Part shown: piece after piece, positions 1 through 64,000 of the stretch
How the letters are laid out: every line of letters begins with the position of its first letter
How positions within the stretch are numbered: the first letter of the stretch is position 1
NCBI GenBank assembly: GCA_030680805.1
Contig: JAUXUK010000089.1
Span: 1-64,000 of the forward strand
Direction: 5' to 3'
Source: Sulfuritalea sp.
GTDB taxonomy: Bacteria; Pseudomonadota; Gammaproteobacteria; Burkholderiales; Rhodocyclaceae
DNA length: 64,000 bases
Notes under the pieces: generated by a model
What the model saw: the letters and a program-made list of their open reading frames with translations, nothing else
Databases searched by the model: none
Told to the model about the DNA's origin: nothing
Program-made: the position numbers and the translations under genes

Positions 1-62
1 AAACGGGACCGCGCCGATGATATTGCACTTCACCGTGTGAGAAAGTAGGTCAGCGCCAGACT
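1..62 (+). rRNA. rrf: 5S ribosomal RNA, 3' part
   Basis: The first 60 bases read like the 3' half of bacterial 5S rRNA: ACCGCGCCGATGATA, then a variable stem, then GTGTGAGAAAGTAGGTCAGC, matching the positions of the conserved CGCCGATGGTAGTGTGG and GCGAGAGTAGG blocks in the Escherichia coli molecule. The 5' part lies outside the window. A strong hairpin terminator follows at once, so this is the end of an rRNA operon. The exact 3' end is approximate. Confidence 0.88.
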
Positions 63-70
63 CCCCCTTG

Positions 71-111
71 AAACCCCTCCTCCGCTTACCCGGGGGAGGG
101 GTTTGTCTTTT
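71..111 (+). terminator. Rho-independent terminator of the rRNA operon
   Basis: A perfect 10-bp stem (AAACCCCTCC at 71-80 with GGAGGGGTTT at 95-104) is followed by GTCTTTT. It lies right after the 5S end and is the expected operon terminator. Confidence 0.85.
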
Positions 112-121
112 ACGCCAACAA

Positions 122-147
122 AAAGTCGGCGATGGCGACACTGCGGT
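122..147 (+). repeat. Dispersed 26-bp motif, copy 1 (intergenic)
   Basis: 23 of 26 bases match the window-wide motif with core GTCGGCGCTGGCGACACGG. This copy lies between the rRNA terminator and the operator of the first toxin-antitoxin locus. Confidence 0.7.
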
Positions 148-157
148 GGTTTATTCG

Positions 158-187
158 ATGCTATTATGTGTGCGTTAAATAGCATCA
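158..187. promoter_or_regulatory. Palindromic operator of the Phd/YefM-RelE locus
   Basis: A perfect 9-bp inverted repeat, GATGCTATT at 158-166 and AATAGCATC at 179-187, lies in an AT-rich stretch 35 bases before the antitoxin start. Type II antitoxins of this family repress their own promoter through such palindromes, so an autoregulatory operator is the natural reading. This is inferred from position and symmetry. Confidence 0.6.
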
Positions 188-221
188 TTAAATACATCAG
201 ATAGCTTCTGGCGGAGATACC

Positions 222-467
222 ATGGATACCATCTTTACCAATATGACGGTCAGCGTCACCGAGTTGAAGCGTAATTTCGCGGGCATTATCAAACAGGCCG
301 AGGAAAACCCGGTAGCAATACTCAACCACAATCGACCCGAGGCGTATCTCTTGCCGGCGGCTCACTACGAGCGGCTCATGGCTTACCTGGAAGACCTGGA
401 AGATGCGCAACTGGTGCATGAGCGCGCCAACGGTCCCTTCGTCGAGGTGAGAGTGGATGAGCTCTAA
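222..467 (+). CDS. Type II antitoxin, Phd/YefM family
   Basis: This 81-residue protein starts MDTIFTNMTVSVTELKRNFA and carries the Phd/YefM N-terminal DNA-binding segment (SVTELKRNFAGIIKQAEE) with the typical NRPEAYLLPAAHYERL motif in the middle. The acidic C-terminal tail is expected to wrap the toxin. It overlaps the downstream toxin gene by 11 bases, which implies translational coupling. It would neutralise the RelE-like toxin and repress the shared promoter through the palindrome at 158-187. A second in-frame ATG at 243 is possible; the first has GGAG in front (GGCGGAGATACCATG) and is preferred. Confidence 0.9.
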   Translation: MDTIFTNMTVSVTELKRNFAGIIKQAEENPVAILNHNRPEAYLLPAAHYERLMAYLEDLEDAQLVHERANGPFVEVRVDEL

Positions 468-762
468 GCTGCGCTTCCACGAACTGGCACTGGCAGAGTG
501 GAAACGACTCGATGGCAGCGTGCGCGAGCCACTCAAGAAAAAGCTGGAAGAGCGACTGGACAACCCTCGCGTGCCTTCCGCCGCGCTGTCTGGCATGGCT
601 GATTGCTACAAGATCAAGCTTAGGCGGATCGGCTATCGACTGGTTTACCGTGTCGATGACGACGTAGTGTTTGTTACTGTGATCGGTGTCGGAAAACGGG
701 ACAGGCAAAAAGTCTACGAGCTTGCGCAATCGAGGCGGCGAACAGTCTTCCCGAAAGAGTAA
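457..762 (+). CDS. Type II toxin, RelE/ParE family
   Basis: The 101-residue product has the RelE-fold pattern: an N-terminal LRFHELALAEWKRLDGSV helix, a central KIKLRRIGYRLVYRVDDD strand pair and a C-terminal VFVTVIGVGKRDRQKVYELA segment. RelE toxins cleave mRNA in the ribosomal A site; the Arg/Lys-rich strands and the IGVGKRDR motif are what the family uses. It partners the Phd/YefM antitoxin with which it overlaps. The 3' end overlaps a dead-end minus-strand reading frame (714-848). Family assignment is firm; the exact target is inferred. Confidence 0.9.
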   Translation: MSSKLRFHELALAEWKRLDGSVREPLKKKLEERLDNPRVPSAALSGMADCYKIKLRRIGYRLVYRVDDDVVFVTVIGVGKRDRQKVYELAQSRRRTVFPKE

Positions 763-848
763 TCAACTCCCCGCGCCGTCCCGCCGGCGCCGACTATGTC
801 AAAAGAGTTTTCAGCGATGCCGCTACCGCCTTGCGGTCGGCGGCTCAT
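714..848 (-). other. Dead-end reading frame in the toxin position behind the orphan AbrB antitoxin
   Basis: The minus-strand antitoxin at 845-1072 ends in ATGA, where the ATG would start a coupled toxin gene. The frame that opens there has only 44 codons. It reads through a degenerate copy of the dispersed motif (about 772-797) into the reverse of the relE 3' end, and has no toxin similarity I can see. The toxin gene was probably lost or replaced by repeat-derived sequence. Confidence 0.35.
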
Positions 849-1072
849 AGCCCACGATAGGCCTCGTCATCCGCGGCGGAATCCCATTCGCACAGCGTAC
901 CTTCCACCGCTTGGGCGAACGCTATGTCGCGGGGGTTCGCGCGGGTGAGGCGAACCAGGCCATTTTCAATCTCGAAGGCAAGCACGTCACCCTGCTTGAT
1001 GCCAAGCGTAGTGCGTACCGCCAATGGAATCGTCGCCTGAAATTTTGACGTTACACGGGATACGGATGTCAT
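845..1072 (-). CDS. AbrB/SpoVT-type antitoxin, orphan
   Basis: The 75-residue protein has the swapped-hairpin AbrB DNA-binding core near its N-terminus (VTSKFQATIPLAVRTTLGIK, GDVLAFEIENG) and a short acidic tail ending DDEAYRGL, as in antitoxins of the MazE/VapB/PrlF kind. Family core positions normally read SKGQVTIP; here it is SKFQATIP. Its stop codon overlaps an ATG (ATGA), the usual junction to a toxin gene, but no toxin follows. No good ribosome-binding site is visible before the start. It may be a relic or may cross-act with neighbouring loci. Confidence 0.75.
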   Translation of the reverse strand: MTSVSRVTSKFQATIPLAVRTTLGIKQGDVLAFEIENGLVRLTRANPRDIAFAQAVEGTLCEWDSAADDEAYRGL

Positions 1073-1135
1073 TGATATGATCGGGTAACTATTTTGGAAT
1101 CCCCACCGCGCTGGAAACCGTGGTCTTGCGCCTAT

Positions 1136-1462
1136 TCACTCGAAAATCGGGGCGAGTTTTGCCAGAACTTCGTCCATGATGGATGCTGGCAAAGTGTCCA
1201 CCCTGCGCGCATTGCGCGCGCCAAGATCGAGCACGCGCGGCTGATCGCAGCGAACAACCCCGGTTGTCTTGATGCCGGTCACGGGAACGGCGAATCCGAT
1301 GCGGCGGGCGAAGTCGCCCCCGCTCGTGATCGGGCAGATCACCGGCAATTTTGTTGCTTCATTGAACTCGGTTGGGGATACGACCAGAACAGGACGGCTC
1401 CCGCGTTGCTCACGCCCTTCGGTCGGGTCAAGCGAGACAAGGTAAATGTCGCCTCGCTTCAT
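1136..1462 (-). CDS. mazF: MazF/PemK-type endoribonuclease toxin
   Basis: The product starts MKRGDIYLVSLDPTEGREQ and continues with SRPVLVVSPTEFNEA and LPVICPITSGG, all hallmarks of the MazF/PemK fold, in which the conserved Arg of the GxxQ/RGSRPVLVVS segment and the Thr/Ser of PITSGG form the active site. It is about 108 residues, normal for the family. The start at 1462 was chosen because it overlaps the antitoxin stop by four bases (ATGA) and matches family N-termini; a longer frame to 1498 has no support. MazF cuts mRNA at short specific sequences. Confidence 0.92.
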   Translation of the reverse strand: MKRGDIYLVSLDPTEGREQRGSRPVLVVSPTEFNEATKLPVICPITSGGDFARRIGFAVPVTGIKTTGVVRCDQPRVLDLGARNARRVDTLPASIMDEVLAKLAPIFE

Positions 1463-1716
1463 ATCAGTTCGCCACCCACGGCAGGCGCATCGACCCATTC
1501 GCGTTCTTCAGCCGGTTGTGGTTGTGAATAGTCCGAGGCAGCCAGCAATTCCGCGAGCGTGTAACGCGGCCTTGGCTTGGGATCAATCACCAAGTGACCG
1601 CCGGAGACGGTCACACCGACGGTCGCTCCTGCGTGCAGGTGCAGTTGATCGAGGAACGCAGGTGGAACGGCCAACATGATCGAGCCGCCAACCTTGCGCA
1701 GATTGGTTGTGTGCAT
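1459..1716 (-). CDS. mazE: MazE-type antitoxin
   Basis: This 85-residue protein has an AbrB/MazE DNA-binding domain (LRKVGGSIMLAVPPAFLDQLHLHAGATVGVTV) followed by an extended acidic tail (SQPQPAEEREWVD) that would occupy the MazF active site. AAGGA precedes the ATG by about six bases, and a clear TATAAT box lies 20 bases further upstream. It is the first gene of the two-gene operon and likely represses it together with MazF. Confidence 0.92.
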   Translation of the reverse strand: MHTTNLRKVGGSIMLAVPPAFLDQLHLHAGATVGVTVSGGHLVIDPKPRPRYTLAELLAASDYSQPQPAEEREWVDAPAVGGELI

Positions 1717-1735
1717 GATGTATCCTTATCGACAA

Positions 1736-1762
1736 ATTATACGCAAATATAACTTTACTCAA
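1736..1762 (-). promoter_or_regulatory. Promoter of mazEF
   Basis: On the minus strand a perfect TATAAT (1736-1741) is preceded by TTGAGT (1757-1762) with a 15-base spacer, slightly short. It sits about 20 bases before the mazE ATG in a strongly AT-rich stretch. Confidence 0.6.
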
Positions 1763-2042
1763 TCCAAATCGCAAGCTCTTTCCTGGCAAAAACCGGTGTT
1801 TCTCCGCAGGATTTACAGGGAGAGCCCAGCTTCTCTTGCTGGTTTGACTGGCCGCCTGTTGTACGAAAACCACAAAATATGTCTTTCGACCTGCCAAACG
1901 CCCAGCGGCGATTGTCTGCTACCCCGCTGTCAGGCGAGAATGCTCCCAGCTTCCCGGATTCGGGTAGTGGCAGCGAGTAGTGACCGACCACGTGGTGTCA
2001 TTGCAAACTGTTCAAACCAACTCTCTTATTGGAGAAATCTAA
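1763..2042 (+). other. Upstream region of the porin gene
   Basis: These 280 bases contain no gene. Short runs of codons are open but look unlike any protein. A ribosome-binding site (TTGGAGAAATCTAAATG) lies at the 3' end. The long leader is typical for a strongly regulated porin, but I see no clear promoter box or small-RNA gene. Confidence 0.4.
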
Positions 2043-3131
2043 ATGCAAAAGAAACTAATCGCTCTGGCAATTGCTGGCCTGTCCAGCGCTGCTTTCGCTC
2101 AGTCGAACGTCACCATTTCTGGCAACATGGACTTGGGTTACTACTCGGGTTCCTTCCAGACCACTACCGCAATGGATAACAAGACGGCTGCTGCCGCCAA
2201 CGGTTCCTCGACCTCGTCGCTGACTTTCTCCGGCAGCGAAGCTCTCGGCGGCGGCATGAAGGCCGGTTTCGTGATGAGCACTGACTACACGGCCGGCGGC
2301 AATGCGACCAATTTCCTCAATAGCCAGAACTTCCTGGAACTCGCCGGCAACTGGGGCTCCCTGAAGCTCGGCAACATCAACAACGCCGCTCTGATTGCCA
2401 ACATGGGCTCGCAGCCTTACGGCACGGCGATCGGCTCCGCCAACTCCGGCAACTTCTCGCGTCTGTCGCGTGCTGGCAACAACGGTGCTTTCGGTGCTGT
2501 TGTAAACGAAGGCGAAACCGTTGGCGCTACCGGCGCACCTACATCCGGTGCTCGCATGGTTCGTACCAACAATTCCATGATGTACTCGACGCCGAGCTTC
2601 AGCGGCTTCAGCGCTTCCTACCAGTGGGCTGCCAAGAACGCCGACGCAGCTGCTGCCGGTGATACGATTGGCCTGCAGGAACTCGGCCTGGCTTACAACA
2701 ACGGCCCGATCAACGTCTGGTTCACCAACACCCAGATGTCGGCTGGTGTCGATGGTGTTGCCCCGCTGAACGCCAACGAGAAGGTTACGCATAACCAGCT
2801 CACCGGCAACTACACCTTCGGCCCGGCGACTGTTTACGCTGGCTGGACCAGCTCCAAGAGCAGCGTAGCCGCCACGGCTGACTCCCGCTCCTGGAACCTG
2901 GCTCTGAAGTATGCCTTCACTGGCGCACTGACCGGCGGCATCAACGTCGTCAGGGTTGATGACAAGCTGACCCTCAATCAGGACCGTAGCCTGACGGGTC
3001 TGGGTCTTGACTACGCCATGAGCAAGCGCACCACGGCTTACGGTCGTTACGAGAATGGCGACAACGACAAGTCCAATGGCGCGACGGGCAAGTTCACCCG
3101 CTACCAGGTCGGCCTGCGTCACTCCTTCTGA
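2043..3131 (+). CDS. Outer membrane porin, betaproteobacterial trimeric type
   Basis: The 362-residue protein begins with a classic signal peptide (MQKKLIALAIAGLSSAAFA, cleavage before QSN) and continues SNVTISGNMDLGYY, the first beta strand of Gram-negative porins of the Porin_4 type. Alternating hydrophobic strands and Gly/Asn/Ser-rich loops run throughout, and the chain ends YQVGLRHSF with the terminal Phe needed for Bam-dependent outer-membrane assembly. It would form a general diffusion pore. Base composition is less GC-biased than neighbours, as expected for an optimised, highly expressed gene. It is monocistronic, with its own terminator. Confidence 0.95.
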   Translation: MQKKLIALAIAGLSSAAFAQSNVTISGNMDLGYYSGSFQTTTAMDNKTAAAANGSSTSSLTFSGSEALGGGMKAGFVMSTDYTAGGNATNFLNSQNFLELAGNWGSLKLGNINNAALIANMGSQPYGTAIGSANSGNFSRLSRAGNNGAFGAVVNEGETVGATGAPTSGARMVRTNNSMMYSTPSFSGFSASYQWAAKNADAAAAGDTIGLQELGLAYNNGPINVWFTNTQMSAGVDGVAPLNANEKVTHNQLTGNYTFGPATVYAGWTSSKSSVAATADSRSWNLALKYAFTGALTGGINVVRVDDKLTLNQDRSLTGLGLDYAMSKRTTAYGRYENGDNDKSNGATGKFTRYQVGLRHSF

Positions 3132-3170
3132 TATCGCGCCGACCTCGTGTCGGCATGATGTTGGAAAATC

Positions 3171-3197
3171 AAAGCCACCCTTCGGGGTGGCTTTTTT
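3171..3197 (+). terminator. Rho-independent terminator of the porin gene
   Basis: AAGCCACCC and GGGTGGCTT form a stem with a short TTCG-type loop, followed by a T run, 40 bases after the porin stop codon. Confidence 0.92.
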
Positions 3198-3220
3198 ACG
3201 TCTGGTGTTTCATGTTCTCG

Positions 3221-3360
3221 AATCAAAGGGGCCAGGGTCGAATTAACTTCGTGCGACTGCCGAAAGTCGGCGCTGGCGACACGGCGACAGAATCAAAGGG
3301 GCCAGGGTCGAATTAACTTCGTGCGACTGCCGAAAGTCGGCGCTGGCGACACGGCGACAG
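3221..3360 (+). repeat. Two perfect 70-bp tandem units before the RAYT gene
   Basis: Bases 3221-3290 and 3291-3360 are identical. Each unit starts AATCAAAGGGGCCAGGGTCG, contains GAATTAACTTCG and ends with a copy of the dispersed motif (3263-3288 and 3333-3358, 25 of 26 matches). The AAAGGGGCCAGG part recurs inverted just after the transposase gene (CCTGGCCCCTTTT at 4165-4177). The arrangement resembles REP units around a RAYT gene. Confidence 0.9.
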
Positions 3361-4177
3361 GGTGCAGGTAGAAGCAAAGAACCTCCCCCATCCTTTGGGC
3401 GAAGCTCGGTTAATTCGCTAGACTCCTGCTCATGCCCCGTCGCCCCCGCATCCATCTTGCCGGACTTCCATTGCATATCGTCCAGCGCGGCCACAACCGC
3501 GAGGCTTGTTTCTTTGGGGAGGACGACTATCACACGTATCGCCACTGGCTGGGCGAAGCCCTCACGGCCAGTGCTTGCGCGCTGCATGCTTATGTGCAGA
3601 TGACCAATCATGTACATCTGCTGCTGACGCCGCCCGCCCCCGAAGCCGTTTCCCAGTTGGTCATGTCGCTGGGCCGACGTTACGTGCAGTACATCAACAA
3701 GACCTATCGTCGCACCGGCACATTGTGGGACAGTCGCTACAAGTCGTCGCTGGTCCAGGAAAATAACTATCTGTTGCTGTGCCAGCGTTACATCGAACTC
3801 AACCCGGTGCGCGCCGCGATGGTGGATGACCCCGCCCACTACCGCTGGAGCAGCTATCGGGCAAACGGGCTGGGGCAGACTGACCCTCTGCTTACACCCC
3901 ATCCGGTGTATTCCGCGCTGGGCGGCACCGAGGCGCTGCGCTTGGCCGCCTATCGCGCCCTGTTCCGGCCGGAACTGGACGCCGATGCGATCAGTGATAT
4001 CCGCATAGCCTTGGATCAGGGGCAACCGCTGGGCGATTCGCGATTCCTCGCCAGCATCGAACGGGCGACGGGGCAGCGGCGCGAAGTCAAGCTGCGTGGC
4101 CGACCACGAAAGCAGGCTGCGGCGTTAGTGGTGGAGAAGCAGCAACTTCCGCTAGAAATCTGAGCCTGGCCCCTTTT
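3291..4177 (+). mobile_element. Putative RAYT/REP element
   Basis: A single-domain Y1 transposase gene is bordered by short inverted sequences: AAAGGGGCCAGG on the left (3225 and 3295) and CCTGGCCCCTTT on the right (4165). The left side is duplicated as the 70-bp tandem. No target-site duplication is clear, as expected for HUH/Y1 enzymes. RAYTs are usually domesticated single-copy genes that act on dispersed REP palindromes; the dispersed motif in the left units makes it the candidate substrate. Boundaries are inferred. Confidence 0.55.
3432..4163 (+). CDS. REP-associated tyrosine transposase (RAYT), Y1 family
   Basis: The 243-residue protein has the Y1/HUH architecture: RIHLAGLPLHIVQRGHNREACFF at the N-terminus, the metal-binding HVH at residues 60-62 (MTNHVHLLLTP), the tyrosine-bearing helix GRRYVQYINKTYRRTGTLWD at about 81-100, and NPVRAAMVDDPAHYRWSSY at about 137. 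This pattern is that of TnpA_REP proteins rather than insertion-sequence TnpA, because it includes the GTLWDSRYK motif and the basic C-terminal tail (RGRPRKQ). It would nick single-stranded REP-like hairpins. All catalytic residues appear intact. Flanking repeats at 3221-3360 and 4165-4177 support the assignment. Confidence 0.9.
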   Translation: MPRRPRIHLAGLPLHIVQRGHNREACFFGEDDYHTYRHWLGEALTASACALHAYVQMTNHVHLLLTPPAPEAVSQLVMSLGRRYVQYINKTYRRTGTLWDSRYKSSLVQENNYLLLCQRYIELNPVRAAMVDDPAHYRWSSYRANGLGQTDPLLTPHPVYSALGGTEALRLAAYRALFRPELDADAISDIRIALDQGQPLGDSRFLASIERATGQRREVKLRGRPRKQAAALVVEKQQLPLEI

Positions 4178-4226
4178 CCGAGCCCCTTTTCCGCTTTTCC
4201 GTTGCTTTCAAGGCTTGAACTTCGAT

Positions 4227-4250
4227 GTTCCTTGCGGTAAAGTAAGGAAC
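4227..4250. promoter_or_regulatory. Palindromic operator of vapBC
   Basis: GTTCCTT at 4227-4233 and AAGGAAC at 4244-4250 form a perfect 7-bp inverted repeat 19 bases before the antitoxin ATG. VapBC complexes bind such palindromes to repress their own operon; the assignment rests on position and symmetry. Confidence 0.6.
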
Positions 4251-4268
4251 GTAAAAAGGAGTAAGCCA

Positions 4269-4511
4269 ATGTCGACAGCAACCATGACCAGCAAAGGTCA
4301 GATCACCATACCCGCCGTAGTCCGGGCTGCCCTTGGCGTTGAAACGGGCGACCGGGTGGAATTCGTCCTGGTCGAACCGGGACGTTATGAGCTGGTGGCC
4401 GCCACTCAGTCGGTAACGGCCTTGAAGGGCTTGGTGCGCAAGCCGGCATCGCCTGTCAGTATTTCGGCCATGAACGAGGCTATCGCCGCACGTGGGGCAA
4501 AGGCGCGATGA
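4269..4511 (+). CDS. vapB: AbrB-type antitoxin of a VapBC pair
   Basis: The 80-residue protein starts MSTATMTSKGQITIPAVVRA, the canonical SKGQITIP AbrB hairpin, followed by LGVETGDRVEFVLVEPGRYEL. The C-terminal half (KGLVRKPASPVSISAMNEAI) is the toxin-binding tail. The start at 4269 is preferred over an upstream ATG at 4215 because it has AAAAAGGAG nine bases upstream and matches family N-termini. It overlaps the PIN toxin gene by four bases. It should block the toxin and repress the promoter through the palindrome at 4227-4250. Confidence 0.9.
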   Translation: MSTATMTSKGQITIPAVVRAALGVETGDRVEFVLVEPGRYELVAATQSVTALKGLVRKPASPVSISAMNEAIAARGAKAR

Positions 4512-4903
4512 TTGGTTTGGATACCAACGTCCTTGTCCGCTATGTTGCACAGGATGATCCAAAGCAGTCACCCGTAGCGACTCGTTTGATCGAGTCGCTT
4601 ACGGCAGAGGCGCAGGGGTATGTCAGCGTCGTTTCGGTGGTGGAGTTCGTATGGGTGCTGACGGACTGCTACGCGCTGCCGAAAGGCGAACTCTGCGAAG
4701 TCCTGGGAACCCTGCTGCGGACCAAGGAGATCGTCGTGGCGCACGCCGATACGGTGTGGCAAGCTTTGCGGCTGTTCAAGGAAGGCAAGGCTGATTTTGC
4801 AGACTGCCTGATCGAGCGGTTTGCGAGTGCGGCAGGATGCGAGCACACGGCAACATTTGATCGCGATGCCGCCAAACACTGCGGCATGCGGTTAATTGGC
4901 TGA
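4508..4903 (+). CDS. vapC: PIN-domain ribonuclease toxin, VapC family
   Basis: The 131-residue protein has the PIN-domain acidic residues in order: MIGLDTNVLVRYV at the N-terminus (Asp5), the Glu of VVSVVEFVWVL (about residue 45), the Asp of KADFADCLIE (about 97) and TFDRDAAK near residue 117. These coordinate the Mg ions used to cleave RNA, in known VapCs often initiator tRNA or 23S rRNA. It begins within the antitoxin stop (ATGA), so the pair is translationally coupled. Length is normal and all catalytic residues are present. Confidence 0.92.
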   Translation: MIGLDTNVLVRYVAQDDPKQSPVATRLIESLTAEAQGYVSVVSVVEFVWVLTDCYALPKGELCEVLGTLLRTKEIVVAHADTVWQALRLFKEGKADFADCLIERFASAAGCEHTATFDRDAAKHCGMRLIG

Positions 4904-4984
4904 TCTCGAATAAGGCGCAACGCCGTCATCCGTAGCGGCGAGGTCAGCGTCTTTTGCTGGCCCGCCTGCTACGCAGGGGCTTCA

Positions 4985-7156
<2,172 letters not shown>

Positions 7157-7173
7157 TCGCGAAAAGATGAGAC

Positions 7174-7437
7174 TTAGGCTGCCGCCGGAACGATGCTGAC
7201 GACGCGACGTTTGGCCGGACCCTTGACGGCGAATAGCACCGTGCCTTCGATCTTGGCGAACAGCGTGTGGTCCTTGCCCATGCCGACATTGTCGCCGGGA
7301 TGGAATTCGGTGCCACGCTGCCGCACGATGATGCTGCCGGCGGAAATCAGCTCACCGCCGTAGCTCTTTACGCCAAGGCGCTTCGATTCCGAGTCGCGGC
7401 CGTTACGGGAACTGCCGCCTGCTTTTTTGTGTGCCAT
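7174..7437 (-). CDS. rpmA: 50S ribosomal protein L27
   Basis: The 87-residue protein begins [20 protein letters not shown], the invariant L27 N-terminus that reaches the peptidyl-transferase centre, followed by [23 protein letters not shown] and [16 protein letters not shown]. There is no Firmicutes-type cleaved leader. It follows rplU by 28 bases in the same operon. Confidence 0.98.
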
Positions 7438-7465
7438 GTTTTAGCTCCTGATTCTCTCGTCGGGC

Positions 7466-7777
7466 TCAGGCGGCGATGCCGCTGATCTCGATTTCGGTGA
7501 AGTTTTGGCGATGGCCCTGGTGCTTCTGGTAGTGCTTGCGACGGCGCATCTTGAAAATGGTGACCTTGGGATGACGGCCCTGAGCGATCACTTTCGCGGT
7601 GACTTTGGCACCGGCGAGCATGGGAGAACCGATCTTGACCGATTCGCCTTCGCCGACCATGAGTACCTGGTCGATAGTGATTTCAGTGCCTACATCAGCC
7701 GGTATCTGTTCTATTTTGAGTTTTTCGCCAGCGGCAACGCGATACTGCTTGCCACCGGTTTTTATGACCGCATACAT
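7466..7777 (-). CDS. rplU: 50S ribosomal protein L21
   Basis: The 103-residue protein starts [20 protein letters not shown] and contains [20 protein letters not shown], both diagnostic of L21, which binds 23S rRNA domain II with L20. The start at 7777 is chosen by homology and by TTGGAG upstream; the frame stays open to 8005 but that extension is not L21-like. A consensus promoter lies 38 bases upstream. Confidence 0.98.
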
Positions 7778-7814
7778 GATGGAGACTCCAATAGGATGAC
7801 GCAAAGAACCGCGC

Positions 7815-7843
7815 AGTATACAGAGTGCCCGGCTGCAGGTCAA
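7815..7843 (-). promoter_or_regulatory. Sigma-70 promoter of the rplU-rpmA-obgE-proB operon
   Basis: On the minus strand TTGACC (7838-7843) and TATACT (7815-7820) are separated by exactly 17 bases. Five of six bases match at each box, and the pair lies upstream of rplU with only short leader sequence between. Confidence 0.85.
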
Positions 7844-7853
7844 ATACTTGAAT

Positions 7854-8657
7854 TCATGCCGGACGCCCGGTTGTCGGTGGCGTGTAGCCGATGGCCAGCG
7901 AAATGGCGTCGGCGGTTTGCTTGACCAGGGCGGCCCAGTCCGGACTGTGGCGCTCGGCGGGGGCGGAAACCGACAGGCCGGCGACCAGCGCGCCGGTATC
8001 GTCACGCACCGCTGCGGCGATGCAGCGCAAACCCTGCTCGATTTCCTCGTTGTCGAAGGCTACGCCGTGGCGCCGGGCGCGGTCTACCTCCCGTTCCAGC
8101 GCGGCCAGGGTGGTCAGCGAGGTCGGCGTATAGCCGGGCAGTCCGGTTCGCTTGGCGTATTCACGGAGTTTTTGCGGGCCGTCTTCGGCGAGATACAGCT
8201 TGCCCACCGCGGTGACATGCAGCGGCGCGCGGGCGCCGACCAGATGCACCACGCGCACCGAGGAGCGGCCGCTGGAGGTGCGTTCGACATAGACAATTTC
8301 GTCGCCCTGGCGCACGCCCAGATTCACGCTTTCGCCCAGTTGCTGGTGCAGGCGCTGCATCAGCGGCATGGCGGCCTGGCCGATGCTGATGCGCGACTTG
8401 ACCACGTTGCCCAGTTCCAGCAGGCGGATGCCCAGCCGATAGGTGCCCGGCTCGGCGCGCTCGACGAAACCGGAGGTGGCCATCGCCGCCAGAATGCGAT
8501 GCGCGGTCGACGGATGCAGGCCCGTTTCCAGCGCCAATTGCTTGAGGCTGACCGGGTCGGGGTGATAGGAAAGGACATCGAGCAGTTTCATCATGCGCTC
8601 AATGACCTGGATGCCGCTGCGGGCTTCCGGCGCGGCATCCGTGCGGGGTGACGGCAC
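7854..8657 (-). CDS. IclR-family transcriptional regulator, probable lut regulator
   Basis: The 267-residue protein has an N-terminal winged helix-turn-helix (about 15-80: [41 protein letters not shown]) and the IclR effector domain (about 90-255, ending [13 protein letters not shown]). IclR regulators bind small carboxylates. It is divergently transcribed from lutABC across a 136-base gap, so control of lactate oxidation is the likely job; this is inferred from position, since LutR of Bacillus belongs to a different family. The stop is 11 bases from the rplU -35 box. Confidence 0.88.
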
Positions 8658-8793
8658 GGCAATCTCTTCGTGGCAAGGGGACTTCGGATACTATAGCAAA
8701 ACCCGCAAAAGCCTTCGCCGGCCAGCGGCAATCAATTGCTTTGCATGCCGGAGATCCCCCTTCGGGGCAGGCAACCAAATACGGAGTGTGGCC

Positions 8794-9528
8794 ATGGCAA
8801 GGGTACGCGTAGCGCTGTTTGTGACCTGTCTGGTGGATTTGATGCGCCCGCGCATCGGCTTTGCCGCCCTGAAATTGCTTGAAACCGCCGGTTGCGAGGT
8901 GATCGTGCCGGACACCCAGACCTGTTGCGGCCAGCCGGCGTGGAATTCGGGCGATGCCCCAAGCGCCGTGGCGCTGGCGAAAAAGACCATCGCCGAGTTC
9001 GAGGGCTTCGACTACATCGTGACGCCGTCCGGCTCCTGCGGCGACCATATTCGTACCGAGTATCCCGGCATGTTTGCCGAAGAGCCAAATTGGCGCGACC
9101 GCGCCACGGCACTGGCCAGCCGTACCTACGAACTGACGGATTTTCTGGTGACGGTGCTCAAGGTCGATAGCGTGCCGGGCGACTATGAAGGCACCGTGAC
9201 CTATCACGATTCCTGCAGCGGTCTGCGCAGCCTCGGCATCAAGGAACAGCCGCGCGCGCTGCTGGCGAAGCTCAAGGGCGTCACCCTGAAAGAGATGAGC
9301 GGCTGCGAGGAATGCTGCGGTTTCGGCGGCACCTTTTCGGTCAAGTTTGGCGAGGTGTCGGCGGCGATTGCCGAACGCAAGTGCGACAACGTGCTGGCCA
9401 GCGGCGCGCAGGCCGTGGTCGGCGGCGACCTCGGCTGCCTGTTGAACATCGAAGGCAAGCTGCGGCGCATGGGTGACGAGACGACGCAAGTGCTGCACGT
9501 CGCCGAAGTGCTGGCCGGGAGGGTCTGA
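8794..9528 (+). CDS. lutA: L-lactate dehydrogenase complex subunit LutA (cysteine-rich CCG protein)
   Basis: The 244-residue protein has two CCG (cysteine-rich) domains: TCLVDLMRPRIGFAALKLLE with QTCCGQPAWNSGD, and TYHDSCSGLRSLGI with GCEECCGFGGTFSVKFGEVS. Such domains bind a [4Fe-4S] cluster or haem-like cofactor in the LutABC/LldEFG lactate oxidase. The ATG at 8794 follows an ACGGAG ribosome-binding site; the open frame to 8593 runs back into the regulator gene and is rejected. It is three bases from lutB. Confidence 0.93.
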   Translation: MARVRVALFVTCLVDLMRPRIGFAALKLLETAGCEVIVPDTQTCCGQPAWNSGDAPSAVALAKKTIAEFEGFDYIVTPSGSCGDHIRTEYPGMFAEEPNWRDRATALASRTYELTDFLVTVLKVDSVPGDYEGTVTYHDSCSGLRSLGIKEQPRALLAKLKGVTLKEMSGCEECCGFGGTFSVKFGEVSAAIAERKCDNVLASGAQAVVGGDLGCLLNIEGKLRRMGDETTQVLHVAEVLAGRV

Positions 9529-9531
9529 ATC

Positions 9532-10950
9532 ATGGAAATCAAATCCATGCACTTCAAGGCCAACGTCCACGCCAAGCTGGCGGACGTGGTGCTGCAGGGC
9601 AACCTCAAGAACGCCAAGGGCAAGTTTGTCACCCGGCGCGCCGTGGCGATCAAGGACCTCGATGACTTCGAGGGCACGCGCGATGCGGCCGAGGCGATCC
9701 GCAACAAGGTCATCGACAACCTCGACCTGTGGCTGGAACGCTTCGAGCAGAAGGCGCTGGATACCGGCGCCACGGTGCTCTGGGCCAAGGACGGCGTGGA
9801 GGTCTGCCGCCTGGTGACGGAGATCGCGAAGAAGCACGGCGTGACCAAGGTCACCAAGTCGAAATCGATGCTTTCCGAAGAGGCCGGGCTCAACCAGGCG
9901 CTGGAAGCCGCCGGCATCCAGCCGGTGGAAACCGACCTCGGCGAATACATCCTGCAGGTGGACAACAACGAACCGCCCAGCCACATCATTGCGCCGGCGG
10001 TGCACAAGAGCCTGGACGAGGTTGCCGACCTGTTCCACAAGGTGCATGGCACGCCGCGCAAGACCGACATCCAGGCGCTGACGCGGGAAGCCCGCGAAGT
10101 ATTGCGGACGCATTTCCTCTCGGCCGGGATGGGACTTTCCGGCGGCAATTTCCTGGTCGCCGAAACCGGATCGGTGGCGCTGGTCACCAACGAGGGCAAC
10201 GGCCGCATGGTGACGACCATGCCCAAGGTGCATGTGGTCATCACCGGCATCGAGAAAGTGATCCCGACTCTCGAAGACCTGTCGACCCTGATGCGATTGC
10301 TGCCGCGCTCGGCCACCGGGCAGTCGATCTCGAATTACTTTTCGATCCTCACCGGCGTGAAGAAGCCGGAGGAACACGACGGCCCCGAGCACCTCTACTT
10401 CGTGCTGGTCGATAGTGGCCGTGCCGACGTGGTCGGCAGCGACTTTCATGCAATGCTGCGCTGTATCCGCTGCGGCGCCTGCATGAACCACTGCCCGGTG
10501 TATCAGACCATCGGCGGCCATGCCTACGGCTGGGTCTATCCGGGTCCGATGGGGTCGGTGCTGACGCCCTTGTATGCGGGCATGGAGAACTCGATCGACC
10601 TGCCGCACGCGGCCACTTTGTGCAACCAGTGCGGCATCGTCTGCCCGGTAAAGATTCCGTTGCCCGACCTGCTGCGCAAGTTGCGTGAGAAGCAGACCGA
10701 GCGCGGCTTGCGGCCGCTCACCGAACGCATCGGCTTGCGCCTGTGGGCCTGGGTGGCGCAGCAGCCGAGGCTCTATGCGCTGGGCGCGAGTTTCGGTGCG
10801 CGCTACCTGAAGTGGCTGGCCGGCGACACGAATCGCATCCGCGTGCTGCCGACGGCGCCCGAGTGGACGCTGGGCCGAGACTTTCCGGCGCCGCAGGGCA
10901 AGACCTTCCGCGAACTGTATGCGGCGCAGAAGAATAAGGAGGCAGCATGA
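9532..10950 (+). CDS. lutB: L-lactate dehydrogenase complex subunit LutB (iron-sulfur protein)
   Basis: The 472-residue protein starts with a LUD domain (about 60-295) and carries two ferredoxin-like motifs: CIRCGACMNHCPVY at about 309 and CNQCGIVCPVKIPL at about 364. This matches LutB/LldF, the electron-transfer subunit of the cytoplasmic lactate oxidase that feeds electrons from L-lactate to the quinone pool. The stop codon lies in AAGGAGGCAGCATGA, which was probably the original overlap with the lutC start before a repeat element was inserted. Confidence 0.94.
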   Translation: MEIKSMHFKANVHAKLADVVLQGNLKNAKGKFVTRRAVAIKDLDDFEGTRDAAEAIRNKVIDNLDLWLERFEQKALDTGATVLWAKDGVEVCRLVTEIAKKHGVTKVTKSKSMLSEEAGLNQALEAAGIQPVETDLGEYILQVDNNEPPSHIIAPAVHKSLDEVADLFHKVHGTPRKTDIQALTREAREVLRTHFLSAGMGLSGGNFLVAETGSVALVTNEGNGRMVTTMPKVHVVITGIEKVIPTLEDLSTLMRLLPRSATGQSISNYFSILTGVKKPEEHDGPEHLYFVLVDSGRADVVGSDFHAMLRCIRCGACMNHCPVYQTIGGHAYGWVYPGPMGSVLTPLYAGMENSIDLPHAATLCNQCGIVCPVKIPLPDLLRKLREKQTERGLRPLTERIGLRLWAWVAQQPRLYALGASFGARYLKWLAGDTNRIRVLPTAPEWTLGRDFPAPQGKTFRELYAAQKNKEAA

Positions 10951-11069
10951 TTACGACATTCCCCCCGACCCCCTTTCCAGGAAAGGGGGCGACGACGGTT
11001 CAGCCGCGGTCGCGGCTTCCGGTTGCTGAATTGCTGCCTCCTTGGGGCGGCCCGGCGGAGGCAGCATGA
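10947..11069 (+). other. 40-codon reading frame created by a repeat insertion between lutB and lutC
   Basis: An ATG overlapping the lutB stop (ATGA at 10947-10950) opens a frame that runs through the inserted GC-rich element without a stop and ends in a TGA that overlaps the lutC ATG (ATGA at 11066-11069). The sequence GGAGGCAGCATGA is present at both ends (about 10939-10951 and 11057-11069). The frame is thus a translational bridge that would keep lutB-lutC coupling. The peptide is Pro/Gly-rich and unlikely to have its own function. Confidence 0.5.
10961..11065 (+). repeat. GC-rich palindromic element carrying the lutC ribosome-binding site
   Basis: The element has a hairpin CCCCCTTTCC/GGAAAGGGGG (10969-10989), a variable middle and a second hairpin ending CTCCTTGGGGCGGCCCGG followed by CGGAGGCAGC. 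The same architecture and near-identical ends occur before murE (42531-42622). The GGAGG of its right end is the ribosome-binding site of lutC. Confidence 0.85.
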
Positions 11070-11725
11070 GTTCCCGTGAAGACATCCTCGGCCGCGTCCG
11101 CGCCGGCCTCCAGCGCAACGCGACCAATGCGGCCGCGGGTCGCGAGGTGATGCTGGCCGCCCTGTCGACCCGCAGCCACGGCCCGAAACCGGCCATCAGT
11201 GCCGATCCGAAGGCCCTGCTGGAGCGCTTTCAAGCCAAGTCGGAAGCGCAGTCGAGCACGGTCGATATCGTGGCGCAGGAATCCGGCGTGCCGGCTGCGG
11301 TCGCGCGCTACCTGATGAGCATGAATCTGTCGAAATCGGCGGTTGCCTGGCCCTCGCTGGGGGCGCTCGATTGGGCCGCGGCCGGCCTTGCCGTCGAAGG
11401 GCGCGGCGCGCGCGACGCCGACCTGGTCGGCATCACCGGCTGCTTCTGCGCCGTCGCCGAAACCGGCACGCTGATGGTGTGTTCTTCGCCCGATACGCCG
11501 GCGACCGTCAGCCTGTTGCCCGAAACGCACATCGCGATTGTCCGTGCCTCGCGCATCGTGCCCTACATGGAGGACGCCTGGGATCTGGCGCGCAAGGAAC
11601 TCGGCACCCTGCCGCGCGCCGTCAATTTCATCTCCGGCCCGTCGCGCACCGGCGACATCGAGCAGACCATCGTCCTCGGCGCCCATGGGCCCTACCGTGT
11701 GCATCTGGTGATTGTCGAAGGCTGA
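11066..11725 (+). CDS. lutC: L-lactate dehydrogenase complex subunit LutC (LUD domain)
   Basis: The 219-residue protein starts MSSREDILGRVRAGL and contains the LUD-domain signature GITGCFCAVAETGTLMVCSS, then PETHIAIVRASRIVPYMEDA and FISGPSRTGDIEQTIVLGAHGP, typical of LutC/LldG. It completes the lactate oxidase with LutA and LutB. The ATG at 11066 is set by CGGAGG eight bases upstream; that site belongs to the inserted repeat. The gene is otherwise intact. Confidence 0.94.
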   Translation: MSSREDILGRVRAGLQRNATNAAAGREVMLAALSTRSHGPKPAISADPKALLERFQAKSEAQSSTVDIVAQESGVPAAVARYLMSMNLSKSAVAWPSLGALDWAAAGLAVEGRGARDADLVGITGCFCAVAETGTLMVCSSPDTPATVSLLPETHIAIVRASRIVPYMEDAWDLARKELGTLPRAVNFISGPSRTGDIEQTIVLGAHGPYRVHLVIVEG

Positions 11726-11765
11726 GAGCTTGTGAAATTTCTATTCTGTCTTGATTTTCGTACTC

Positions 11766-11860
11766 GTCACCCCGGCGAAGGCCGGGGTCCAGTTCGTCTA
11801 TCCGATTGGTTTCATGGGGCTCAGCGGTACACACTGGATTCCGGCTTTCGCCGGAATGAC
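11766..11860 (+). repeat. Pair of palindromic GGCGAAGGCC-type repeats in opposite orientation
   Basis: GTCACCCCGGCGAAGGCCGG starts at 11766, and ATTCCGGCTTTCGCCGGAAT lies at 11838-11857. Both are hairpins and their outer ends mirror each other (GTCACCCC...CCAG and CTGG...GAATGAC). A similar pair is at 30459-30525. Such units are widespread in proteobacterial intergenic DNA. This pair lies directly before the thioredoxin-like gene. Confidence 0.85.
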
Positions 11861-11866
11861 GGGGGA

Positions 11867-12862
11867 ATGCGCTGGCTGCTGCTTGCCCTATTCATCGCCG
11901 TATCGCCAGCGCCGACTTTTGCCCAGATCGGCGAAGAAGTCCTGCCGCCGGTGTTTGTCGAAACCCTGCTCGAATTGCCCGACGATGCGGCGCAGGCGGC
12001 CAAGTCGGGCAAGCGCCTGCTGCTGTATTTCGGCCAGGTGGGTTGCCCCTACTGCAAGGAACTGATGCAGACCAGCTTCACGCAGAAGACCATCGTCGAC
12101 AAGACCGCAAAGCATTTCCTGCCGATCGCCTTCAACCTGTTCGGCGACCGCGAAGTCACCTGGTTCGACGGCAAGGTACGCAGCGAAAAGGAATTCGCCA
12201 AATTTCTCAAGGTGCAGTTCACGCCCACGCTGTTGTTGCTCGACGAGAAGGGCGCCATCATCGCGCGCATCAACGGCTATTACCCGCCACATCGATTTTC
12301 GGCGGCACTGGACTATTCGGTGAAGCGGCTGGAAAACAAGCTGCCGTTTGCCGAGCACATGAAAGCCGTGCCGCAAACCGGCGCCAGCGCCACGCTTCAC
12401 GAGCAGCCCTTTTTCATGAAGCCGCCCTTGAACCTTGCCCGCAAGCGGGGCGACAAGCCGCTGGCCGTGCTGTTCGAGTCGCGCCACTGCGCGCCCTGCG
12501 ACGAGTTGCACCAGGAAGGCTTCAAGCGCGACAAGACGCTGGCGGCGATTTCCAGGCTGGATGTCGCGCGCCTTTCGCTGTCGGGCCGCGATGTCCTGAC
12601 CACGCCGGACGGGCGCAGCAGCAATGCCGAAGCCTGGAGCAAGCAACTGGGGATCAGCTACACGCCGAGCGTGGTGTTCTTCGATGACCAGGGCAAGGAG
12701 GTATTCCGCCTCGAGGCCTACGTGCGCCCGTTCCACTTCACGTCGTCCTTCGAGTACGTCGCCAGCGGCGCCTATCGCAAGGAGCCGGAATTCCAGCGCT
12801 TCCTGCAGAACAAGGCCGAGCACATGAAAGACACCGGCGAGAAACTGGAACTCTGGAAATAA
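11867..12862 (+). CDS. Periplasmic protein with two thioredoxin-like domains
   Basis: The 331-residue protein begins with a signal peptide (MRWLLLALFIAVSPAPTFAQ). Domain 1 (about 35-160) has YFGQVGCPYCKELMQTSF with Cys60-Pro-Tyr-Cys63, and FTPTLLLLDEKG with the cis-Pro. Domain 2 (about 190-310) has FESRHCAPCDELHQEGF (Cys208, Cys211) and YTPSVVFFDDQGKEVFRLE. It resembles SoxW/DsbE-like periplasmic thiol proteins and may reduce or oxidise exported proteins, perhaps cytochromes. The start at 11867 has GGGGGA upstream; the longer frame would translate the repeat. The signal peptide itself contains a copy of the dispersed 26-bp motif. Confidence 0.8.
   Translation: MRWLLLALFIAVSPAPTFAQIGEEVLPPVFVETLLELPDDAAQAAKSGKRLLLYFGQVGCPYCKELMQTSFTQKTIVDKTAKHFLPIAFNLFGDREVTWFDGKVRSEKEFAKFLKVQFTPTLLLLDEKGAIIARINGYYPPHRFSAALDYSVKRLENKLPFAEHMKAVPQTGASATLHEQPFFMKPPLNLARKRGDKPLAVLFESRHCAPCDELHQEGFKRDKTLAAISRLDVARLSLSGRDVLTTPDGRSSNAEAWSKQLGISYTPSVVFFDDQGKEVFRLEAYVRPFHFTSSFEYVASGAYRKEPEFQRFLQNKAEHMKDTGEKLELWK
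11895..11920 (-). repeat. Dispersed 26-bp motif, copy in a signal peptide
   Basis: 25 of 26 matches on the minus strand. It encodes the VSPAPTF end of the signal peptide of the thioredoxin-like protein. Confidence 0.85.
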
Positions 12863-12964
12863 TTCCATTTTCAGATCATCCGTGACTTTGTCGACTTCGC
12901 CTTGCCGTGCAGTTGGCACTGTCTGCGGCTCGTCTTCGCGTCACAAATGATCTGAAACCGGAAT
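12861..12964. repeat. 104-bp inverted repeat between convergent genes
   Basis: Outer arms AATTCC/GGAATT and inner arms TTTCAGATCAT...GTGAC (12869-12886) and GTCACAAATGATCTGAAA (12940-12957), with two mismatches, enclose about 53 bases. It fills nearly the whole gap between the thioredoxin-like gene and the convergent GGDEF-EAL gene and could terminate both. Confidence 0.75.
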
Positions 12965-12970
12965 TAAGCT

Positions 12971-15900
12971 TTAGTTCGCGGCGAGGAATTGCTCGAACTC
13001 CGCCAGCGGTAGTGGCCGGCTGAACAGGTAGCCCTGATAGGCATGACAGCCGTGCCGCTCGAGGAACTCGCGCTGCGCTTCGGTTTCTACGCCCTCGGCG
13101 AGGGCACTCAAGCCCAGCCCCGCGGCCATGGTGATGATGGTTTGCGCGATGATGCCGTCGCTGGTGTTGTCGGGAAGCTTGAGCACGAAGGCGCGGTCGA
13201 TCTTGAGCTGGTCCAGCGGCAGCCGGGTCAGGTAGGACAGCGATGAGTAGCCGGTGCCGAAGTCGTCGAGCGAAAAGGCGATGCCAAGCTTCTTGATGGC
13301 CTGCATTTTGCGGATGGTGTCCTCGACATTGTCCAGCACCAGGCTCTCGGTCAGCTCCAGTTTCAGCCGCTTCGGGTTGGCGCCGCTGACTTCGAGAGTT
13401 TGGCGTATCTGATCGAGAAACTCAGCCTGACGGAACTCGCGCGGACTGACGTTCACGGCCAGCTGGAGATCGCGGGTGCGCGTATCGCCTGACCACGCCT
13501 TGAGTCGGGCGCAGGCCGTTTCCAGTACCCAGCGGCCGATCGGCAGGATCAGCCCGGTTTCTTCCGCCAGCGGGATGAAGCTGAGCGGCGAGACGGGGCC
13601 GTGCTCCGGGCTCTGCCAGCGCAGCAAGGCCTCGGCGCCGATGACGCGGCCCTGGCCGTCAACCTGCGGCTGAAAATGCAGCGAGAGTTCCTCGCGCTCC
13701 AGCGCCAGATGCAGACCGCCTTCGAGTTCGTGCCGGTCCCTGGCGGCCTGGTTCATCGCCGCCGTGAAGAACTGCACGTTGTTGCGCCCCGCCGACTTGG
13801 CGTGATACATCGCGGTATCGGCGTTCTGCATCAGTACATCCGCGTTATCGCCGTCATCCGGAAAGACCGCGATGCCGATGCTGGGGGTGGTGTGCAACTC
13901 GTGCGATTCGACGCGATAAGCCATTCCCAGGGTCTTGAGTATCTTGTCGGCGACGCTGCCGGCGGCGGTCGCCTCGACTCCGGTCAGCACCACCACGAAC
14001 TCGTCGCCGCCGAGGCGGGCGACCACGTCGCTGTCGCGCACGCTCGCCGTCAGGCGGCTTGCGACCTCCTGCAGCAATCCGTCGCCGACATGGTGGCCGA
14101 GGGTGTCGTTGATGTTCTTGAAGCGATCCATGTCGATGAACATCAGCGCCAGGTGGGCGTTATCCCGGCGTGCCGTGGCCAGCGCCTGATCGAGCCGCCC
14201 CTGCAGGTTGTAGCGGTTGGGCAGGCCGGTCAGCGGGTCGTGCAGCGCGAGGTGGCTGATGCGCTCCTGTGCCGTCTTGCGCTCGGTCATGTCGGTGAAG
14301 CTGCCGATGTAGTACTCGATTTCGCCGTCGCCATTCCTGACGGCCGAGATCGTCAGCCACTTGGGATAGAAGCTGCCGTCCTTGCGCTTGTCCCATACCT
14401 CGCCCTGCCAGAAACTTTCGTCATTGATGGCCTGCCACATGGCCTTGAATTCATCGGCCGTGGTGCGCCCCGAGGCGAGGATGCGCGGGTTCTGTCCGAG
14501 CACGTCGTCGGCGCTGTAGCCGGTGAGGCGGGTGAAGGCCTGATTCACTTCGAGGATGCGGTTGTCGCGGTCGCTGATCACGATCGCCTCGCCGCTGCGC
14601 TCGAACACGCTGGCCAGCAGGCGCAGCTTGTGCTCGGCTTCCCGGCGCCCGGTAATGTCGCGCCAGAGGGTGTGCAGGATCACTTCGCCGCCCATGGTGA
14701 TGGGTGTCAGCGTCACTTCCACCGGAACGTCCGAGCCGTCGGCGCGCCGGTGCATCCAGTCAAACCGGTGGTAGCCGACCCGCAAGGCCGTGGCGATCAT
14801 TTCCGCCGCCTTGTCGGCGGATGCGCGGCCGTCCGGCTGGCGCTCCGGCGAGATCTCGGCGGGCTGGCGGTTGAGGAAACTTTCCTTGCTGTCGTAGCGG
14901 AGCAGCGTCACGGTGGCCGCGTTGCAGTCGACGAAGCTGCCATCCCTGATCAGCAGGATCGGGTCGTTCATGTCTTCGAACAGGTGCCGGAATACTTCGA
15001 CGCTTTCCGTCTTCTCCGCGACCAGATGCTGCTCCCGAATTTGCAAGCTTCCGAGGCGCAGCAGCAGCCAACTCAGCAGGCCCAGCAGCAGCGCGCCGGA
15101 CGCGCCGACGGCGGTGGCTCTCAGCTTCCAGCCGGCCAGCACATCTTCGTGCGCCAGGGCGGCGGCCACAAAGAAGGGATAGCGCTCCAGCTTGCGGAAG
15201 CTCAAGGTGCGCATCACGCCATCGACCGACCCGAGGAATTCGCTGGTCGATACCAATTTTCCGGCGCTGATGGCGTCACGTGTCGGACTGCCCGGCGGCA
15301 GCGCCTTGTTTATTTCGCTTTCGCGCGGCGGCCAGCGCACCACCTGGGTGAAATCGTCGCTGCGGCGGATGGATATCAGCCCCTTGGGGCCGATGTCGAG
15401 CGACTGAAACAGTTTCTTGAAATGGTCAAGTTCAATGCCGGCGAGAATCATGCCGCGAAAGTGGCCGCGTCCGTCGCGCAAGGCGCGCGACGCCACCAGG
15501 GTTTGCTTCCCCGTGACACGGGACACCAGAACATCGGAGAACACCAGGCCGGCCTGCGGGTCGTCGCGCAGTCGACGGAAATAACCGCGGTCGGAGATGT
15601 TTGCGCGCGGCACGTCTGTCGGACCCGAGGTGTAGAGCAGGTCACCGTCTGCATCGAACACGCGCAAGGCGGCGATCTCCTCGAAATTCACCGCGCCGGC
15701 ATTCAGTTCGGCGTTGATCTCTTCGGCATAACCCGCGACCGCCGGCTGGCTCAGCGCGGCTTTCGGCACTGTGTGCGCCAGATGCAGCAAGACCGCATCG
15801 CAGCGGCGAAGCGTGGCCTCCAGTCGCGCTTCGACCATCGAGGCATAGTTGCGTGTCGTGATTGCGGCTTCGCGCAGTGCTTCCTGGCGCGCCATCCAGA

Positions 15901-16006
15901 TCATGGTACTCAATATCAGCATCACGCCGAGCACGACCACGGCCAGCACGGCGATCAGTTTCCTGCGGTGCGTGCGATCGGCGGCAAGGGACGGTACAGG
16001 ACTCAT
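12971..16006 (-). CDS. Membrane PAS-GGDEF-EAL cyclic-di-GMP protein
   Basis: The roughly 1011-residue protein has a transmembrane segment (about 17-38), a periplasmic dCACHE-like sensor, a second membrane segment (about 300-320), two PAS domains (the second with LASVFERSGEAIVISDRDNR, followed by a PAC motif YYIGSFTDMTERK), a GGDEF domain (ARLGGDEFVVVL at about 666) and an EAL domain (GAEALLRWQ at about 790, DDFGTGYSSLSYL later). Both catalytic signatures are intact, so it could make or degrade cyclic-di-GMP in response to a periplasmic ligand. The start at 16006 gives a short cytoplasmic N-terminus; an ATG at 16057 is possible. Confidence 0.93.
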   Translation of the reverse strand: MSPVPSLAADRTHRRKLIAVLAVVVLGVMLILSTMIWMARQEALREAAITTRNYASMVEARLEATLRRCDAVLLHLAHTVPKAALSQPAVAGYAEEINAELNAGAVNFEEIAALRVFDADGDLLYTSGPTDVPRANISDRGYFRRLRDDPQAGLVFSDVLVSRVTGKQTLVASRALRDGRGHFRGMILAGIELDHFKKLFQSLDIGPKGLISIRRSDDFTQVVRWPPRESEINKALPPGSPTRDAISAGKLVSTSEFLGSVDGVMRTLSFRKLERYPFFVAAALAHEDVLAGWKLRATAVGASGALLLGLLSWLLLRLGSLQIREQHLVAEKTESVEVFRHLFEDMNDPILLIRDGSFVDCNAATVTLLRYDSKESFLNRQPAEISPERQPDGRASADKAAEMIATALRVGYHRFDWMHRRADGSDVPVEVTLTPITMGGEVILHTLWRDITGRREAEHKLRLLASVFERSGEAIVISDRDNRILEVNQAFTRLTGYSADDVLGQNPRILASGRTTADEFKAMWQAINDESFWQGEVWDKRKDGSFYPKWLTISAVRNGDGEIEYYIGSFTDMTERKTAQERISHLALHDPLTGLPNRYNLQGRLDQALATARRDNAHLALMFIDMDRFKNINDTLGHHVGDGLLQEVASRLTASVRDSDVVARLGGDEFVVVLTGVEATAAGSVADKILKTLGMAYRVESHELHTTPSIGIAVFPDDGDNADVLMQNADTAMYHAKSAGRNNVQFFTAAMNQAARDRHELEGGLHLALEREELSLHFQPQVDGQGRVIGAEALLRWQSPEHGPVSPLSFIPLAEETGLILPIGRWVLETACARLKAWSGDTRTRDLQLAVNVSPREFRQAEFLDQIRQTLEVSGANPKRLKLELTESLVLDNVEDTIRKMQAIKKLGIAFSLDDFGTGYSSLSYLTRLPLDQLKIDRAFVLKLPDNTSDGIIAQTIITMAAGLGLSALAEGVETEAQREFLERHGCHAYQGYLFSRPLPLAEFEQFLAAN

Positions 16007-16096
16007 GGCCGCATTGTGCAACGCCTTCCCCGCGCTGGCAAATCCGCCTCCCCGCAAGAATGCCGGGCGCGCAGGAAGTTCAGGCGCGCAGGAAGT

Positions 16097-18790
<2,694 letters not shown>

Positions 18791-18833
18791 CGCCCGATTA
18801 TGCCTCGGAGTCTCCGCGGCCAGACGCCTTCGG

Positions 18834-19946
18834 CTAGCTCCCGACGCTATCGACCCTCCCGGCCAAGGCGAGCGGCAGGGTTACCCGCAGTGAAACGCCG
18901 CCGCCGGATTCCGGACTGGAGATGTCCAGCGAGCCGCCGTGCAGTTCGACAATGCGCTTGACGATGGAAAGGCCCAGCCCGCTGCCCGAAGCGGATGAAA
19001 AGTCGGCGCTGGCGCCACGGCGAAAGCGCTGCTGTACGGCATCGAGTTCGGTCGCGGGAATGCCCCTGCCGTCATCGTTGACCGTGAGCACCGCCTGCTG
19101 GCCGTGCCGCAGGATGCCGACTTCGATTTGCGATGCTCCGGAGTGGCGCAGGGCGTTGTCCACCAGGTTGCGCAGCATTGCCTGCAGCAGCGCGTCATCG
19201 CCGCGCACCCGCGCATCGCCGTCGGCGAGCACGAGTTCGCAGTGACGCTCGATGGCGTCCCCGGCGCTCATGGCCAGCACCTCTTCGGCAATCGGCCGCA
19301 GCGCCACGACCTGCATCGGGTGCGCCGTGTCGGCATCCAGCCGCGCCAGGGTCAGCAGCTGCGCCACCAGATGCGTGGCGCGGTCGCAGCCGACGAGGAT
19401 TTGAGTCAGCGCATGCTGTCGTTCCGCGGCGTCGATCGAGGCCAGCGCCACCTGTGCCTGCGCCTTCAGCGCGGCCAGCGGCGTGCGCAGTTCATGGGCG
19501 GCATCGGCGGTGAAGCGGCGCTCGTTTTCGAGGGCGCGCATGATGTCGGCGAACAGGCTGTTGAGCCTGGCCACCAGTGGTCGGACTTCGGCGGGCAGGG
19601 TTTCGACGGGCAGCGGGTCGAGCCGGTCCGGTGCCCGTTCGGCGACATCGCGCGCGAGTTGGCGCAAGGGGCCCAGCGCAAAGCCGATGGCAACGACCAG
19701 CAGCAGCGCCAGCGCGGGCAGTGCATAGAGCATCGGCTTGAGCAGGTGCTCGGCGATCTCTCCGGCCACCTCGTTGCGTTCCTTGGCCATGTGGGCAGCC
19801 GTGGTGCTCGGCGGGTGGGCCAGGAGTTCTTCCAGTTCGTGGCGGGCCTCGCGCCAGGTGACGAAGGCCGTCAACAACCAGACCAGGGCGACCGCCAGCA
19901 AGGTCAGCCCGACCAAGCGGGTGCGCAGCGAGAGCGGAGGCTTCAT
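18834..19946 (-). CDS. Sensor histidine kinase, QseC/PmrB type
   Basis: The 370-residue protein has a first membrane helix (about 10-30), a short periplasmic loop, a second helix (about 73-93), a HAMP region, HisKA (RRFTADAAHELRTPLAALKAQ, phosphorylated His) and HATPase_c (NLVDNALRHSG, NDDGRGIP, GSGLGLSIVKRIVELHGG). It overlaps the response-regulator gene by four bases. Between the N and G boxes, RFRRGASADFSSASGSG is encoded by a copy of the dispersed 26-bp motif (18998-19023). It is next to the cytochrome genes 20595-22019 and probably senses a signal related to them, as such two-component pairs do in other SHP clusters. Confidence 0.93.
   Translation of the reverse strand: MKPPLSLRTRLVGLTLLAVALVWLLTAFVTWREARHELEELLAHPPSTTAAHMAKERNEVAGEIAEHLLKPMLYALPALALLLVVAIGFALGPLRQLARDVAERAPDRLDPLPVETLPAEVRPLVARLNSLFADIMRALENERRFTADAAHELRTPLAALKAQAQVALASIDAAERQHALTQILVGCDRATHLVAQLLTLARLDADTAHPMQVVALRPIAEEVLAMSAGDAIERHCELVLADGDARVRGDDALLQAMLRNLVDNALRHSGASQIEVGILRHGQQAVLTVNDDGRGIPATELDAVQQRFRRGASADFSSASGSGLGLSIVKRIVELHGGSLDISSPESGGGVSLRVTLPLALAGRVDSVGS
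18998..19023 (+). repeat. Dispersed 26-bp motif, copy in histidine kinase gene
   Basis: 25 of 26 matches, on the strand opposite to the gene. It encodes part of RRGASADF in the ATP-lid linker. Confidence 0.85.
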
Positions 19947-20614
19947 GGCGGATTTCCTGTCTTGGCTACGACGTAGCCGATGCCGCGCAGGGTGCGGATC
20001 ACGTCCGTGCCCAGCTTGCGCCGCAAGTGATGGATGTAGACCTCGACCGTATTGCTGCCGATTTCATCGCCCCAGGCGTAGAGATGCTGTTCCAGTTGGG
20101 CGCGGGAAAGCGCGCGCCCGGGTTGCTGCATCAGGGCGTGCAACAGGGCGTACTCCTTGGCCGACAGCTCGACTTGCTTGCCGTCGCATTCCACGCGCCG
20201 CGTAGCGGGGTCGAGCGTGACGCCGGCGGCGGAGAGCACGGGCGACGACTGTCCTCCGGCACGGCGCAACAGGGCGCGCAGCCGGGCGGTCAGCTCACCC
20301 AGGTCGAACGGCTTGACCAGGTAATCGTCGGCTCCGGCGTCGAGGCCGCGGATGCGGTCATCGACGGTGTCGCGTGCGGTGAGGATCAACACCGGCAGGG
20401 TCTTCTTCTTCGCCCGCAGGTGGCGCAGCACGTCCAGGCCATCCAGTCGCGGCAGGCCGAGATCGAGGACTACGGCGGCGTAGTCCCCGGCCCGCAATGC
20501 CGTCTCGGCGCTGATGCCGTCCCTGACCCAGTCGACCGCGTAGTCGGCCTGACGCAGGCCGACCTGCAACGCGTCGCCGAGCAGGGCGTCGTCTTCAACC
20601 AGCAGAATTCTCAT
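19943..20614 (-). CDS. Response regulator, OmpR/PhoB family (QseB/PmrA type)
   Basis: The 223-residue protein has a receiver domain (MRILLVEDDALLGDAL, phospho-acceptor Asp51 in VVLDLGLPRLDG, LILTARD, KPFDLGEL) and a winged-helix DNA-binding domain (about 125-220, ending VYIHHLRRKLGTDVIRTLRGIGYVV). It is the first gene of the two-component pair and overlaps the histidine kinase start by four bases. Its own 5' end overlaps the cytochrome b gene end by about 20 bases, so the five genes probably form one operon. Confidence 0.95.
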   Translation of the reverse strand: MRILLVEDDALLGDALQVGLRQADYAVDWVRDGISAETALRAGDYAAVVLDLGLPRLDGLDVLRHLRAKKKTLPVLILTARDTVDDRIRGLDAGADDYLVKPFDLGELTARLRALLRRAGGQSSPVLSAAGVTLDPATRRVECDGKQVELSAKEYALLHALMQQPGRALSRAQLEQHLYAWGDEIGSNTVEVYIHHLRRKLGTDVIRTLRGIGYVVAKTGNPP

Positions 20615-21152
20615 GAGTCGGAGTGCGCATTTTTTTCCAGCCGGTAATCATGGCGAGGATCAGGTTTTCGCGGTGCAGCCAGCTGCTGACAATGACGCCG
20701 GCAATGTGGATGACAACAATCGCCATCATGCCATTGGAGGCGCCTTCGTGCAGTTCCTCCATGAAGTGTCCGCCCATGTCTTCATACACGGCCCAGCCAC
20801 TGACGGCGGCGACGACGCCAAAACCGAGCAGCAGAAAGATGGCCACGGCCCCGGCGGGATTGTGGCCGACGTAATGCCGTGGCTTGCCGTTCATCAGGGA
20901 CCTGATGTAGTCGACGACCTTGCGCGGCGTCGGCAGGAATTCGGCAAAGCGAGAATAGCCGCCGCCGACAAAGCCCCACAACAGCCGGAAGGCAATCAGC
21001 CCGGCCAGCGTGTAGCCGGCGAGCACGTGGATGTCGCGCAGTTTTTCGGATTCCGCGGTGAGGAAGGCGATGGCGAAACTCGCCACCAGCGACCAGTGGA
21101 ACAGGCGTGTCGGCAGGTCCCAGACACGGACGGATTTGGGTTCGGTATGCAT
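20595..21152 (-). CDS. Cytochrome b561-type membrane protein
   Basis: The 185-residue protein has four predicted membrane helices with well-placed histidines: VWDLPTRLFHWSLVASF (helix 1), KLRDIHVLAGYTLAGLIAFRLLWGF (helix 2), then AGAVAIFLLLGFGVVAAVSGW and MMAIVVIHIAGVIVSSWLHREN. This is the pattern of di-haem cytochromes b of the Ni/Fe-hydrogenase/b561 type, which pass electrons between quinones and periplasmic c-type cytochromes. The start at 21152 has GTGAGG seven bases upstream; a GTG at 21164 is less likely. It is adjacent to DHC and SHP cytochrome genes, its probable partners. Confidence 0.92.
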   Translation of the reverse strand: MHTEPKSVRVWDLPTRLFHWSLVASFAIAFLTAESEKLRDIHVLAGYTLAGLIAFRLLWGFVGGGYSRFAEFLPTPRKVVDYIRSLMNGKPRHYVGHNPAGAVAIFLLLGFGVVAAVSGWAVYEDMGGHFMEELHEGASNGMMAIVVIHIAGVIVSSWLHRENLILAMITGWKKMRTPTHENSAG

Positions 21153-21160
21153 GAGGGGCC

Positions 21161-21625
21161 TCACTTGGGAATCTTGATTGAACGTTCGTTGTAGTCGCCT
21201 GCCGCCGCCTGCGTATGGCAGGCGGTGCAGTTGGCCGGGCTCTTGATCGAGGCGCGCTGCCAGGTTGCCGTGGCGACCTCGCGATGTTTCTTCTCGAAGC
21301 GCGCGGTTTCGGTGATGCGCAGCAGCGGCTTGCCTTGGGCGTCGCGCGTGTCCCCCGTCTTGCGGCCGCCGGAATGGGCGACCAAAAAGTCGGCGATGGC
21401 GATACGGCGTTTTTCATCGATGCTGGCATCGGAGCCGAAATGCTTCGACAAGCCGCTCATCACGGCGCGCCATGAATTGGCGTCGAGCATCTGCGGCGGA
21501 TAGGCCATGTGGCAGGAGGCGCATTCCTCCTCGAAGGCGGCGTTCTTCGGCAGGCTGTAGTTGTCGGCGTGGGCTGGCAGGGCAAGGGTGGCAAGCAGAA
21601 CGGGCAGGGCGATGCGAAGTTTCAT
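21161..21625 (-). CDS. Di-haem cytochrome c, DHC family
   Basis: The 154-residue protein has a signal peptide (MKLRIALPVLLATLALPAHA) and two haem-binding motifs, CASCH near residue 36 and CTACH near 136, the spacing of the DHC family found next to SHP. It should carry electrons in the periplasm between the cytochrome b561 and SHP. The segment KRRIAIADFLVAHSG is encoded by a copy of the dispersed motif (21385-21410), which lies in a region that is conserved helix in this family. The gene is separated by 13 bases from SHP. Confidence 0.9.
   Translation of the reverse strand: MKLRIALPVLLATLALPAHADNYSLPKNAAFEEECASCHMAYPPQMLDANSWRAVMSGLSKHFGSDASIDEKRRIAIADFLVAHSGGRKTGDTRDAQGKPLLRITETARFEKKHREVATATWQRASIKSPANCTACHTQAAAGDYNERSIKIPK
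21385..21410 (+). repeat. Dispersed 26-bp motif, copy in DHC gene
   Basis: 23 of 26 matches; it encodes RIAIADFL on the minus strand. Confidence 0.65.
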
Positions 21626-21638
21626 GGTGTTCTCTCTT

Positions 21639-22019
21639 TTACTTGAGGGCCAGCAACCAGGCCATCACATCGGCTTTTTCCTGGGGGCTGCAGACGCGGT
21701 TAAGGGTGTCGTTGCAGTTGCGGCGGAACCACTTGTCCACTTTGGCGGCATCGGTGAAGCGTTCGGCGTTGGCCGCGGGCGCCAGTGGCGTGATGGCCTT
21801 GTCGGTCTTGGCATGGCGGCCGGCCTGGGTCGGCTTTTCGGTGTGGCAGGAAGCGCAACTCCATTCGCCGCCCTGTTTGGCGCTGAAGAAGCGCGCGCCG
21901 CGCTCGGCGGAAGCGGCCGTGCCGGCTTCCTTTTCGAAGCGCGTGAGAAAGTCGCGCGGGGTTTCGGCCTGGGCGCTTGTGGCAAAGAGTGTTGCGGCAA
22001 GGATGAGGATGTGTCGCAT
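21639..22019 (-). CDS. shp: SHP-type oxygen-binding cytochrome c (DUF1924)
   Basis: The 126-residue protein has a signal peptide (MRHILILAATLFATSAQA) and a single CASCH haem site in WSCASCHTEKPTQAGRH, followed by RFTDAAKVDKWFRRNCNDTLNRVCSPQEKADVMAWL. This matches the sphaeroides haem protein family, where an Asn replaces the second axial ligand and ligands such as O2 or NO can bind; the NCND segment is in the expected place. In other proteobacteria shp, dhc, a cytochrome b and a QseBC-like pair are clustered as here. The start at 22019 has GGAG seven bases upstream. It is the first gene of the operon. Confidence 0.88.
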   Translation of the reverse strand: MRHILILAATLFATSAQAETPRDFLTRFEKEAGTAASAERGARFFSAKQGGEWSCASCHTEKPTQAGRHAKTDKAITPLAPAANAERFTDAAKVDKWFRRNCNDTLNRVCSPQEKADVMAWLLALK

Positions 22020-22168
22020 GGGAATCTCCATGAGTGTTGTGTGAAGCGGATCATGGAGGGCGCTGCTTAAATGGCGCTTAAGGGTCGGCGGCCCCGGCCA
22101 TCGTGGCGGCGGTCTGCGCCCATATCCCGTATGCTATTGGCGGTCACCCCGGACCAGACAAGACAACA

Positions 22169-23077
22169 ATGTCACCACCTTCCTTGACCCGCTACGCCTG
22201 GCTTTCCATCGCAGCGGCCATCGCCACCATCCTGCTCAAGGGCGTGGCGTGGTGGCTGACCGGCTCGGTCGGGCTGTTGTCCGACGCCATCGAATCCTTC
22301 GTCAATCTCGCCGGGGCGGTAATGGCGTTGTGGATGCTGACCGTGGCGGCACAGCCGGCGGACGACGATCACGCGCACGGACACGGCAAGGCGGAATATT
22401 TTTCCAGCGCCTTCGAGGGCTTCCTGATCCTGCTGGCGGCGGTCAGCATCGGCTATACCGCGGTCGACCGCCTGCTGCATCCCCAGGCGCTCGAGGCCGT
22501 AGCGGTCGGCCTGCTGGTTTCGGTGGTGGCCTCGGCAATCAATTTCGCCACGGCGCGCACCTTGATGCGCGTCGGGCGCACGCACCGCTCGATTACCCTG
22601 GAAGCCGATGCCCATCACCTGATGACCGACGTGTGGACCTCGGTCGGCGTAATCGGCGGTGTCGGCCTGGTCTGGCTCACGGGGTGGCTCTGGCTTGACC
22701 CCGCGATCGCCCTCCTGGTGGCAGCGAATATTGTCTGGACCGGGTGGCAGCTGATGCAGCGTTCGGCGGCCGGCCTCATGGATGTCTCGTTGCCCGCGGA
22801 ACAGATCGAGCAGGTGGAGACGCTATTGGCCGGCTATCGCGGGCAGGGACTGGATTTTCATGCCCTGCGTACCCGCCAGGCGGGCAGCCGCGTGTTTGTC
22901 ACCCTGCATGTCCTGGTGCCCGGTTCCTGGACCGTGCAGCAGGGCCACGACTGGTCGGAGCGCATCGAGGCGGATATCCGCAAGGCCTTGCCGCATGCCC
23001 ATGTCACGACCCACCTGGAACCGATCGAAGACCCCGTTTCCATGGTGGATCAGGGGCTGGACCGGCGGCCGGACTGA
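22169..23077 (+). CDS. Cation diffusion facilitator (FieF/ZitB type)
   Basis: The 302-residue protein has six membrane helices in the first 200 residues and a cytoplasmic ferredoxin-like domain after that. Metal-site residues are visible: [12 protein letters not shown] in helix 2, the [13 protein letters not shown] loop, and [15 protein letters not shown] in helix 5 (HxxxD). It exports Zn, Fe, Co or Cd in exchange for protons. The ATG at 22169 matches family N-termini; the open frame from 22103 runs through probable promoter sequence. Confidence 0.93.
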
Positions 23078-23355
23078 GTCGTCTCAAAAGTACATGCGAG
23101 TTATCGCGGCCCGCGAGCGGATAACCAGCCAACGGGCGAATTCGTCCTATGGCTAGGCTACCGAGGAATGCATTTAGAATCGCAACCATGGATCGTTCCA
23201 GAACGCCCTTCGTTCTACTTGCGGGGGACACCTGAGCAGCGCGACAATTAGTTAGCAGCGAAACGGGTCGGGTGGAGCGGGTGGGCGACTGACAGTTCCG
23301 GTCCAATCCGGCGATCAGATGGGATGATAGCGATGGCACATGCACCGGAGGCTTC

Positions 23356-26016
23356 ATGAAGGCCCGCAAGACAGCAATCTGTACGCCCGGGGATACGGCC
23401 GTGTTGGCCGAGCTGTTCAATCAGCAGCGTTTCGCGGAGGCAGGAATGCTCGCGAGGTCCCTCACCGATCGGTGCCCGACGTATTCGTTTGGCTGGAAAG
23501 TGCTCGGGGCCGTCCTCCAGAACTTGGGGCGCGGCGCTGAGGCAGTGGTGGCTTTGCAGCAAGCTACGGGGCTGTCGCCCAACGATGCAGAGGCTCATTA
23601 CAACCTTGCTGTGGCACTTCAGAACCAGGGTCGAGTGGAAGCGGCCGAAGAGACTTATCGGCGGACGCTGGCGTTGCAGCCCGATCTTGCAGTTGCGCAC
23701 TGCAATTTGGGCAACATACTTCAGCAGCAAGGTCGATACCAGGAAGGAGAGGCCTGCTACCGGCGTGCTCTGAAGATTCAGCCGGAGTTTGTCGCGGCGC
23801 ACTACAACCTCGGGAATGCGCTATTGGAACAGGCGCGATATTCTGAAGGTGAGGCCTGTTATCGGAGGACTCTGGAGATCAGGCCGGAGTTTGCCGAGGG
23901 GCATGCCAATTTGGGTATTGCCTTGGAAGAGCAAGGACGGCTTGCCGAAGCTGAAGCGAGCTATGGAAACGCGTTGGAACTCCAGCCTGGAAATGCCTTG
24001 GCGCGTTACAACCTTGGCAATACATTCAGGAAGCAGGGCCGACTGGTTGCGGCGGAAGTGTGCTACCGAAAGACGCTCGAGATCGCCCCCGGATCGATGG
24101 AAGCGCATAGCAACCTGGGTGACGTGCTCGAGCAGCAAGGGCGTGTCGCAGAGGCAGATGTCATTTTTCGCCAGACGCTGGAGATGCATCCGGAACTTGC
24201 TGAAGGCCACAACAATGTTGGCAATATCCTCAAGCGGGAAGGTATGCTTGCCGAGGCTGAAGCATGTTATCGAAAAGCACTGGAGATCAAGCCCGAATTT
24301 TCAGCCGCGCTCAATAACCTAGCGGCCGTTCTGATTGCAAATGGCAAGCCGGCGACGGCACTGGAACTCATTCAGAAGTCATTGCAGGTGAAGGAGACAT
24401 CGGAAGCCAAGTACCTCTTTGTTGACTGCGTACGGCGCCTGCATCTGACCAACGTAAGCGACGACGTTCGCGTTGCGGTCATTTGCGCTCTCACCGAGCC
24501 TTGGAGCAGACCAGTTTCCCTGGCGCGGATCGGCGCCGGCCTAGTCAAGCTGAACCAGAGCGTGGGCGATGTTGTGTCGCGAGCGTCCCAGGCATGGCCG
24601 CGGAGGCTGTCGGCAGGTGAGCTATTGGAGTCTAACGGGCTTGTCGCGGCAGCAACCGACGACCTGCTGATAGCCTTGCTCGAAACGGCACCGATTTGCG
24701 ATATCGATTTGGAGCGGTTCTTGACCACGGTTCGATCGAAGCTACTCAGCAGCGTTGTCGACGGCGTTGCCCCTATTGCAGAGGGCGATGCTCTTGACGG
24801 GTTTTTCAGCTCGTTGTCGAGGCAATGTTTCATCAATGAATATGTGTTCGATTCGACCGATGAAGAGATAGAGCAAGCGAAGGGGTTGCGCGACGCACTG
24901 GTCGATGCCTTGACTACTGGTGCGCCGATCCCCGCCATCTGGCCGATCGCGGTGGGAGCCTACTTCCCGCTTTGCTCGCTGCCCAATAGTCATCGGCTTT
25001 TTGATAGGGAGTGGCCTGAGTCGGTAGCAGCTGTGCTGACGCAGCAGGTGAGAGAGCCCGCCGAGGAGCTGGCGAATCGCGCAACGATCTCCAACTTGAC
25101 GCCGGTCGAGGACGGCGTATCACTCCGGGTCCAGCAGCAATATGAGGAAAGTCCGTATCCGCGCTGGATAAAGCCGGAGCCGGCCAGGGCGCCCCTGACG
25201 ATCGACGGCTATCTGAGTCGCCGATTTCGCAGCAGCGCTTTTCAACCGATGGGCAAGGGTAATGATATTGTCATTCTGATTGCCGGCTGCGGCACTGGCC
25301 AGCATCCAATTCAGACAGCGCAGCGGTTTCAGGGGGCGCGAATACTCGCCATTGATCTTAGCCTTGCCAGCCTTGGCTACGCCAAGAGAATGACGAAAGC
25401 CATCGGGCTCGATTCAATTGAGTATGCGCAAGCCGACATTTTGAATTTGGGAACTCTCGACCGCCGGTTTGACCTTATAGAATCGAGCGGGGTACTGCAC
25501 CATCTTGCGGACCCGATTGCAGGATGGCGGGTGTTGCTGTCGTTGCTTCGTCCGGGAGGGGTAATGCAGTTGGGCTTCTACAGCGATGTGGCAAGAAGGA
25601 GCATAGTCAAGGCAAGGAACTTGATAGCGGCGGAGAGCATAGGTTCGGACGTCGAAGATATCCGGCGTTTTCGGCAACGAATGATGAGTATGGAAGAGCG
25701 TTCGCGCTGGGCGTCCATATTTGGCGCGGCAGATTTTTTTAGTACCAGTTCGTGTCGCGATTTGCTCTTTCACGTGGAGGAGCACCGAATGAGTCTCGGC
25801 GAGATCGATGCCTTTCTTCACGACAACGATCTTCAGTTCCTTGGCTTCGAAATCGATGACAGGGTTCTTCACACATATAGACAGCGCTTTCCCGAAGATG
25901 CGGCGGCGACAAACCTCCAGAACTGGGAAGCGTTCGAGCAAGAGAACCCCGATACATTTATTGATATGTACCAGTTCTGCGTCCAGAAATCGACTGAACG
26001 AGCCACGAAAGAATAG
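23356..26016 (+). CDS. TPR-repeat protein fused to a class I methyltransferase
   Basis: The 886-residue protein starts after CCGGAGGCTTC. Residues about 15-350 are roughly nine TPR units of 34 residues (typical unit: EACYRRALKIQPEFVAAHYN, then LGNALLEQ). Residues about 350-600 form a helical linker of unknown kind, and 620-886 form a SAM-binding methyltransferase with AGCGTGQHPIQ at about 643, ILAIDLSLASLGYAK, AQADILNLG and FDLIESSGVLHHLADP. Such proteins occur in glycan or flagellin modification loci and as stand-alone genes. The substrate is unknown. The gene is visibly lower in GC than its neighbours, with many A/T third positions, so it was probably acquired. It has no operon partners. 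Confidence 0.88.
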   Translation: MKARKTAICTPGDTAVLAELFNQQRFAEAGMLARSLTDRCPTYSFGWKVLGAVLQNLGRGAEAVVALQQATGLSPNDAEAHYNLAVALQNQGRVEAAEETYRRTLALQPDLAVAHCNLGNILQQQGRYQEGEACYRRALKIQPEFVAAHYNLGNALLEQARYSEGEACYRRTLEIRPEFAEGHANLGIALEEQGRLAEAEASYGNALELQPGNALARYNLGNTFRKQGRLVAAEVCYRKTLEIAPGSMEAHSNLGDVLEQQGRVAEADVIFRQTLEMHPELAEGHNNVGNILKREGMLAEAEACYRKALEIKPEFSAALNNLAAVLIANGKPATALELIQKSLQVKETSEAKYLFVDCVRRLHLTNVSDDVRVAVICALTEPWSRPVSLARIGAGLVKLNQSVGDVVSRASQAWPRRLSAGELLESNGLVAAATDDLLIALLETAPICDIDLERFLTTVRSKLLSSVVDGVAPIAEGDALDGFFSSLSRQCFINEYVFDSTDEEIEQAKGLRDALVDALTTGAPIPAIWPIAVGAYFPLCSLPNSHRLFDREWPESVAAVLTQQVREPAEELANRATISNLTPVEDGVSLRVQQQYEESPYPRWIKPEPARAPLTIDGYLSRRFRSSAFQPMGKGNDIVILIAGCGTGQHPIQTAQRFQGARILAIDLSLASLGYAKRMTKAIGLDSIEYAQADILNLGTLDRRFDLIESSGVLHHLADPIAGWRVLLSLLRPGGVMQLGFYSDVARRSIVKARNLIAAESIGSDVEDIRRFRQRMMSMEERSRWASIFGAADFFSTSSCRDLLFHVEEHRMSLGEIDAFLHDNDLQFLGFEIDDRVLHTYRQRFPEDAAATNLQNWEAFEQENPDTFIDMYQFCVQKSTERATKE

Positions 26017-26148
26017 GTTTTGCTTGCTCGCTAGATGTTAAGTTGCAATAGGTTGTTCCCGCCAAGGCGAGAAGCAGGATGCTTGTAATCGAGAGCCGAA
26101 TGAGGCCGTCGAGAATTGTAAGATCATGTTTGGACGCAGGCGCAAATT

Positions 26149-27867
26149 CTATTTTTTCGCCGGCGCGTAGTAATCCCGCAGCGAGGCATAGCGCTCGGCC
26201 CGCGCCGCGCGCACGTGCTGGATAGCCTTCTTCATCGGGATACCGGCGTGCACCAGCGTTTCGGCGGCGATCAGCAGGCTGCTTTCGAGCACCTCGGGGA
26301 TCACCTCGGTGGCGCCGGCTGCCTTGAGCCGGGCGACATCCTTGTCGTCGGCAGTGCGCACCACGATGGCAATGTCCGGCCGCGTGCCGCGCACGATGCG
26401 CAGCACGCGCTCCGCCGAGTGCGCATCGGGATAGCTGACGACTACGGCGCGGGCCCGGCTGATGCCTGCCGCCTGCAAGACCTCGGGCCGGTCGGCATTG
26501 CCGAAGACGACGTTGATGCCCTGTGCGCGCGCGTCGGCGATGCGTTGCGGATCGACGTCGAGGGCGATGAAGGGGATGTTTTCGATGCCAAGGAACTCGG
26601 CAATGCGCTGTCCGGTGCGGCCATAGCCGCAGATCACCACGTGCTGCCCGAGATCGAGGCTATGCACGGCAATGGTGTGGATGACGGTGGCCTTGTGCGC
26701 CCAGTCGCCGCGTCCCAGGTCGCCGGACAGCCGCGCGGCGCGGGCGATCAGGAAGGGCGCGATGAACATCGACAGCAGCATGGCCGACAGCGTCATTTGA
26801 AACACGTTGACGCTGATCAGTTGCAATTGCCGCGCCAGCTCGATCAGCACCAGGCCGAACTCGCCGCCCTGCGCCAGTTGCGCCGAGGTGCGCAGGCTGG
26901 CGACCAGCGGCGTTCTTGCCACCCGCGTGATGAGCAGCATTACCAACGCCTTGCCGCCGATCAGAAGGACGACTGCAAGCAGCAGCTTGTGCGCATTCGC
27001 AAGCACGTACTGCAGGTCGAGCATCATGCCGACGGTAACGAAGAAGAGGCCGAGCAGGATGTCGCGGAACGGCCGGATGTCGGCCTCGACATGGTGGCGA
27101 TACACCGTTTCCGATATCAGCATGCCGCCGACGAAGGCGCCCAGCGCCAGCGACAAGCCGTTTTGCGCGGTGAGAAAGGACAAGCCGACGACGATCCACA
27201 GCGTGGTCAGCACCAGCACTTCGTTGGAGCGGATCTTCGCTGCGGCGTCGAAGATGCGCGCCATCAGCTTTTTCCCCAGCCAGATCAGCAGCGCCAGCAC
27301 CGCAATTGCCTGCGCGGCGGCCACTGCAAGAGAGCGCCAAAGCTCGTCGCCGGAGGCCGCCAGCGCCGGCAGCAGGATCAGGCAGGGCGCCACGGCGAGG
27401 TCCTGGAACAGCAGCACCCCCATGGTCTGCCGCCCCGAACGTGAGTGCAGGTCGAAGCGCTCCGAAAGCATCCGGGCGACGATTGCGGTGGACGACATCG
27501 CCACCGCCAGCCCCACGGCGATGCCGCTTTTCCAGTCCTGGCCGTAAGCCAGCACGGTCACCAGACCGGTGCCCAGCGCGGTCAGTGCCATCTGCGCCGA
27601 GCCGAAGCCGAACACCAGGCTGCGCATCGCCTGCAGGCGCTTGAGGCTGAACTCCAGGCCGATCGAAAACATCAGGAAGACAACGCCGAATTCGGCGAAG
27701 ATATGCACGTCGGCGCTCTCGGACAGTAAAGCCAGCCCGTGCGGTCCCAGGGCAATGCCGATCGCCAGGTAGGCCAGCATCGAGGGCAGCCTGAAGCGGC
27801 GCGCGACGGCGACGGCAACGACGGCGGCGGAGAGCAGCAGCAGGACGGAGAGCAGGTTGGGGTGCAC
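26149..27867 (-). CDS. KefB/CPA2-type cation:proton antiporter with RCK domain
   Basis: The 572-residue protein has about 12 membrane helices (residues 1-385; SLKRLQAMRSLVFGFG and LAVAMSSTAIVARML mark the CPA2 core) followed by a TrkA-N/RCK domain with a Rossmann motif VVICGYGRTGQRIAEFLG at about 407 and VFGNADRPEVLQAAG further on. This is the Kef-type architecture for glutathione-gated or nucleotide-gated K+ efflux. No KefF/KefG partner is present. The start is GTG at 27867. It is divergent from the DUF1538 gene. Confidence 0.93.
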   Translation of the reverse strand: MHPNLLSVLLLLSAAVVAVAVARRFRLPSMLAYLAIGIALGPHGLALLSESADVHIFAEFGVVFLMFSIGLEFSLKRLQAMRSLVFGFGSAQMALTALGTGLVTVLAYGQDWKSGIAVGLAVAMSSTAIVARMLSERFDLHSRSGRQTMGVLLFQDLAVAPCLILLPALAASGDELWRSLAVAAAQAIAVLALLIWLGKKLMARIFDAAAKIRSNEVLVLTTLWIVVGLSFLTAQNGLSLALGAFVGGMLISETVYRHHVEADIRPFRDILLGLFFVTVGMMLDLQYVLANAHKLLLAVVLLIGGKALVMLLITRVARTPLVASLRTSAQLAQGGEFGLVLIELARQLQLISVNVFQMTLSAMLLSMFIAPFLIARAARLSGDLGRGDWAHKATVIHTIAVHSLDLGQHVVICGYGRTGQRIAEFLGIENIPFIALDVDPQRIADARAQGINVVFGNADRPEVLQAAGISRARAVVVSYPDAHSAERVLRIVRGTRPDIAIVVRTADDKDVARLKAAGATEVIPEVLESSLLIAAETLVHAGIPMKKAIQHVRAARAERYASLRDYYAPAKK

Positions 27868-27947
27868 GACATGATCATACCGCGCGACAACGATCAGGCC
27901 GGCGTCATGGGTACAATGCCACGCTCCGGATTGCCGCCTTACCGTCC

Positions 27948-29660
27948 ATGACCGACAAGCCTTCGCAACACCGCCTGCGCTATGGCGAATTCCTCAGCGC
28001 CGTGCGCGTCAAGCAGCGCCGCGTCAGCTACAAGGACGTGCATGCCGACGCGGGGCGCAAACCCCGTCCCGGCAGCCTGCGCCTGATCGACGTGCACCGG
28101 CTGCTGACACCCTATGTCAGCGTGCGCTTCCTGGACCAGTTGCGCGCGGTGGTGCCGCTGGCCGTGTTCCTCGCCCTGTTCCAGATCGTCGCGCTGCGCG
28201 CCGACGTTCAGGAAGGCGAACTGATCGCCTTCGGCATGATCGCGGTGATGGTGGGGCTGATGCTGTTCATGGATGGCGTCAGGTATGGGCTGATGCCATT
28301 TTCGGAGAGCATCGGCTTCAATCTGCCCAACCGCGGGACACCGGCCGTGGTGCTCGGTTTTGCATTCCTTCTCGGCGGCATCGCGACCTTCGCCGAGCCG
28401 GCCATCGGCGCGTTGCGGGCGGCGGGCAGCGGTGTCGATCCGTTGCGCGCGCCCTGGCTGCACCTGCTGCTGACCCGCTACCCCGACCGGCTGGTATTGG
28501 CGGTCGGCATCGGCGTCGGCCTTGCCGTGGTGGTCGGCATGCTGCGCTATTTCTTCGGCTGGCGCATGAAGACCCTGGTGATCGCGACCCTGATTCCCTG
28601 CCTGGCGCTGACCGCCTATGCCGGCTTCGATCCGCGCCTGGCGCCAATCATCGGCCTGGCCTGGGATTGCGGCGCCATTACCACCGGGCCGGTGACGGTG
28701 CCGCTGGTGCTGGCGCTGGGCATCGGCGTTGCCGCCGCCGCCGGCCAGGAGGACAACCCGCTGGCCGGCTTCGGTATCGTCACCCTGGCCTCGCTCTTCC
28801 CCGCCTTTGCGGTGATCCTGGTCGGCATCGGCCTGGTCGCCGAGGTGCCCGATCCGGCCGCCCTGCCGCAAATAGTCGGCGCTGGCGACACGGCGGCGTG
28901 GTGGGAGCAGACGCCTGTCGCCGAATTTGTCGCGGCCGTGCGCGCCATCGGCCCGCTGATTCTGCTGCTCTGGCTGGTGCAGCGCTTCGTGGTGGGCGAG
29001 GCCGTCAAGCAGCGCAACATCATTGGCTACGGAGTGGTGGTAGCGGTACTGGGCATGGCGCTGTTCAATCTCGGCCTCAGCGTCGGCCTGATTCCCCTCG
29101 GCAACCAGGCCGGCGCCACCGTGCCGGTGGCGTTCAGCACGGGCGCTGACGGTGCCGCGCTCTATTCCTACCCGGTCGGCATCGGCTTGGCGCTGGTTTT
29201 TGCGATCATCCTGGGGTACGGGGCAACGGTGGCCGAGCCGGCGCTGAATGCCATGGGCGTGACGGTGGAGAATCTCACCGACGGCGCATTTCCCAAGCAG
29301 TTGCTGATCCAGGCCGTGGCCGTGGGCGTGGCCCTGGGCATCGCGCTGGGCGTGGCGAAGATCGTATTCGGCTGGTCGATGCTGCCCTTGCTGCTGGGCG
29401 GCTATGCCTTGGCATTGGCGGGCACGCTGTGGTCCAGCGAAGAGTATGTGGCGCTGGCGTGGGACAGCGCCGGGGTCACCACCGGGCCGGTGACGGTACC
29501 GCTGGTGCTGGCGCTCGGCCTTGGCTTGGGGCAGGCAGTGGGTGCGGCGGAAGGCTTCGGCATCCTCGCCATGGCGTCCTTAGGGCCGATCATCTCGGTA
29601 TTGCTGGTGGGTGTCTGGATACGCAGCCGCGCGGCGATCGCCGCGAGCGAACAGGGGTAG
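27948..29660 (+). CDS. DUF1538 polytopic membrane protein
   Basis: The 570-residue protein has about twelve membrane helices and a clear internal duplication: GLAWDCGAITTGPVTVPLVL at about 237 and ALAWDSAGVTTGPVTVPLVL at about 502. The repeated (D)(S/C)xxxTTGPVT loop probably lines a transport path, as in inverted- or tandem-repeat transporters. Its role is unknown; DUF1538 proteins are often co-encoded with PII-like proteins, as here, which suggests a transporter gated by a nucleotide or metabolite. The start at 27948 lacks a strong ribosome-binding site. A copy of the dispersed motif (28871-28896) encodes QIVGAGDTAA in a loop. Confidence 0.88.
   Translation: MTDKPSQHRLRYGEFLSAVRVKQRRVSYKDVHADAGRKPRPGSLRLIDVHRLLTPYVSVRFLDQLRAVVPLAVFLALFQIVALRADVQEGELIAFGMIAVMVGLMLFMDGVRYGLMPFSESIGFNLPNRGTPAVVLGFAFLLGGIATFAEPAIGALRAAGSGVDPLRAPWLHLLLTRYPDRLVLAVGIGVGLAVVVGMLRYFFGWRMKTLVIATLIPCLALTAYAGFDPRLAPIIGLAWDCGAITTGPVTVPLVLALGIGVAAAAGQEDNPLAGFGIVTLASLFPAFAVILVGIGLVAEVPDPAALPQIVGAGDTAAWWEQTPVAEFVAAVRAIGPLILLLWLVQRFVVGEAVKQRNIIGYGVVVAVLGMALFNLGLSVGLIPLGNQAGATVPVAFSTGADGAALYSYPVGIGLALVFAIILGYGATVAEPALNAMGVTVENLTDGAFPKQLLIQAVAVGVALGIALGVAKIVFGWSMLPLLLGGYALALAGTLWSSEEYVALAWDSAGVTTGPVTVPLVLALGLGLGQAVGAAEGFGILAMASLGPIISVLLVGVWIRSRAAIAASEQG
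28871..28896 (+). repeat. Dispersed 26-bp motif, copy in DUF1538 gene
   Basis: 24 of 26 matches; it encodes IVGAGDTAA in a loop between the two duplicated halves. Confidence 0.8.
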
Positions 29661-29664
29661 TGGA

Positions 29665-30036
29665 ATGAAACAGCGTGACGAAATTGTGGTGTTGACCGAT
29701 GCCGTGCTGATCACCTGCATCGTGCAGCGCGGCGTGGCGGATACCGTGGTCGATGCGGCGACCGAAGCGGGCGCGCAGGGTGCGACGATCTTCTATGCGC
29801 GTGGCACCGGCGTGCGGCAAAAGCACCTGGGCGTGCTCGGCATAACAGTCAATGCCGAGAAGGAAGTCATCTACATCGTTTCGCCGTCGGACCACGCCGA
29901 CCATATTTTCGAGCGGGTGTATGTGGCGGCCAAGCTCGACACGCCCGGCATGGGCATGATCTACATGTCGCCGCTGGAAAAAATGGCGACCTACGTGCCG
30001 CCGGAAGTGGCGGCGCGCTTCGGCCATCATGACTGA
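29665..30036 (+). CDS. PII-like protein 1 of the DUF1538 locus
   Basis: The 123-residue protein has the PII-like ferredoxin fold order: VLTDAVLITCIVQRGVADTVVDAATEAGAQGATIFYARGTGVRQ (strand-helix-strand into the T loop), then EKEVIYIVSPSDHADHIFERVYVAAKLDTPGMGMIYMSPLEKM. The GATI..RGTG segment is what nucleotide-binding PII proteins use, but the GlnB uridylylation Tyr and its context are missing, so this is a PII-like protein, not GlnB/GlnK. It begins four bases after the DUF1538 stop with GTGGA upstream. It probably senses a ligand and gates the DUF1538 protein. Confidence 0.85.
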   Translation: MKQRDEIVVLTDAVLITCIVQRGVADTVVDAATEAGAQGATIFYARGTGVRQKHLGVLGITVNAEKEVIYIVSPSDHADHIFERVYVAAKLDTPGMGMIYMSPLEKMATYVPPEVAARFGHHD

Positions 30037-30388
30037 TACCGCCTGCCTGCCGCCGCTGCACGGCGACTATCGCATCATCACCTGCGTCATGCCGGCCGGT
30101 CGCGGCGCCGAAGTGCTCGACGCCCTGCGCCGCGAGCTGGGCGTGGTCAGCGCCAGCATTCATCACGCGCGCGGGATCGGCACGCAGAGCCTGCGCCATC
30201 GGGTGTACTCCGACGAGAAGCAGGTTCTGACCGCCGTGGTCGCCGCCGACCAGGGCGACGCGGTATTCGACTTGATCTACTTCGCGGCCGGAATCAATTC
30301 GCCGCACGCCGGCATGGTGATGATGGGCCACGCCTTCCGCGCGGCGGGCATGGGGACGGTGGAGGCGTTGCCGGAAGATATTCAATAG
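30029..30388 (+). CDS. PII-like protein 2 of the DUF1538 locus
   Basis: The 119-residue protein overlaps PII-like protein 1 by eight bases. It has the same fold order: YRIITCVMPAGRGAEVLDALRRELGVVSASIHHARGIGTQ, then EKQVLTAVVAADQGDAVFDLIYFAAGINSPHAGMVMMGHAFRA. The T-loop and C-terminal parts differ enough from protein 1 to suggest a heteromeric or two-input sensor. Function is inferred only from fold and neighbourhood. Confidence 0.82.
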   Translation: MTDTACLPPLHGDYRIITCVMPAGRGAEVLDALRRELGVVSASIHHARGIGTQSLRHRVYSDEKQVLTAVVAADQGDAVFDLIYFAAGINSPHAGMVMMGHAFRAAGMGTVEALPEDIQ

Positions 30389-30458
30389 GCGCCTTGCGTT
30401 TGCCATGAGTGAAGCGGTTCTTTGTCTTTGTGAGGACAAGGGAAACGCTGAATAAGTC

Positions 30459-30525
30459 GTCACACCGGCGAAAGCCGGTGTCCAGTGCCTTGATTCTTCT
30501 GGATTCCGGCTTCCGCCGGAATGAC
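30459..30525 (+). repeat. Pair of palindromic repeats, second copy of the 11766 type
   Basis: CACCGGCGAAAGCCGGTG (30462-30479) and ATTCCGGCTTCCGCCGGAAT (30503-30522) are hairpins with mirrored outer ends (GTCA...CCAG and CTGG...TGAC), as at 11766-11860. The pair lies between the PII-like and CBS genes and may act as a terminator. Confidence 0.85.
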
Positions 30526-30577
30526 AATTCGACACTTGATCAGTAGTTCCCAAGGAAAGTTACAAGGGAGAGCGCGG

Positions 30578-31225
30578 ATGTTCTCGATCTACGGACTGAC
30601 CGGGCAAATCTTCAGCGGCACGCTGGAGCAGCTTGGCCAGGTGCGCGCAGCGGTGCCTGTGCGGCGGGTTCGTGCGATCGACGAGGATGGCCGGGAGTGG
30701 GCATCGCCTGTGCCGGCGGGTGCCGGCCACAGCCGCTACGGACCCGGACCTGGTGCGGAGGCCGTTCGCGAATACGCGACGGCATCAAGGGCCGACCTCG
30801 AACGCGGCCCGCTGTATCGGGCGGAACAGATCATGCAGCGCCCGGTGATTGTCCTGCGTGCGGATGATGATGTGGCCCAGGCCTGGCGCACCTTGAGCAA
30901 CAACCGGATTCACCAGTCCCCGGTACTCGATGCCGCCGGTCGGCTGGCGGGCCTCGTCAGCGAAAGAAACCTGCTGACCGCGCTCAACGTCGAGGATGGC
31001 GTCCTGCGGGATGTTTTGGCACGACGGGTCAGTGACGTGATGAGTTCGCCGGTGGTGAGTGCCCATCCGGCCACGGATATCCGTCGCATCGCCCGCGTCA
31101 TGCTCGACTATGGCGTCGATGGTGTGCCGGTGGTCGACGCGGATCATGTGCTGGCGGGATTCATTTCGCGCAGCGACATCCTGCATGCCGTCATCGCGGA
31201 GCCGCCTGTCAGCCTCTGGCGTTGA
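30578..31225 (+). CDS. Protein with a pair of CBS domains
   Basis: The 215-residue protein has an uncharacterised N-terminal region of about 80 residues (MFSIYGLTGQIFSGTLEQL), then two CBS domains: EQIMQRPVIVLRADDDVAQAWRTL (about 88-145) and VSDVMSSPVVSAHPATDIRRIA (about 155-210). CBS pairs bind adenine nucleotides and often regulate transporters. It starts 20 bases after AAGGGAGAG-type sequence; an upstream in-frame ATG at 30521 would translate repeat sequence and is rejected. Its place next to ion-transport genes suggests a regulatory role there. Confidence 0.88.
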   Translation: MFSIYGLTGQIFSGTLEQLGQVRAAVPVRRVRAIDEDGREWASPVPAGAGHSRYGPGPGAEAVREYATASRADLERGPLYRAEQIMQRPVIVLRADDDVAQAWRTLSNNRIHQSPVLDAAGRLAGLVSERNLLTALNVEDGVLRDVLARRVSDVMSSPVVSAHPATDIRRIARVMLDYGVDGVPVVDADHVLAGFISRSDILHAVIAEPPVSLWR

Positions 31226-31281
31226 CGGCAGGATGGATCGGTTTTAGCCGCAGGCGGGAATGGCGGGGCGAACCCCTGGGG

Positions 31282-31704
31282 CTATTTGACGACAGTGACG
31301 GGGCAGCCCGCCAGGCGGATCACGTCCGCTGCGACAGATCCCATGAGCGCGCTTCTGAGCGCCCCGGCGCCATGCGTGCCGATCACGATCGTGTCGCAGT
31401 TGCTTTCGGCGGCATGGCGGGCGATGGTTTCGGCCACGGGTCCGAGCGCCACCTCCGGCACATAGGCAACGCCGGCATTTTCGAGCACCGAGCGCGCCGC
31501 GGCCAGAGCATCGCCGCCGCGGGTTTCCTGCATCGCTTCGATCTCGCGCAGGGGCATGTGGCCGAGGACTTCGGGGGCGTCGATTGGAGCCTGGACATTG
31601 AGCAGGATTATCTGGTAGTCGGCGCAGCCTTGCACCAGGCGGATGACATGTTTGGCGACGCGGTTCGAATGATCGGAGCCGTCAACCGCTAGCAATATTT
31701 TCAT
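31282..31704 (-). CDS. Universal stress protein, UspA family
   Basis: The 140-residue protein starts MKILLAVDGSDHSNRVAKHV and ends with the ATP-binding motif GTHGAGALRSALMGSVAADV and a final CPVTVVK strand, so it belongs to the ATP-binding UspFG/MJ0577-like group. It probably helps survival under starvation or energy stress. The start at 31704 follows the family; the frame continues to 31806 without support. It is convergent with the CBS gene and divergent from nhaD. Confidence 0.93.
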   Translation of the reverse strand: MKILLAVDGSDHSNRVAKHVIRLVQGCADYQIILLNVQAPIDAPEVLGHMPLREIEAMQETRGGDALAAARSVLENAGVAYVPEVALGPVAETIARHAAESNCDTIVIGTHGAGALRSALMGSVAADVIRLAGCPVTVVK

Positions 31705-31826
31705 GGCAGGACTTTCATTTCTCGGGACAGGCAAGTCTATCGCATTATTCTTGACTGGCTCCTGGGTGCCGTCGGCGCGCAACGGACTGATACAATTCGC
31801 CGACAAAAAATCGACTGGAGTGGCAG

Positions 31827-33254
31827 ATGATGTCTTCGCATCGAAGCAATGCGTCTTGGGGCCAGGCAGGGAGTTTGCTGGCGGCAGCGGGCATGTTGCT
31901 GGCTGCGCCGCTGGCCCAGGCGGCCGATGCGACGGTCACCTCGCCCGCACTGTTCGGTATTCCGGTCGATTTCATCCTGTTCGGCGCGACCCTGCTCGGC
32001 GTCGCGCTGTTCCATCACTACGTGTTGCAGGTGGCGCTGACCGGCCTTGTGACGATCACGGCCTACAAGGTTTTGTTCACCGGTTTCAAGACCGGCGCCG
32101 GCATCGCCGGATTCGGCGTGCACATGGCGCACGAATGGGTGCTGCTGGCCAACCTGCTCGGCCTGCTGGTCGGCTTCGCCCTGCTGGCGCGGCATTTCGA
32201 GGACAGCGGCGTGCCCGAAGTGCTACCCAGGCTGCTGCCCGAAGGCTGGCTGGGGCCCTTCATGCTGCTGGTGATCATCTTCGTCCTCTCCGGCTTTCTC
32301 GACAACATCGCCGCGGCGCTGATCGGCGCCACGGTGGCGGCCAGCGTGTTCAAGCGCAAGGTGCATATCGGCTACCTGGCCGCCATCGTCGCCGCGTCGA
32401 ATGGCGGCGGCGCCGGCTCGGTGGTGGGCGATACGACGACCACGATGATGTGGCTGGACGGCGTCAGCCCGCTCGACGTGGTCGAGGCCTATATCGCGTC
32501 CGCCGTGGCGCTGGTGGTATTCGGCATCCCGGCGGCGTTGCTGCAGCACAAGCACATGGCGATCAGCCGCGACTTCCAGGCCGCGCACCATATCGACTGG
32601 GCTCGGGTCGGCATCGTGGTTTTCATTCTCGTCTGCGCCATCATCACCAATGTCACGGTGAACCTGAAGTTCGCTTCTGCCGCCGCGCACTTCCCCTTCC
32701 TCGGCGCCGCGATCTGGGTCGCGCTGCTGGTGGCGGTGCCGCTGCGCAAGCCGGAATGGAGCCTGATTCCGGGCGCCTTCAAGGGCTCGGTGTTCCTGCT
32801 GTCGCTGGTTACCTGCGCTTCGATGATGCCGGTCGAGTCGCTGCCGCCCGCCTCCTGGCCATCGGCGCTGGCGCTGGGCTTCATCTCGGCGGTGTTCGAC
32901 AACATTCCGCTGACCGCGCTGGCGCTGAAGCAGGGCGGCTACGACTGGGGCTTCCTCGCTTATGCGGTCGGCTTCGGCGGCTCGATGCTGTGGTTCGGTT
33001 CCTCGGCCGGCGTCGCGGTGGCCAACCTGTTTCCGGAAGCCAAGTCGGTCGGCCAGTGGCTGCGCCACGGCTGGTTCATTCCCATCGGCTATGTCGTCGG
33101 CTTTTTCGCACTGCTGGCGCTTCTCGGCTGGCACCCGCAGGAAAAGCACAAGGACGCCGCGCCATCGACGGTCCAGGTTCAGTCTGCGAAACCGGCCGCC
33201 GCCGTTCCGCCAGCGCCGACTTCTCCCGCGGTCGGCGCACCGGGCTACCAGTAA
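31827..33254 (+). CDS. nhaD: NhaD-type Na+/H+ antiporter (ion transporter superfamily)
   Basis: The 475-residue protein starts with an N-terminal hydrophobic segment that may be a signal peptide (about 1-32, ending LAQA) and has roughly a dozen membrane helices. The GFLDNIAAALIGATVAASVF and SNGGGAGSVVGDTTTTMMWLDG segments and the second-half FISAVFDNIPLTALALKQGG repeat the (D)NI/PLT pattern of NhaD/ArsB-type antiporters. The adjacent nhaR gene supports Na+ extrusion. The C-terminal 35 residues are a Pro/Ala-rich tail that includes a copy of the dispersed motif (PPAPTSPA). Citrate or other anion transport is the alternative for this superfamily. Confidence 0.82.
   Translation: MMSSHRSNASWGQAGSLLAAAGMLLAAPLAQAADATVTSPALFGIPVDFILFGATLLGVALFHHYVLQVALTGLVTITAYKVLFTGFKTGAGIAGFGVHMAHEWVLLANLLGLLVGFALLARHFEDSGVPEVLPRLLPEGWLGPFMLLVIIFVLSGFLDNIAAALIGATVAASVFKRKVHIGYLAAIVAASNGGGAGSVVGDTTTTMMWLDGVSPLDVVEAYIASAVALVVFGIPAALLQHKHMAISRDFQAAHHIDWARVGIVVFILVCAIITNVTVNLKFASAAAHFPFLGAAIWVALLVAVPLRKPEWSLIPGAFKGSVFLLSLVTCASMMPVESLPPASWPSALALGFISAVFDNIPLTALALKQGGYDWGFLAYAVGFGGSMLWFGSSAGVAVANLFPEAKSVGQWLRHGWFIPIGYVVGFFALLALLGWHPQEKHKDAAPSTVQVQSAKPAAAVPPAPTSPAVGAPGYQ
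33199..33224 (-). repeat. Dispersed 26-bp motif, copy in nhaD tail
   Basis: 22 of 26 matches; it encodes VPPAPTS in the variable C-terminal tail. Confidence 0.55.
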
Positions 33255-33260
33255 GCGCCG

Positions 33261-34172
33261 TCAGGCTTCGGGCTGGCTCCAGCTGACCGGCGCCTTGCGG
33301 ATGGCTTCCACCGCGGGGTGGCGGATGCGCCGCTCATTGGAAATGGCGTAGTACTGCTCCCGCACGTCAATCATCACGCCGACCGGTTCGGCGCTGAGTT
33401 GCGCGGCAATCTCGCCGCCCAGCACCGAGGGCGCCGGGAACAACCCCCGTCCGGCGCGGCCGAAGGTGGTGAGCAGCGCGCTGTCCTCGAATTCACCGAC
33501 GACCAGCGGCGCCACGTCGTGGCTTTCCAGCCAGCGTTCGATCTGCCCGCGCAGCGCGTTGCCGCGGGTCGGCAGCAGCATCGGGGCGTCATCGAGATTG
33601 CCGGGAAATCCTTTGCGATAACGTTTCGCCAGGTCCGGCGTGGCGAACAGCGTGATCTCGAACTCGCCCAGCGGGTGGCTGAAGACCTTGAGGTTGCCGC
33701 CATGCGGTGCCGGCCGGTCGGTGAGCACCACATCCAGCCGATGCAGCGCCAGTTCCGCCAGCAGGGTGTCGAACTCGCCTTCGCGGCAGACCAGCCGCAC
33801 TTGCTGCGGCAGGTGGAACACGACTTCCATGAGACGGAAGGCGATCAGCTTGGGCAGGGCATCCGAGATCCCGACGGCGAGCCGCAGCGTGTTGCCGGCA
33901 TCCGTTTCGCGCAGTGCGGCGCCCATGTGTTCGCCCAACTGGAAAATCTGGTCGGCGTAGGTCAGGGCCAGGCGTCCGGCTTCGGTCGGCACCAGGCGGC
34001 GGCCCTGGGGCGCGAGCAGCGCCTTGCCCAGCGCCTGTTCGAGCTGGGCGATCTGCACGCTGATGGTCTGCACCGCAACGCCGAGCCGCCGCGCCGCGCG
34101 CGTCACGCTGCCTTCCTGGGCGACGACCCAGAAGTAGCGGAGGTGGTGGTAGTTGAGTGCGGTGGATTTCAT
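33261..34172 (-). CDS. nhaR: LysR-family regulator NhaR
   Basis: The 303-residue protein begins MKSTALNYHHLRYFWVVAQEGSVTRAARRLGVAVQTISVQIAQLE, the NhaR-type LysR helix-turn-helix, and has a normal LysR effector domain (ISDALPKLIAFRLMEVVFHLPQQVRLVCREGEFDTLLAELALHRLDVVLTDRPAP). NhaR activates Na+/H+ antiporter genes in response to Na+. It is convergent with nhaD, with six bases between stops. The start at 34172 was chosen by homology; the frame is open to 34340 but unsupported. Confidence 0.9.
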   Translation of the reverse strand: MKSTALNYHHLRYFWVVAQEGSVTRAARRLGVAVQTISVQIAQLEQALGKALLAPQGRRLVPTEAGRLALTYADQIFQLGEHMGAALRETDAGNTLRLAVGISDALPKLIAFRLMEVVFHLPQQVRLVCREGEFDTLLAELALHRLDVVLTDRPAPHGGNLKVFSHPLGEFEITLFATPDLAKRYRKGFPGNLDDAPMLLPTRGNALRGQIERWLESHDVAPLVVGEFEDSALLTTFGRAGRGLFPAPSVLGGEIAAQLSAEPVGVMIDVREQYYAISNERRIRHPAVEAIRKAPVSWSQPEA

Positions 34173-34339
34173 GTTTCGTATTTTACGAACAAATACTGAT
34201 GATTTATTCGGTTTCTCGGAATCTTGATTTTTCGTAGAATCGCCGCATCTTGGTTGCTGCACGGAGGACAATGGGCGCTGCCGCCTGTTGTCGACCCAAG
34301 TGCAAAACCGGTAACACCGTCTTTTTCGGGAGAATCGCA

Positions 34340-35221
34340 ATGAAACGCATCGTGCTGTTTTTGGTCACCAACCTTGCCGTGATGCTGGTGCTGTCGATCG
34401 CCGCCAGCGTGCTCGGGGTGAACCGCTACCTGACCGCCAACGGCCTCGATCTGGGCATGCTGCTGGGTTTCGCCGCGCTCATCGGTTTTGGCGGCGCCTT
34501 CGTTTCGCTGGCCATATCGAAGATGGTGGCGAAGTGGTCCACCGGCGCGCGTATCATCGACAGCCCGTCGACCTCGACCGAGTTCTGGCTGGTCGAAACC
34601 GTGCGCAAGCAGGCGCAGAAGGCCGGCATCGCGATGCCTGAAGTCGCCATCTACGAAGGCGAGCCGAATGCCTTCGCCACCGGGCCGAGCAAGAACAATT
34701 CACTGGTCGCGGTGTCCACCGGCCTCTTGCAGAACATGAGCAAGGAGGAAGTCGAGGCGGTTCTGGCGCACGAAGTCAGCCACGTTGCCAATGGCGACAT
34801 GGTGACGCTGACGCTGATCCAGGGCGTGGTCAATACTTTTGTCATCTTCCTGTCGCGCATCGTCGGTTATCTGGTCGATAGTTTCCTGCGCCGCGGCGAC
34901 AGCCAGTCATCGGGCCCCGGCATCGGCTACACGATTACCGTGATCGTCTGCGACATCCTGTTCGGCATTCTCGCCAGCATCATCGTCGCCTGGTTCTCGC
35001 GCCAGCGCGAGTTCCGCGCCGACGCCGGCGCCGCCGGCCTGATGGGTTCGCCGCGGCCGATGATCTCGGCTCTGCAGCGCCTCGGTGGCATGGCGGTCGA
35101 GCCGCTGCCGAAGAGCCTGGCGAGTTCCGGCATCGCCGGCGGCCCTGGCTTCATGGCGCTGTTCTCCAGCCACCCGAGCATGGAAGAGCGCATCGCCGCG
35201 CTGTCTGCACAAGGCCGGTGA
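34340..35221 (+). CDS. htpX: Membrane zinc metalloprotease HtpX
   Basis: The 293-residue protein has two N-terminal membrane helices (1-55), the zinc motif HEVSH in [22 protein letters not shown] at about 140, two more helices (about 155 and 195) and the downstream Glu ligand in [14 protein letters not shown]. The [19 protein letters not shown] segment is a family hallmark. HtpX removes misfolded inner-membrane proteins. The start at 34340 has GGGAGAATC upstream and matches Escherichia coli HtpX. Confidence 0.96.
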
Positions 35222-35262
35222 GTTTTAACGTGAAACACCTTGTTCGAAGTCTCCAGTAATGG

Positions 35263-35320
35263 ACGCGCGCAGCGCGCCGATTGGAAACCCCCCGCGAGGG
35301 GGGAAGGGGGGCGGGGAACC
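35263..35320 (+). repeat. GC-rich palindromic element after htpX
   Basis: GCGCGCAGCGCGC is followed by CCCCCCGCGAGGGGGG and GGGGGGCGGGG. It is related to the elements before lutC, murE and murB. It lies in the gap between htpX and the CPA2 antiporter. Confidence 0.75.
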
Positions 35321-35367
35321 AATTCGCTTTTCGCGTGTTTCATCTTCGGCGGGTGGCGCTCGGTGCC

Positions 35368-36738
35368 ATGAGCGTTAGTCTGCGGCAGCGTTACGGCAGG
35401 CCCCCGCTCGTCGCGGGGGCCTTTGCTTTGCTGTTCGCGGCAGCTCCCGCCTGGGCGGCGGGTTCTGCCGTGGTCGGTGCCAACCTGCTGTGGCTGGCGC
35501 TGATCCTGATGTCCGCCCGCCTGTTCGCTCCGCTGGCGCAAAAACTCGGCTTCCCGGCGGTGCTGGGCGAATTGCTGCTTGGCGTGGTGCTGGGCAACCT
35601 GGCGCTGCTGGGTATCAACGGCTTCGACTCCATCAAGGACGATCCGGCGGTGATGTTCATTGCCGAGCTTGGCGTCATCGTGCTGTTGCTGCAGATCGGC
35701 CTTGAAACTCGGCTCGCCGACCTGATCAAGGTCGGTCCGCGCGCCCTCGCCGTCGGCATCGTCGGCATTGCCGTGCCCTTCGTGCTGGGCGCCTACGTGG
35801 TGGGGCCGTGGCTGCTGCCGGGACTGTCCGGCAATACCTACCTGTTTCTCGGCGCCACGCTGTCGGCCACCTCGGTCGGCATCACCGGCCGCGTCTTTCG
35901 CGACCTGGGCAAGCTGGATACGCCGGCGGCGCGCATCGTGCTCGGCGCCGCAGTGATCGATGACGTGCTCGGGCTGGTGATTCTCGCCGTGGTATCGAGC
36001 CTGGTGCAGGCCGGCTCGGTCAGTGTCGGCCAGGTCGGCGGCATCATCGCCGAAGCGGTGATTTTCCTCGCCGGCTCGATCTGGATCGGCCGCCTGATTG
36101 CGCCGCATTCCAGCCGCTGGCTGGCACAGCTCGATGCCGGCCCCTCGATGCTGTTCGCCCAGGTGCTGGCCACCGGGCTTTTCCTCGCATGGCTGGCGCA
36201 TGCCATCGGCCTGGCGCCGATCATCGGCGCCTTCGCTGCCGGCCTGTTGTTCGAGCCGATGTTTCTGCGCGATTTCGATCGTCCGTCCATCGTGCGCGAG
36301 ATCGAGCCCCTGTTGCCGGCGGGCGATACCGGCCTGGCCGAGCGCCTGCGCCCGATCCTGAAGAAGCACGGCGGCCACCAGCACGAACACATGATCGAGC
36401 CCATCGGCTACTTCTTCGTCCCGGTGTTTTTCGTCCTCACCGGCATGCAGGTCGATTTGCAGACCCTGTCCGATCCGAAAATTCTCGGCATCGGGCTGGG
36501 CGTCACCGCCGCCGCCATCGCCGGCAAGCTGGTCGCCGGGCTGGCCGCCGGACCTTCCGGCAAATGGCTGGTGGGCTGGGGCATGGTGCCGCGCGGCGAA
36601 GTCGGCCTGATCTTCGCCATGGTCGGCAAGCAACTCGGTGTCGTGAACGAGGCGATGTTCTCCGTCATCGTGATGATGGTGATCCTGACCACGCTGATCA
36701 CGCCGCCGGTGCTGACCTGGCTGCTCAAGCGGCAGTAG
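35368..36738 (+). CDS. CPA2-type Na+(K+)/H+ antiporter
   Basis: The 456-residue protein begins with a cleavable-looking hydrophobic segment (RPPLVAGAFALLFAAAPAWAAG), followed by about 12 membrane helices. LGFPAVLGELLLGVVLGNLALLG, FLGATLSATSVGITGRVFRDLG and VIDDVLGLVILAVVSSLV mark the CPA2/NapA core, with the paired Asp-Asp in AAVIDDVLG needed for cation binding. There is no RCK domain. The start at 35368 is uncertain; the frame is open from 35281 but the extension is repeat-derived. It follows htpX. Confidence 0.9.
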   Translation: MSVSLRQRYGRPPLVAGAFALLFAAAPAWAAGSAVVGANLLWLALILMSARLFAPLAQKLGFPAVLGELLLGVVLGNLALLGINGFDSIKDDPAVMFIAELGVIVLLLQIGLETRLADLIKVGPRALAVGIVGIAVPFVLGAYVVGPWLLPGLSGNTYLFLGATLSATSVGITGRVFRDLGKLDTPAARIVLGAAVIDDVLGLVILAVVSSLVQAGSVSVGQVGGIIAEAVIFLAGSIWIGRLIAPHSSRWLAQLDAGPSMLFAQVLATGLFLAWLAHAIGLAPIIGAFAAGLLFEPMFLRDFDRPSIVREIEPLLPAGDTGLAERLRPILKKHGGHQHEHMIEPIGYFFVPVFFVLTGMQVDLQTLSDPKILGIGLGVTAAAIAGKLVAGLAAGPSGKWLVGWGMVPRGEVGLIFAMVGKQLGVVNEAMFSVIVMMVILTTLITPPVLTWLLKRQ

Positions 36739-36765
36739 GCCGGCGGCCGGGTAGGGCGAGGCCGC

Positions 36766-36771
36766 TATAAT
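36766..36771 (+). promoter_or_regulatory. Possible -10 box of psd
   Basis: A perfect TATAAT lies 27 bases before the GTG start of psd. No convincing -35 box is visible 17 bases upstream, so the promoter is only suggested. Confidence 0.4.
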
Positions 36772-36798
36772 TCGCCGCTTCGTCCGCTGAAGCTGATC

Positions 36799-37656
36799 GT
36801 GTCCGAGCGCCTTGCCGTCCTTGCCCAGTATCTGTTGCCCAAGCAGGCGCTCACCGCGCTTGCCGGCAAGTTCGCCGCGGCCCGCGCCGGTGGCCTGACC
36901 ACCGCCGTGATCCGCTGGTTCGTCGGCCGCTACGGCGTCAACATGAGCGAGGCGGCCAATCCGGACATTTCGAGTTACGCCAGCTTCAACGAGTTCTTTA
37001 CGCGGCCGCTGCAGCCGGATGCGCGGCCGCTGGCCAAAGCCGATTTCATCTGTCCGGTCGACGGCGCGATCAGCCAGTTCGGCGCCATAGCGCGCGACCA
37101 GATCTTCCAGGCCAAGGGCCACCAGTACTCAACGACCGCCCTGGTCGGCGGCGATGGCGAACTGGCGGCGCAGTTTCAGGATGGCAGTTTCGCCACGCTC
37201 TATCTCAGCCCGAAGGATTACCACCGCATCCACATGCCATGCGACGGCCGCTTGCTGCGCATGATTCATGTGCCGGGGGATTTGTTCTCGGTCAATCCCG
37301 TAACCGCGCGCGGCGTGCCCGGTCTCTTCGCGCGCAACGAGCGCGTGGTCTGCGTTTTCGACTCGGCGCATGGTCAACCTCGCCCCTTCGTGCTGGTGCT
37401 GGTCGGCGCCACCATCGTCGGCAGCATGGCGACGGTGTGGCATGGCGTGGTGAATCCGCCACGCCCCGGTCATTTGCGCGAATGGCACTATGAGGATCAG
37501 CAACTGCCGTTCAGGCAAGGCGACGAAATGGGCCGCTTCCTGCTCGGCTCGACCGTGGTCATGCTGTTCCCGCGCGGTGTGATGAAGTTCAATGGAGATT
37601 GGTCGCCGCAGCGGCCGATCCGGCTCGGCGAGAAGATGGGTGAGAGGCCCATTTAA
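36799..37656 (+). CDS. psd: Phosphatidylserine decarboxylase
   Basis: The 285-residue proenzyme shows FICPVDGAISQFG, the PKDYHRIHMPCDGRL motif with the catalytic His, and LLGSTVVMLFPRGV near the C-terminus; cleavage between Gly and Ser of LGST generates the pyruvoyl cofactor. It makes phosphatidylethanolamine from phosphatidylserine at the inner membrane. The start is GTG at 36799. Length and motifs are normal. Confidence 0.96.
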   Translation: MSERLAVLAQYLLPKQALTALAGKFAAARAGGLTTAVIRWFVGRYGVNMSEAANPDISSYASFNEFFTRPLQPDARPLAKADFICPVDGAISQFGAIARDQIFQAKGHQYSTTALVGGDGELAAQFQDGSFATLYLSPKDYHRIHMPCDGRLLRMIHVPGDLFSVNPVTARGVPGLFARNERVVCVFDSAHGQPRPFVLVLVGATIVGSMATVWHGVVNPPRPGHLREWHYEDQQLPFRQGDEMGRFLLGSTVVMLFPRGVMKFNGDWSPQRPIRLGEKMGERPI

Positions 37657-37728
37657 CCCTTACCAGGGTTTGCCCCTGATTCTGTCGAATTCTCGATGGC
37701 CTGTTTGCCCGAATCCCCTTGCCGCGGA

Positions 37729-37743
37729 TAACCAACTAGGTTA
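37729..37743. promoter_or_regulatory. Palindromic MqsA operator
   Basis: TAACCAACTAGGTTA is a near-perfect palindrome 10 bases before mqsR. Escherichia coli MqsA binds AACCT-N2-4-AGGTT; here AACC, a four-base gap and AGGTT are present. Confidence 0.75.
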
Positions 37744-37753
37744 ATCTGTTCCC

Positions 37754-38050
37754 ATGGAGAAGGTCACGCCTCACTGCAAGCTGGCGGTCGTCAAGGCATT
37801 GGTCGAGCAAGGGCGCGTTCGCGCCACGATGAGCGCGCTCGGTGGTGCGGGCGCAATGGGATTCGACTTCGACGGCATGCTCGCTGTCATCATGGCGCTG
37901 GCCGCGTCGGACTTCCACAAGAGCATGACGACCCATGCGGATCACCGGATCTGGCAGGACGTGTACCGCCCGACGACACCGGTCGGCGAGGTGTATCTGA
38001 AGCTGACGGTAATTGATGACGTGCTGATCGTGTCTTTCAAGGAGCTATGA
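37754..38050 (+). CDS. mqsR: mRNA interferase toxin MqsR
   Basis: The 98-residue protein aligns by eye over its whole length with Escherichia coli MqsR: EKVTPHCKLAVVKALVEQGRVRATMSAL, GFDFDGMLAVIMALAASDFHKSMTTHADH, RIWQDVYRP and VYLKLTVIDDVLIVSFKEL. MqsR cleaves mRNA at GCU/GCA sites. As in Escherichia coli the toxin gene comes first, the reverse of most type II loci. Confidence 0.96.
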   Translation: MEKVTPHCKLAVVKALVEQGRVRATMSALGGAGAMGFDFDGMLAVIMALAASDFHKSMTTHADHRIWQDVYRPTTPVGEVYLKLTVIDDVLIVSFKEL

Positions 38051-38052
38051 CC

Positions 38053-38454
38053 ATGAAGTGCCCAAGCTGCGGAGCGGCCAGGCTGGTGCATGACACCCGC
38101 GATGTGCCCTACATCTACAAAGGCGAGGCGAGCGTACTACCCCGGGTAACTGGCGATTTCTGCCCGGCCTGCGGCGAAGGCGTGTTTGACGCCGCGCAGT
38201 CGCGCCGCGTCAGCGCGTTGATGCGCGAGTTCAGCAAACAGGTCAATGCGTCGATTGTCGACCCGGCGTTCATCATCGGTGTGCGCAAGAAGCTCGATCT
38301 TGACCAGCGCGAAGCCGCCGAGATTTTCGGCGGCGGCGTCAATGCCTTCTCGCGCTACGAGAACGGCAAGACCAAGCCGCCCCTGGCTCTGGTGAAGCTG
38401 CTCAAGGTGTTGGATCGCCATCCCGATCTGCTGGACGAGGTCAGGGCCGCGTAA
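38053..38454 (+). CDS. mqsA: Antitoxin MqsA (zinc and HTH protein)
   Basis: The 133-residue protein begins MKCPSCGAARLVHDTRDV and has a second pair CPACGEG, together the MqsA zinc site, followed by a C-terminal XRE-type helix-turn-helix (RKKLDLDQREAAEIFGGGVNAFSRYENGKTKPPLALVKLLKVL). The start at 38053 has AAGGAG eight bases upstream and matches the Escherichia coli N-terminus; an ATG at 38047 overlapping the mqsR stop has too short a spacing. It neutralises MqsR and represses the locus via 37729-37743. Confidence 0.95.
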   Translation: MKCPSCGAARLVHDTRDVPYIYKGEASVLPRVTGDFCPACGEGVFDAAQSRRVSALMREFSKQVNASIVDPAFIIGVRKKLDLDQREAAEIFGGGVNAFSRYENGKTKPPLALVKLLKVLDRHPDLLDEVRAA

Positions 38455-38870
38455 ATGACGGGATGGGTGGTACGCACAAGCGCTTGATCACCCGCGCGCA
38501 GAAGGCACGTCATCGACAAGTCTTCGCACGAAGACTATGCTGCCGGGAAATTGCATTTGCCATAAATGCAAAGGGAAGGGCCAAGAAATGCCTGAATATG
38601 GCTACTCTGACCTGACAATGTGCTTCCGAATGACTCGCAATCTTCCGCGGCATTCGTCATTTCGCCGCACAGGTTTTTGAATCGCCGTCTCACTAGCGCC
38701 GACTTTTTATACCGGCCGCTCGATCCGCGATAATTCCCCTCCGCAACTCCTCACAAAGCACATTCGATTTGCTTTGTATCTCTATTGATTTTATTTGATA
38801 TTTTAATCGCGAAATTCCTCCGGTTTCGCGCCTAAGCCCTTGTTGCACTTGAAAAAATTGTGGCTATTTC
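38455..38870. other. 416-base gap before the mra promoter
   Basis: No gene is visible. It contains an 18-bp palindrome (AGTCTTCGCACGAAGACT at 38519-38536), possibly the mqsRA terminator, one copy of the dispersed motif on the minus strand (38682-38707), and an AT-rich stretch (38755-38810) that may act as an UP element for the dcw promoter. Confidence 0.5.
38682..38707 (-). repeat. Dispersed 26-bp motif, intergenic copy before the dcw cluster
   Basis: 23 of 26 matches on the minus strand. Confidence 0.65.
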
Positions 38871-38899
38871 TTGACCCTTGTCAAAAAGTGTCATAAAGT
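38871..38899 (+). promoter_or_regulatory. Probable mra (dcw) promoter
   Basis: TTGACC (38871-38876) and TAAAGT (38894-38899) are 17 bases apart, directly before the MraZ boxes. The -35 box matches five of six consensus bases and the -10 four of six. Confidence 0.6.
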
Positions 38900-38923
38900 G
38901 GGATCTTGTGGGGGTTTGTGGGA
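38899..38923 (+). promoter_or_regulatory. Three MraZ boxes
   Basis: GTGGG occurs at 38899, 38909 and 38919, three direct repeats in exact 10-base steps. MraZ is known to bind tandem (T/G)TGGG repeats spaced by five bases before its own gene, so this is the autoregulatory operator of the dcw cluster. Confidence 0.88.
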
Positions 38924-38968
38924 AATATTGGCTGCGTAGCGGCTGATTTCTCGTCCAGGGGAGATCCG

Positions 38969-39415
38969 ATGTTCCAAGGTGCGGCGGCGCTCAATCTCGA
39001 TGCCAAGGGCCGGATGGCAGTTCCGGCGCGGCACCGTGACGCTCTGGTGGCTTTGGGCGAAGGACGTCTGGTGGTTACCGCCCACCCCCATCGTTGCCTG
39101 CTGCTCTACCCCCAACCCGCGTGGGAACCGATTCGCGCCCAGATCCTGGCGGCACCCAGCCTGCAGGTTGAATCCGCGATGGTGCGGCGCCTGCTGGTGG
39201 GCTTTGCCGAGGACGTGGAACTGGACGGTGCCGGGCGCCTGCTGATTTCGCCATCGTTGCGCCAGTACGCCGGACTGGAAAAGGAAATATGGCTGGTCGG
39301 ACAGGGCCGTCATTTCGAAATCTGGTCGGCGGCCGGCTGGCAGGCACAGCAAGACGCGATCTTTGCAGTGGGCGACAAGCTCTTGCCCCCGGGCCTGGAA
39401 AATCTTGCGCTGTGA
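38969..39415 (+). CDS. mraZ: Transcriptional regulator MraZ
   Basis: The 148-residue protein has two SpoVT-AbrB half-domains, [19 protein letters not shown] near the N-terminus and [21 protein letters not shown] at about 85. It binds the GTGGG repeats at 38899-38923 and represses the dcw operon. The ATG at 38969 follows GGGGAGATCC. The stop overlaps the GTG start of rsmH. Confidence 0.96.
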
Positions 39416-40335
39416 GTGTCGACACCCACGTCAGTGTGCTGCTGGCCGAGGCGGTCGCAGCGCTGGCGATCAAGCCGGCAGGAATCTATGTGGATGCAAC
39501 CTTCGGCCGCGGCGGCCACAGCCGGGCGATTCTCGAAGCGCTGGGGCCGACGGGGCGCCTGATCGCGCTGGATCGCGACCCGGCCGCGATAGCCGCCGGC
39601 GCCGCCATTTCCGATCCGCGCTTCACCTTGGTGCACGCGGCGTTCAGCGACTTCGACGTGGTGCTGGACAGGCTCGCCGTGACGCAAGTGGATGGAATCC
39701 TGATGGATATCGGCGTGTCGTCGCCACAACTGAATACGCCCGAACGGGGCATGAGTTTTCGTTTCGATGCGCCGCTGGACATGCGCATGGATACGACGCA
39801 GGGGGAGACCGCCGCCGAATTCCTGGCGCGGGCATCGCAATCAGAACTAGAAAAGGTGATCAGAGACTATGGCGAAGAACGGTTTGCTCATGCGATTGCA
39901 AAGGCGCTTGTTGCTGCTCGGGGCGAGCACGGTATTTCAAGGACAGGACAGCTTGCCACGCTCGTGGCGCAAGTCGTCCGCACGCGTGAACCGGGCCAGC
40001 ATCCGGCGACGCGCACCTTTCAGGCTCTACGGATTCACGTCAATCGGGAGCTTGAGGAGCTGTCGTTAACCCTGCCGCGGGCCGTGGAAAGACTGGCACC
40101 GGGTGGACGCCTCGCCGTGATCTGCTTCCATTCGCTGGAGGATCGCATCGTCAAACGCTTCCTGCGCGATGCGGCACATCCGCCGCAGCCACACAAGAGC
40201 GTGCCGGTACGCGCGGTCGATCTGCCGCAACCGGTGATGCATCTGGTGGGCAAGGCGATGTTTCCGTCGGACGCTGAAATCGCCGCCAACCCGCGCTGCC
40301 GCAGCGCGGTGCTGCGCGTGGCGGAGAAGGTCTGA
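39412..40335 (+). CDS. rsmH: 16S rRNA (cytosine1402-N4)-methyltransferase
   Basis: The 307-residue protein starts at GTG 39412 inside the mraZ stop ([18 protein letters not shown]), with the SAM motif [46 protein letters not shown] and the C-terminal [22 protein letters not shown]. It methylates N4 of C1402 in the ribosomal P site. The start choice follows coupling to mraZ and family N-termini; upstream codons overlap mraZ. Confidence 0.96.
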
Positions 40336-40361
40336 GAGCTTAGATGAAGAATTCAAAATCC

Positions 40362-40462
40362 ACCGCAGAGGCGCAGAGGCGCGGAGGTAACGCAGAGAAC
40401 ACCTGTCCCTTGCTTCTTTTGAACTCCTCCGCGCCTTCTCTGCGCCTCTGCGCCTCTGCGGT
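40362..40462. repeat. CCGCAGAGGCGCAGAG inverted repeat, copy 1 (before ftsL)
   Basis: The left end ACCGCAGAGGCGCAGAGGCG and the right end CGCCTCTGCGCCTCTGCGGT form a long hairpin with a variable middle of about 45 bases. It fills most of the gap between rsmH and ftsL, 33 bases before the ftsL start. Confidence 0.95.
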
Positions 40463-40495
40463 AGGTTCTCACGGTTTCTTTGGTGGCCCGTGAGC

Positions 40496-40768
40496 ATGGC
40501 ACGCTTCAACCTCATCCTGATCCTGATCGCACTGGCCTGCGCCCTGTCTGCCGTGAGCGCCAATCATCGTGCGCGCAAACTGTTCACCGAACTGGAGGCC
40601 ACGCAAAAACGCATGCGCGATCTCGAGGTCGAATGGGGGCAGTTGCAGCTTGAACAAAGTACCCTGGCCGCGCATGTCCGGGTCGAGAAGGTCGCGCGCG
40701 AAAAGCTGGGCATGAAACCGCCGGTGCCGGGACGGATCATTTCCGTCGAGCCGGTTCCGGAGAAATGA
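40496..40768 (+). CDS. ftsL: Cell division protein FtsL
   Basis: The 90-residue protein has a short cytoplasmic tail, one membrane helix (MARFNLILILIALACALSAV) and a coiled coil (about 25-65, RARKLFTELEATQKRMRDLEVEWGQLQLEQ) ending VAREKLGMKPPVPGRI, as in FtsL. It joins FtsB and FtsQ at the divisome. A GTG at 40490 is an alternative start. The usual tight link to rsmH is broken by the inverted repeat. Confidence 0.93.
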   Translation: MARFNLILILIALACALSAVSANHRARKLFTELEATQKRMRDLEVEWGQLQLEQSTLAAHVRVEKVAREKLGMKPPVPGRIISVEPVPEK

Positions 40769-40775
40769 CGCCGCC

Positions 40776-42509
40776 ATGAGGTCGATCAAGTTCTCCAAAA
40801 GCCCGTTGCTTTCCGAGCGCCTGCCGCCGTGGCGCCAGCGCCTGGTGCTGGTGGTGTTGCTCGGCGCCTTCGTCACGCTGATTGCGCGCTCGCTCTACCT
40901 GCAGGGCTTCAACAACGAGTTCCTCGGCGACAAGGGGCGCGCCCGCTTCGAGCGCGTGATCGACATTTCCGCCACGCGCGGCCGCATTACCGATCGCCAC
41001 GGCGATGTGCTGGCGGTGTCCACCCCGGTGCGCTCGATCTGGGCGATTCCCGAAGACGCGCAACTGGCGCCGGCGCAGGCGCGCAACCTGGCCACGCTGC
41101 TCGACATGGACGTGCGCGAGATCAATCGCAAGCTGGCCTCCGAACGCGAGTTCGTCTATGTCAAGCGCCAGTTGCCGCCCGAGTTGGCGGACCGGGTCAC
41201 GGCGCTGCAATTGCCCGGCATCCACCAGAAGAACGAGTTCCGGCGCTATTACCCGGCGGGCGAAGTGATGGCGCACATGCTCGGCTTCACCGGGGTCGAG
41301 GATGCCGGTCAGGAAGGCATCGAGCTGGCCTTCAACAGCCAGTTGTCGGGCAAGGCAGGCAGCCGTCGCGTGATCAAGGATAGGCGCGGCAATGTGGTGG
41401 AAGATGTCGAAAGCATCCACCCGCCGCTGGAAGGCAAGGACATCGTCCTCGCCATGGATTCGAAGGTGCAGTACCTCGCGTACAGCCATCTCAAGCAGGC
41501 GCTCGAGGAAAACCGCGCCAAGGCCGGCGGCGTGGTGGTGCTCGATGCGCGCAGCGGCGAAATCCTCGCCCTGGCCAATCTGCCCACCTACAACCCGAAC
41601 AATCGCGTCAAGCTGGTCGGCGCGCAGCTGCGCAACCGCGCGTTGACCGACACCTTCGAGCCCGGTTCGACGCTGAAGCCATTCACTGCCGCGCTGGCGC
41701 TGGAGAAGGGCAAGGTGCGCTTCAATACGCCGATCCAGACCGCGCCGGGCAAGATGACCATCGGCACGGCGACGATCTCGGACGCACACACGCATGGTGT
41801 GTTGACCGTCGCGCAAGTGATCCAGAAGTCGTCCAATATCGGCGCCGCCAAGTTGGCCCTGTCGATGACGCCGGACGAGATGTGGACCATGTTCGACAGC
41901 CTGGGTTTCGGCGCACCGCTGAAGCTCGGCTTTCCCGGCGAGGTCGGCGGCCGTCTGCGTCCGGCCAAGAGCTGGAAGCCGATCGAGCAGGCCACCATGT
42001 CTTATGGCCACGGCATTTCGGTGACGCTGATCCAGCTGGCGCGCGCCTATCAGGCCTTTGCCCGCGATGGCGATCTGGTGCCGATCTCGCTGTCGCGGCT
42101 GGATACACCTCCGCTGGGCGGCAAGCAGGTGTTTTCGGCGCAGACCGCGCGCGAGGTCCGTGCCATGCTGGAAATGGCGGTGCTGCCCGGCGGCACGGCG
42201 CCCAAGGCGCAGATCGCCGGCTATCGCGTGGCGGGCAAGACGGGCACGGCGCACAAGATCGAAGGCGGCGCCTACGCCAACAAATATGTCGCGTCGTTTG
42301 TCGGCTTTGCCCCGGCCTCCGATCCGCGTCTGATCGTTGCGGTGATGATCGACGAACCCTCCAACGGCAAGCATTTCGGCGGCGACGTGGCGGCACCGGT
42401 GTTCGCCCAGGTGATGGCCGGCAGCCTGCGCACGCTCGGCGTGGCACCGGATGCGCCGCTGAAGCCGCTGATCACGGCGAGCGTCGAGCCGGTTCGGGAA
42501 GAGATGTGA
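40776..42509 (+). CDS. ftsI: Peptidoglycan D,D-transpeptidase FtsI (PBP3)
   Basis: The 577-residue protein has an N-terminal membrane helix (about 22-43), a pedestal domain starting FERVIDISATRGRITDRHGDVLAVSTP, and the penicillin-binding domain with the active-site STLK (FEPGSTLKPFTAALALEKG, about residue 300), SSN (QKSSNIGAAKLAL, about 354) and KTGT (VAGKTGTAHKIEGG, about 488). It makes septal peptidoglycan cross-links with FtsW. Confidence 0.97.
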   Translation: MRSIKFSKSPLLSERLPPWRQRLVLVVLLGAFVTLIARSLYLQGFNNEFLGDKGRARFERVIDISATRGRITDRHGDVLAVSTPVRSIWAIPEDAQLAPAQARNLATLLDMDVREINRKLASEREFVYVKRQLPPELADRVTALQLPGIHQKNEFRRYYPAGEVMAHMLGFTGVEDAGQEGIELAFNSQLSGKAGSRRVIKDRRGNVVEDVESIHPPLEGKDIVLAMDSKVQYLAYSHLKQALEENRAKAGGVVVLDARSGEILALANLPTYNPNNRVKLVGAQLRNRALTDTFEPGSTLKPFTAALALEKGKVRFNTPIQTAPGKMTIGTATISDAHTHGVLTVAQVIQKSSNIGAAKLALSMTPDEMWTMFDSLGFGAPLKLGFPGEVGGRLRPAKSWKPIEQATMSYGHGISVTLIQLARAYQAFARDGDLVPISLSRLDTPPLGGKQVFSAQTAREVRAMLEMAVLPGGTAPKAQIAGYRVAGKTGTAHKIEGGAYANKYVASFVGFAPASDPRLIVAVMIDEPSNGKHFGGDVAAPVFAQVMAGSLRTLGVAPDAPLKPLITASVEPVREEM

Positions 42510-42530
42510 CTACCATGTCCAGCTATCCCC

Positions 42531-42622
42531 CCAGCCCCCTTCCCGAGGAAGGGGGTGACCATGGCTCGCTGCGCTCGCAGCTTGTTGGCTGCGCCTCCTT
42601 GGGGCGGCCCGGCGGAGGCGCG
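42531..42622 (+). repeat. GC-rich palindromic element carrying the murE ribosome-binding site
   Basis: Hairpin CCCCCTTCC/GGAAGGGGG (42535-42555) is followed by GCTCGCTGCGCTCGCAGC and by GCGCCTCC...GGCCCGGCGGAGGCGC, the same architecture as the element before lutC. The stem bases next to the start codon differ between the two (GGCAGC there, GGCGCG here) but each is matched by its own left arm. The GGAGG serves murE. Confidence 0.85.
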
Positions 42623-44110
42623 ATGACCCTCCTCGAACAGCTCGAACGAAAGGGCGTTGTGGCCAAGCGCCTGACCGCCGACTCGCGCCGCGTGCAGCCG
42701 GGCGACGTCTTCGTTGCCTTCCCCGGCGCGCAGCTTGACGGTCGCGACTTCATCGCGCAGGCGGTGGCAAACGGTGCGGTAGCGGTAATCGCCGAGGCGG
42801 GAAGAAAAGTCGGCGCTGGCGATACGGCGATTGTCGAAGTGGAAGGATTGGCGGCGCTCTCCGGGGAAATCGCTCACCTCGTCCATGGCCGCCCCTCGGA
42901 AAAACTCTGGCTTGCCGGCGTCACCGGCACCAATGGCAAGACCTCCGTATCGCAATGGATCGCGCAGGCAATGAACGCGTTGCAGCACCGGTGTGCCGTG
43001 ATCGGAACGCTGGGCAATGGTTTCCTTGAGTCGCTGAACGAAAGTCCCAACACCACGCCGGATGCCCTGACCCTGCATGCTGAATTGGCCGCCTACGTCG
43101 CGCAGGGTGCGGAGGCCTGCGCGATGGAAGTGTCATCCATCGGGCTCGATCAGGGGCGCGCCAACGGTGCGGCCTTCGATGTCGCCATCTTCACCAACCT
43201 GACGCGCGATCACCTCGAGTATCACGGCAGCATGGCGGCTTACGCGGCGGCCAAGGAAAAGTTGTTCTTCGCCCCCGGTCTCTCTGCGGCGGTGCTGAAT
43301 CTGGACGATCCCTTTGGCGCCGAACTTGCCGTCAGGCTCGGAGGCCGTCTGCACGTCATCGGCTACACGCTCGGTGCGGCCGGCGGCGGCGAGGACGTGC
43401 TGCGCGCGGAAAGCCTGGGCATGAGTGCCGCCGGCGTCGAGTTCGATCTGCGTGGCGTGCATTTCACCGCGCCCGTGGTGGGCCGCTTCAATGTTTCCAA
43501 CCTGCTCGCGGTGATCGGCGCCCTGCTGGCGCGCAATGAACGCCTTGAGGACATCGCGGTCGCCTTGCGCGGCATCCAGCCGCCGCCGGGGCGGATGCAG
43601 GCGCTGGGCGGTGTGAATGAACCGCTGGTCGTGGTGGACTACGCCCATACGCCGGACGCACTGGAAAAGGCGCTCGGCGTGCTGCGCGAAACCGCGACTG
43701 CGCGCGGCGGGCGGTTGGTCTGCGTCTTCGGTTGCGGCGGCGATCGCGATCCCGGCAAGCGGCCGCAGATGGGGGCGATTGCCGAGCGTCTGGCAGATCA
43801 GCTTGTGCTGACCAGCGACAACCCGCGCAATGAAAACCCGCAAAGCATCATTGACGGCGTGCTCACCGGCATGAAAAGGCCGCCGACCGTCCAGATCGAC
43901 CGCAGCCTGGCCATCGCCGGCGCAGTGGCGGATGCCGATCCGCGCGACGTGATCCTGCTCGCCGGCAAGGGCCACGAGCCCTATCAGGAGATCGCCGGCG
44001 TGCGGCATCCCTTCTCCGACCTCGCCGTCGCAAAGTCGGCGCTTGCCGGCCGGCGAAGCCGAAACCCCGGCAGACAGAGTCCGACACGGCGAGGATCGCG
44101 GCGATCATGA
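42623..44110 (+). CDS. murE: UDP-MurNAc-L-Ala-D-Glu:meso-diaminopimelate ligase
   Basis: The 495-residue protein has the Mur-ligase domains: DSRRVQPGDVFVAFPG, the P loop GVTGTNGKTSVSQWIAQAM, TNLTRDHLEYHGSMAAY, and the DNPRNENP motif (about residue 405) that selects meso-diaminopimelate over lysine. The frame is open from an ATG at 42515, so the inserted element could be translated as a 36-residue N-terminal extension; the ATG at 42623 with GGAGG upstream is preferred. A copy of the dispersed motif codes for KVGAGDTAI in a loop. The last 25 residues (after AKSALAGRRSRN) look repeat-derived. Confidence 0.95.
   Translation: MTLLEQLERKGVVAKRLTADSRRVQPGDVFVAFPGAQLDGRDFIAQAVANGAVAVIAEAGRKVGAGDTAIVEVEGLAALSGEIAHLVHGRPSEKLWLAGVTGTNGKTSVSQWIAQAMNALQHRCAVIGTLGNGFLESLNESPNTTPDALTLHAELAAYVAQGAEACAMEVSSIGLDQGRANGAAFDVAIFTNLTRDHLEYHGSMAAYAAAKEKLFFAPGLSAAVLNLDDPFGAELAVRLGGRLHVIGYTLGAAGGGEDVLRAESLGMSAAGVEFDLRGVHFTAPVVGRFNVSNLLAVIGALLARNERLEDIAVALRGIQPPPGRMQALGGVNEPLVVVDYAHTPDALEKALGVLRETATARGGRLVCVFGCGGDRDPGKRPQMGAIAERLADQLVLTSDNPRNENPQSIIDGVLTGMKRPPTVQIDRSLAIAGAVADADPRDVILLAGKGHEPYQEIAGVRHPFSDLAVAKSALAGRRSRNPGRQSPTRRGSRRS
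42805..42830 (+). repeat. Dispersed 26-bp motif, copy in murE
   Basis: 25 of 26 matches; it encodes KVGAGDTAI in the variable loop before the ligase P loop. Confidence 0.85.
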
Positions 44111-45471
44111 TGATGACCCTGCACGAGGCCGCTCACGCCATCGCCGCCCGGGTCCAGGGCGCCGATGCCGGCTTCAGCGGCGTCTCCACCGATTCGCGGA
44201 GCATTGCCGCGGGCGAGCTGTTCGTCGCCCTCAAGGGCGAAAACTTCGATGGCCACGCTTATGTCAGCGAGGTTCTGGCGCGCGGTGCGGCAGGCGCACT
44301 GGTCAGCCAGGAATTCGCTGACGCCCATCCCGATCTGCCGCTGATCGGCGTCAGCGACACGCGCCTCGCGCTTGGCGCCCTGGCGGCGGAGTGGCGCGGC
44401 CGCTTCGCGATTCCGCTGCTGGGCATCACCGGCAGCAACGGCAAAACCACGGTCAAGGAAATGTGCGCGGCGATTTTGCGCGCGCAGTACGGCGCCGCCG
44501 ACAGCGTGCTGGCCACGGTCGGCAATCTCAACAACGACATCGGCGTGCCGCTGACGCTGCTGAAGTTGCGCGCATCGCATCGCGCGGCGGTGATCGAAAT
44601 GGGCATGAATCATGCGGGAGAAATCGACTACCTGACGCGGCTGGCGGTACCGACCGTCGCACTGGTGAACAATGCCCAGCGCGCACACCTCGAGGGCCTC
44701 GGCACGGTGCAGAATGTCGCGCTGGCCAAGGGCGAAATATTTGTCGGGCTGGCTACCGACGGCATTGCCGTATTCAATGCCGACGACGCGCAGGTCGACA
44801 TCTGGCGCGAACTGGCGCGCGATCGTCGCCGGGTGACGTTTGGCATCGATCAGCCGGCCGACGTGCGCGGACAGTTTGCCGGCCACGGCTTGGGCAGCGA
44901 GCTGGAGCTGGCGACTCCCTGGGGCGCATTCAAGGCGACGCTCGCCGTGCCGGGACTCCACAATGCCCGCAATGCTTGCGCGGCTGCTGCGGCGACACTG
45001 GCAGCCGGAGCGTCGGTTGCGGCCGTCCGGGATGGCCTGGCGGGGTTTGCCGGCGTCAAGGGTCGCCTGCAGCGCCGCGACGGGCGCAAGGGCGCGCTGG
45101 TGGTGGATGACAGCTACAACGCCAATCCGGATTCGATACGCGCCGCGATCGATGTGCTGGCTTCCGTGCCCGGCAAACGCATTTTCGTCATGGGCGACAT
45201 GGGCGAAGCGGGTGCCGCCGCCGGGCAGTTCCACGACGAGGTCGGTGGCTACGCCAAGAGCCACGGCATCGATCGCTTGTTTTGTCTGGGTGAAATGTCG
45301 GTGGCGGCCGCGCGCAATTTTGGCGAGGGCGGACAGCACTTTTCCCGCCTCGACGAGTTGGTAAGAACGCTGCAGAGCGAACTCGACCCGCAGACCACGG
45401 TGCTGGTCAAGGGTTCGCGCTTCATGCGCATGGAGCGCGTCGTGGACGCGATCGTGGAGGAAGACAAATGA
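44107..45471 (+). CDS. murF: UDP-MurNAc-tripeptide:D-Ala-D-Ala ligase
   Basis: The 454-residue protein has FSGVSTDSRSIAAGELFVALKGENFDGH, the P loop GITGSNGKTTVKEMCAAIL (about 108), MGMNHAGEIDYLTRLAVPT and VDDSYNANPDSIRAAIDVL. It adds D-Ala-D-Ala to complete the pentapeptide. It starts inside the murE stop (ATGA). Confidence 0.97.
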   Translation: MMMTLHEAAHAIAARVQGADAGFSGVSTDSRSIAAGELFVALKGENFDGHAYVSEVLARGAAGALVSQEFADAHPDLPLIGVSDTRLALGALAAEWRGRFAIPLLGITGSNGKTTVKEMCAAILRAQYGAADSVLATVGNLNNDIGVPLTLLKLRASHRAAVIEMGMNHAGEIDYLTRLAVPTVALVNNAQRAHLEGLGTVQNVALAKGEIFVGLATDGIAVFNADDAQVDIWRELARDRRRVTFGIDQPADVRGQFAGHGLGSELELATPWGAFKATLAVPGLHNARNACAAAAATLAAGASVAAVRDGLAGFAGVKGRLQRRDGRKGALVVDDSYNANPDSIRAAIDVLASVPGKRIFVMGDMGEAGAAAGQFHDEVGGYAKSHGIDRLFCLGEMSVAAARNFGEGGQHFSRLDELVRTLQSELDPQTTVLVKGSRFMRMERVVDAIVEEDK

Positions 45472-45487
45472 ATGCAACCAGAACCTT

Positions 45488-45595
45488 ACCGCAGAGGCGC
45501 AGAGGCGCAGAGGAAACGCTGAGGAAAGGCAATTCAGGAAATGCTTTCTGCATGAATTTCTCTGCGCTGTCTCTGCGCCTCTGCGCCTCTGCGGT
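45488..45595. repeat. CCGCAGAGGCGCAGAG inverted repeat, copy 2 (before mraY)
   Basis: The left end ACCGCAGAGGCGCAGAGGCG and the right end CGCCTCTGCGCCTCTGCGGT enclose about 65 bases. The element ends 14 bases before the mraY ATG; its GGTGAAAGG flank is the best ribosome-binding site for mraY. Confidence 0.95.
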
Positions 45596-45609
45596 GAAAG
45601 GGTTCCACA

Positions 45610-46779
45610 ATGCTGCTTGAACTCGCCCAATGGCTGGCCAAGGATCTGCGCGGCTTCAATGTCTTTGGTTACATCACCTTGCGCGCGGTGCTGGCGACGA
45701 TGACCGCGCTGACCATTTCCTTCGTCTTCGGCCCGGCGGTGATCCGCTGGCTGACCGCAAAGAAGATCGGCCAGTCGGTGCGCACCGACGGCCCGCAGAC
45801 GCACCTGGTCAAGGCCGGCACGCCGACCATGGGCGGCGCGCTGATCCTGATTTCGCTGGGAATATCCACGCTGCTGTGGGCGGATCTGTCGAATCGCTTC
45901 ATCTGGATCGTGCTGATCGTCACCTTCGGCTTCGGTGCGGTGGGCTGGGTCGATGACTGGCGCAAGGTGGTGTATCGCAATCCGGATGGATTGTCGGCGC
46001 GGACGAAGTTCTTCTGGCAGTCGGTGGTGGGTCTGATCGCCGCGATCTATCTGGCGTTTTCGATTTCGGCACCCAACAACGAAAAGGTGGTGCAGTTGTT
46101 CTTCCAGTGGGTTTCGAGCGGCTTCACCCTGGAACTGCCGCAGCAGACGGCGCTCATCGTGCCCTTCTTCAAGAGCGTGACCTACCCGCTGGGCATGTTC
46201 GGCTTCATCCTGCTGACCTATCTGGTGATCGTCGGCACCAGCAACGCGGTGAATCTGACCGACGGCCTCGATGGCCTGGCCATCATGCCGACAGTGCTGG
46301 TCGGCGCCGCGCTGGGCATCTTCACTTACGTTGCCGGCAACTCGGTGTTTTCCAAGTACCTGTTGATGCCCTACATCCCGGGCGCCGGCGAACTGACGGT
46401 GTTCTGCGGCGCGCTGGCCGGCGCGGGCCTGGGCTTTCTGTGGTTCAACGCCTACCCGGCCGAGGTGTTCATGGGCGATGTCGGCGCGCTGGCGCTGGGC
46501 GCTGCGCTGGGCGCGGTGGCGGTGGTGGCGCGCCAGGAGATCGTGCTCTTCATCATGGGCGGCGTATTCGTCGCCGAGACCATTTCGGTGATGCTGCAGG
46601 TCGGCTGGTTCAAGTACACCAAGCAGCGCTACGGCGAAGGAAGGCGAATCCTGCGCATGGCGCCGCTGCACCATCACTTCGAACAAACCGGATGGAAGGA
46701 AACGCAGGTGGTGGTGCGCTTCTGGATCATCACGATATTGCTGGTGCTGTTCGGACTGTCGACGCTGAAGATACGATGA
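45610..46779 (+). CDS. mraY: Phospho-MurNAc-pentapeptide transferase MraY
   Basis: The 389-residue protein has ten membrane helices and all family motifs: [69 protein letters not shown] and [16 protein letters not shown]. It transfers phospho-MurNAc-pentapeptide to undecaprenyl phosphate, forming lipid I. Length is usual for betaproteobacteria. Confidence 0.98.
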
Positions 46780-46793
46780 ACGAAAAGGCATTT

Positions 46794-46901
46794 ACCGCAG
46801 AGGCGCAGAGGCGCAGAGAAAGGCGCCGCAGAGAAAATCTATCCTGCGCAAATGCCTTTGCCTTTCTCTGCGCTTCCTCTGCGCCTCTGCGCCTCTGCGG
46901 T
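46794..46901. repeat. CCGCAGAGGCGCAGAG inverted repeat, copy 3 (before murD)
   Basis: The left arm starts ACCGCAGAGGCGCAGAGGCG and the right arm ends GCGCCTCTGCGGT. The element ends 11 bases before the murD GTG start; GGTGAGA at its border is the only ribosome-binding-site-like sequence. Confidence 0.95.
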
Positions 46902-46912
46902 GAGAATTTTCC

Positions 46913-48517
46913 GTGAAACTAGACGGCAAGCACGTTCTCGTCCTCGGCCTCGGTGAATCGGGGCTGGCCAGCGCGCTCTGGTGCGTGCGGCAGGGTGCGC
47001 GGGTGCGCGTGGCGGATACCAGAGCGGCACCGCCGTATCTGGGCGAACTGCAACGCCGTGTCACCAGCGCCGAGTTTTTTTCGGGCGAGTTCGACAAGGC
47101 CTTGCTCGATGGCATCGACCTGCTGGTCCTGTCGCCCGGGCTCTCGGGCGGATTGATGGTGGTGATTCACGCGCGCGCCGCCGGCATTCCGGTGGTCGGC
47201 GAGATCGAATTGTTTGCCCGGGCGCTGCGCAGCCTGAACTCCGGTATGGCAGCCCCGGCCCCGGTACTGGCCATCACCGGCACCAACGGCAAGACCACCA
47301 CCACCGCATTGGCCGGACACTTGCTGCGCGCCACCGGCAAGACTGTCGGCGTCGCGGGAAATATTTCGCCGGCAGCCTTGACGGCCCTGATGGATGCGCA
47401 GGATGCCAATGCGCTGCCCCAGATCTGGGTGCTGGAACTGTCGAGTTTCCAGCTGGAGACCACCGAGACCTTGTATCCGGCCGCGGCGACGGTCCTCAAC
47501 ATCTCCGACGATCATCTCGATCGCTACATCGATCTCAATGAGTATGCGTCAGCCAAGGCGCGAATTTTTCAAAGTGCCGAGGGCGCGCCGGGCGTGCAGG
47601 TGCTCAATCGTGCCGACGCGCGCGTGCGCCGGATGGCGCTGGCCGATCGCCACATCATCAGCTTCGGTCTTGATGCGCCCGCCGCCAGCGAGGACTTCGG
47701 CCTGCGCATGAATCGGGGCGAGGCGTGGATCGTGCAGGGCGATCGCTTCCTGCTGCCGGTCTCCGAACTGCCGCTGGCCGGCTTGCACAATGCGGCCAAT
47801 GCGATGGCGGCGCTGGCTTTGTGCGTAAGCCTCGGCTTCGATGCAAATGCCTTGCTGCCGGCCTTGCGCAGCTTCCGCGGCTTGCCGCATCGCGTGGAAA
47901 AAGTCGCTGAGCTGGACGGCGTGACCTGGTACGACGATTCCAAGGGCACCAATGTCGGCGCCACGGTCGCCGCGCTGAATGGTATTGGCGGCCAACTGGC
48001 CGCCCTGAATAGTCGCCTCCCTCCCCCGGGGAGGGAGGTCGGGAGGGAGGGTTCGTCATTGACGTCTTGCGATCCGAAGGATCGCAAGATCGTGGTGATT
48101 CTTGGGGGTGATGGAAAAGGACAGGACTTTTCTCCACTCGGGAAGGCCGTGGCGAAGCATGCCCGTGCCGCGGTGCTGATCGGGCGCGATGGTCCGCTGA
48201 TCGAAAAGGCCATCGTCGCCTCAAGGGTGGCGATCGAAACCGCTAGCGACATGGACGATGCCGTACATCGCGCTCGCGCGTTGGCGCAACCGGGTGATGC
48301 TGTCCTGCTGTCGCCGGCGTGCGCCAGCTTCGACATGTTCCGCAACTATGAGCATCGGGCGCAGGTCTTCATTGCCGCCGTCCATGCGCTGGAGGGCGCC
48401 GGCCGCCGGGCCGACCCAAGGCAGGCGCAGCCAGATACACGGAATTTCGCCGTCGGCGAAATGAACCAGGAGCGCCCCCTTCCTCGGGAAGGGGGAGGGG
48501 GGGAAGGCAAATCATGA
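46913..48517 (+). CDS. murD: UDP-MurNAc-L-alanine:D-glutamate ligase with in-frame repeat insertions
   Basis: The 534-residue protein (GTG start) has the MurD core: [18 protein letters not shown] loop [77 protein letters not shown] and [15 protein letters not shown]. Relatives run directly from ..AALNG(IGG) to (K)[10 protein letters not shown]; here about 25 extra residues ([14 protein letters not shown] and on) lie between, encoded by two GC-rich hairpins (48013-48088). The last 45 residues are also atypical and end [10 protein letters not shown] in another repeat. The frame is intact, so an active but padded enzyme is likely. Confidence 0.93.
48013..48088 (+). repeat. Two GC-rich hairpins inserted in frame within murD
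   Basis: CCTCCCTCCCC/GGGGAGGGAGG (48016-48038) and CTTGCGATCC/GGATCGCAAG (48066-48088) lie inside the murD coding region between the [10 protein letters not shown] and VVILGGDG blocks, which are nearly adjacent in other MurD proteins. Confidence 0.85.
48476..48507 (+). repeat. Palindromic element at the murD 3' end
   Basis: The same CCCCCTTCC/GGAAGGGGG stem as before murE (48476-48496) followed by AGGGGGGGAAGG. It is translated as the last residues of MurD, and its GGGGAAGG serves as the ftsW ribosome-binding site. Confidence 0.85.
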
Positions 48518-49677
48518 GCCGCACCTACGCCGCACCGGCGCCGCACGCGCCCGCCGAGCTCGACGGCCTGCTGCTGTGGCCTGCGGTCGGCCTGCTGCTG
48601 CTGGGGCTGGTGATGGTGTATTCGTCGTCGATCGCCATGGCGGAAGGCAGCCGCTTTACCGGCAACCAGTCGACGTATTTCCTGTTCCGCCATGCCGTGT
48701 TTCTCGCCATCGGCCTGGTCGCGGGCGTGATGGCGTTCCAGATTCCGCTGCGCCTGTGGCAGCAGGCGGCGCCCTGGCTGTTTCTGGCCGGGGTCGCATT
48801 GCTGCTGCTGGTGCTGATTCCCCATGTCGGGCGTTCGGTCAACGGCGCGCAGCGCTGGATCAGCCTCGGCCCAATCAACCTGCAACCCTCGGAACTGATG
48901 AAGCTGTTCGTGGTGCTCTACGCCGCCGACTACACCACGCGCAAGCTGGACGACATGGGCAGTTTCCTGCGCGGCTTCGGGCCGATGGCGCTGGTCATGG
49001 TGCTGGTCGGATTCTTGTTACTGAAGGAGCCGGACTTCGGCGCTCTGGTGGTGATCCTCTGCATCGCCACCGGCATCCTGTTCCTCGGCGGCATCAACGT
49101 GCGGGTGTTCAGCGTGCTGGTGGTGGTTCTCGCGATCAGTTTCGTCATCATGATCTGGGTCTCGCCCTACCGGCGCGAACGCATTTTCGGCTTCATGGAC
49201 CCGTGGCAGGATGCCTTCGGCAAGGGCTACCAGCTCTCGCACGCGCTGATCGCTTTCGGCCGCGGCGAATGGTTCGGCGTCGGCCTCGGCGCCAGCGTCG
49301 AGAAGCTGTTCTACCTGCCCGAGGCGCACACCGATTTCCTGCTGGCGGTGATTGCCGAGGAACTCGGCTTTGTCGGTGTCTGCGTGGTGGTCGGGCTGTT
49401 TGCCCTGCTGGTGCAGCGCTCCTTCGTCATCGGGCGCCAGGCACTGGTACTCGGCCGCGTGCATTCCGGCCTGGTCGCGCAAGGCATCGGCATCTGGCTC
49501 GGCGTGCAGGGCTTCATCAACATGGGCGTGAACATGGGCCTGCTGCCGACCAAGGGCCTGACCTTGCCGCTGATGAGCTTCGGCGGTTCCGGCATCGTGG
49601 CGAATTGCCTGGCGTTGGGGATTCTGCTGCGCGTCGATTGGGAGAATCGACAGTTGATGCGGGGACAGCAGGTATGA
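48514..49677 (+). CDS. ftsW: Lipid II polymerase FtsW
   Basis: The 387-residue SEDS protein has ten membrane helices and the motifs [120 protein letters not shown] and [21 protein letters not shown]. It polymerises septal glycan together with FtsI. It overlaps the murD stop by four bases. Confidence 0.97.
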
Positions 49678-49688
49678 AGCAAAAACAT

Positions 49689-49795
49689 ACCGCAGAGACG
49701 CAGAGGCGCGGAGAAAGGCGACGCAGAGAACACCCTTGCCAAGTGATCGCCCTTGCCTTCCTCTGCGCTTCCTCTGCGCCTCTGCGCCTCTGCGG
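49689..49795. repeat. CCGCAGAGGCGCAGAG inverted repeat, copy 4 (before murG)
   Basis: The left end ACCGCAGAGACGCAGAGGCG and the right end CGCCTCTGCGCCTCTGCGGT enclose a variable middle. The element ends 15 bases before the murG ATG, with GGTGAAAGA at the border. Confidence 0.95.
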
Positions 49796-49810
49796 TGAAA
49801 GATTTTTCAA

Positions 49811-50866
49811 ATGAAAACCCTTCTCGTCATGGCCGGCGGCACGGGCGGGCACATCATGCCGGGCCTCGCCGTGGCCGAACACCTGAAGGCCCAGGGCTGG
49901 AAGATCGCCTGGATGGGCCATCCGGATGGCATGGAAGCCAGGCTGACCGCGGGGCGTGGTTACGAGATGGCCTGGGTGCATTTTTCCGCATTGCGCGGCA
50001 AGGGCCTGCTGCGCAAGCTCATGCTGCCTTTCAATCTGCTGCGAGGTTTCGTCGAGGCGTGGTCGCAACTCAAGCGCATCCGGCCCGACGTGGTGTTGGG
50101 CATGGGCGGTTACATCAGCTTTCCCGGCGGCATGATGGCCTCGCTGCAGGGCATTCCGCTGGTGCTGCACGAGCAGAATTCGGTGGCGGGCCTGGCCAAC
50201 AAAGTGCTGGCGGGTGTCGCTGATCGGATCCTTACCGGTTTCCCCGAGGTACTGAAGAACGGCCACTGGGTGGGCAATCCGGTACGCCCGGAAATCGCCG
50301 TGTTGCCAGCGCCGACTTTTCGTTATGAACAGCACAGCGGTCCGCTGCGTGTGCTGGTGGTGGGCGGCAGCCTCGGCGCGCAGGCCTTGAACGCCGCCAT
50401 GCCGAAAGCGCTGGCGCTGATTGCGGAAGACGAGCGGCCGCTGGTGGTGCATCAGGCCGGCGAGAAGCATCTGCCGATGCTGAAAAGTTTCTACATTTCG
50501 GCTGGCGTCAATGCCGATTGCGTGGCCTTCGTCAATGACATGGCCGGCGCCTACGACTGGGCCGATCTGGTGATCTGCCGCGCCGGCGCGTTGACCGTGG
50601 CGGAACTCGCCGCCGCCGGCGTCGCCAGCCTGCTGGTGCCTTTCCCGCACGCGGTGGATGACCACCAGACGTCGAATGCGCGCTTCCTCAGCAATGCCGG
50701 CGCGGCGATCCTGCTGCCTCAAGGCGAGCTGACGCCGGCGCGGCTGGCCGAGATCAGGAACCTGTCGCGGAGCCAACTTGCACAAATGGCCGAGAAGGCC
50801 CGCGAGCTGGCGCGGCCCGACGCCACGGCCGTCGTTGCGCAGGCGTGCGTGGAACTTGCCAAATGA
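49811..50866 (+). CDS. murG: UDP-GlcNAc:lipid I transferase MurG
   Basis: The 351-residue GT-B enzyme has [68 protein letters not shown] and the UDP-binding [33 protein letters not shown]. It makes lipid II at the inner face of the membrane. A copy of the dispersed motif encodes LPAPTFRYE in the linker between the two Rossmann domains. Confidence 0.97.
50295..50320 (-). repeat. Dispersed 26-bp motif, copy in murG
   Basis: 25 of 26 matches; it encodes AVLPAPTF in the inter-domain linker. Confidence 0.85.
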
Positions 50867-50876
50867 AAGGCAGCTC

Positions 50877-52265
50877 ATGAAACACAAAGTCAAGCGCATC
50901 CACTTCGTCGGAATTGGCGGCTCGGGCATGTCCGGCATTGCCGAGGTGCTGGCGAACCAGGGCTTCGAGGTCAGCGGCTCCGATCTGAGCGAAAGCGCGA
51001 CGACGCGGCGGCTGGCGGCGCAGGGCATCCGCATTGCGATCGGCCACAGCGCGCAGAACGCTGCGACGGCGGACGCGGTCGTGGTGTCGACCGCCGTGCG
51101 CGAGGACAATCCGGAAGTGGTCATGGCGCGCGAGCGCCAGGTGCCGGTGGTGCCGCGGGCGCAGATGCTGGCGGAGCTGATGCGCATCAAGCAGGGCATC
51201 GCGATCGCCGGCACCCACGGCAAGACGACGACCACCAGCCTCGTCGCGAGTTGTCTGGCCGAGGGCGGCCTCGATCCGACTTTCGTCATCGGCGGCCGGC
51301 TGAATTCCGCGGGAGCGAACGCGAAACTGGGCAGCGGCGAATTCCTGGTGGCCGAGGCCGACGAGTCCGATGCTTCCTTCCTGTTCCTGTCGCCGGTGGT
51401 TTCGGTGGTGACCAACATCGACGCCGACCACATGGAAACCTACGGCCACGATTTCGGCCGACTCAAGCAGGCCTTCGTCGACTTCCTCCATCGCCTGCCC
51501 TTCTATGGCGTCGCCGTGGTTTGCGGCGACGATGCCAACGTGCGCGAGATCATGCCGCGCGTGGCGAAGCAGATCGTCACCTACGGCATCGACAGCGAAG
51601 TCAATTTCCGCGCCGAAGACGTGGTGGCCGACGGCGGCACCATGCGCTTCACCTGTGTGCGCACCAACGGCAACATCAGTCGTCTGCCGATCGTGCTCAA
51701 CCTGCCGGGGCGTCACAATGTGCTGAATGCGCTGGCCGCCATCGCGGTGGCAACGGAAGTCGGCGTTGGCGATACGGCGATCATCAAGGCGCTGGCCGAG
51801 TTTCGCGGTGTCGGCCGACGCTTCCAGCGCCACGGCGAGATCGCCTGTCCGGCAGGCGGCACATTTACCCTGGTCGACGACTATGGCCATCATCCGGTGG
51901 AGATGGCGGCGACGCTCGCGGCGGCGCGCGGCGCTTTCCCCGGCCGTCGCCTGGTGCTGGCCTTCCAGCCGCATCGCTACACGCGGACGCGGGACTGTTT
52001 CGAGGATTTCGTCAAGGTGCTGTGCGGAGTCGATGCCCTGTTGCTGGGCGAGGTGTATGCCGCCGGCGAGGCGCCGATCGTCGCCGCCGACAGCCGCACC
52101 CTGGTGCGCGCCTTGCGCATCGCCGGCAAGATCGAGCCGGTGTTCGTCGAAGACATCGCGACCCTGCCGGCGGCGATCCTGGCCGCGGTGCGCGACGGCG
52201 ACGTGGTAATCACCATGGGCGCGGGTTCGATCGGCGGCGTGCCCGGGAAGCTGGTCGATGGCTGA
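50877..52265 (+). CDS. murC: UDP-MurNAc:L-alanine ligase MurC
   Basis: The 462-residue protein has [19 protein letters not shown], the P loop [45 protein letters not shown] and [19 protein letters not shown]. It adds L-Ala to UDP-MurNAc. The start at 50877 has AAAGGCAG upstream; earlier codons overlap murG. A diverged copy of the dispersed motif encodes EVGVGDTAI at the position where relatives have ELxVxDAAI. Confidence 0.97.
51755..51780 (+). repeat. Dispersed 26-bp motif, copy in murC
   Basis: 22 of 26 matches; it encodes EVGVGDTAI. Part of this similarity may reflect protein conservation. Confidence 0.5.
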
Positions 52266-53253
52266 GCCGATAAACAAAATCGAGCGCAGCGAGCCGATCA
52301 GTAACCCCCCGAGAGGGGGGGTGGGGGGCGGGCCATTTGGCTTCAGAGGGTCATTGCGCAGCAATGAGCCGATGGCGGGCCACGTGTCGTGGCGCGCCGG
52401 CGGCAAGGTGGCGCGCGCCTTTTTCCCGGCCGACCTGGCTGATCTCGCTGCCTTTCTGCATCGCCTGCGCCACGACGAGCCGCTGCTGATGGTGGGCCTC
52501 GGCAGCAACCTGCTGATCCGCGATGGTGGCTTCGACGGCACGGCGATCTTCACCCATGGCGTGCTGGATACCCTGCGCCGCGAGGCCGACGGCAGCTTCT
52601 ACGCCGAGGCCGGCGTCGCCTCGCCCAAGCTGGCGCGCTTCGTCGGCAATCAGGCGTGTGCCGAGGCGGAGTTCCTGGCCGGCATTCCCGGCACCGTGGG
52701 CGGCGCGCTGGCGATGAACGCCGGCTGCCACGGCGGCGAGACCTGGCGCTATGTGGAACGGGTGCTGATGCTCAACCGCGACGGCGAGCAGATCATTCGC
52801 ACGGCGGAAGATTTCGCCATCGGCTACCGCCACGTCGGGCTCAGAAGCGCCACCGACGAAATCTTCGCCGCGGCCTGGTTCCGCTTTCCGGCCGGGGATG
52901 CGGCAGTGGCCCGTGCGCGTCTGCGCGAACTGCTGGAGCGGCGCATCGCCACCCAGCCGCTGCAATTGCCCAACGCCGGATCGGTGTTCAGAAACCCGCC
53001 CGGTGACCATGCCGCGCGCCTGATCGAAGCGGCCGGGCTCAAGGGCACACAGATCGACGGCGCGCAGGTTTCCGAAAAGCATGCGAATTTCATCGTTAAT
53101 CCCAAGGGTGCGGCTACCGCGAGTGCGATAGAAATGCTAATCGGCCATGTTCAGGCAGTGGTCGAGGAGAAGTTTGGCGTTTCGCTGGTGCGCGAGGTAC
53201 GCATTCTGGGCGCGAAGAGTGGTCAATCCGGGTTGTCCGGAGAAGGAGTCTGA
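52258..53253 (+). CDS. murB: UDP-N-acetylenolpyruvoylglucosamine reductase MurB
   Basis: The 331-residue flavoenzyme has [46 protein letters not shown] and [22 protein letters not shown], the type I MurB pattern. It reduces the enolpyruvyl group to make UDP-MurNAc. The native N-terminus probably begins near [16 protein letters not shown]. The first 33 codons ([20 protein letters not shown]...) run through a GC-rich palindromic repeat. The start at 52258 overlaps the murC stop; in-frame TTG 52354 and ATG 52372 are alternatives. Confidence 0.93.
52276..52345 (+). repeat. GC-rich palindromic element at the murB 5' end
   Basis: GAGCGCAGCGAGCC is followed by CCCCCCGAGAGGGGGG and GTGGGGGGCGGG. It resembles the element at 35263-35320 and is open in the murB frame. 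Confidence 0.75.
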
Positions 53254-54161
53254 TGGATTTCGGCAAGGTGGCGGTGATGATGGGTGGCAAGTCGGCCGAG
53301 CGCGAGGTCTCGCTTAAAAGCGGGGCCGCGGTGCTGGCCGCACTGCGCTCGTCCGGCGTCGATGCCCACCCCTTCGATCCGCAGGACAAGGCGCTCGAGG
53401 CGCTGCATGCCGAGGGATTCACGCGCGTTTTCATCGCCCTGCATGGCCGCGGCGGCGAGGACGGCACGCTGCAGGGCGCACTCGACCTGCTGGCCATTCC
53501 CTATACCGGCAGCGGCGTGCTTGCCTCCGCCCTGGCCATGGACAAGTGGCGCTCCAAGCTGGTCTGGCAGGCCAGCGGCTTGCCGGTACCGGATTTCGTC
53601 GTGCTCGACGCCGCCAGCGACTTTGCCGCCGTCGAGGCGCGCCTGGGCCTGCCGCTGTTCGTCAAGCCGGCCAATGAGGGTTCCAGCATCGGCATCAGCA
53701 AGGTCAAGCAAGCGGGCGAACTGCGTACTGCATATGAGCTGGCTGCGCGCTACGACTCCTGCGTGATCGCCGAGAAATATCTGGCCGGCGGCGAGTTTAC
53801 GGTCGGCATCCTCGCCGGCCAGGCTCTGCCGGTGATCCGCATCGTGCCGGCGACCGAGTTCTACGACTACGACGCCAAGTATCTGCGCGACGACACCGAG
53901 TACCGCATCCCGAGCGGCCTGGGCGAGAAGCGCGAAGCCGAGATGCGCGATATGGCCTTGCGTGCCTTCGAAGTGCTCGGCGTTCGCGGCTGGGGGCGAA
54001 TGGATCTGATGCTCGATGCGGCAGGCCGCATCTACTGCCTGGAGGCGAATACCTCGCCCGGCATGACCGACCATTCGCTGGTGCCGATGGCGGCGAAGGC
54101 CGCTGGTATTCCATTTCCACAACTGGTGCTGAAACTGCTCGAAGAGGCCCGCCATGGCTAA
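53253..54161 (+). CDS. ddlB: D-alanine:D-alanine ligase
   Basis: The 302-residue ATP-grasp enzyme starts [25 protein letters not shown] and contains [45 protein letters not shown], and [22 protein letters not shown]. It makes the D-Ala-D-Ala used by MurF. Start and murB stop share one base (TGATG). Confidence 0.97.
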
Positions 54162-54936
54162 GGCGCGGGGCAACTCCCGGGTCGAGCCGGGCAGCAATGA
54201 TGGCTTCTGGGATCGGCCGATGCTGATCAATCTGCTGGCCGACCTGCTGCTGCTGGCCGGCGGCGCACTGCTGGCGTGGGCGGGTGCCATGGCGTTGCAA
54301 CGCCTGCCGGTGTTTCCACTCAAGCAGTTGGTGGTGTCGACGTCGCTGGACCAGGTTTCCAGAGCGCAGATCGAACACACCGCGCGCACTGCCTTGTCCG
54401 GTAATTTCTTCACGGTGAACCTGGAAACTGCACAGGCGGCCTTCGCGCGCATGCCCTGGGTGCGCGTCGCCTCCCTGCGCCGGCTCTGGCCGGACGGCAT
54501 CGAACTCGAACTGGAAGAGCATCGCGCGGCGGCCCGCTGGACCGCGCAGGACGGCGAGGCGCGATTGGTCAACACGCGCGGCGAGGTGTTCGTGGCGTCG
54601 ACGCGGGAGTCGCTGCCCGCCTTCGCCGGCCCGGAAGGCTCCGCATCCCGTGTCCTGGTCCGCTATCAGGAATTCAGCGAAAGCCTGACGACCATCGGGC
54701 GCACGCCGGTGGCGATTCATCTTTCGGTACGCGAGGCCTGGCAGCTCAAGCTGGACGATGGCGTGCTGCTCGAACTCGGCCGTGACCAGGCCAAGCATCC
54801 GCTGGCAGAGCGGCTGAACCGATTCACCACCCACTATGCAGCCGTCAGCAGTTCGGCGAAGAACCGCCTGCAGACCATCGGCGTAGTGGACATGCGTTAC
54901 CCCAATGGATTCGCCCTGCGGGCGAGCAAAAGCTGA
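54154..54936 (+). CDS. ftsQ: Cell division protein FtsQ
   Basis: The 260-residue protein has a short cytoplasmic tail, one membrane helix (about 25-47, [22 protein letters not shown]), a POTRA domain ([70 protein letters not shown]) and the beta domain to the end. It binds FtsL and FtsB in the periplasm. It overlaps the ddlB 3' end by eight bases. Confidence 0.95.
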
Positions 54937-56168
54937 TGAGCAAAGAAGCAAAACGTGACCTGATCGTCGGCCTCGACATCGGCACCTCAAAGATCGTGGC
55001 GATTGTCGGCGAGCTTGATGCCGAGGGCCGGCTGGGCATACTCGGGCTGGGCACGCAGGAATCCAGCGGCTTGAAGCGCGGCATGGTGATCAATATCGAG
55101 GCCACGGTGAATTCGATTTCCAAGGCGATCGCCGAAGTCGAAATGATGGCCGGCTGCAAGGTGCGCGAGGTGTATACCGGAATCGCCGGCAGCCACATCA
55201 AGAGCAAGGATTCCTCGGGCATGGCCGTGGTGCGCGAGAAGGAAGTCACCCAGTTCGATGTCGAACGCGCCATCGAGGCCGCCAACGCCACCTCGATTTC
55301 GGCCGACGACCAGATCCTGCACACGCTGGTGCAGGAGTTCATCGTCGATGGCCAGGACGGCGTCAAGGAGCCGATCGGCATGGATGCCAAGCGGCTCGAC
55401 GTCAAGGTGCATCTGGTCACCGGTGCCGTCACGGCGGTGCAGAACATCGTCAAGTGCGTGCATCGCTGCGGCCTCGAAGTGGTCGACCTGGTACTGCAGC
55501 CTCTGGCTTCAGGCTACGCGGTACTGACCGAGGACGAAAAGGATGTCGGCGTCTGCCTGGTGGATATCGGTGGCGGCACCACCGATGTCGCCGTGTTCGT
55601 GCAGGGCGCGATCCGCCATACCGCGGTGATCCCGATCGCCGGCGACCAGTTGACCAACGACATTGCGATCGCCCTGCGCACCTCGACCCAGGATGCCGAG
55701 GACATCAAAATGCGCTACGGAGTGGCCCTGCAGCAATTGGCCAATCCCGAAGACATGATCGAAGTGCCGGGCGTCGGTGACCGTCCGGCCACCCAGCTGT
55801 CGCGCCAGACGCTGGCGGGCTTCATCCAGCCGCGAGTCGAGGAAATCTTCCAGAAGGTGCAGGAAGAACTGCATCGCAGCGGCAAGGAGCGCCTGCTACG
55901 GGCGGGCATTGTTCTCACCGGAGGCGCCGCGCAAATGCCGGGCATGGCCGATCTGGGCGAAGAGGTTTTTCACAACACCGTGAAGCTGGCAATGCCGCAC
56001 TACGACGGCAATTTGCGCGACTACGTGCGCAATCCGCGCTACTCCACGGCCATGGGTTTGTTGCTGGAAGGGGTGGCGCAGCGTCAACGCGGCATGAAAG
56101 CGCAGAGCCCCCGGAGTTTTGGGCAGGTGCTGTCGCGGATGCGGGCGTGGTTCACCAGGAATTTTTGA
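54936..56168 (+). CDS. ftsA: Cell division protein FtsA
   Basis: The 410-residue actin-like protein has LIVGLDIGTSKIVAIVGEL, the 1C domain, VCLVDIGGGTTDVAVFVQGAI, and GIVLTGGAAQMPGMADLGEEVF. It ends with an amphipathic helix (SFGQVLSRMRAWFTRNF) that tethers FtsZ to the membrane. It starts in the ftsQ stop (TGATG). Confidence 0.97.
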   Translation: MSKEAKRDLIVGLDIGTSKIVAIVGELDAEGRLGILGLGTQESSGLKRGMVINIEATVNSISKAIAEVEMMAGCKVREVYTGIAGSHIKSKDSSGMAVVREKEVTQFDVERAIEAANATSISADDQILHTLVQEFIVDGQDGVKEPIGMDAKRLDVKVHLVTGAVTAVQNIVKCVHRCGLEVVDLVLQPLASGYAVLTEDEKDVGVCLVDIGGGTTDVAVFVQGAIRHTAVIPIAGDQLTNDIAIALRTSTQDAEDIKMRYGVALQQLANPEDMIEVPGVGDRPATQLSRQTLAGFIQPRVEEIFQKVQEELHRSGKERLLRAGIVLTGGAAQMPGMADLGEEVFHNTVKLAMPHYDGNLRDYVRNPRYSTAMGLLLEGVAQRQRGMKAQSPRSFGQVLSRMRAWFTRNF

Positions 56169-56195
56169 TTCAGTAGGTCTTTTCAGGAGGCGAAA

Positions 56196-57389
56196 ATGTT
56201 TGAACTAGAGGAAGTAGTGACACCGGAACCGGAAATGGGTTCGACCGTGATCAAGGTGGTCGGCGTCGGCGGCGCAGGCGGCAATGCGGTCGAGCACATG
56301 ATCCGCGAGGGCGTTGGCGGCGTCGAATTCATTTGCTGCAATACCGATGCACAGGCGCTGAAGAAAAGCACGGCCCACGTCAAGCTGCAACTCGGGCCCG
56401 GCCTGGGTGCGGGGGGCAAGCCGGAAAAGGCTCGCGAGTTGGCGGTGCTTGATCGCCATCGGATCGCCGAGGCGCTGACCGGAGCGCACATGGTGTTCAT
56501 TACCGCCGGCATGGGTGGCGGCACCGGCACCGGTGCCGGCCCGATCGTCGCCGAGGTCGCGCGCGAGCTGGGCATCTTGACCGTCGCCGTGGTCACCAAA
56601 CCCTTCGAATATGAAGGCAAGCGCAAGCGCCTCGCCGAAGAAGGCGTGGCCGAACTCGCCCGCCACGTCGACTCGCTGATCATCATCCTCAACGAGAAGC
56701 TCGAAGAGGTGCTGGGCGACGACGTCAGCATGCTCGAAGCCTTCCAGGCGGCGGACAACGTACTGCGCAATGCGGTCGGCGGTATTGCCGAAATCATCAA
56801 TGTGCCGGGCCTGGTCAACGTCGACTTTGAGGACGTGCGCACCGTGATGGGCGAAATGGGCAAGGCGATGATGGGTTCGGCCGCCGCCGCCGGCGTCGAT
56901 CGCGCCCGTGTCGCCGCCGAAGAGGCGGTGGCCAGCCCGCTGCTGGAAGGCATCGAGCTTTCCGGCGCGCGCGGCGTACTGGTGAACATTACCGCCAGCA
57001 CCACGCTCGGCCTCAAGGAGTACAAGGAGGTGATGAACACCATTCGTCAATACACGGCGCCCGAGGCGACCGTGATCTGCGGCGCGGTGTTCGACGAGAG
57101 CATGGAAGACCAGTTGCGCGTTACCGTGGTCGCCACCGGACTCGGCGGCGTGGTGGTGCGCGAGGCGGTCAAGCCAAGGATGACCGTGGTCGAGACTGTC
57201 GGCCTGCGCACCGGCACCGACAACCTGCCTGTATACGACAGCGGGATCGGACAGGCGCAGATTGACCTTTCCAGTGTCACCAGCAGCGCGCGCGGCAGCA
57301 CGCCGCGCAATGCGCAGGCGGATGCCATGGCGGCGTCCGGCGTGGACAAGTACGACATTCCGGCCTTCCTGCGTCGCCAGTCCGACTGA
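56196..57389 (+). CDS. ftsZ: Cell division protein FtsZ
   Basis: The 397-residue tubulin homologue has IKVVGVGGAGGNAVEHMI, the GTP signature GMGGGTGTGAGPIVAEVARE, and LEAFQAADNVLRNAVGGIAEII. It ends with the conserved tail DKYDIPAFLRRQSD that binds FtsA and ZapD. AGGAGG lies seven bases before the ATG. A GC-rich region after the stop (about 57395-57445, CGGCGGGCG...CGCCCGACCG) may form a terminator before lpxC. Confidence 0.98.
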   Translation: MFELEEVVTPEPEMGSTVIKVVGVGGAGGNAVEHMIREGVGGVEFICCNTDAQALKKSTAHVKLQLGPGLGAGGKPEKARELAVLDRHRIAEALTGAHMVFITAGMGGGTGTGAGPIVAEVARELGILTVAVVTKPFEYEGKRKRLAEEGVAELARHVDSLIIILNEKLEEVLGDDVSMLEAFQAADNVLRNAVGGIAEIINVPGLVNVDFEDVRTVMGEMGKAMMGSAAAAGVDRARVAAEEAVASPLLEGIELSGARGVLVNITASTTLGLKEYKEVMNTIRQYTAPEATVICGAVFDESMEDQLRVTVVATGLGGVVVREAVKPRMTVVETVGLRTGTDNLPVYDSGIGQAQIDLSSVTSSARGSTPRNAQADAMAASGVDKYDIPAFLRRQSD

Positions 57390-57491
57390 TGGGTCGGCAA
57401 CGCAGCCGGTCCGGCGGGCGCCTCCTCCCGCCCGACCGGGCTTGCGTGATAAACTTGCTGCCCCGCATCATTCCATTTACATCGCAGCCCG

Positions 57492-58406
57492 ATGCTTCGT
57501 CAGCGCACCCTTAAATCAGTCGTCAAGGCTACCGGCGTGGGTCTCCACTCCGGCGTCAAGGTGTCGCTCGTCCTGCGTCCGGCGCAGCCGAATACCGGCG
57601 TGGTCTTCCGTCGGGTCGATCTGACGCCGCCGGTCGACCTCAAGGCCGACCCCTTCGGCGTCGGCGATACGCGACTGGCGTCCTGCCTGGAAAAGGATGG
57701 CGTCAAGGTCGCTACCGTCGAACACCTGATGTCGGCGCTGGCCGGACTTGGCATCGACAACATCTATATAGATGTCGACGCGGCCGAACTGCCGATCATG
57801 GATGGCTCGGCGGCGCCGTTTGTCTTTCTCCTGCAGTCGGCCGGAATCGAAGAGCAGAAGGCCGCCAAGAAATTCCTCCGGGTGAAGAAAGTTGTCGAGG
57901 TCAAGGACGGCGACAAATGGGCGCGTCTGTCGCCCTTCGATGGCTTCAGCCTGGAATTCTCGATTGTTTTCAATCACCCGGCGGTAAATCGCTCCGCCTC
58001 CAGCGCCCGCATCGATTTTGCCGATCAGTCGTATTTGCGCGAAGTGGCGCGCGCCCGCACCTTTGGTTTCATGCAGGACGTAGAAACCCTGCGCGACCAG
58101 GGCTTGGCATTGGGCGGCAGCCTGGAAAACGCCATCGTGATGGACGAGTACCGGGTGTTGAACAGCGAAGGCTTGCGTTATGCCGACGAGTTCGTCAAGC
58201 ACAAGATCCTCGACGCCATCGGCGATCTGTATCTCGCCGGTCATCCCCTGCTGGGGGCGTTTGCTGCCCACAAGTCGGGCCATGCGCTGAACAACATGCT
58301 GCTGCGCGCATTGCTGGCCGACGCCTCGGCCTGGGAGCTGGTCAGTTTTCAGCGAGCCGAGGAAGCGCCCGGCAGCATCGCCCGGCTGTACCCACAACTG
58401 GTGTAA
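57492..58406 (+). CDS. lpxC: UDP-3-O-acyl-N-acetylglucosamine deacetylase LpxC
   Basis: The 304-residue zinc enzyme has [20 protein letters not shown], the zinc ligand His in [21 protein letters not shown]-type [11 protein letters not shown], and the second zinc site [20 protein letters not shown] with [10 protein letters not shown]. It performs the first committed step of lipid A synthesis. It is the usual last gene of the cluster. Its [10 protein letters not shown] looks like the dispersed motif but is a family motif. Confidence 0.98.
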
Positions 58407-58417
58407 GCGGCTCCGCC

Positions 58418-58600
58418 ATGCTTCTGCTCAGGATCGTCGGCATACTCACCGCGATCACCATTGGCGGCAGTCTCGTTGCCTGGTTGTTTACCCGCGATCG
58501 GCGCTACCTCGTACTGTCGGGCCGCGTCGCCAAGGCGGCGCTGATCTTCTCGCTGGTGGTCCTGGTTCTGATGATGGCCGAGCGCCTGATCATTCTTTAA
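58418..58600 (+). CDS. Small hydrophobic membrane protein
   Basis: The 60-residue product (MLLLRIVGILTAITIGGSLV, then TRDRRYLVLSGRVAKAALIF) has two membrane helices joined by a basic loop. Similar small proteins follow lpxC in many betaproteobacteria, but no function is known to me. It starts 11 bases after lpxC and overlaps the end of dciA by 11 bases tail to tail. Confidence 0.7.
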   Translation: MLLLRIVGILTAITIGGSLVAWLFTRDRRYLVLSGRVAKAALIFSLVVLVLMMAERLIIL

Positions 58601-59027
58601 CGCTGCGGAGCAAGCGCTCCAGCGCACCCTTGAGCGGCGATTCTTTTGGCAGTTGATGCGCCAGTTCAGTGAGTCCTTGCTTCTGTTTAGATCCAGGCAG
58701 GACGGGCCTCTCATGGGGAGGCAGCGCCGGAGAAGGGTTCCGGGCTTGCACTCGGACCTCGATTTGGGTAACCTTTACCTCCTTGTTTGATAAATCGTCG
58801 GCGAGACGCGGTCCGAATTGACGGATCTTCGCCGCGACCGCGCCGTTGGCGGCGTGGATAAAAAGTTTCCCCAGACGGAAGTTGGCTACCCGGGCATGAG
58901 GCCTCAGCGCCGCCGGCAGTGCAGCTTCCAGAAGACGCTGGAATTGGAGCAGACGTTGGGCGTGGGCCGCAAGGCGCGCCATGCTGTCACCGGAGGCAAG
59001 ATGTTCCTGGAGACTGCGCGATGTCAT
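58590..59027 (-). CDS. dciA: DciA-type (DUF721) helicase-loading protein
   Basis: The 145-residue protein starts MTSRSLQEHLASGDSMARLAAHAQRLLQFQRLLEAALPAALRPHARVANFRLGKLFIHAANGAVAAKIRQFGPRL, the DUF721 KH-like fold of DciA, the DnaB loader in bacteria lacking DnaC. It is between lpxC and secA in opposite orientation, a common betaproteobacterial place. The start at 59027 fits the family; further upstream codons overlap the promoter of the M23 gene. Confidence 0.87.
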   Translation of the reverse strand: MTSRSLQEHLASGDSMARLAAHAQRLLQFQRLLEAALPAALRPHARVANFRLGKLFIHAANGAVAAKIRQFGPRLADDLSNKEVKVTQIEVRVQARNPSPALPPHERPVLPGSKQKQGLTELAHQLPKESPLKGALERLLRSVKE

Positions 59028-59055
59028 CGCAAACGAACCTGAAGGGAGGGAAGGG

Positions 59056-60018
59056 ATGCATATTATTCTCGTCTCTGACCGGCTGGCAACTGCAAGAAGC
59101 ATTACGCTGACCTGGCGTCATGCAGCACTCTTCGCGGGCGCCCTGTTCGGCTCGGTCCTTGTCTTGTCCTCGCTGTTTTCCTACGTCACCGTCCGCCACG
59201 CGGCGGAAATCCGGCTGCCCTTCCTGCAGGATCTGGTTCGGGCCGTAAATGCAGAAGAAACCCAGCGCTCGAAGGATTTCGTCCGCGAAAACCTCAACGC
59301 CATGGCGGTCAAGCTGGGCGAGATGCAGGCGCAGTTGATGCGCCTGGACACCATTGGCGAGCGACTGGCCGGCATGGCGGGCGTCAAGCCTCAGGATCTC
59401 AAGGCCTTCGAAACGAAAACCGGTGGCCGCGGAGGCCCGCTGGTACTGCCCGCCTCCATGTCTTCGACGGAACTGCAGCGCGCGGTCGATGCTTTGGCGA
59501 ATCAGGTCGAAGCGAAATCCGATGCGATTTCCATGATCGAGTCCCAGTTGCTGGAAGACCGGATCAGGAAGAGCCTGCTTCCGACCAGCCTGCCGGTCGA
59601 AGCGCAATGGAACGCTTCAACCTATGGCTGGCGCGTCGATCCTTTCACCGGCGAACGGGCGATGCATGAAGGCGTGGATTTTGTCGCGATTTCCGGCACC
59701 GGTATCCGCGCCGCCGCGGCTGGCGTGGTAATCAGCGCGGAGCGTCACCCGCAATACGGCAATATGGTTGAAGTGGACCACGGCAAGGACCTGACCACAC
59801 GCTACGCCCATGCGTCGAAGATTCTGGTGAAGGCGGGGCAGATGGTGAAACGCGGCCAGAAGATTGCAGAAGTCGGTTCGACGGGGCGTTCGACCGGGCC
59901 GCACCTGCATTTTGAAGTACGCATTCGCGGCCTGGCGCAGAATCCGGATCGCTTCCTGCGCATGGCGCAGAATTCACCCAAGCCGTTCGCCAAGTCGCCG
60001 CTCGCTGCAAGGCATTGA
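59056..60018 (+). CDS. M23-family peptidoglycan endopeptidase, membrane anchored
   Basis: The 320-residue protein has one N-terminal membrane helix (about 20-43), a coiled coil (about 60-180) and an M23 peptidase domain with HEGVDF and GPHLHFEVRIRG zinc motifs. All ligands (His, Asp, HxH) are present, so it should cut peptide cross-links. GGGAGGGAAGGG precedes the ATG. A role with the neighbouring division genes is plausible; it resembles the secA-adjacent M23 proteins of other betaproteobacteria. Confidence 0.93.
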   Translation: MHIILVSDRLATARSITLTWRHAALFAGALFGSVLVLSSLFSYVTVRHAAEIRLPFLQDLVRAVNAEETQRSKDFVRENLNAMAVKLGEMQAQLMRLDTIGERLAGMAGVKPQDLKAFETKTGGRGGPLVLPASMSSTELQRAVDALANQVEAKSDAISMIESQLLEDRIRKSLLPTSLPVEAQWNASTYGWRVDPFTGERAMHEGVDFVAISGTGIRAAAAGVVISAERHPQYGNMVEVDHGKDLTTRYAHASKILVKAGQMVKRGQKIAEVGSTGRSTGPHLHFEVRIRGLAQNPDRFLRMAQNSPKPFAKSPLAARH

Positions 60019-60104
60019 TGCATGGCCTTGCGGGGAGCCAGCGGCTCCTCGCATGCTAAAATCGCCGTTTCGCTTTTCCCGGTCGGTTCCCGGCCGCGTA
60101 CCCC

Positions 60105-62828
60105 ATGATCTCCGGCTTTTTGAAAAAGATTTTTGGCAGCCGCAATGACCGGCTGATCAAGCAGTATTCTCAGGCGGTCGCCCGCATCAATGCGCTCGAA
60201 GCGGCCATTTCGCCGCTGTCCGACGACGCGCTGAAGGCAAAGACCGAAGAGTTTCGCAGTCGTCATGCCCAGGGCGAGTCCCTCGACGCCTTGTTGCCCG
60301 AAGCCTTTGCCGTGGTGCGCGAGGCCAGCCGTCGCGTGCTCGGCATGCGCCATTTCGACATGCAAATGGTCGGCGGCATGGTGCTGCATTACGGCAAGAT
60401 CGCCGAGATGCGCACCGGCGAAGGCAAGACGCTGACGGCGACGCTGGCCGTGTATCTGAATGCGATTCCCGGCACGGGCGTGCATCTGATCACGGTCAAT
60501 GACTACCTGGCAAAGCGCGATGCGGAGTGGATGGGGCGCATCTATCGTTTTCTGGGGATGAGCGTCGGCGTCAATCTTTCGCAAATGCCGCATGATGAAA
60601 AGCAGGCTGCCTATGCCTCCGATATCACCTACGGCACCAACAACGAATTCGGCTTCGACTACCTGCGCGACAACATGGTGTATGCGGCCAATGAGCGCGT
60701 GCAGCGCGGGCTAAGCTACGCCATCGTCGACGAAGTGGATTCGATCCTGATCGATGAGGCGCGCACGCCGTTGATCATCTCGGGCCAGGCCGAAGACCAT
60801 ACCGAACTGTATCTGCGCATGAATGCCGTGCCGCCGTTGCTGACTCGCGGCGAAGCAGCCAAGGGCGAGGGCGAGGTGGATACCGGCGATTTCACGGTCG
60901 ATCTCAAATCGCACCAGGTGCTGCTGACGGAAGCCGGGCACGAAAAGGCCGAGGAGATTCTTGCCCGCCTGGGCATGCTGGCCGAGGGCAGCAGCCTCTA
61001 CGAGCCGGCCAACATCCTGCTGATCCACCATCTGTATGCGGCCTTGCGCGCGAACAACCTGTACTTCCGCGACCAGCAGTACGTGGTGCAGGAAGGCGAA
61101 GTGGTCATCGTCGACGAGTTCACCGGGCGGCTGATGTCCGGTCGGCGCTGGTCGGACGGCCTGCACCAGGCCGTCGAAGCCAAGGAAGGCGTGTCGATCC
61201 AGGCCGAGAACCAGACGCTCGCCTCGATCACCTTCCAGAACTATTTCCGCATGTACGGCAAGCTTGCCGGCATGACCGGCACGGCGGATACCGAAGCCTA
61301 CGAGTTCCACCAGATCTACGGCCTGGAAACGGTGGTCATCCCCACCAACAAGCCGATGATCCGCAAGGACGAGAACGACCAGATCTATCGCACCGCGCCG
61401 GAAAAGCATGCCGCAATCATCGCCGACATCCGCGCCTGTCATCAACGGGGGCAGCCGGTGCTGGTCGGCACCACCTCGATCGAAAATTCCGAACTGCTCT
61501 CCGACTTGCTGCACAAGGAGAAGCTGCCGCATCAGGTGCTCAACGCCAAGCAGCACGCGCGCGAGGCCGAGATCGTGGCCGAGGCCGGACGCCCCGGCAT
61601 GATCACCATCGCCACCAACATGGCCGGCCGCGGCACCGACATCGTGCTCGGCGGCAATATCGAAAAGCCAACCGGCGCCATCCGCGACGACGAATCCCTG
61701 AGCGCGGACGAGAAGGCAAAGCGCACTGCAGAACTCAAGGCGGAATGGCAGAAGGTGCATGAGCAGGTGCTGGCCGCCGGCGGCCTGCATATCATCGGTT
61801 CCGAACGCCACGAATCGCGCCGGATCGACAACCAGCTGCGCGGTCGTTCGGGTCGCCAGGGCGACCCGGGTTCTTCGCGCTTCTATCTGGCGCTGGATGA
61901 CCCGCTGCTCAAAATTTTCGCCGGCGAACGCCTCAACGCGATCATGGTGCGCCTCAAGATGCCCGAGGGCGAGGCCATCGAGCATCCGCTGGTGAGCCGT
62001 TCGCTCGAATCGGCGCAGCGCAAGGTCGAGCAGCGCAACTTCGATATTCGCAAGCAGTTGCTCGAATACGACGACGTGTCCAACGACCAGCGCAAGGTGA
62101 TCTACCAGCAGCGCAACGAACTGCTCGACAGCGACGACATAGCCGAGACCATCACGGCCATGCGCCAGGGCCAGATCCACGATACTTTCCGCCTCTACAT
62201 TCCGGCCGAAAGCGTCGAGGAACAGTGGGACGTCAGCGGTCTGGAAACCGCGCTGGCGGCCGAACTCCATCTCAAACTTCCGGTGGGCGAATGGATCAAG
62301 ACCGACCCGCAGCTCGGCGACGACGACATCCTGAAGCGCCTGCTGGATGCCGGTGACGCGGCTTATGCGGAAAAGACCGGCAATGTCGATGCTACGGCCT
62401 GGGCCGGCTTCGAGCGCAACGTCATGCTGCAAAGCCTGGACACGCACTGGCGCGAACACCTCTCGGCACTCGATCACCTGCGTCAGGGCATTCATCTGCG
62501 CGGCTATGCGCAGAAAAATCCCAAGCAGGAATACAAGCGCGAGGCATTCGAGCTCTTCGAGGGCTTGCTGCAAACCGTGCGCAGCGAAGTCTCCAAACTG
62601 TTGTTGACCGTTGAAGTTCGCAGCGAGGAGCAGATTGAAGAGGTGGAAGCCCCGCCACAGCTCGAGAACGTCCAGTACCACCACGCCGACTATGACGAAG
62701 CGCTCGGCGCCGCGACGCCCAAGCCGGCGCAGCCGGTCGAGCGGCACACGCCCAAGGTCGGGCGCAACGATCCCTGTCCTTGCGGCAGCGGCAAGAAGTA
62801 CAAGCATTGCCACGGCAAGCTGAGTTGA
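60105..62828 (+). CDS. secA: Preprotein translocase ATPase SecA
   Basis: The 907-residue protein has the Walker A motif [17 protein letters not shown] at about 101, [19 protein letters not shown] at about 205, [15 protein letters not shown] and [18 protein letters not shown] in the second nucleotide-binding domain. It ends with the zinc-binding [17 protein letters not shown] tail that contacts SecB and ribosomes. The hairpin GGAGCCAGCGGCTCC (about 60038-60052) in the upstream gap may end the M23 transcript. Confidence 0.98.
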
Positions 62829-63039
62829 GAGCTTGTGAATAAATCTACTGCGCGTGCCGGATCGGGGCTTGGGCGGTGCTCTTCCACGGCCGGCTTTGCA
62901 CAGCCGGCCGGCTGCGGCGGCGCGAAGCATGCTTCGCGAAACCCCGCCTCGCCCTCATGTACAGAGACGTACATTCCGGTAGCTGCGCTCCGGCCGCACC
63001 CCGCTGCGGCCCGCTCGCTACGATTTCTTCACAAGCTCT
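62828..63039. repeat. 212-bp inverted-repeat element between secA and mtnA
   Basis: AGAGCTTGTGAATAAATC (62828-62845) and GATTTCTTCACAAGCTCT (63022-63039) are 18-bp inverted arms with one mismatch. Inside lies another hairpin, GGCCGGC...GCCGGCC (about 62891-62913). A half-copy (AGAGCTTGTGAAATTTC) follows lutC at about 11724. The element ends eight bases before the probable mtnA start. Confidence 0.8.
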
Positions 63040-63046
63040 GACACCG

Positions 63047-64000
63047 GTGTCGACGCGCTGGCCAACATTGATCGAGGATGGCAACGGCGTTTTGATCCTC
63101 GATCAGACGCGCTTGCCACGCGAGGCGGTCATGCTGCGCTTGGCGTCACTCGACGATGCGGCCCATGCCATCCGCGTCATGCAGGTGCGCGGTGCGCCGC
63201 TGATCGGCGCGACGGCAGCCTACGGCGTGGCGCTCGGCCTGGCCGGCGATACCAGTGATGCACACCTCGACCATGTGATCGACACCCTGGCCGCAACGCG
63301 ACCGACGGCGATCAATCTGCATTGGGCGCTGGACCGCATGCGCCGCGTGCTGCAAAACTCGGCGCTGGCGACACGGCGTGATCTGGCTTGGAGCGAGGCT
63401 CGCGCGATCGCGACGGAAGACAAAGCCGCCAATGCGGCGATCGGGCAACACGGACTCGCGCTGCTGCAGGCAAGACAGCAGAGCGGTCAGCCTATCAACA
63501 TCATGACCCACTGCAACGCGGGCCGACTGGCCACTGTCGATAACGGCACGGCAATTTCGCCGATTTATGCCGCGCATGCCGCGGGCTTGCCGGTGCATGT
63601 CTGGGTTTCCGAAACGCGGCCGCGCAACCAGGGCCTGCTCACCGCCTGGGAACTGCGCGAGGCCGGCGTGCCGCACACCCTGATCGCCGACAACGCCGCC
63701 GGATTGCTGATGATGCAGGGCAAGGTCGATCTGGTGATCGTCGGCGCCGATCGCATCGCCGCCAACGGCGACACGGCGAACAAGGTCGGCACCTATCTCA
63801 AGGCCCTCGCGGCGAAAGCGCATGGTGTGCCGTTCTACGTTGCGGCGCCGCTGTCGACCATCGATTTCGCCTGCCCCTCGGGGGCGGCGATCCCGATTGA
63901 AGAGCGCGCCGCCGAAGAACTCGGCGCCGGCGATACGCCGGTTGCCAATCCGGCCTTCGACGTGACGCCGGCAGGCTTGATCGGCGGCATTGTTTCCGAG
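63047..64000 (+). CDS. mtnA: Methylthioribose-1-phosphate isomerase, 5' part
   Basis: The reading frame runs off the window. It contains LILDQTRLPREAVMLRLASLDDAAHAIRVMQVRGAPLIGATAAYG, INIMTHCNAGRLATVDNGTAISPI (catalytic Cys) and IVGADRIAANGDTANKVGTY (catalytic Asp), diagnostic of MtnA in the methionine salvage pathway. The start is uncertain: GTG at 63047 gives a plausible N-terminus (VSTRWPTLIEDGNGVLILDQTR). A copy of the dispersed motif encodes QNSALATRRD in a variable linker. Confidence 0.93.
   Translation, partial: MSTRWPTLIEDGNGVLILDQTRLPREAVMLRLASLDDAAHAIRVMQVRGAPLIGATAAYGVALGLAGDTSDAHLDHVIDTLAATRPTAINLHWALDRMRRVLQNSALATRRDLAWSEARAIATEDKAANAAIGQHGLALLQARQQSGQPINIMTHCNAGRLATVDNGTAISPIYAAHAAGLPVHVWVSETRPRNQGLLTAWELREAGVPHTLIADNAAGLLMMQGKVDLVIVGADRIAANGDTANKVGTYLKALAAKAHGVPFYVAAPLSTIDFACPSGAAIPIEERAAEELGAGDTPVANPAFDVTPAGLIGGIVSE
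63354..63379 (+). repeat. Dispersed 26-bp motif, copy in mtnA
   Basis: 24 of 26 matches; it encodes NSALATRR, a different frame from the murE and DUF1538 copies. Confidence 0.8.

Follow-up and report, generated by a model that had tools for sequence, protein, structure and literature searches.

What is a word of about 25 bp doing when it recurs inside and between genes throughout one stretch of bacterial DNA? The stretch analysed here, referred to as the window, is 64,000 nt long and comes from Sulfuritalea sp. Using the 19-base core GTCGGCGCTGGCGACACGG as search word and a threshold of at most 3 mismatches, we found 15 sites in the window; 100 dinucleotide-preserving shuffles of it gave a mean of 0.10 sites and never more than 1. 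Its own genome (3.14 Mb, 86% complete) holds 470 sites, 231 forward and 239 reverse, against 6 matches (3 + 3) for the reversed-pattern control. A sequence-only reading of the window had judged the motif far beyond chance, and these counts bear that out; strong genome-wide over-representation is also what DNA-uptake sequences of the DUS/USS kind display. All 13 strong copies claimed in that reading were recovered, with the core beginning 3-4 bases past the starts given there. Its weaker copies numbered three: the minus-strand copy near 772 held, and those at 44035 (5 mismatches) and 63920 (4 mismatches) fell beyond the threshold.

Outside the called genes lie the copies at 125..143 (+, 2 mismatches) and 776..794 (-, the weak copy, 3 mismatches in the core), and the copy at 38685..38703 (-, 3 mismatches) lies between called genes. 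Exact copies at 3266..3284 and 3336..3354 (both +) lie in units 1 and 2, respectively, of a 70-bp tandem repeat that stands just upstream of a Y1_Tnp (RAYT-type) gene. The copy at 11898..11916 (-, 1 mismatch) falls within the called gene 11867-12862 (+), that at 19002..19020 (+, 1 mismatch) within a sensor-histidine-kinase-like gene (-) whose NCBIfam matches are under cut-offs, and that at 21389..21407 (+, 2 mismatches) within the called gene 21161-21625 (-). Another exact copy, at 28875..28893 (+), sits in gene 27948-29660 (+), which matches the antiporter subunits UmpA/UmpB under cut-offs, and the copy at 33202..33220 (-, 2 mismatches) is close to the 3' end of the called gene 31875-33254 (+), NhaD-like, again under cut-off. 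The mur genes carry copies in the 5' part of murE, as judged from how far the murE profile match extends (42809..42827, +, 1 mismatch), in murD (47056..47074, -, 2 mismatches; overlooked by the earlier reading), in murG (50298..50316, -, 1 mismatch) and in murC (51759..51777, +, 2 mismatches). Our home-made gene caller missed murE, so that its site was called intergenic. The copy at 63358..63376 (+, 1 mismatch) is within mtnA (S-methyl-5-thioribose-1-phosphate isomerase). An Rfam search of the window gave 0 matches.

The consensus, RARAGTCGGCGYTGGCGRNACGGCGA, describes an oriented motif of ~25 bp with an A-rich 5' end, a rigid GTCGGCGYTGGCG, two loose bases and ACGGCGA. In 146 sites of genome G002, conservation outside the 19-base word extends to A at -1 (94%), C at +19 (92%) and G at +20 (95%), and the flanks past these positions are flat. 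The core had been described as an imperfect palindrome, GTCG...CGAC. A functional palindrome was rejected as the recognition unit, since the left arm GTCG is retained in 97-100% of these 146 sites vs just 49% for the A and 38% for the C of the right arm. The literal 19-mer has no match in the open-access literature searched, and within that literature the earlier statement that no described family has this sequence stands; nor did that literature yield an uptake sequence from Sulfuritalea or Rhodocyclaceae.

The motif is restricted to one clade, Sulfuritalea and about seven related genera. All 24 of the other Sulfuritalea genomes examined carry it, with 76-761 sites each; clear enrichment was seen in 8 of the 68 genera of a family-level sample, and 16 other families, tested with one genome each, were all at background. 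Sites in the mur genes are kept at the same places across several genera. Position +20 reads G at 314 sites and A at 11 in G002, with corresponding counts of 2 and 173 in G118 and of 2 and 218 in G195, and it is mixed in G163 (145 G, 204 A) and G222 (158 G, 111 A). This one-base dialect is present at nearly every site in some genomes of another genus, single-position lineage dialects being a further property of the DUS/USS kind. A dialect switch, at least one, is probably under way within a single genus.

The sequence-only reading had asked whether copies were inserted or evolved by substitution. The motif region of murC aligns without gaps in 21 of 21 sequences, and the motif in murG is ungapped in 21, motif-free orthologues included in both alignments. 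The copies in murC and murG, the two places at which such an origin is demonstrated, arose by point substitution rather than insertion. Indels occur near the motif in the murD and murE regions, and of 85 BLAST pairs to G017, G279, G062 and outgroups, 36 are gapped within the motif (largest gap 11 bases). With loci chosen for carrying the motif left out, and with query sites that are largely in mur genes, identity among motif-bearing genomes is 0.866 in the motif vs 0.745 in the flanks (180 pairs, 21 query sites), and against the same-genus genome G017 it is 0.687 vs 0.776 (23 pairs). The motif is eroded in G017, where a k-mer search of 287 kb for a replacement word gave weak excesses only, the strongest being 13 vs 3.5 expected.

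Copies occur on both strands about once per 5-7 kb, at a density of about 190 per Mb in G002; this is lower than the Neisseriaceae counts in the available sources, a point against an uptake role. The 146 sites of G002 divide into 104 coding, 41 intergenic and 1 partial (71% in genes), which amounts to a ~2.6-fold intergenic enrichment given a coding fraction of 89.2%, by home-made gene calls that mis-called at least one window site, that of murE. Gaps between convergent genes hold 12 of 40 intergenic sites in 11.5% of the intergenic DNA (p=0.0013). Presence in genes and between them, the intergenic excess and the convergent excess all agree with placement of the DUS/USS kind; USS hairpins, too, concentrate between convergent genes, according to the available portion of PMC1852404. 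No strand or replichore bias was seen (69 leading, 77 lagging, p=0.56), the spread is Poisson-like (variance/mean 0.94 across 40 segments of G002, 20 kb each), and no clustering by origin or terminus was seen in G002; the use of both strands, the lack of replication polarity and the chromosome-wide spread are again as in DUS/USS. One stretch with zero sites (L187), encoding homologues of TraU, TraN, HipA and McrBC, is an acquired island without the motif. Inverted +- pairs number 2 among 188 G002 sites (at most 4 mismatches; 800 kb of G002), with none in the window, G118, G185, L035-L142 or the mur clusters. Such pairs, which are frequent terminators in DUS/USS genomes, are thus rare here, a counterpoint to an uptake role.

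The genomic signatures (abundance, both strands, substitution, erosion, dialect) make the motif a candidate uptake sequence, and on these sequence patterns it is probably an uptake sequence comparable in kind to DUS and USS, belonging to Sulfuritalea and its related genera. The sequence-only reading had offered a REP substrate, an uptake-type sequence and a segregation sequence; the second fares best, its genomic signatures matching DUS/USS where the other two fail. It would probably represent a third, independently evolved uptake-sequence system, in environmental Betaproteobacteria with their own ~25-bp GC-rich word, several genomes of which have lost the motif. The receptor binding the motif in free DNA would lie on the cell surface and would most plausibly be a minor pilin of the type IV system; the pilus would retract, and ComEA/ComEC would bring one strand inside. 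Recombination would then replace local alleles, so that near-consensus alleles would be favoured through biased uptake and the motif would build up across the genome without serving a local function. If receptor specificity shifted, the dialect would be rewritten, and loss of the receptor or of competence would let the copies decay. Another genome-wide drive on a bound sequence could look alike.

Self-recognising uptake via such tags is described, in the available portions of the literature, for two families, the Neisseriaceae and the Pasteurellaceae. If the uptake reading is true, their presence with another word in a third lineage would mean that such tags arise repeatedly, and the molecular-drive explanation could be tested anew. 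The full, mixed-dialect, eroded and motif-free genomes would form a natural series for receptor finding, comparison of which could test how uptake specificity and its receptor evolve, and gene exchange among these environmental bacteria would be channelled toward their own kind.

Competence machinery is encoded by the host, as in the DUS/USS kind: ComEC is present in 60 of 60 genomes (59 over cut-off) and DprA in 58 of 60, not being found in motif-rich G001 and G005. ComEC, DprA and the ComP_DUS-type pilin are also encoded in motif-free genomes and in G017 and G279; because competence genes occur with and without the motif, none found here explains its presence or loss. This failure of competence genes and the ComP_DUS pilin to discriminate motif genomes is another counterpoint. 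The ComP_DUS minor pilin (PF16732) occurs in 57 of 60 genomes irrespective of the motif, and the three without a match to it, G175, G237 and G084, are all motif-bearing (drafts, 89-98% complete). N-methyl pilins are among the matches listed in 12 of 12 genomes. In the receptor search the minor-pilin operon was compared in 12 genomes and pilins in eight. A ~233-aa pilin (G002:C1:3148924) first looked divergent in G017 and G279 and fails across 60 genomes: eight have no match at E 1e-15, including motif-rich G001, G010, G175 and G237, only 42-52% versions occur in motif-rich G047, G204, G257 and G305, and motif-poor G081, G106 and G145 have 60-61% versions. Neither of the pilins tested across the 60 genomes, PF16732 and the ~233-aa pilin, tracks the motif.

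It is unlikely that the motif is instead the target of a nucleoid-associated or chromosome-organising protein that binds at dispersed places, each kept by selection. SlmA and MatP are comparable in kind to such a protein, though here it would act genome-wide. Conserved mur-gene places between genera, even spread over the whole chromosome and an acquired island without the motif all fit this account, but site-by-site selection hardly accounts for a dialect change at nearly all sites, as in G118, or for long conservation at hundreds of mostly intragenic places, and ori/ter clustering and strand bias are absent.

REP/RAYT repeats are short dispersed repeats, as the motif is. Spread by insertion as a REP-like or other short mobile repeat, through a RAYT or similar, is nevertheless very improbable. 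The two exact copies beside the Y1_Tnp gene of the window and the intergenic enrichment speak for it, as do 3 of 12 other Y1 loci at which a copy precedes the Y1 domain by 640-770 bases; yet all 12 of these loci (one with only 86 bases upstream, four from motif-poor genomes) have no copy in the roughly 420 bases before that domain. Y1_Tnp has no match in motif-rich G118, G139 and G077 and one in background-level G150 and G106, and the flanks of the motif share no longer element. The substitution origin in murC and murG, gap-free against motif-free orthologues, and the lack of RAYT dependence set the motif apart from REP/RAYT and leave the earlier suggestion of a REP substrate unsupported; a RAYT together with inserted copies was not found.

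KOPS, Chi, matS and parS are short chromosomal motifs. A signal giving polarity to replication or recombination (Chi, KOPS), or one marking the terminus (matS), would likewise be short, oriented and high-copy, but it is scarcely credible for a motif without polarity, regional clustering or origin/terminus clustering, and with strand bias absent and an even spread the suggested segregation signal is left unsupported as well. That the motif is a by-product of codon usage and protein motifs has next to no probability: 43 of the 104 coding sites share the favoured frame, frame 0 on the same strand, and protein-keeping nulls still yield 22-26 sites on average, but against the 104 coding sites in 711 called genes of G002, none of 40 null sets of the same genes exceeds 30 (codons redrawn synonymously, 20 sets, mean 22.1, maximum 30; codons permuted within genes, 20 sets, mean 25.7, maximum 30), all six strand/frame classes are represented, and the roughly 28% of sites called intergenic have an identical consensus. 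The earlier view of a DNA-level signal rather than a protein feature is thereby supported, and we rejected REP/RAYT, Chi/KOPS/matS and the protein by-product on the evidence given.

As a putative uptake sequence, the motif resembles the Neisseriaceae DUS (receptor ComP) in its genome-wide copies, hundreds to thousands in that system, and in its lineage dialects (PMC3630211, available portion), and both come with a ComP_DUS-family minor pilin, here not limited to motif-bearing genomes. It differs in its unrelated sequence, in length (10-12 bp vs ~25 bp GC-rich here), and, compared with what the available DUS sources describe, in fewer copies and few hairpin pairs. With the Pasteurellaceae USS (core AAGTGCGGT; ComN/PpdA predicted receptor) it shares a rigid core, an A-rich 5' start and dialects (PMC12616744, PMC1852404, available portions), as well as the concentration between convergent genes; it differs in core, class and habitat, and both of its conserved blocks are GC-rich. 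Compared by eye with the DUS and USS consensus words quoted in the available portion of PMC13020248, the consensus contains neither GCCGTCTGAA (DUS) nor AAGTGCGGT. A faint likeness to USS can be seen by eye (AAGT-CGG / AAGTGCGG).

The 19-base core of the motif, GTCGGCGCTGGCGACACGG, matched at up to three mismatches, has 15 sites in the 64-kb window against 0.10 expected. All 13 strong copies reported in the sequence-only reading were confirmed, and one that it had overlooked lies at 47056 on the minus strand. Its view that the copies exceed chance also holds genome-wide: in the source genome (86% complete; 3.14 Mb in 107 contigs) 231 + 239 sites were counted, far above the 3 + 3 of a reversed-pattern control.

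The anatomy of the motif was drawn from the single-contig genome G002, sampled in 40 stretches totalling 800 kb with 146 sites. The consensus, RARAGTCGGCGYTGGCGRNACGGCGA, carries about 35 bits over 27 positions, a score inflated at the 19 core positions because the sites were chosen by the core. Positions outside that selection are also conserved at these 146 sites, with A at -1 (94%) and -3 (67%) on the 5' side and C at +19 (92%), G at +20 (95%) and A at +21 (60%) on the 3' side. Past about -5 and +23 conservation is next to nil (72 sites; 146 sites), so no longer element continues past the motif. The imperfect palindrome GTCG...CGAC proposed earlier is not supported as a recognition unit, conservation being asymmetric, with the right-arm A at 49% and C at 38%.

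In G002, where GC skew would place the origin near the contig ends and the terminus near 1.85 Mb, the strand and replichore test that had been suggested showed no bias (69 leading vs 77 lagging sites, p=0.56), and the variance/mean of site counts was 0.94 per 20 kb. Home-made gene calls put 104 of the sites in coding sequence and 41 between genes, with 1 partial, in DNA of which 89% is coding. Because this caller overlooks some genes, such as the window's murE, the true intergenic share is at most this high. Gaps between convergent genes make up 11.5% of the intergenic DNA but contain 12 of 40 sites, an enrichment. The coding sites occupy all six strand and frame classes, same-strand frame 0 being the commonest (43/104), and their number is well beyond codon-preserving expectation, as synonymous-codon nulls gave means of 22.1 and 25.7 sites and a maximum of 30 per set of 20. 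Site count rose with GC (rho 0.43, p=0.005, 40 stretches). Two stretches, L187 and L199, had no site; low-GC L187 (G002:C1:1900001-1920000, no copy at up to three mismatches) is a conjugative/defence island with homologues of TraU, TraN, HipA and McrBC among the seven genes examined out of 14 called, and thus represents one recently acquired island without the motif.

The motif was present in all 24 other genomes searched from the same genus (g1, apparently Sulfuritalea, placed by NCBI in Sterolibacteriaceae), at 76 to 761 sites, the lowest counts being those of G017 (76) and G022 (196). Among 297 genomes from 68 genera of the family, clear enrichment was limited to eight genera: g1 itself, g24 (G047, 670 sites), g35 (159-688, except G279 with 6), g54 (G077, 714), g62 (288-562), g80 (274-424), g61 (G084, 134) and g30 (G053, 81). 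Genus g39 was marginal (57 and 2 sites), and the remaining genomes mostly had some matches, the highest totals being about 50-55, because the core is GC-rich. Sixteen genomes from 16 other families had 0-31 sites, with controls at 0-13. The exact 23-mer AGTCGGCGCTGGCGACACGGCGA occurs in at least 108 named stretches; among the matches listed, titles were mostly Sulfuritalea, Rhodocyclaceae or Rhodocyclales, with one each for Sulfurisoma sediminicola, Sulfurisoma sp., Sulfurimicrobium sp., Zoogloea sp. and Burkholderiaceae, and some broader beta-proteobacterial titles. G279, G017 and G022, with few or reduced copies beside motif-rich congeners, are useful for a receptor-gene search.

Counts of the exact word GTCGGCGYTGGYGRNACGGY followed by G or A revealed dialects. 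G predominates in G002 (314/11), G000 (214/10), G005 (356/23), G077 (317/42) and G185 (111/32). Within g35, A predominates in G118 (2/173), G195 (2/218), G316 (8/177), G058 (3/67), G264 (53/199) and G305 (17/50), G163 (145/204) and G222 (158/111) are mixed, and G245 is mostly G (246/24); G175 of g62 is also mixed (16/19). Neither exact word occurs in G084 or G053 (134 and 81 loose-search sites), and G292, with 159 loose-search sites, has only 3 exact ones; these genomes probably have further dialects or decayed copies.

Mur clusters from 20 other genomes bear on whether copies were inserted or arose by substitution, a comparison the sequence-only reading had proposed. Thirteen other motif-bearing genomes share the murC copy (window 51759) at the same place, and G017, G062, G279 and four outgroups lack it; the alignment of the 21 rows is free of gaps, outgroup cores differ by 8-11 bases, and the amino acids vary together with the motif. 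The pattern in murG is the same, five motif-bearing genomes having weaker copies there (4-6 mismatches), and at both places the motif arose by substitution. Indels just upstream of the murD site in some rows, with an insert inside it in one genome, and an indel-rich murE N-terminal region leave these two places undecided.

With loci fetched for their motif left out, the 24 motif bases were compared with their flanks. Motif genomes among themselves showed identities of 0.866 and 0.745, respectively (180 pairs from 21 query sites, most of them the same mur positions taken from four genomes), keeping the core at up to three mismatches in 142 pairs and showing gaps in motif columns, up to 48 bases, in 39. 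Motif identity was lower than that of the flanks in same-genus G017 (0.687 vs 0.776, 23 pairs, core kept in 1), G062 (0.608 vs 0.745, 10 pairs), G279 (0.676 vs 0.695, 14 pairs) and the outgroups (0.607 vs 0.688, 38 pairs), as is expected in motif-free genomes when query sites are chosen for consensus match; the excess change in G017 was not seen from G185 (0.694 vs 0.665, 3 pairs). These 85 pairs contained gaps in 36, the largest of 11 bases, and no clean whole-motif insertion. The distribution over genera suggests that G017 lost its copies rather than never having had them; no strong replacement word was found in the 287 kb of it searched.

The motif probably works as a DNA-uptake sequence. 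Like such sequences it is abundant, shows no polarity, has an A-rich 5' start, is in excess between genes and in convergent gaps, arose by substitution (murC, murG), is missing from an acquired island and has dialects. Extended uptake signal sequences (USS) of Pasteurellaceae likewise start with adenines, according to Kingsford et al. (PMC1852404). ComEC is present in 60/60 genomes (59 over the cut-off), DprA in 58/60 and a ComP_DUS-family pilin in 57/60, the misses for the last (G175, G237, G084) being motif-bearing drafts; DprA matches were absent in G001 and G005 (the latter 99% complete), each with hundreds of motif copies. Neither these genes nor the minor-pilin operon, also present in the genomes compared, separates motif from non-motif genomes, one promising pilin failed a wider test as a motif-tracking candidate, and few inverted pairs occur (2 in 800 kb); for these reasons we only infer a receptor and the act of uptake. 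The open-access literature searched, including a 2026 terminator survey of thousands of genomes (PMC13020248), reports uptake sequences from no families other than Neisseriaceae and Pasteurellaceae, and our consensus contains neither of the known uptake words, GCCGTCTGAA and AAGTGCGGT. We therefore consider it likely that this is an uptake-type sequence with a new word, outside those families.

The only rival left with weight is a dispersed site for a nucleoid protein, against which the dialect difference argues, since local function hardly accounts for a one-base difference shared by hundreds of scattered sites. Under the uptake reading, dialects would be the expected product of a changed sequence reader, as proposed for the dialects of the Neisseriaceae uptake sequence (PMC3630211). 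A REP/RAYT repeat, suggested by the sequence-only reading, is not supported. Two exact copies do lie upstream of the window's Y1_Tnp (RAYT-type) gene (3432-4163), and in 3 of 12 other Y1 loci a copy lies 640-770 bases before the Y1 domain, but none of the 12 has one within about 420 bases upstream of that domain (one holds only 86 bases upstream, and four are from motif-poor genomes). G118, G139 and G077 have many motif copies and no Y1_Tnp match, and G150 and G106 have a match at background motif counts. The lack of polarity and of clustering excludes Chi, KOPS and matS.

The two copies sit in identical 70-bp tandem units (3220-3359) directly upstream of the window's Y1_Tnp gene. The 20-nt stretch AAAGGGGCCAGGGTCGAATT has an inverted counterpart (85%) at 4157-4176, so that gene and ends together resemble a RAYT-type element; several of the 12 other loci have their own GGGGxCAG-type terminal sequence. 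Among IMG/VR viral contigs, 34 stretches (L143-L176) carry the exact 20-mer and may be host stretches, prophages or tag-adopting phages; together they have 61 near-matches in 339 kb, six of them in the 13 kb of L165.
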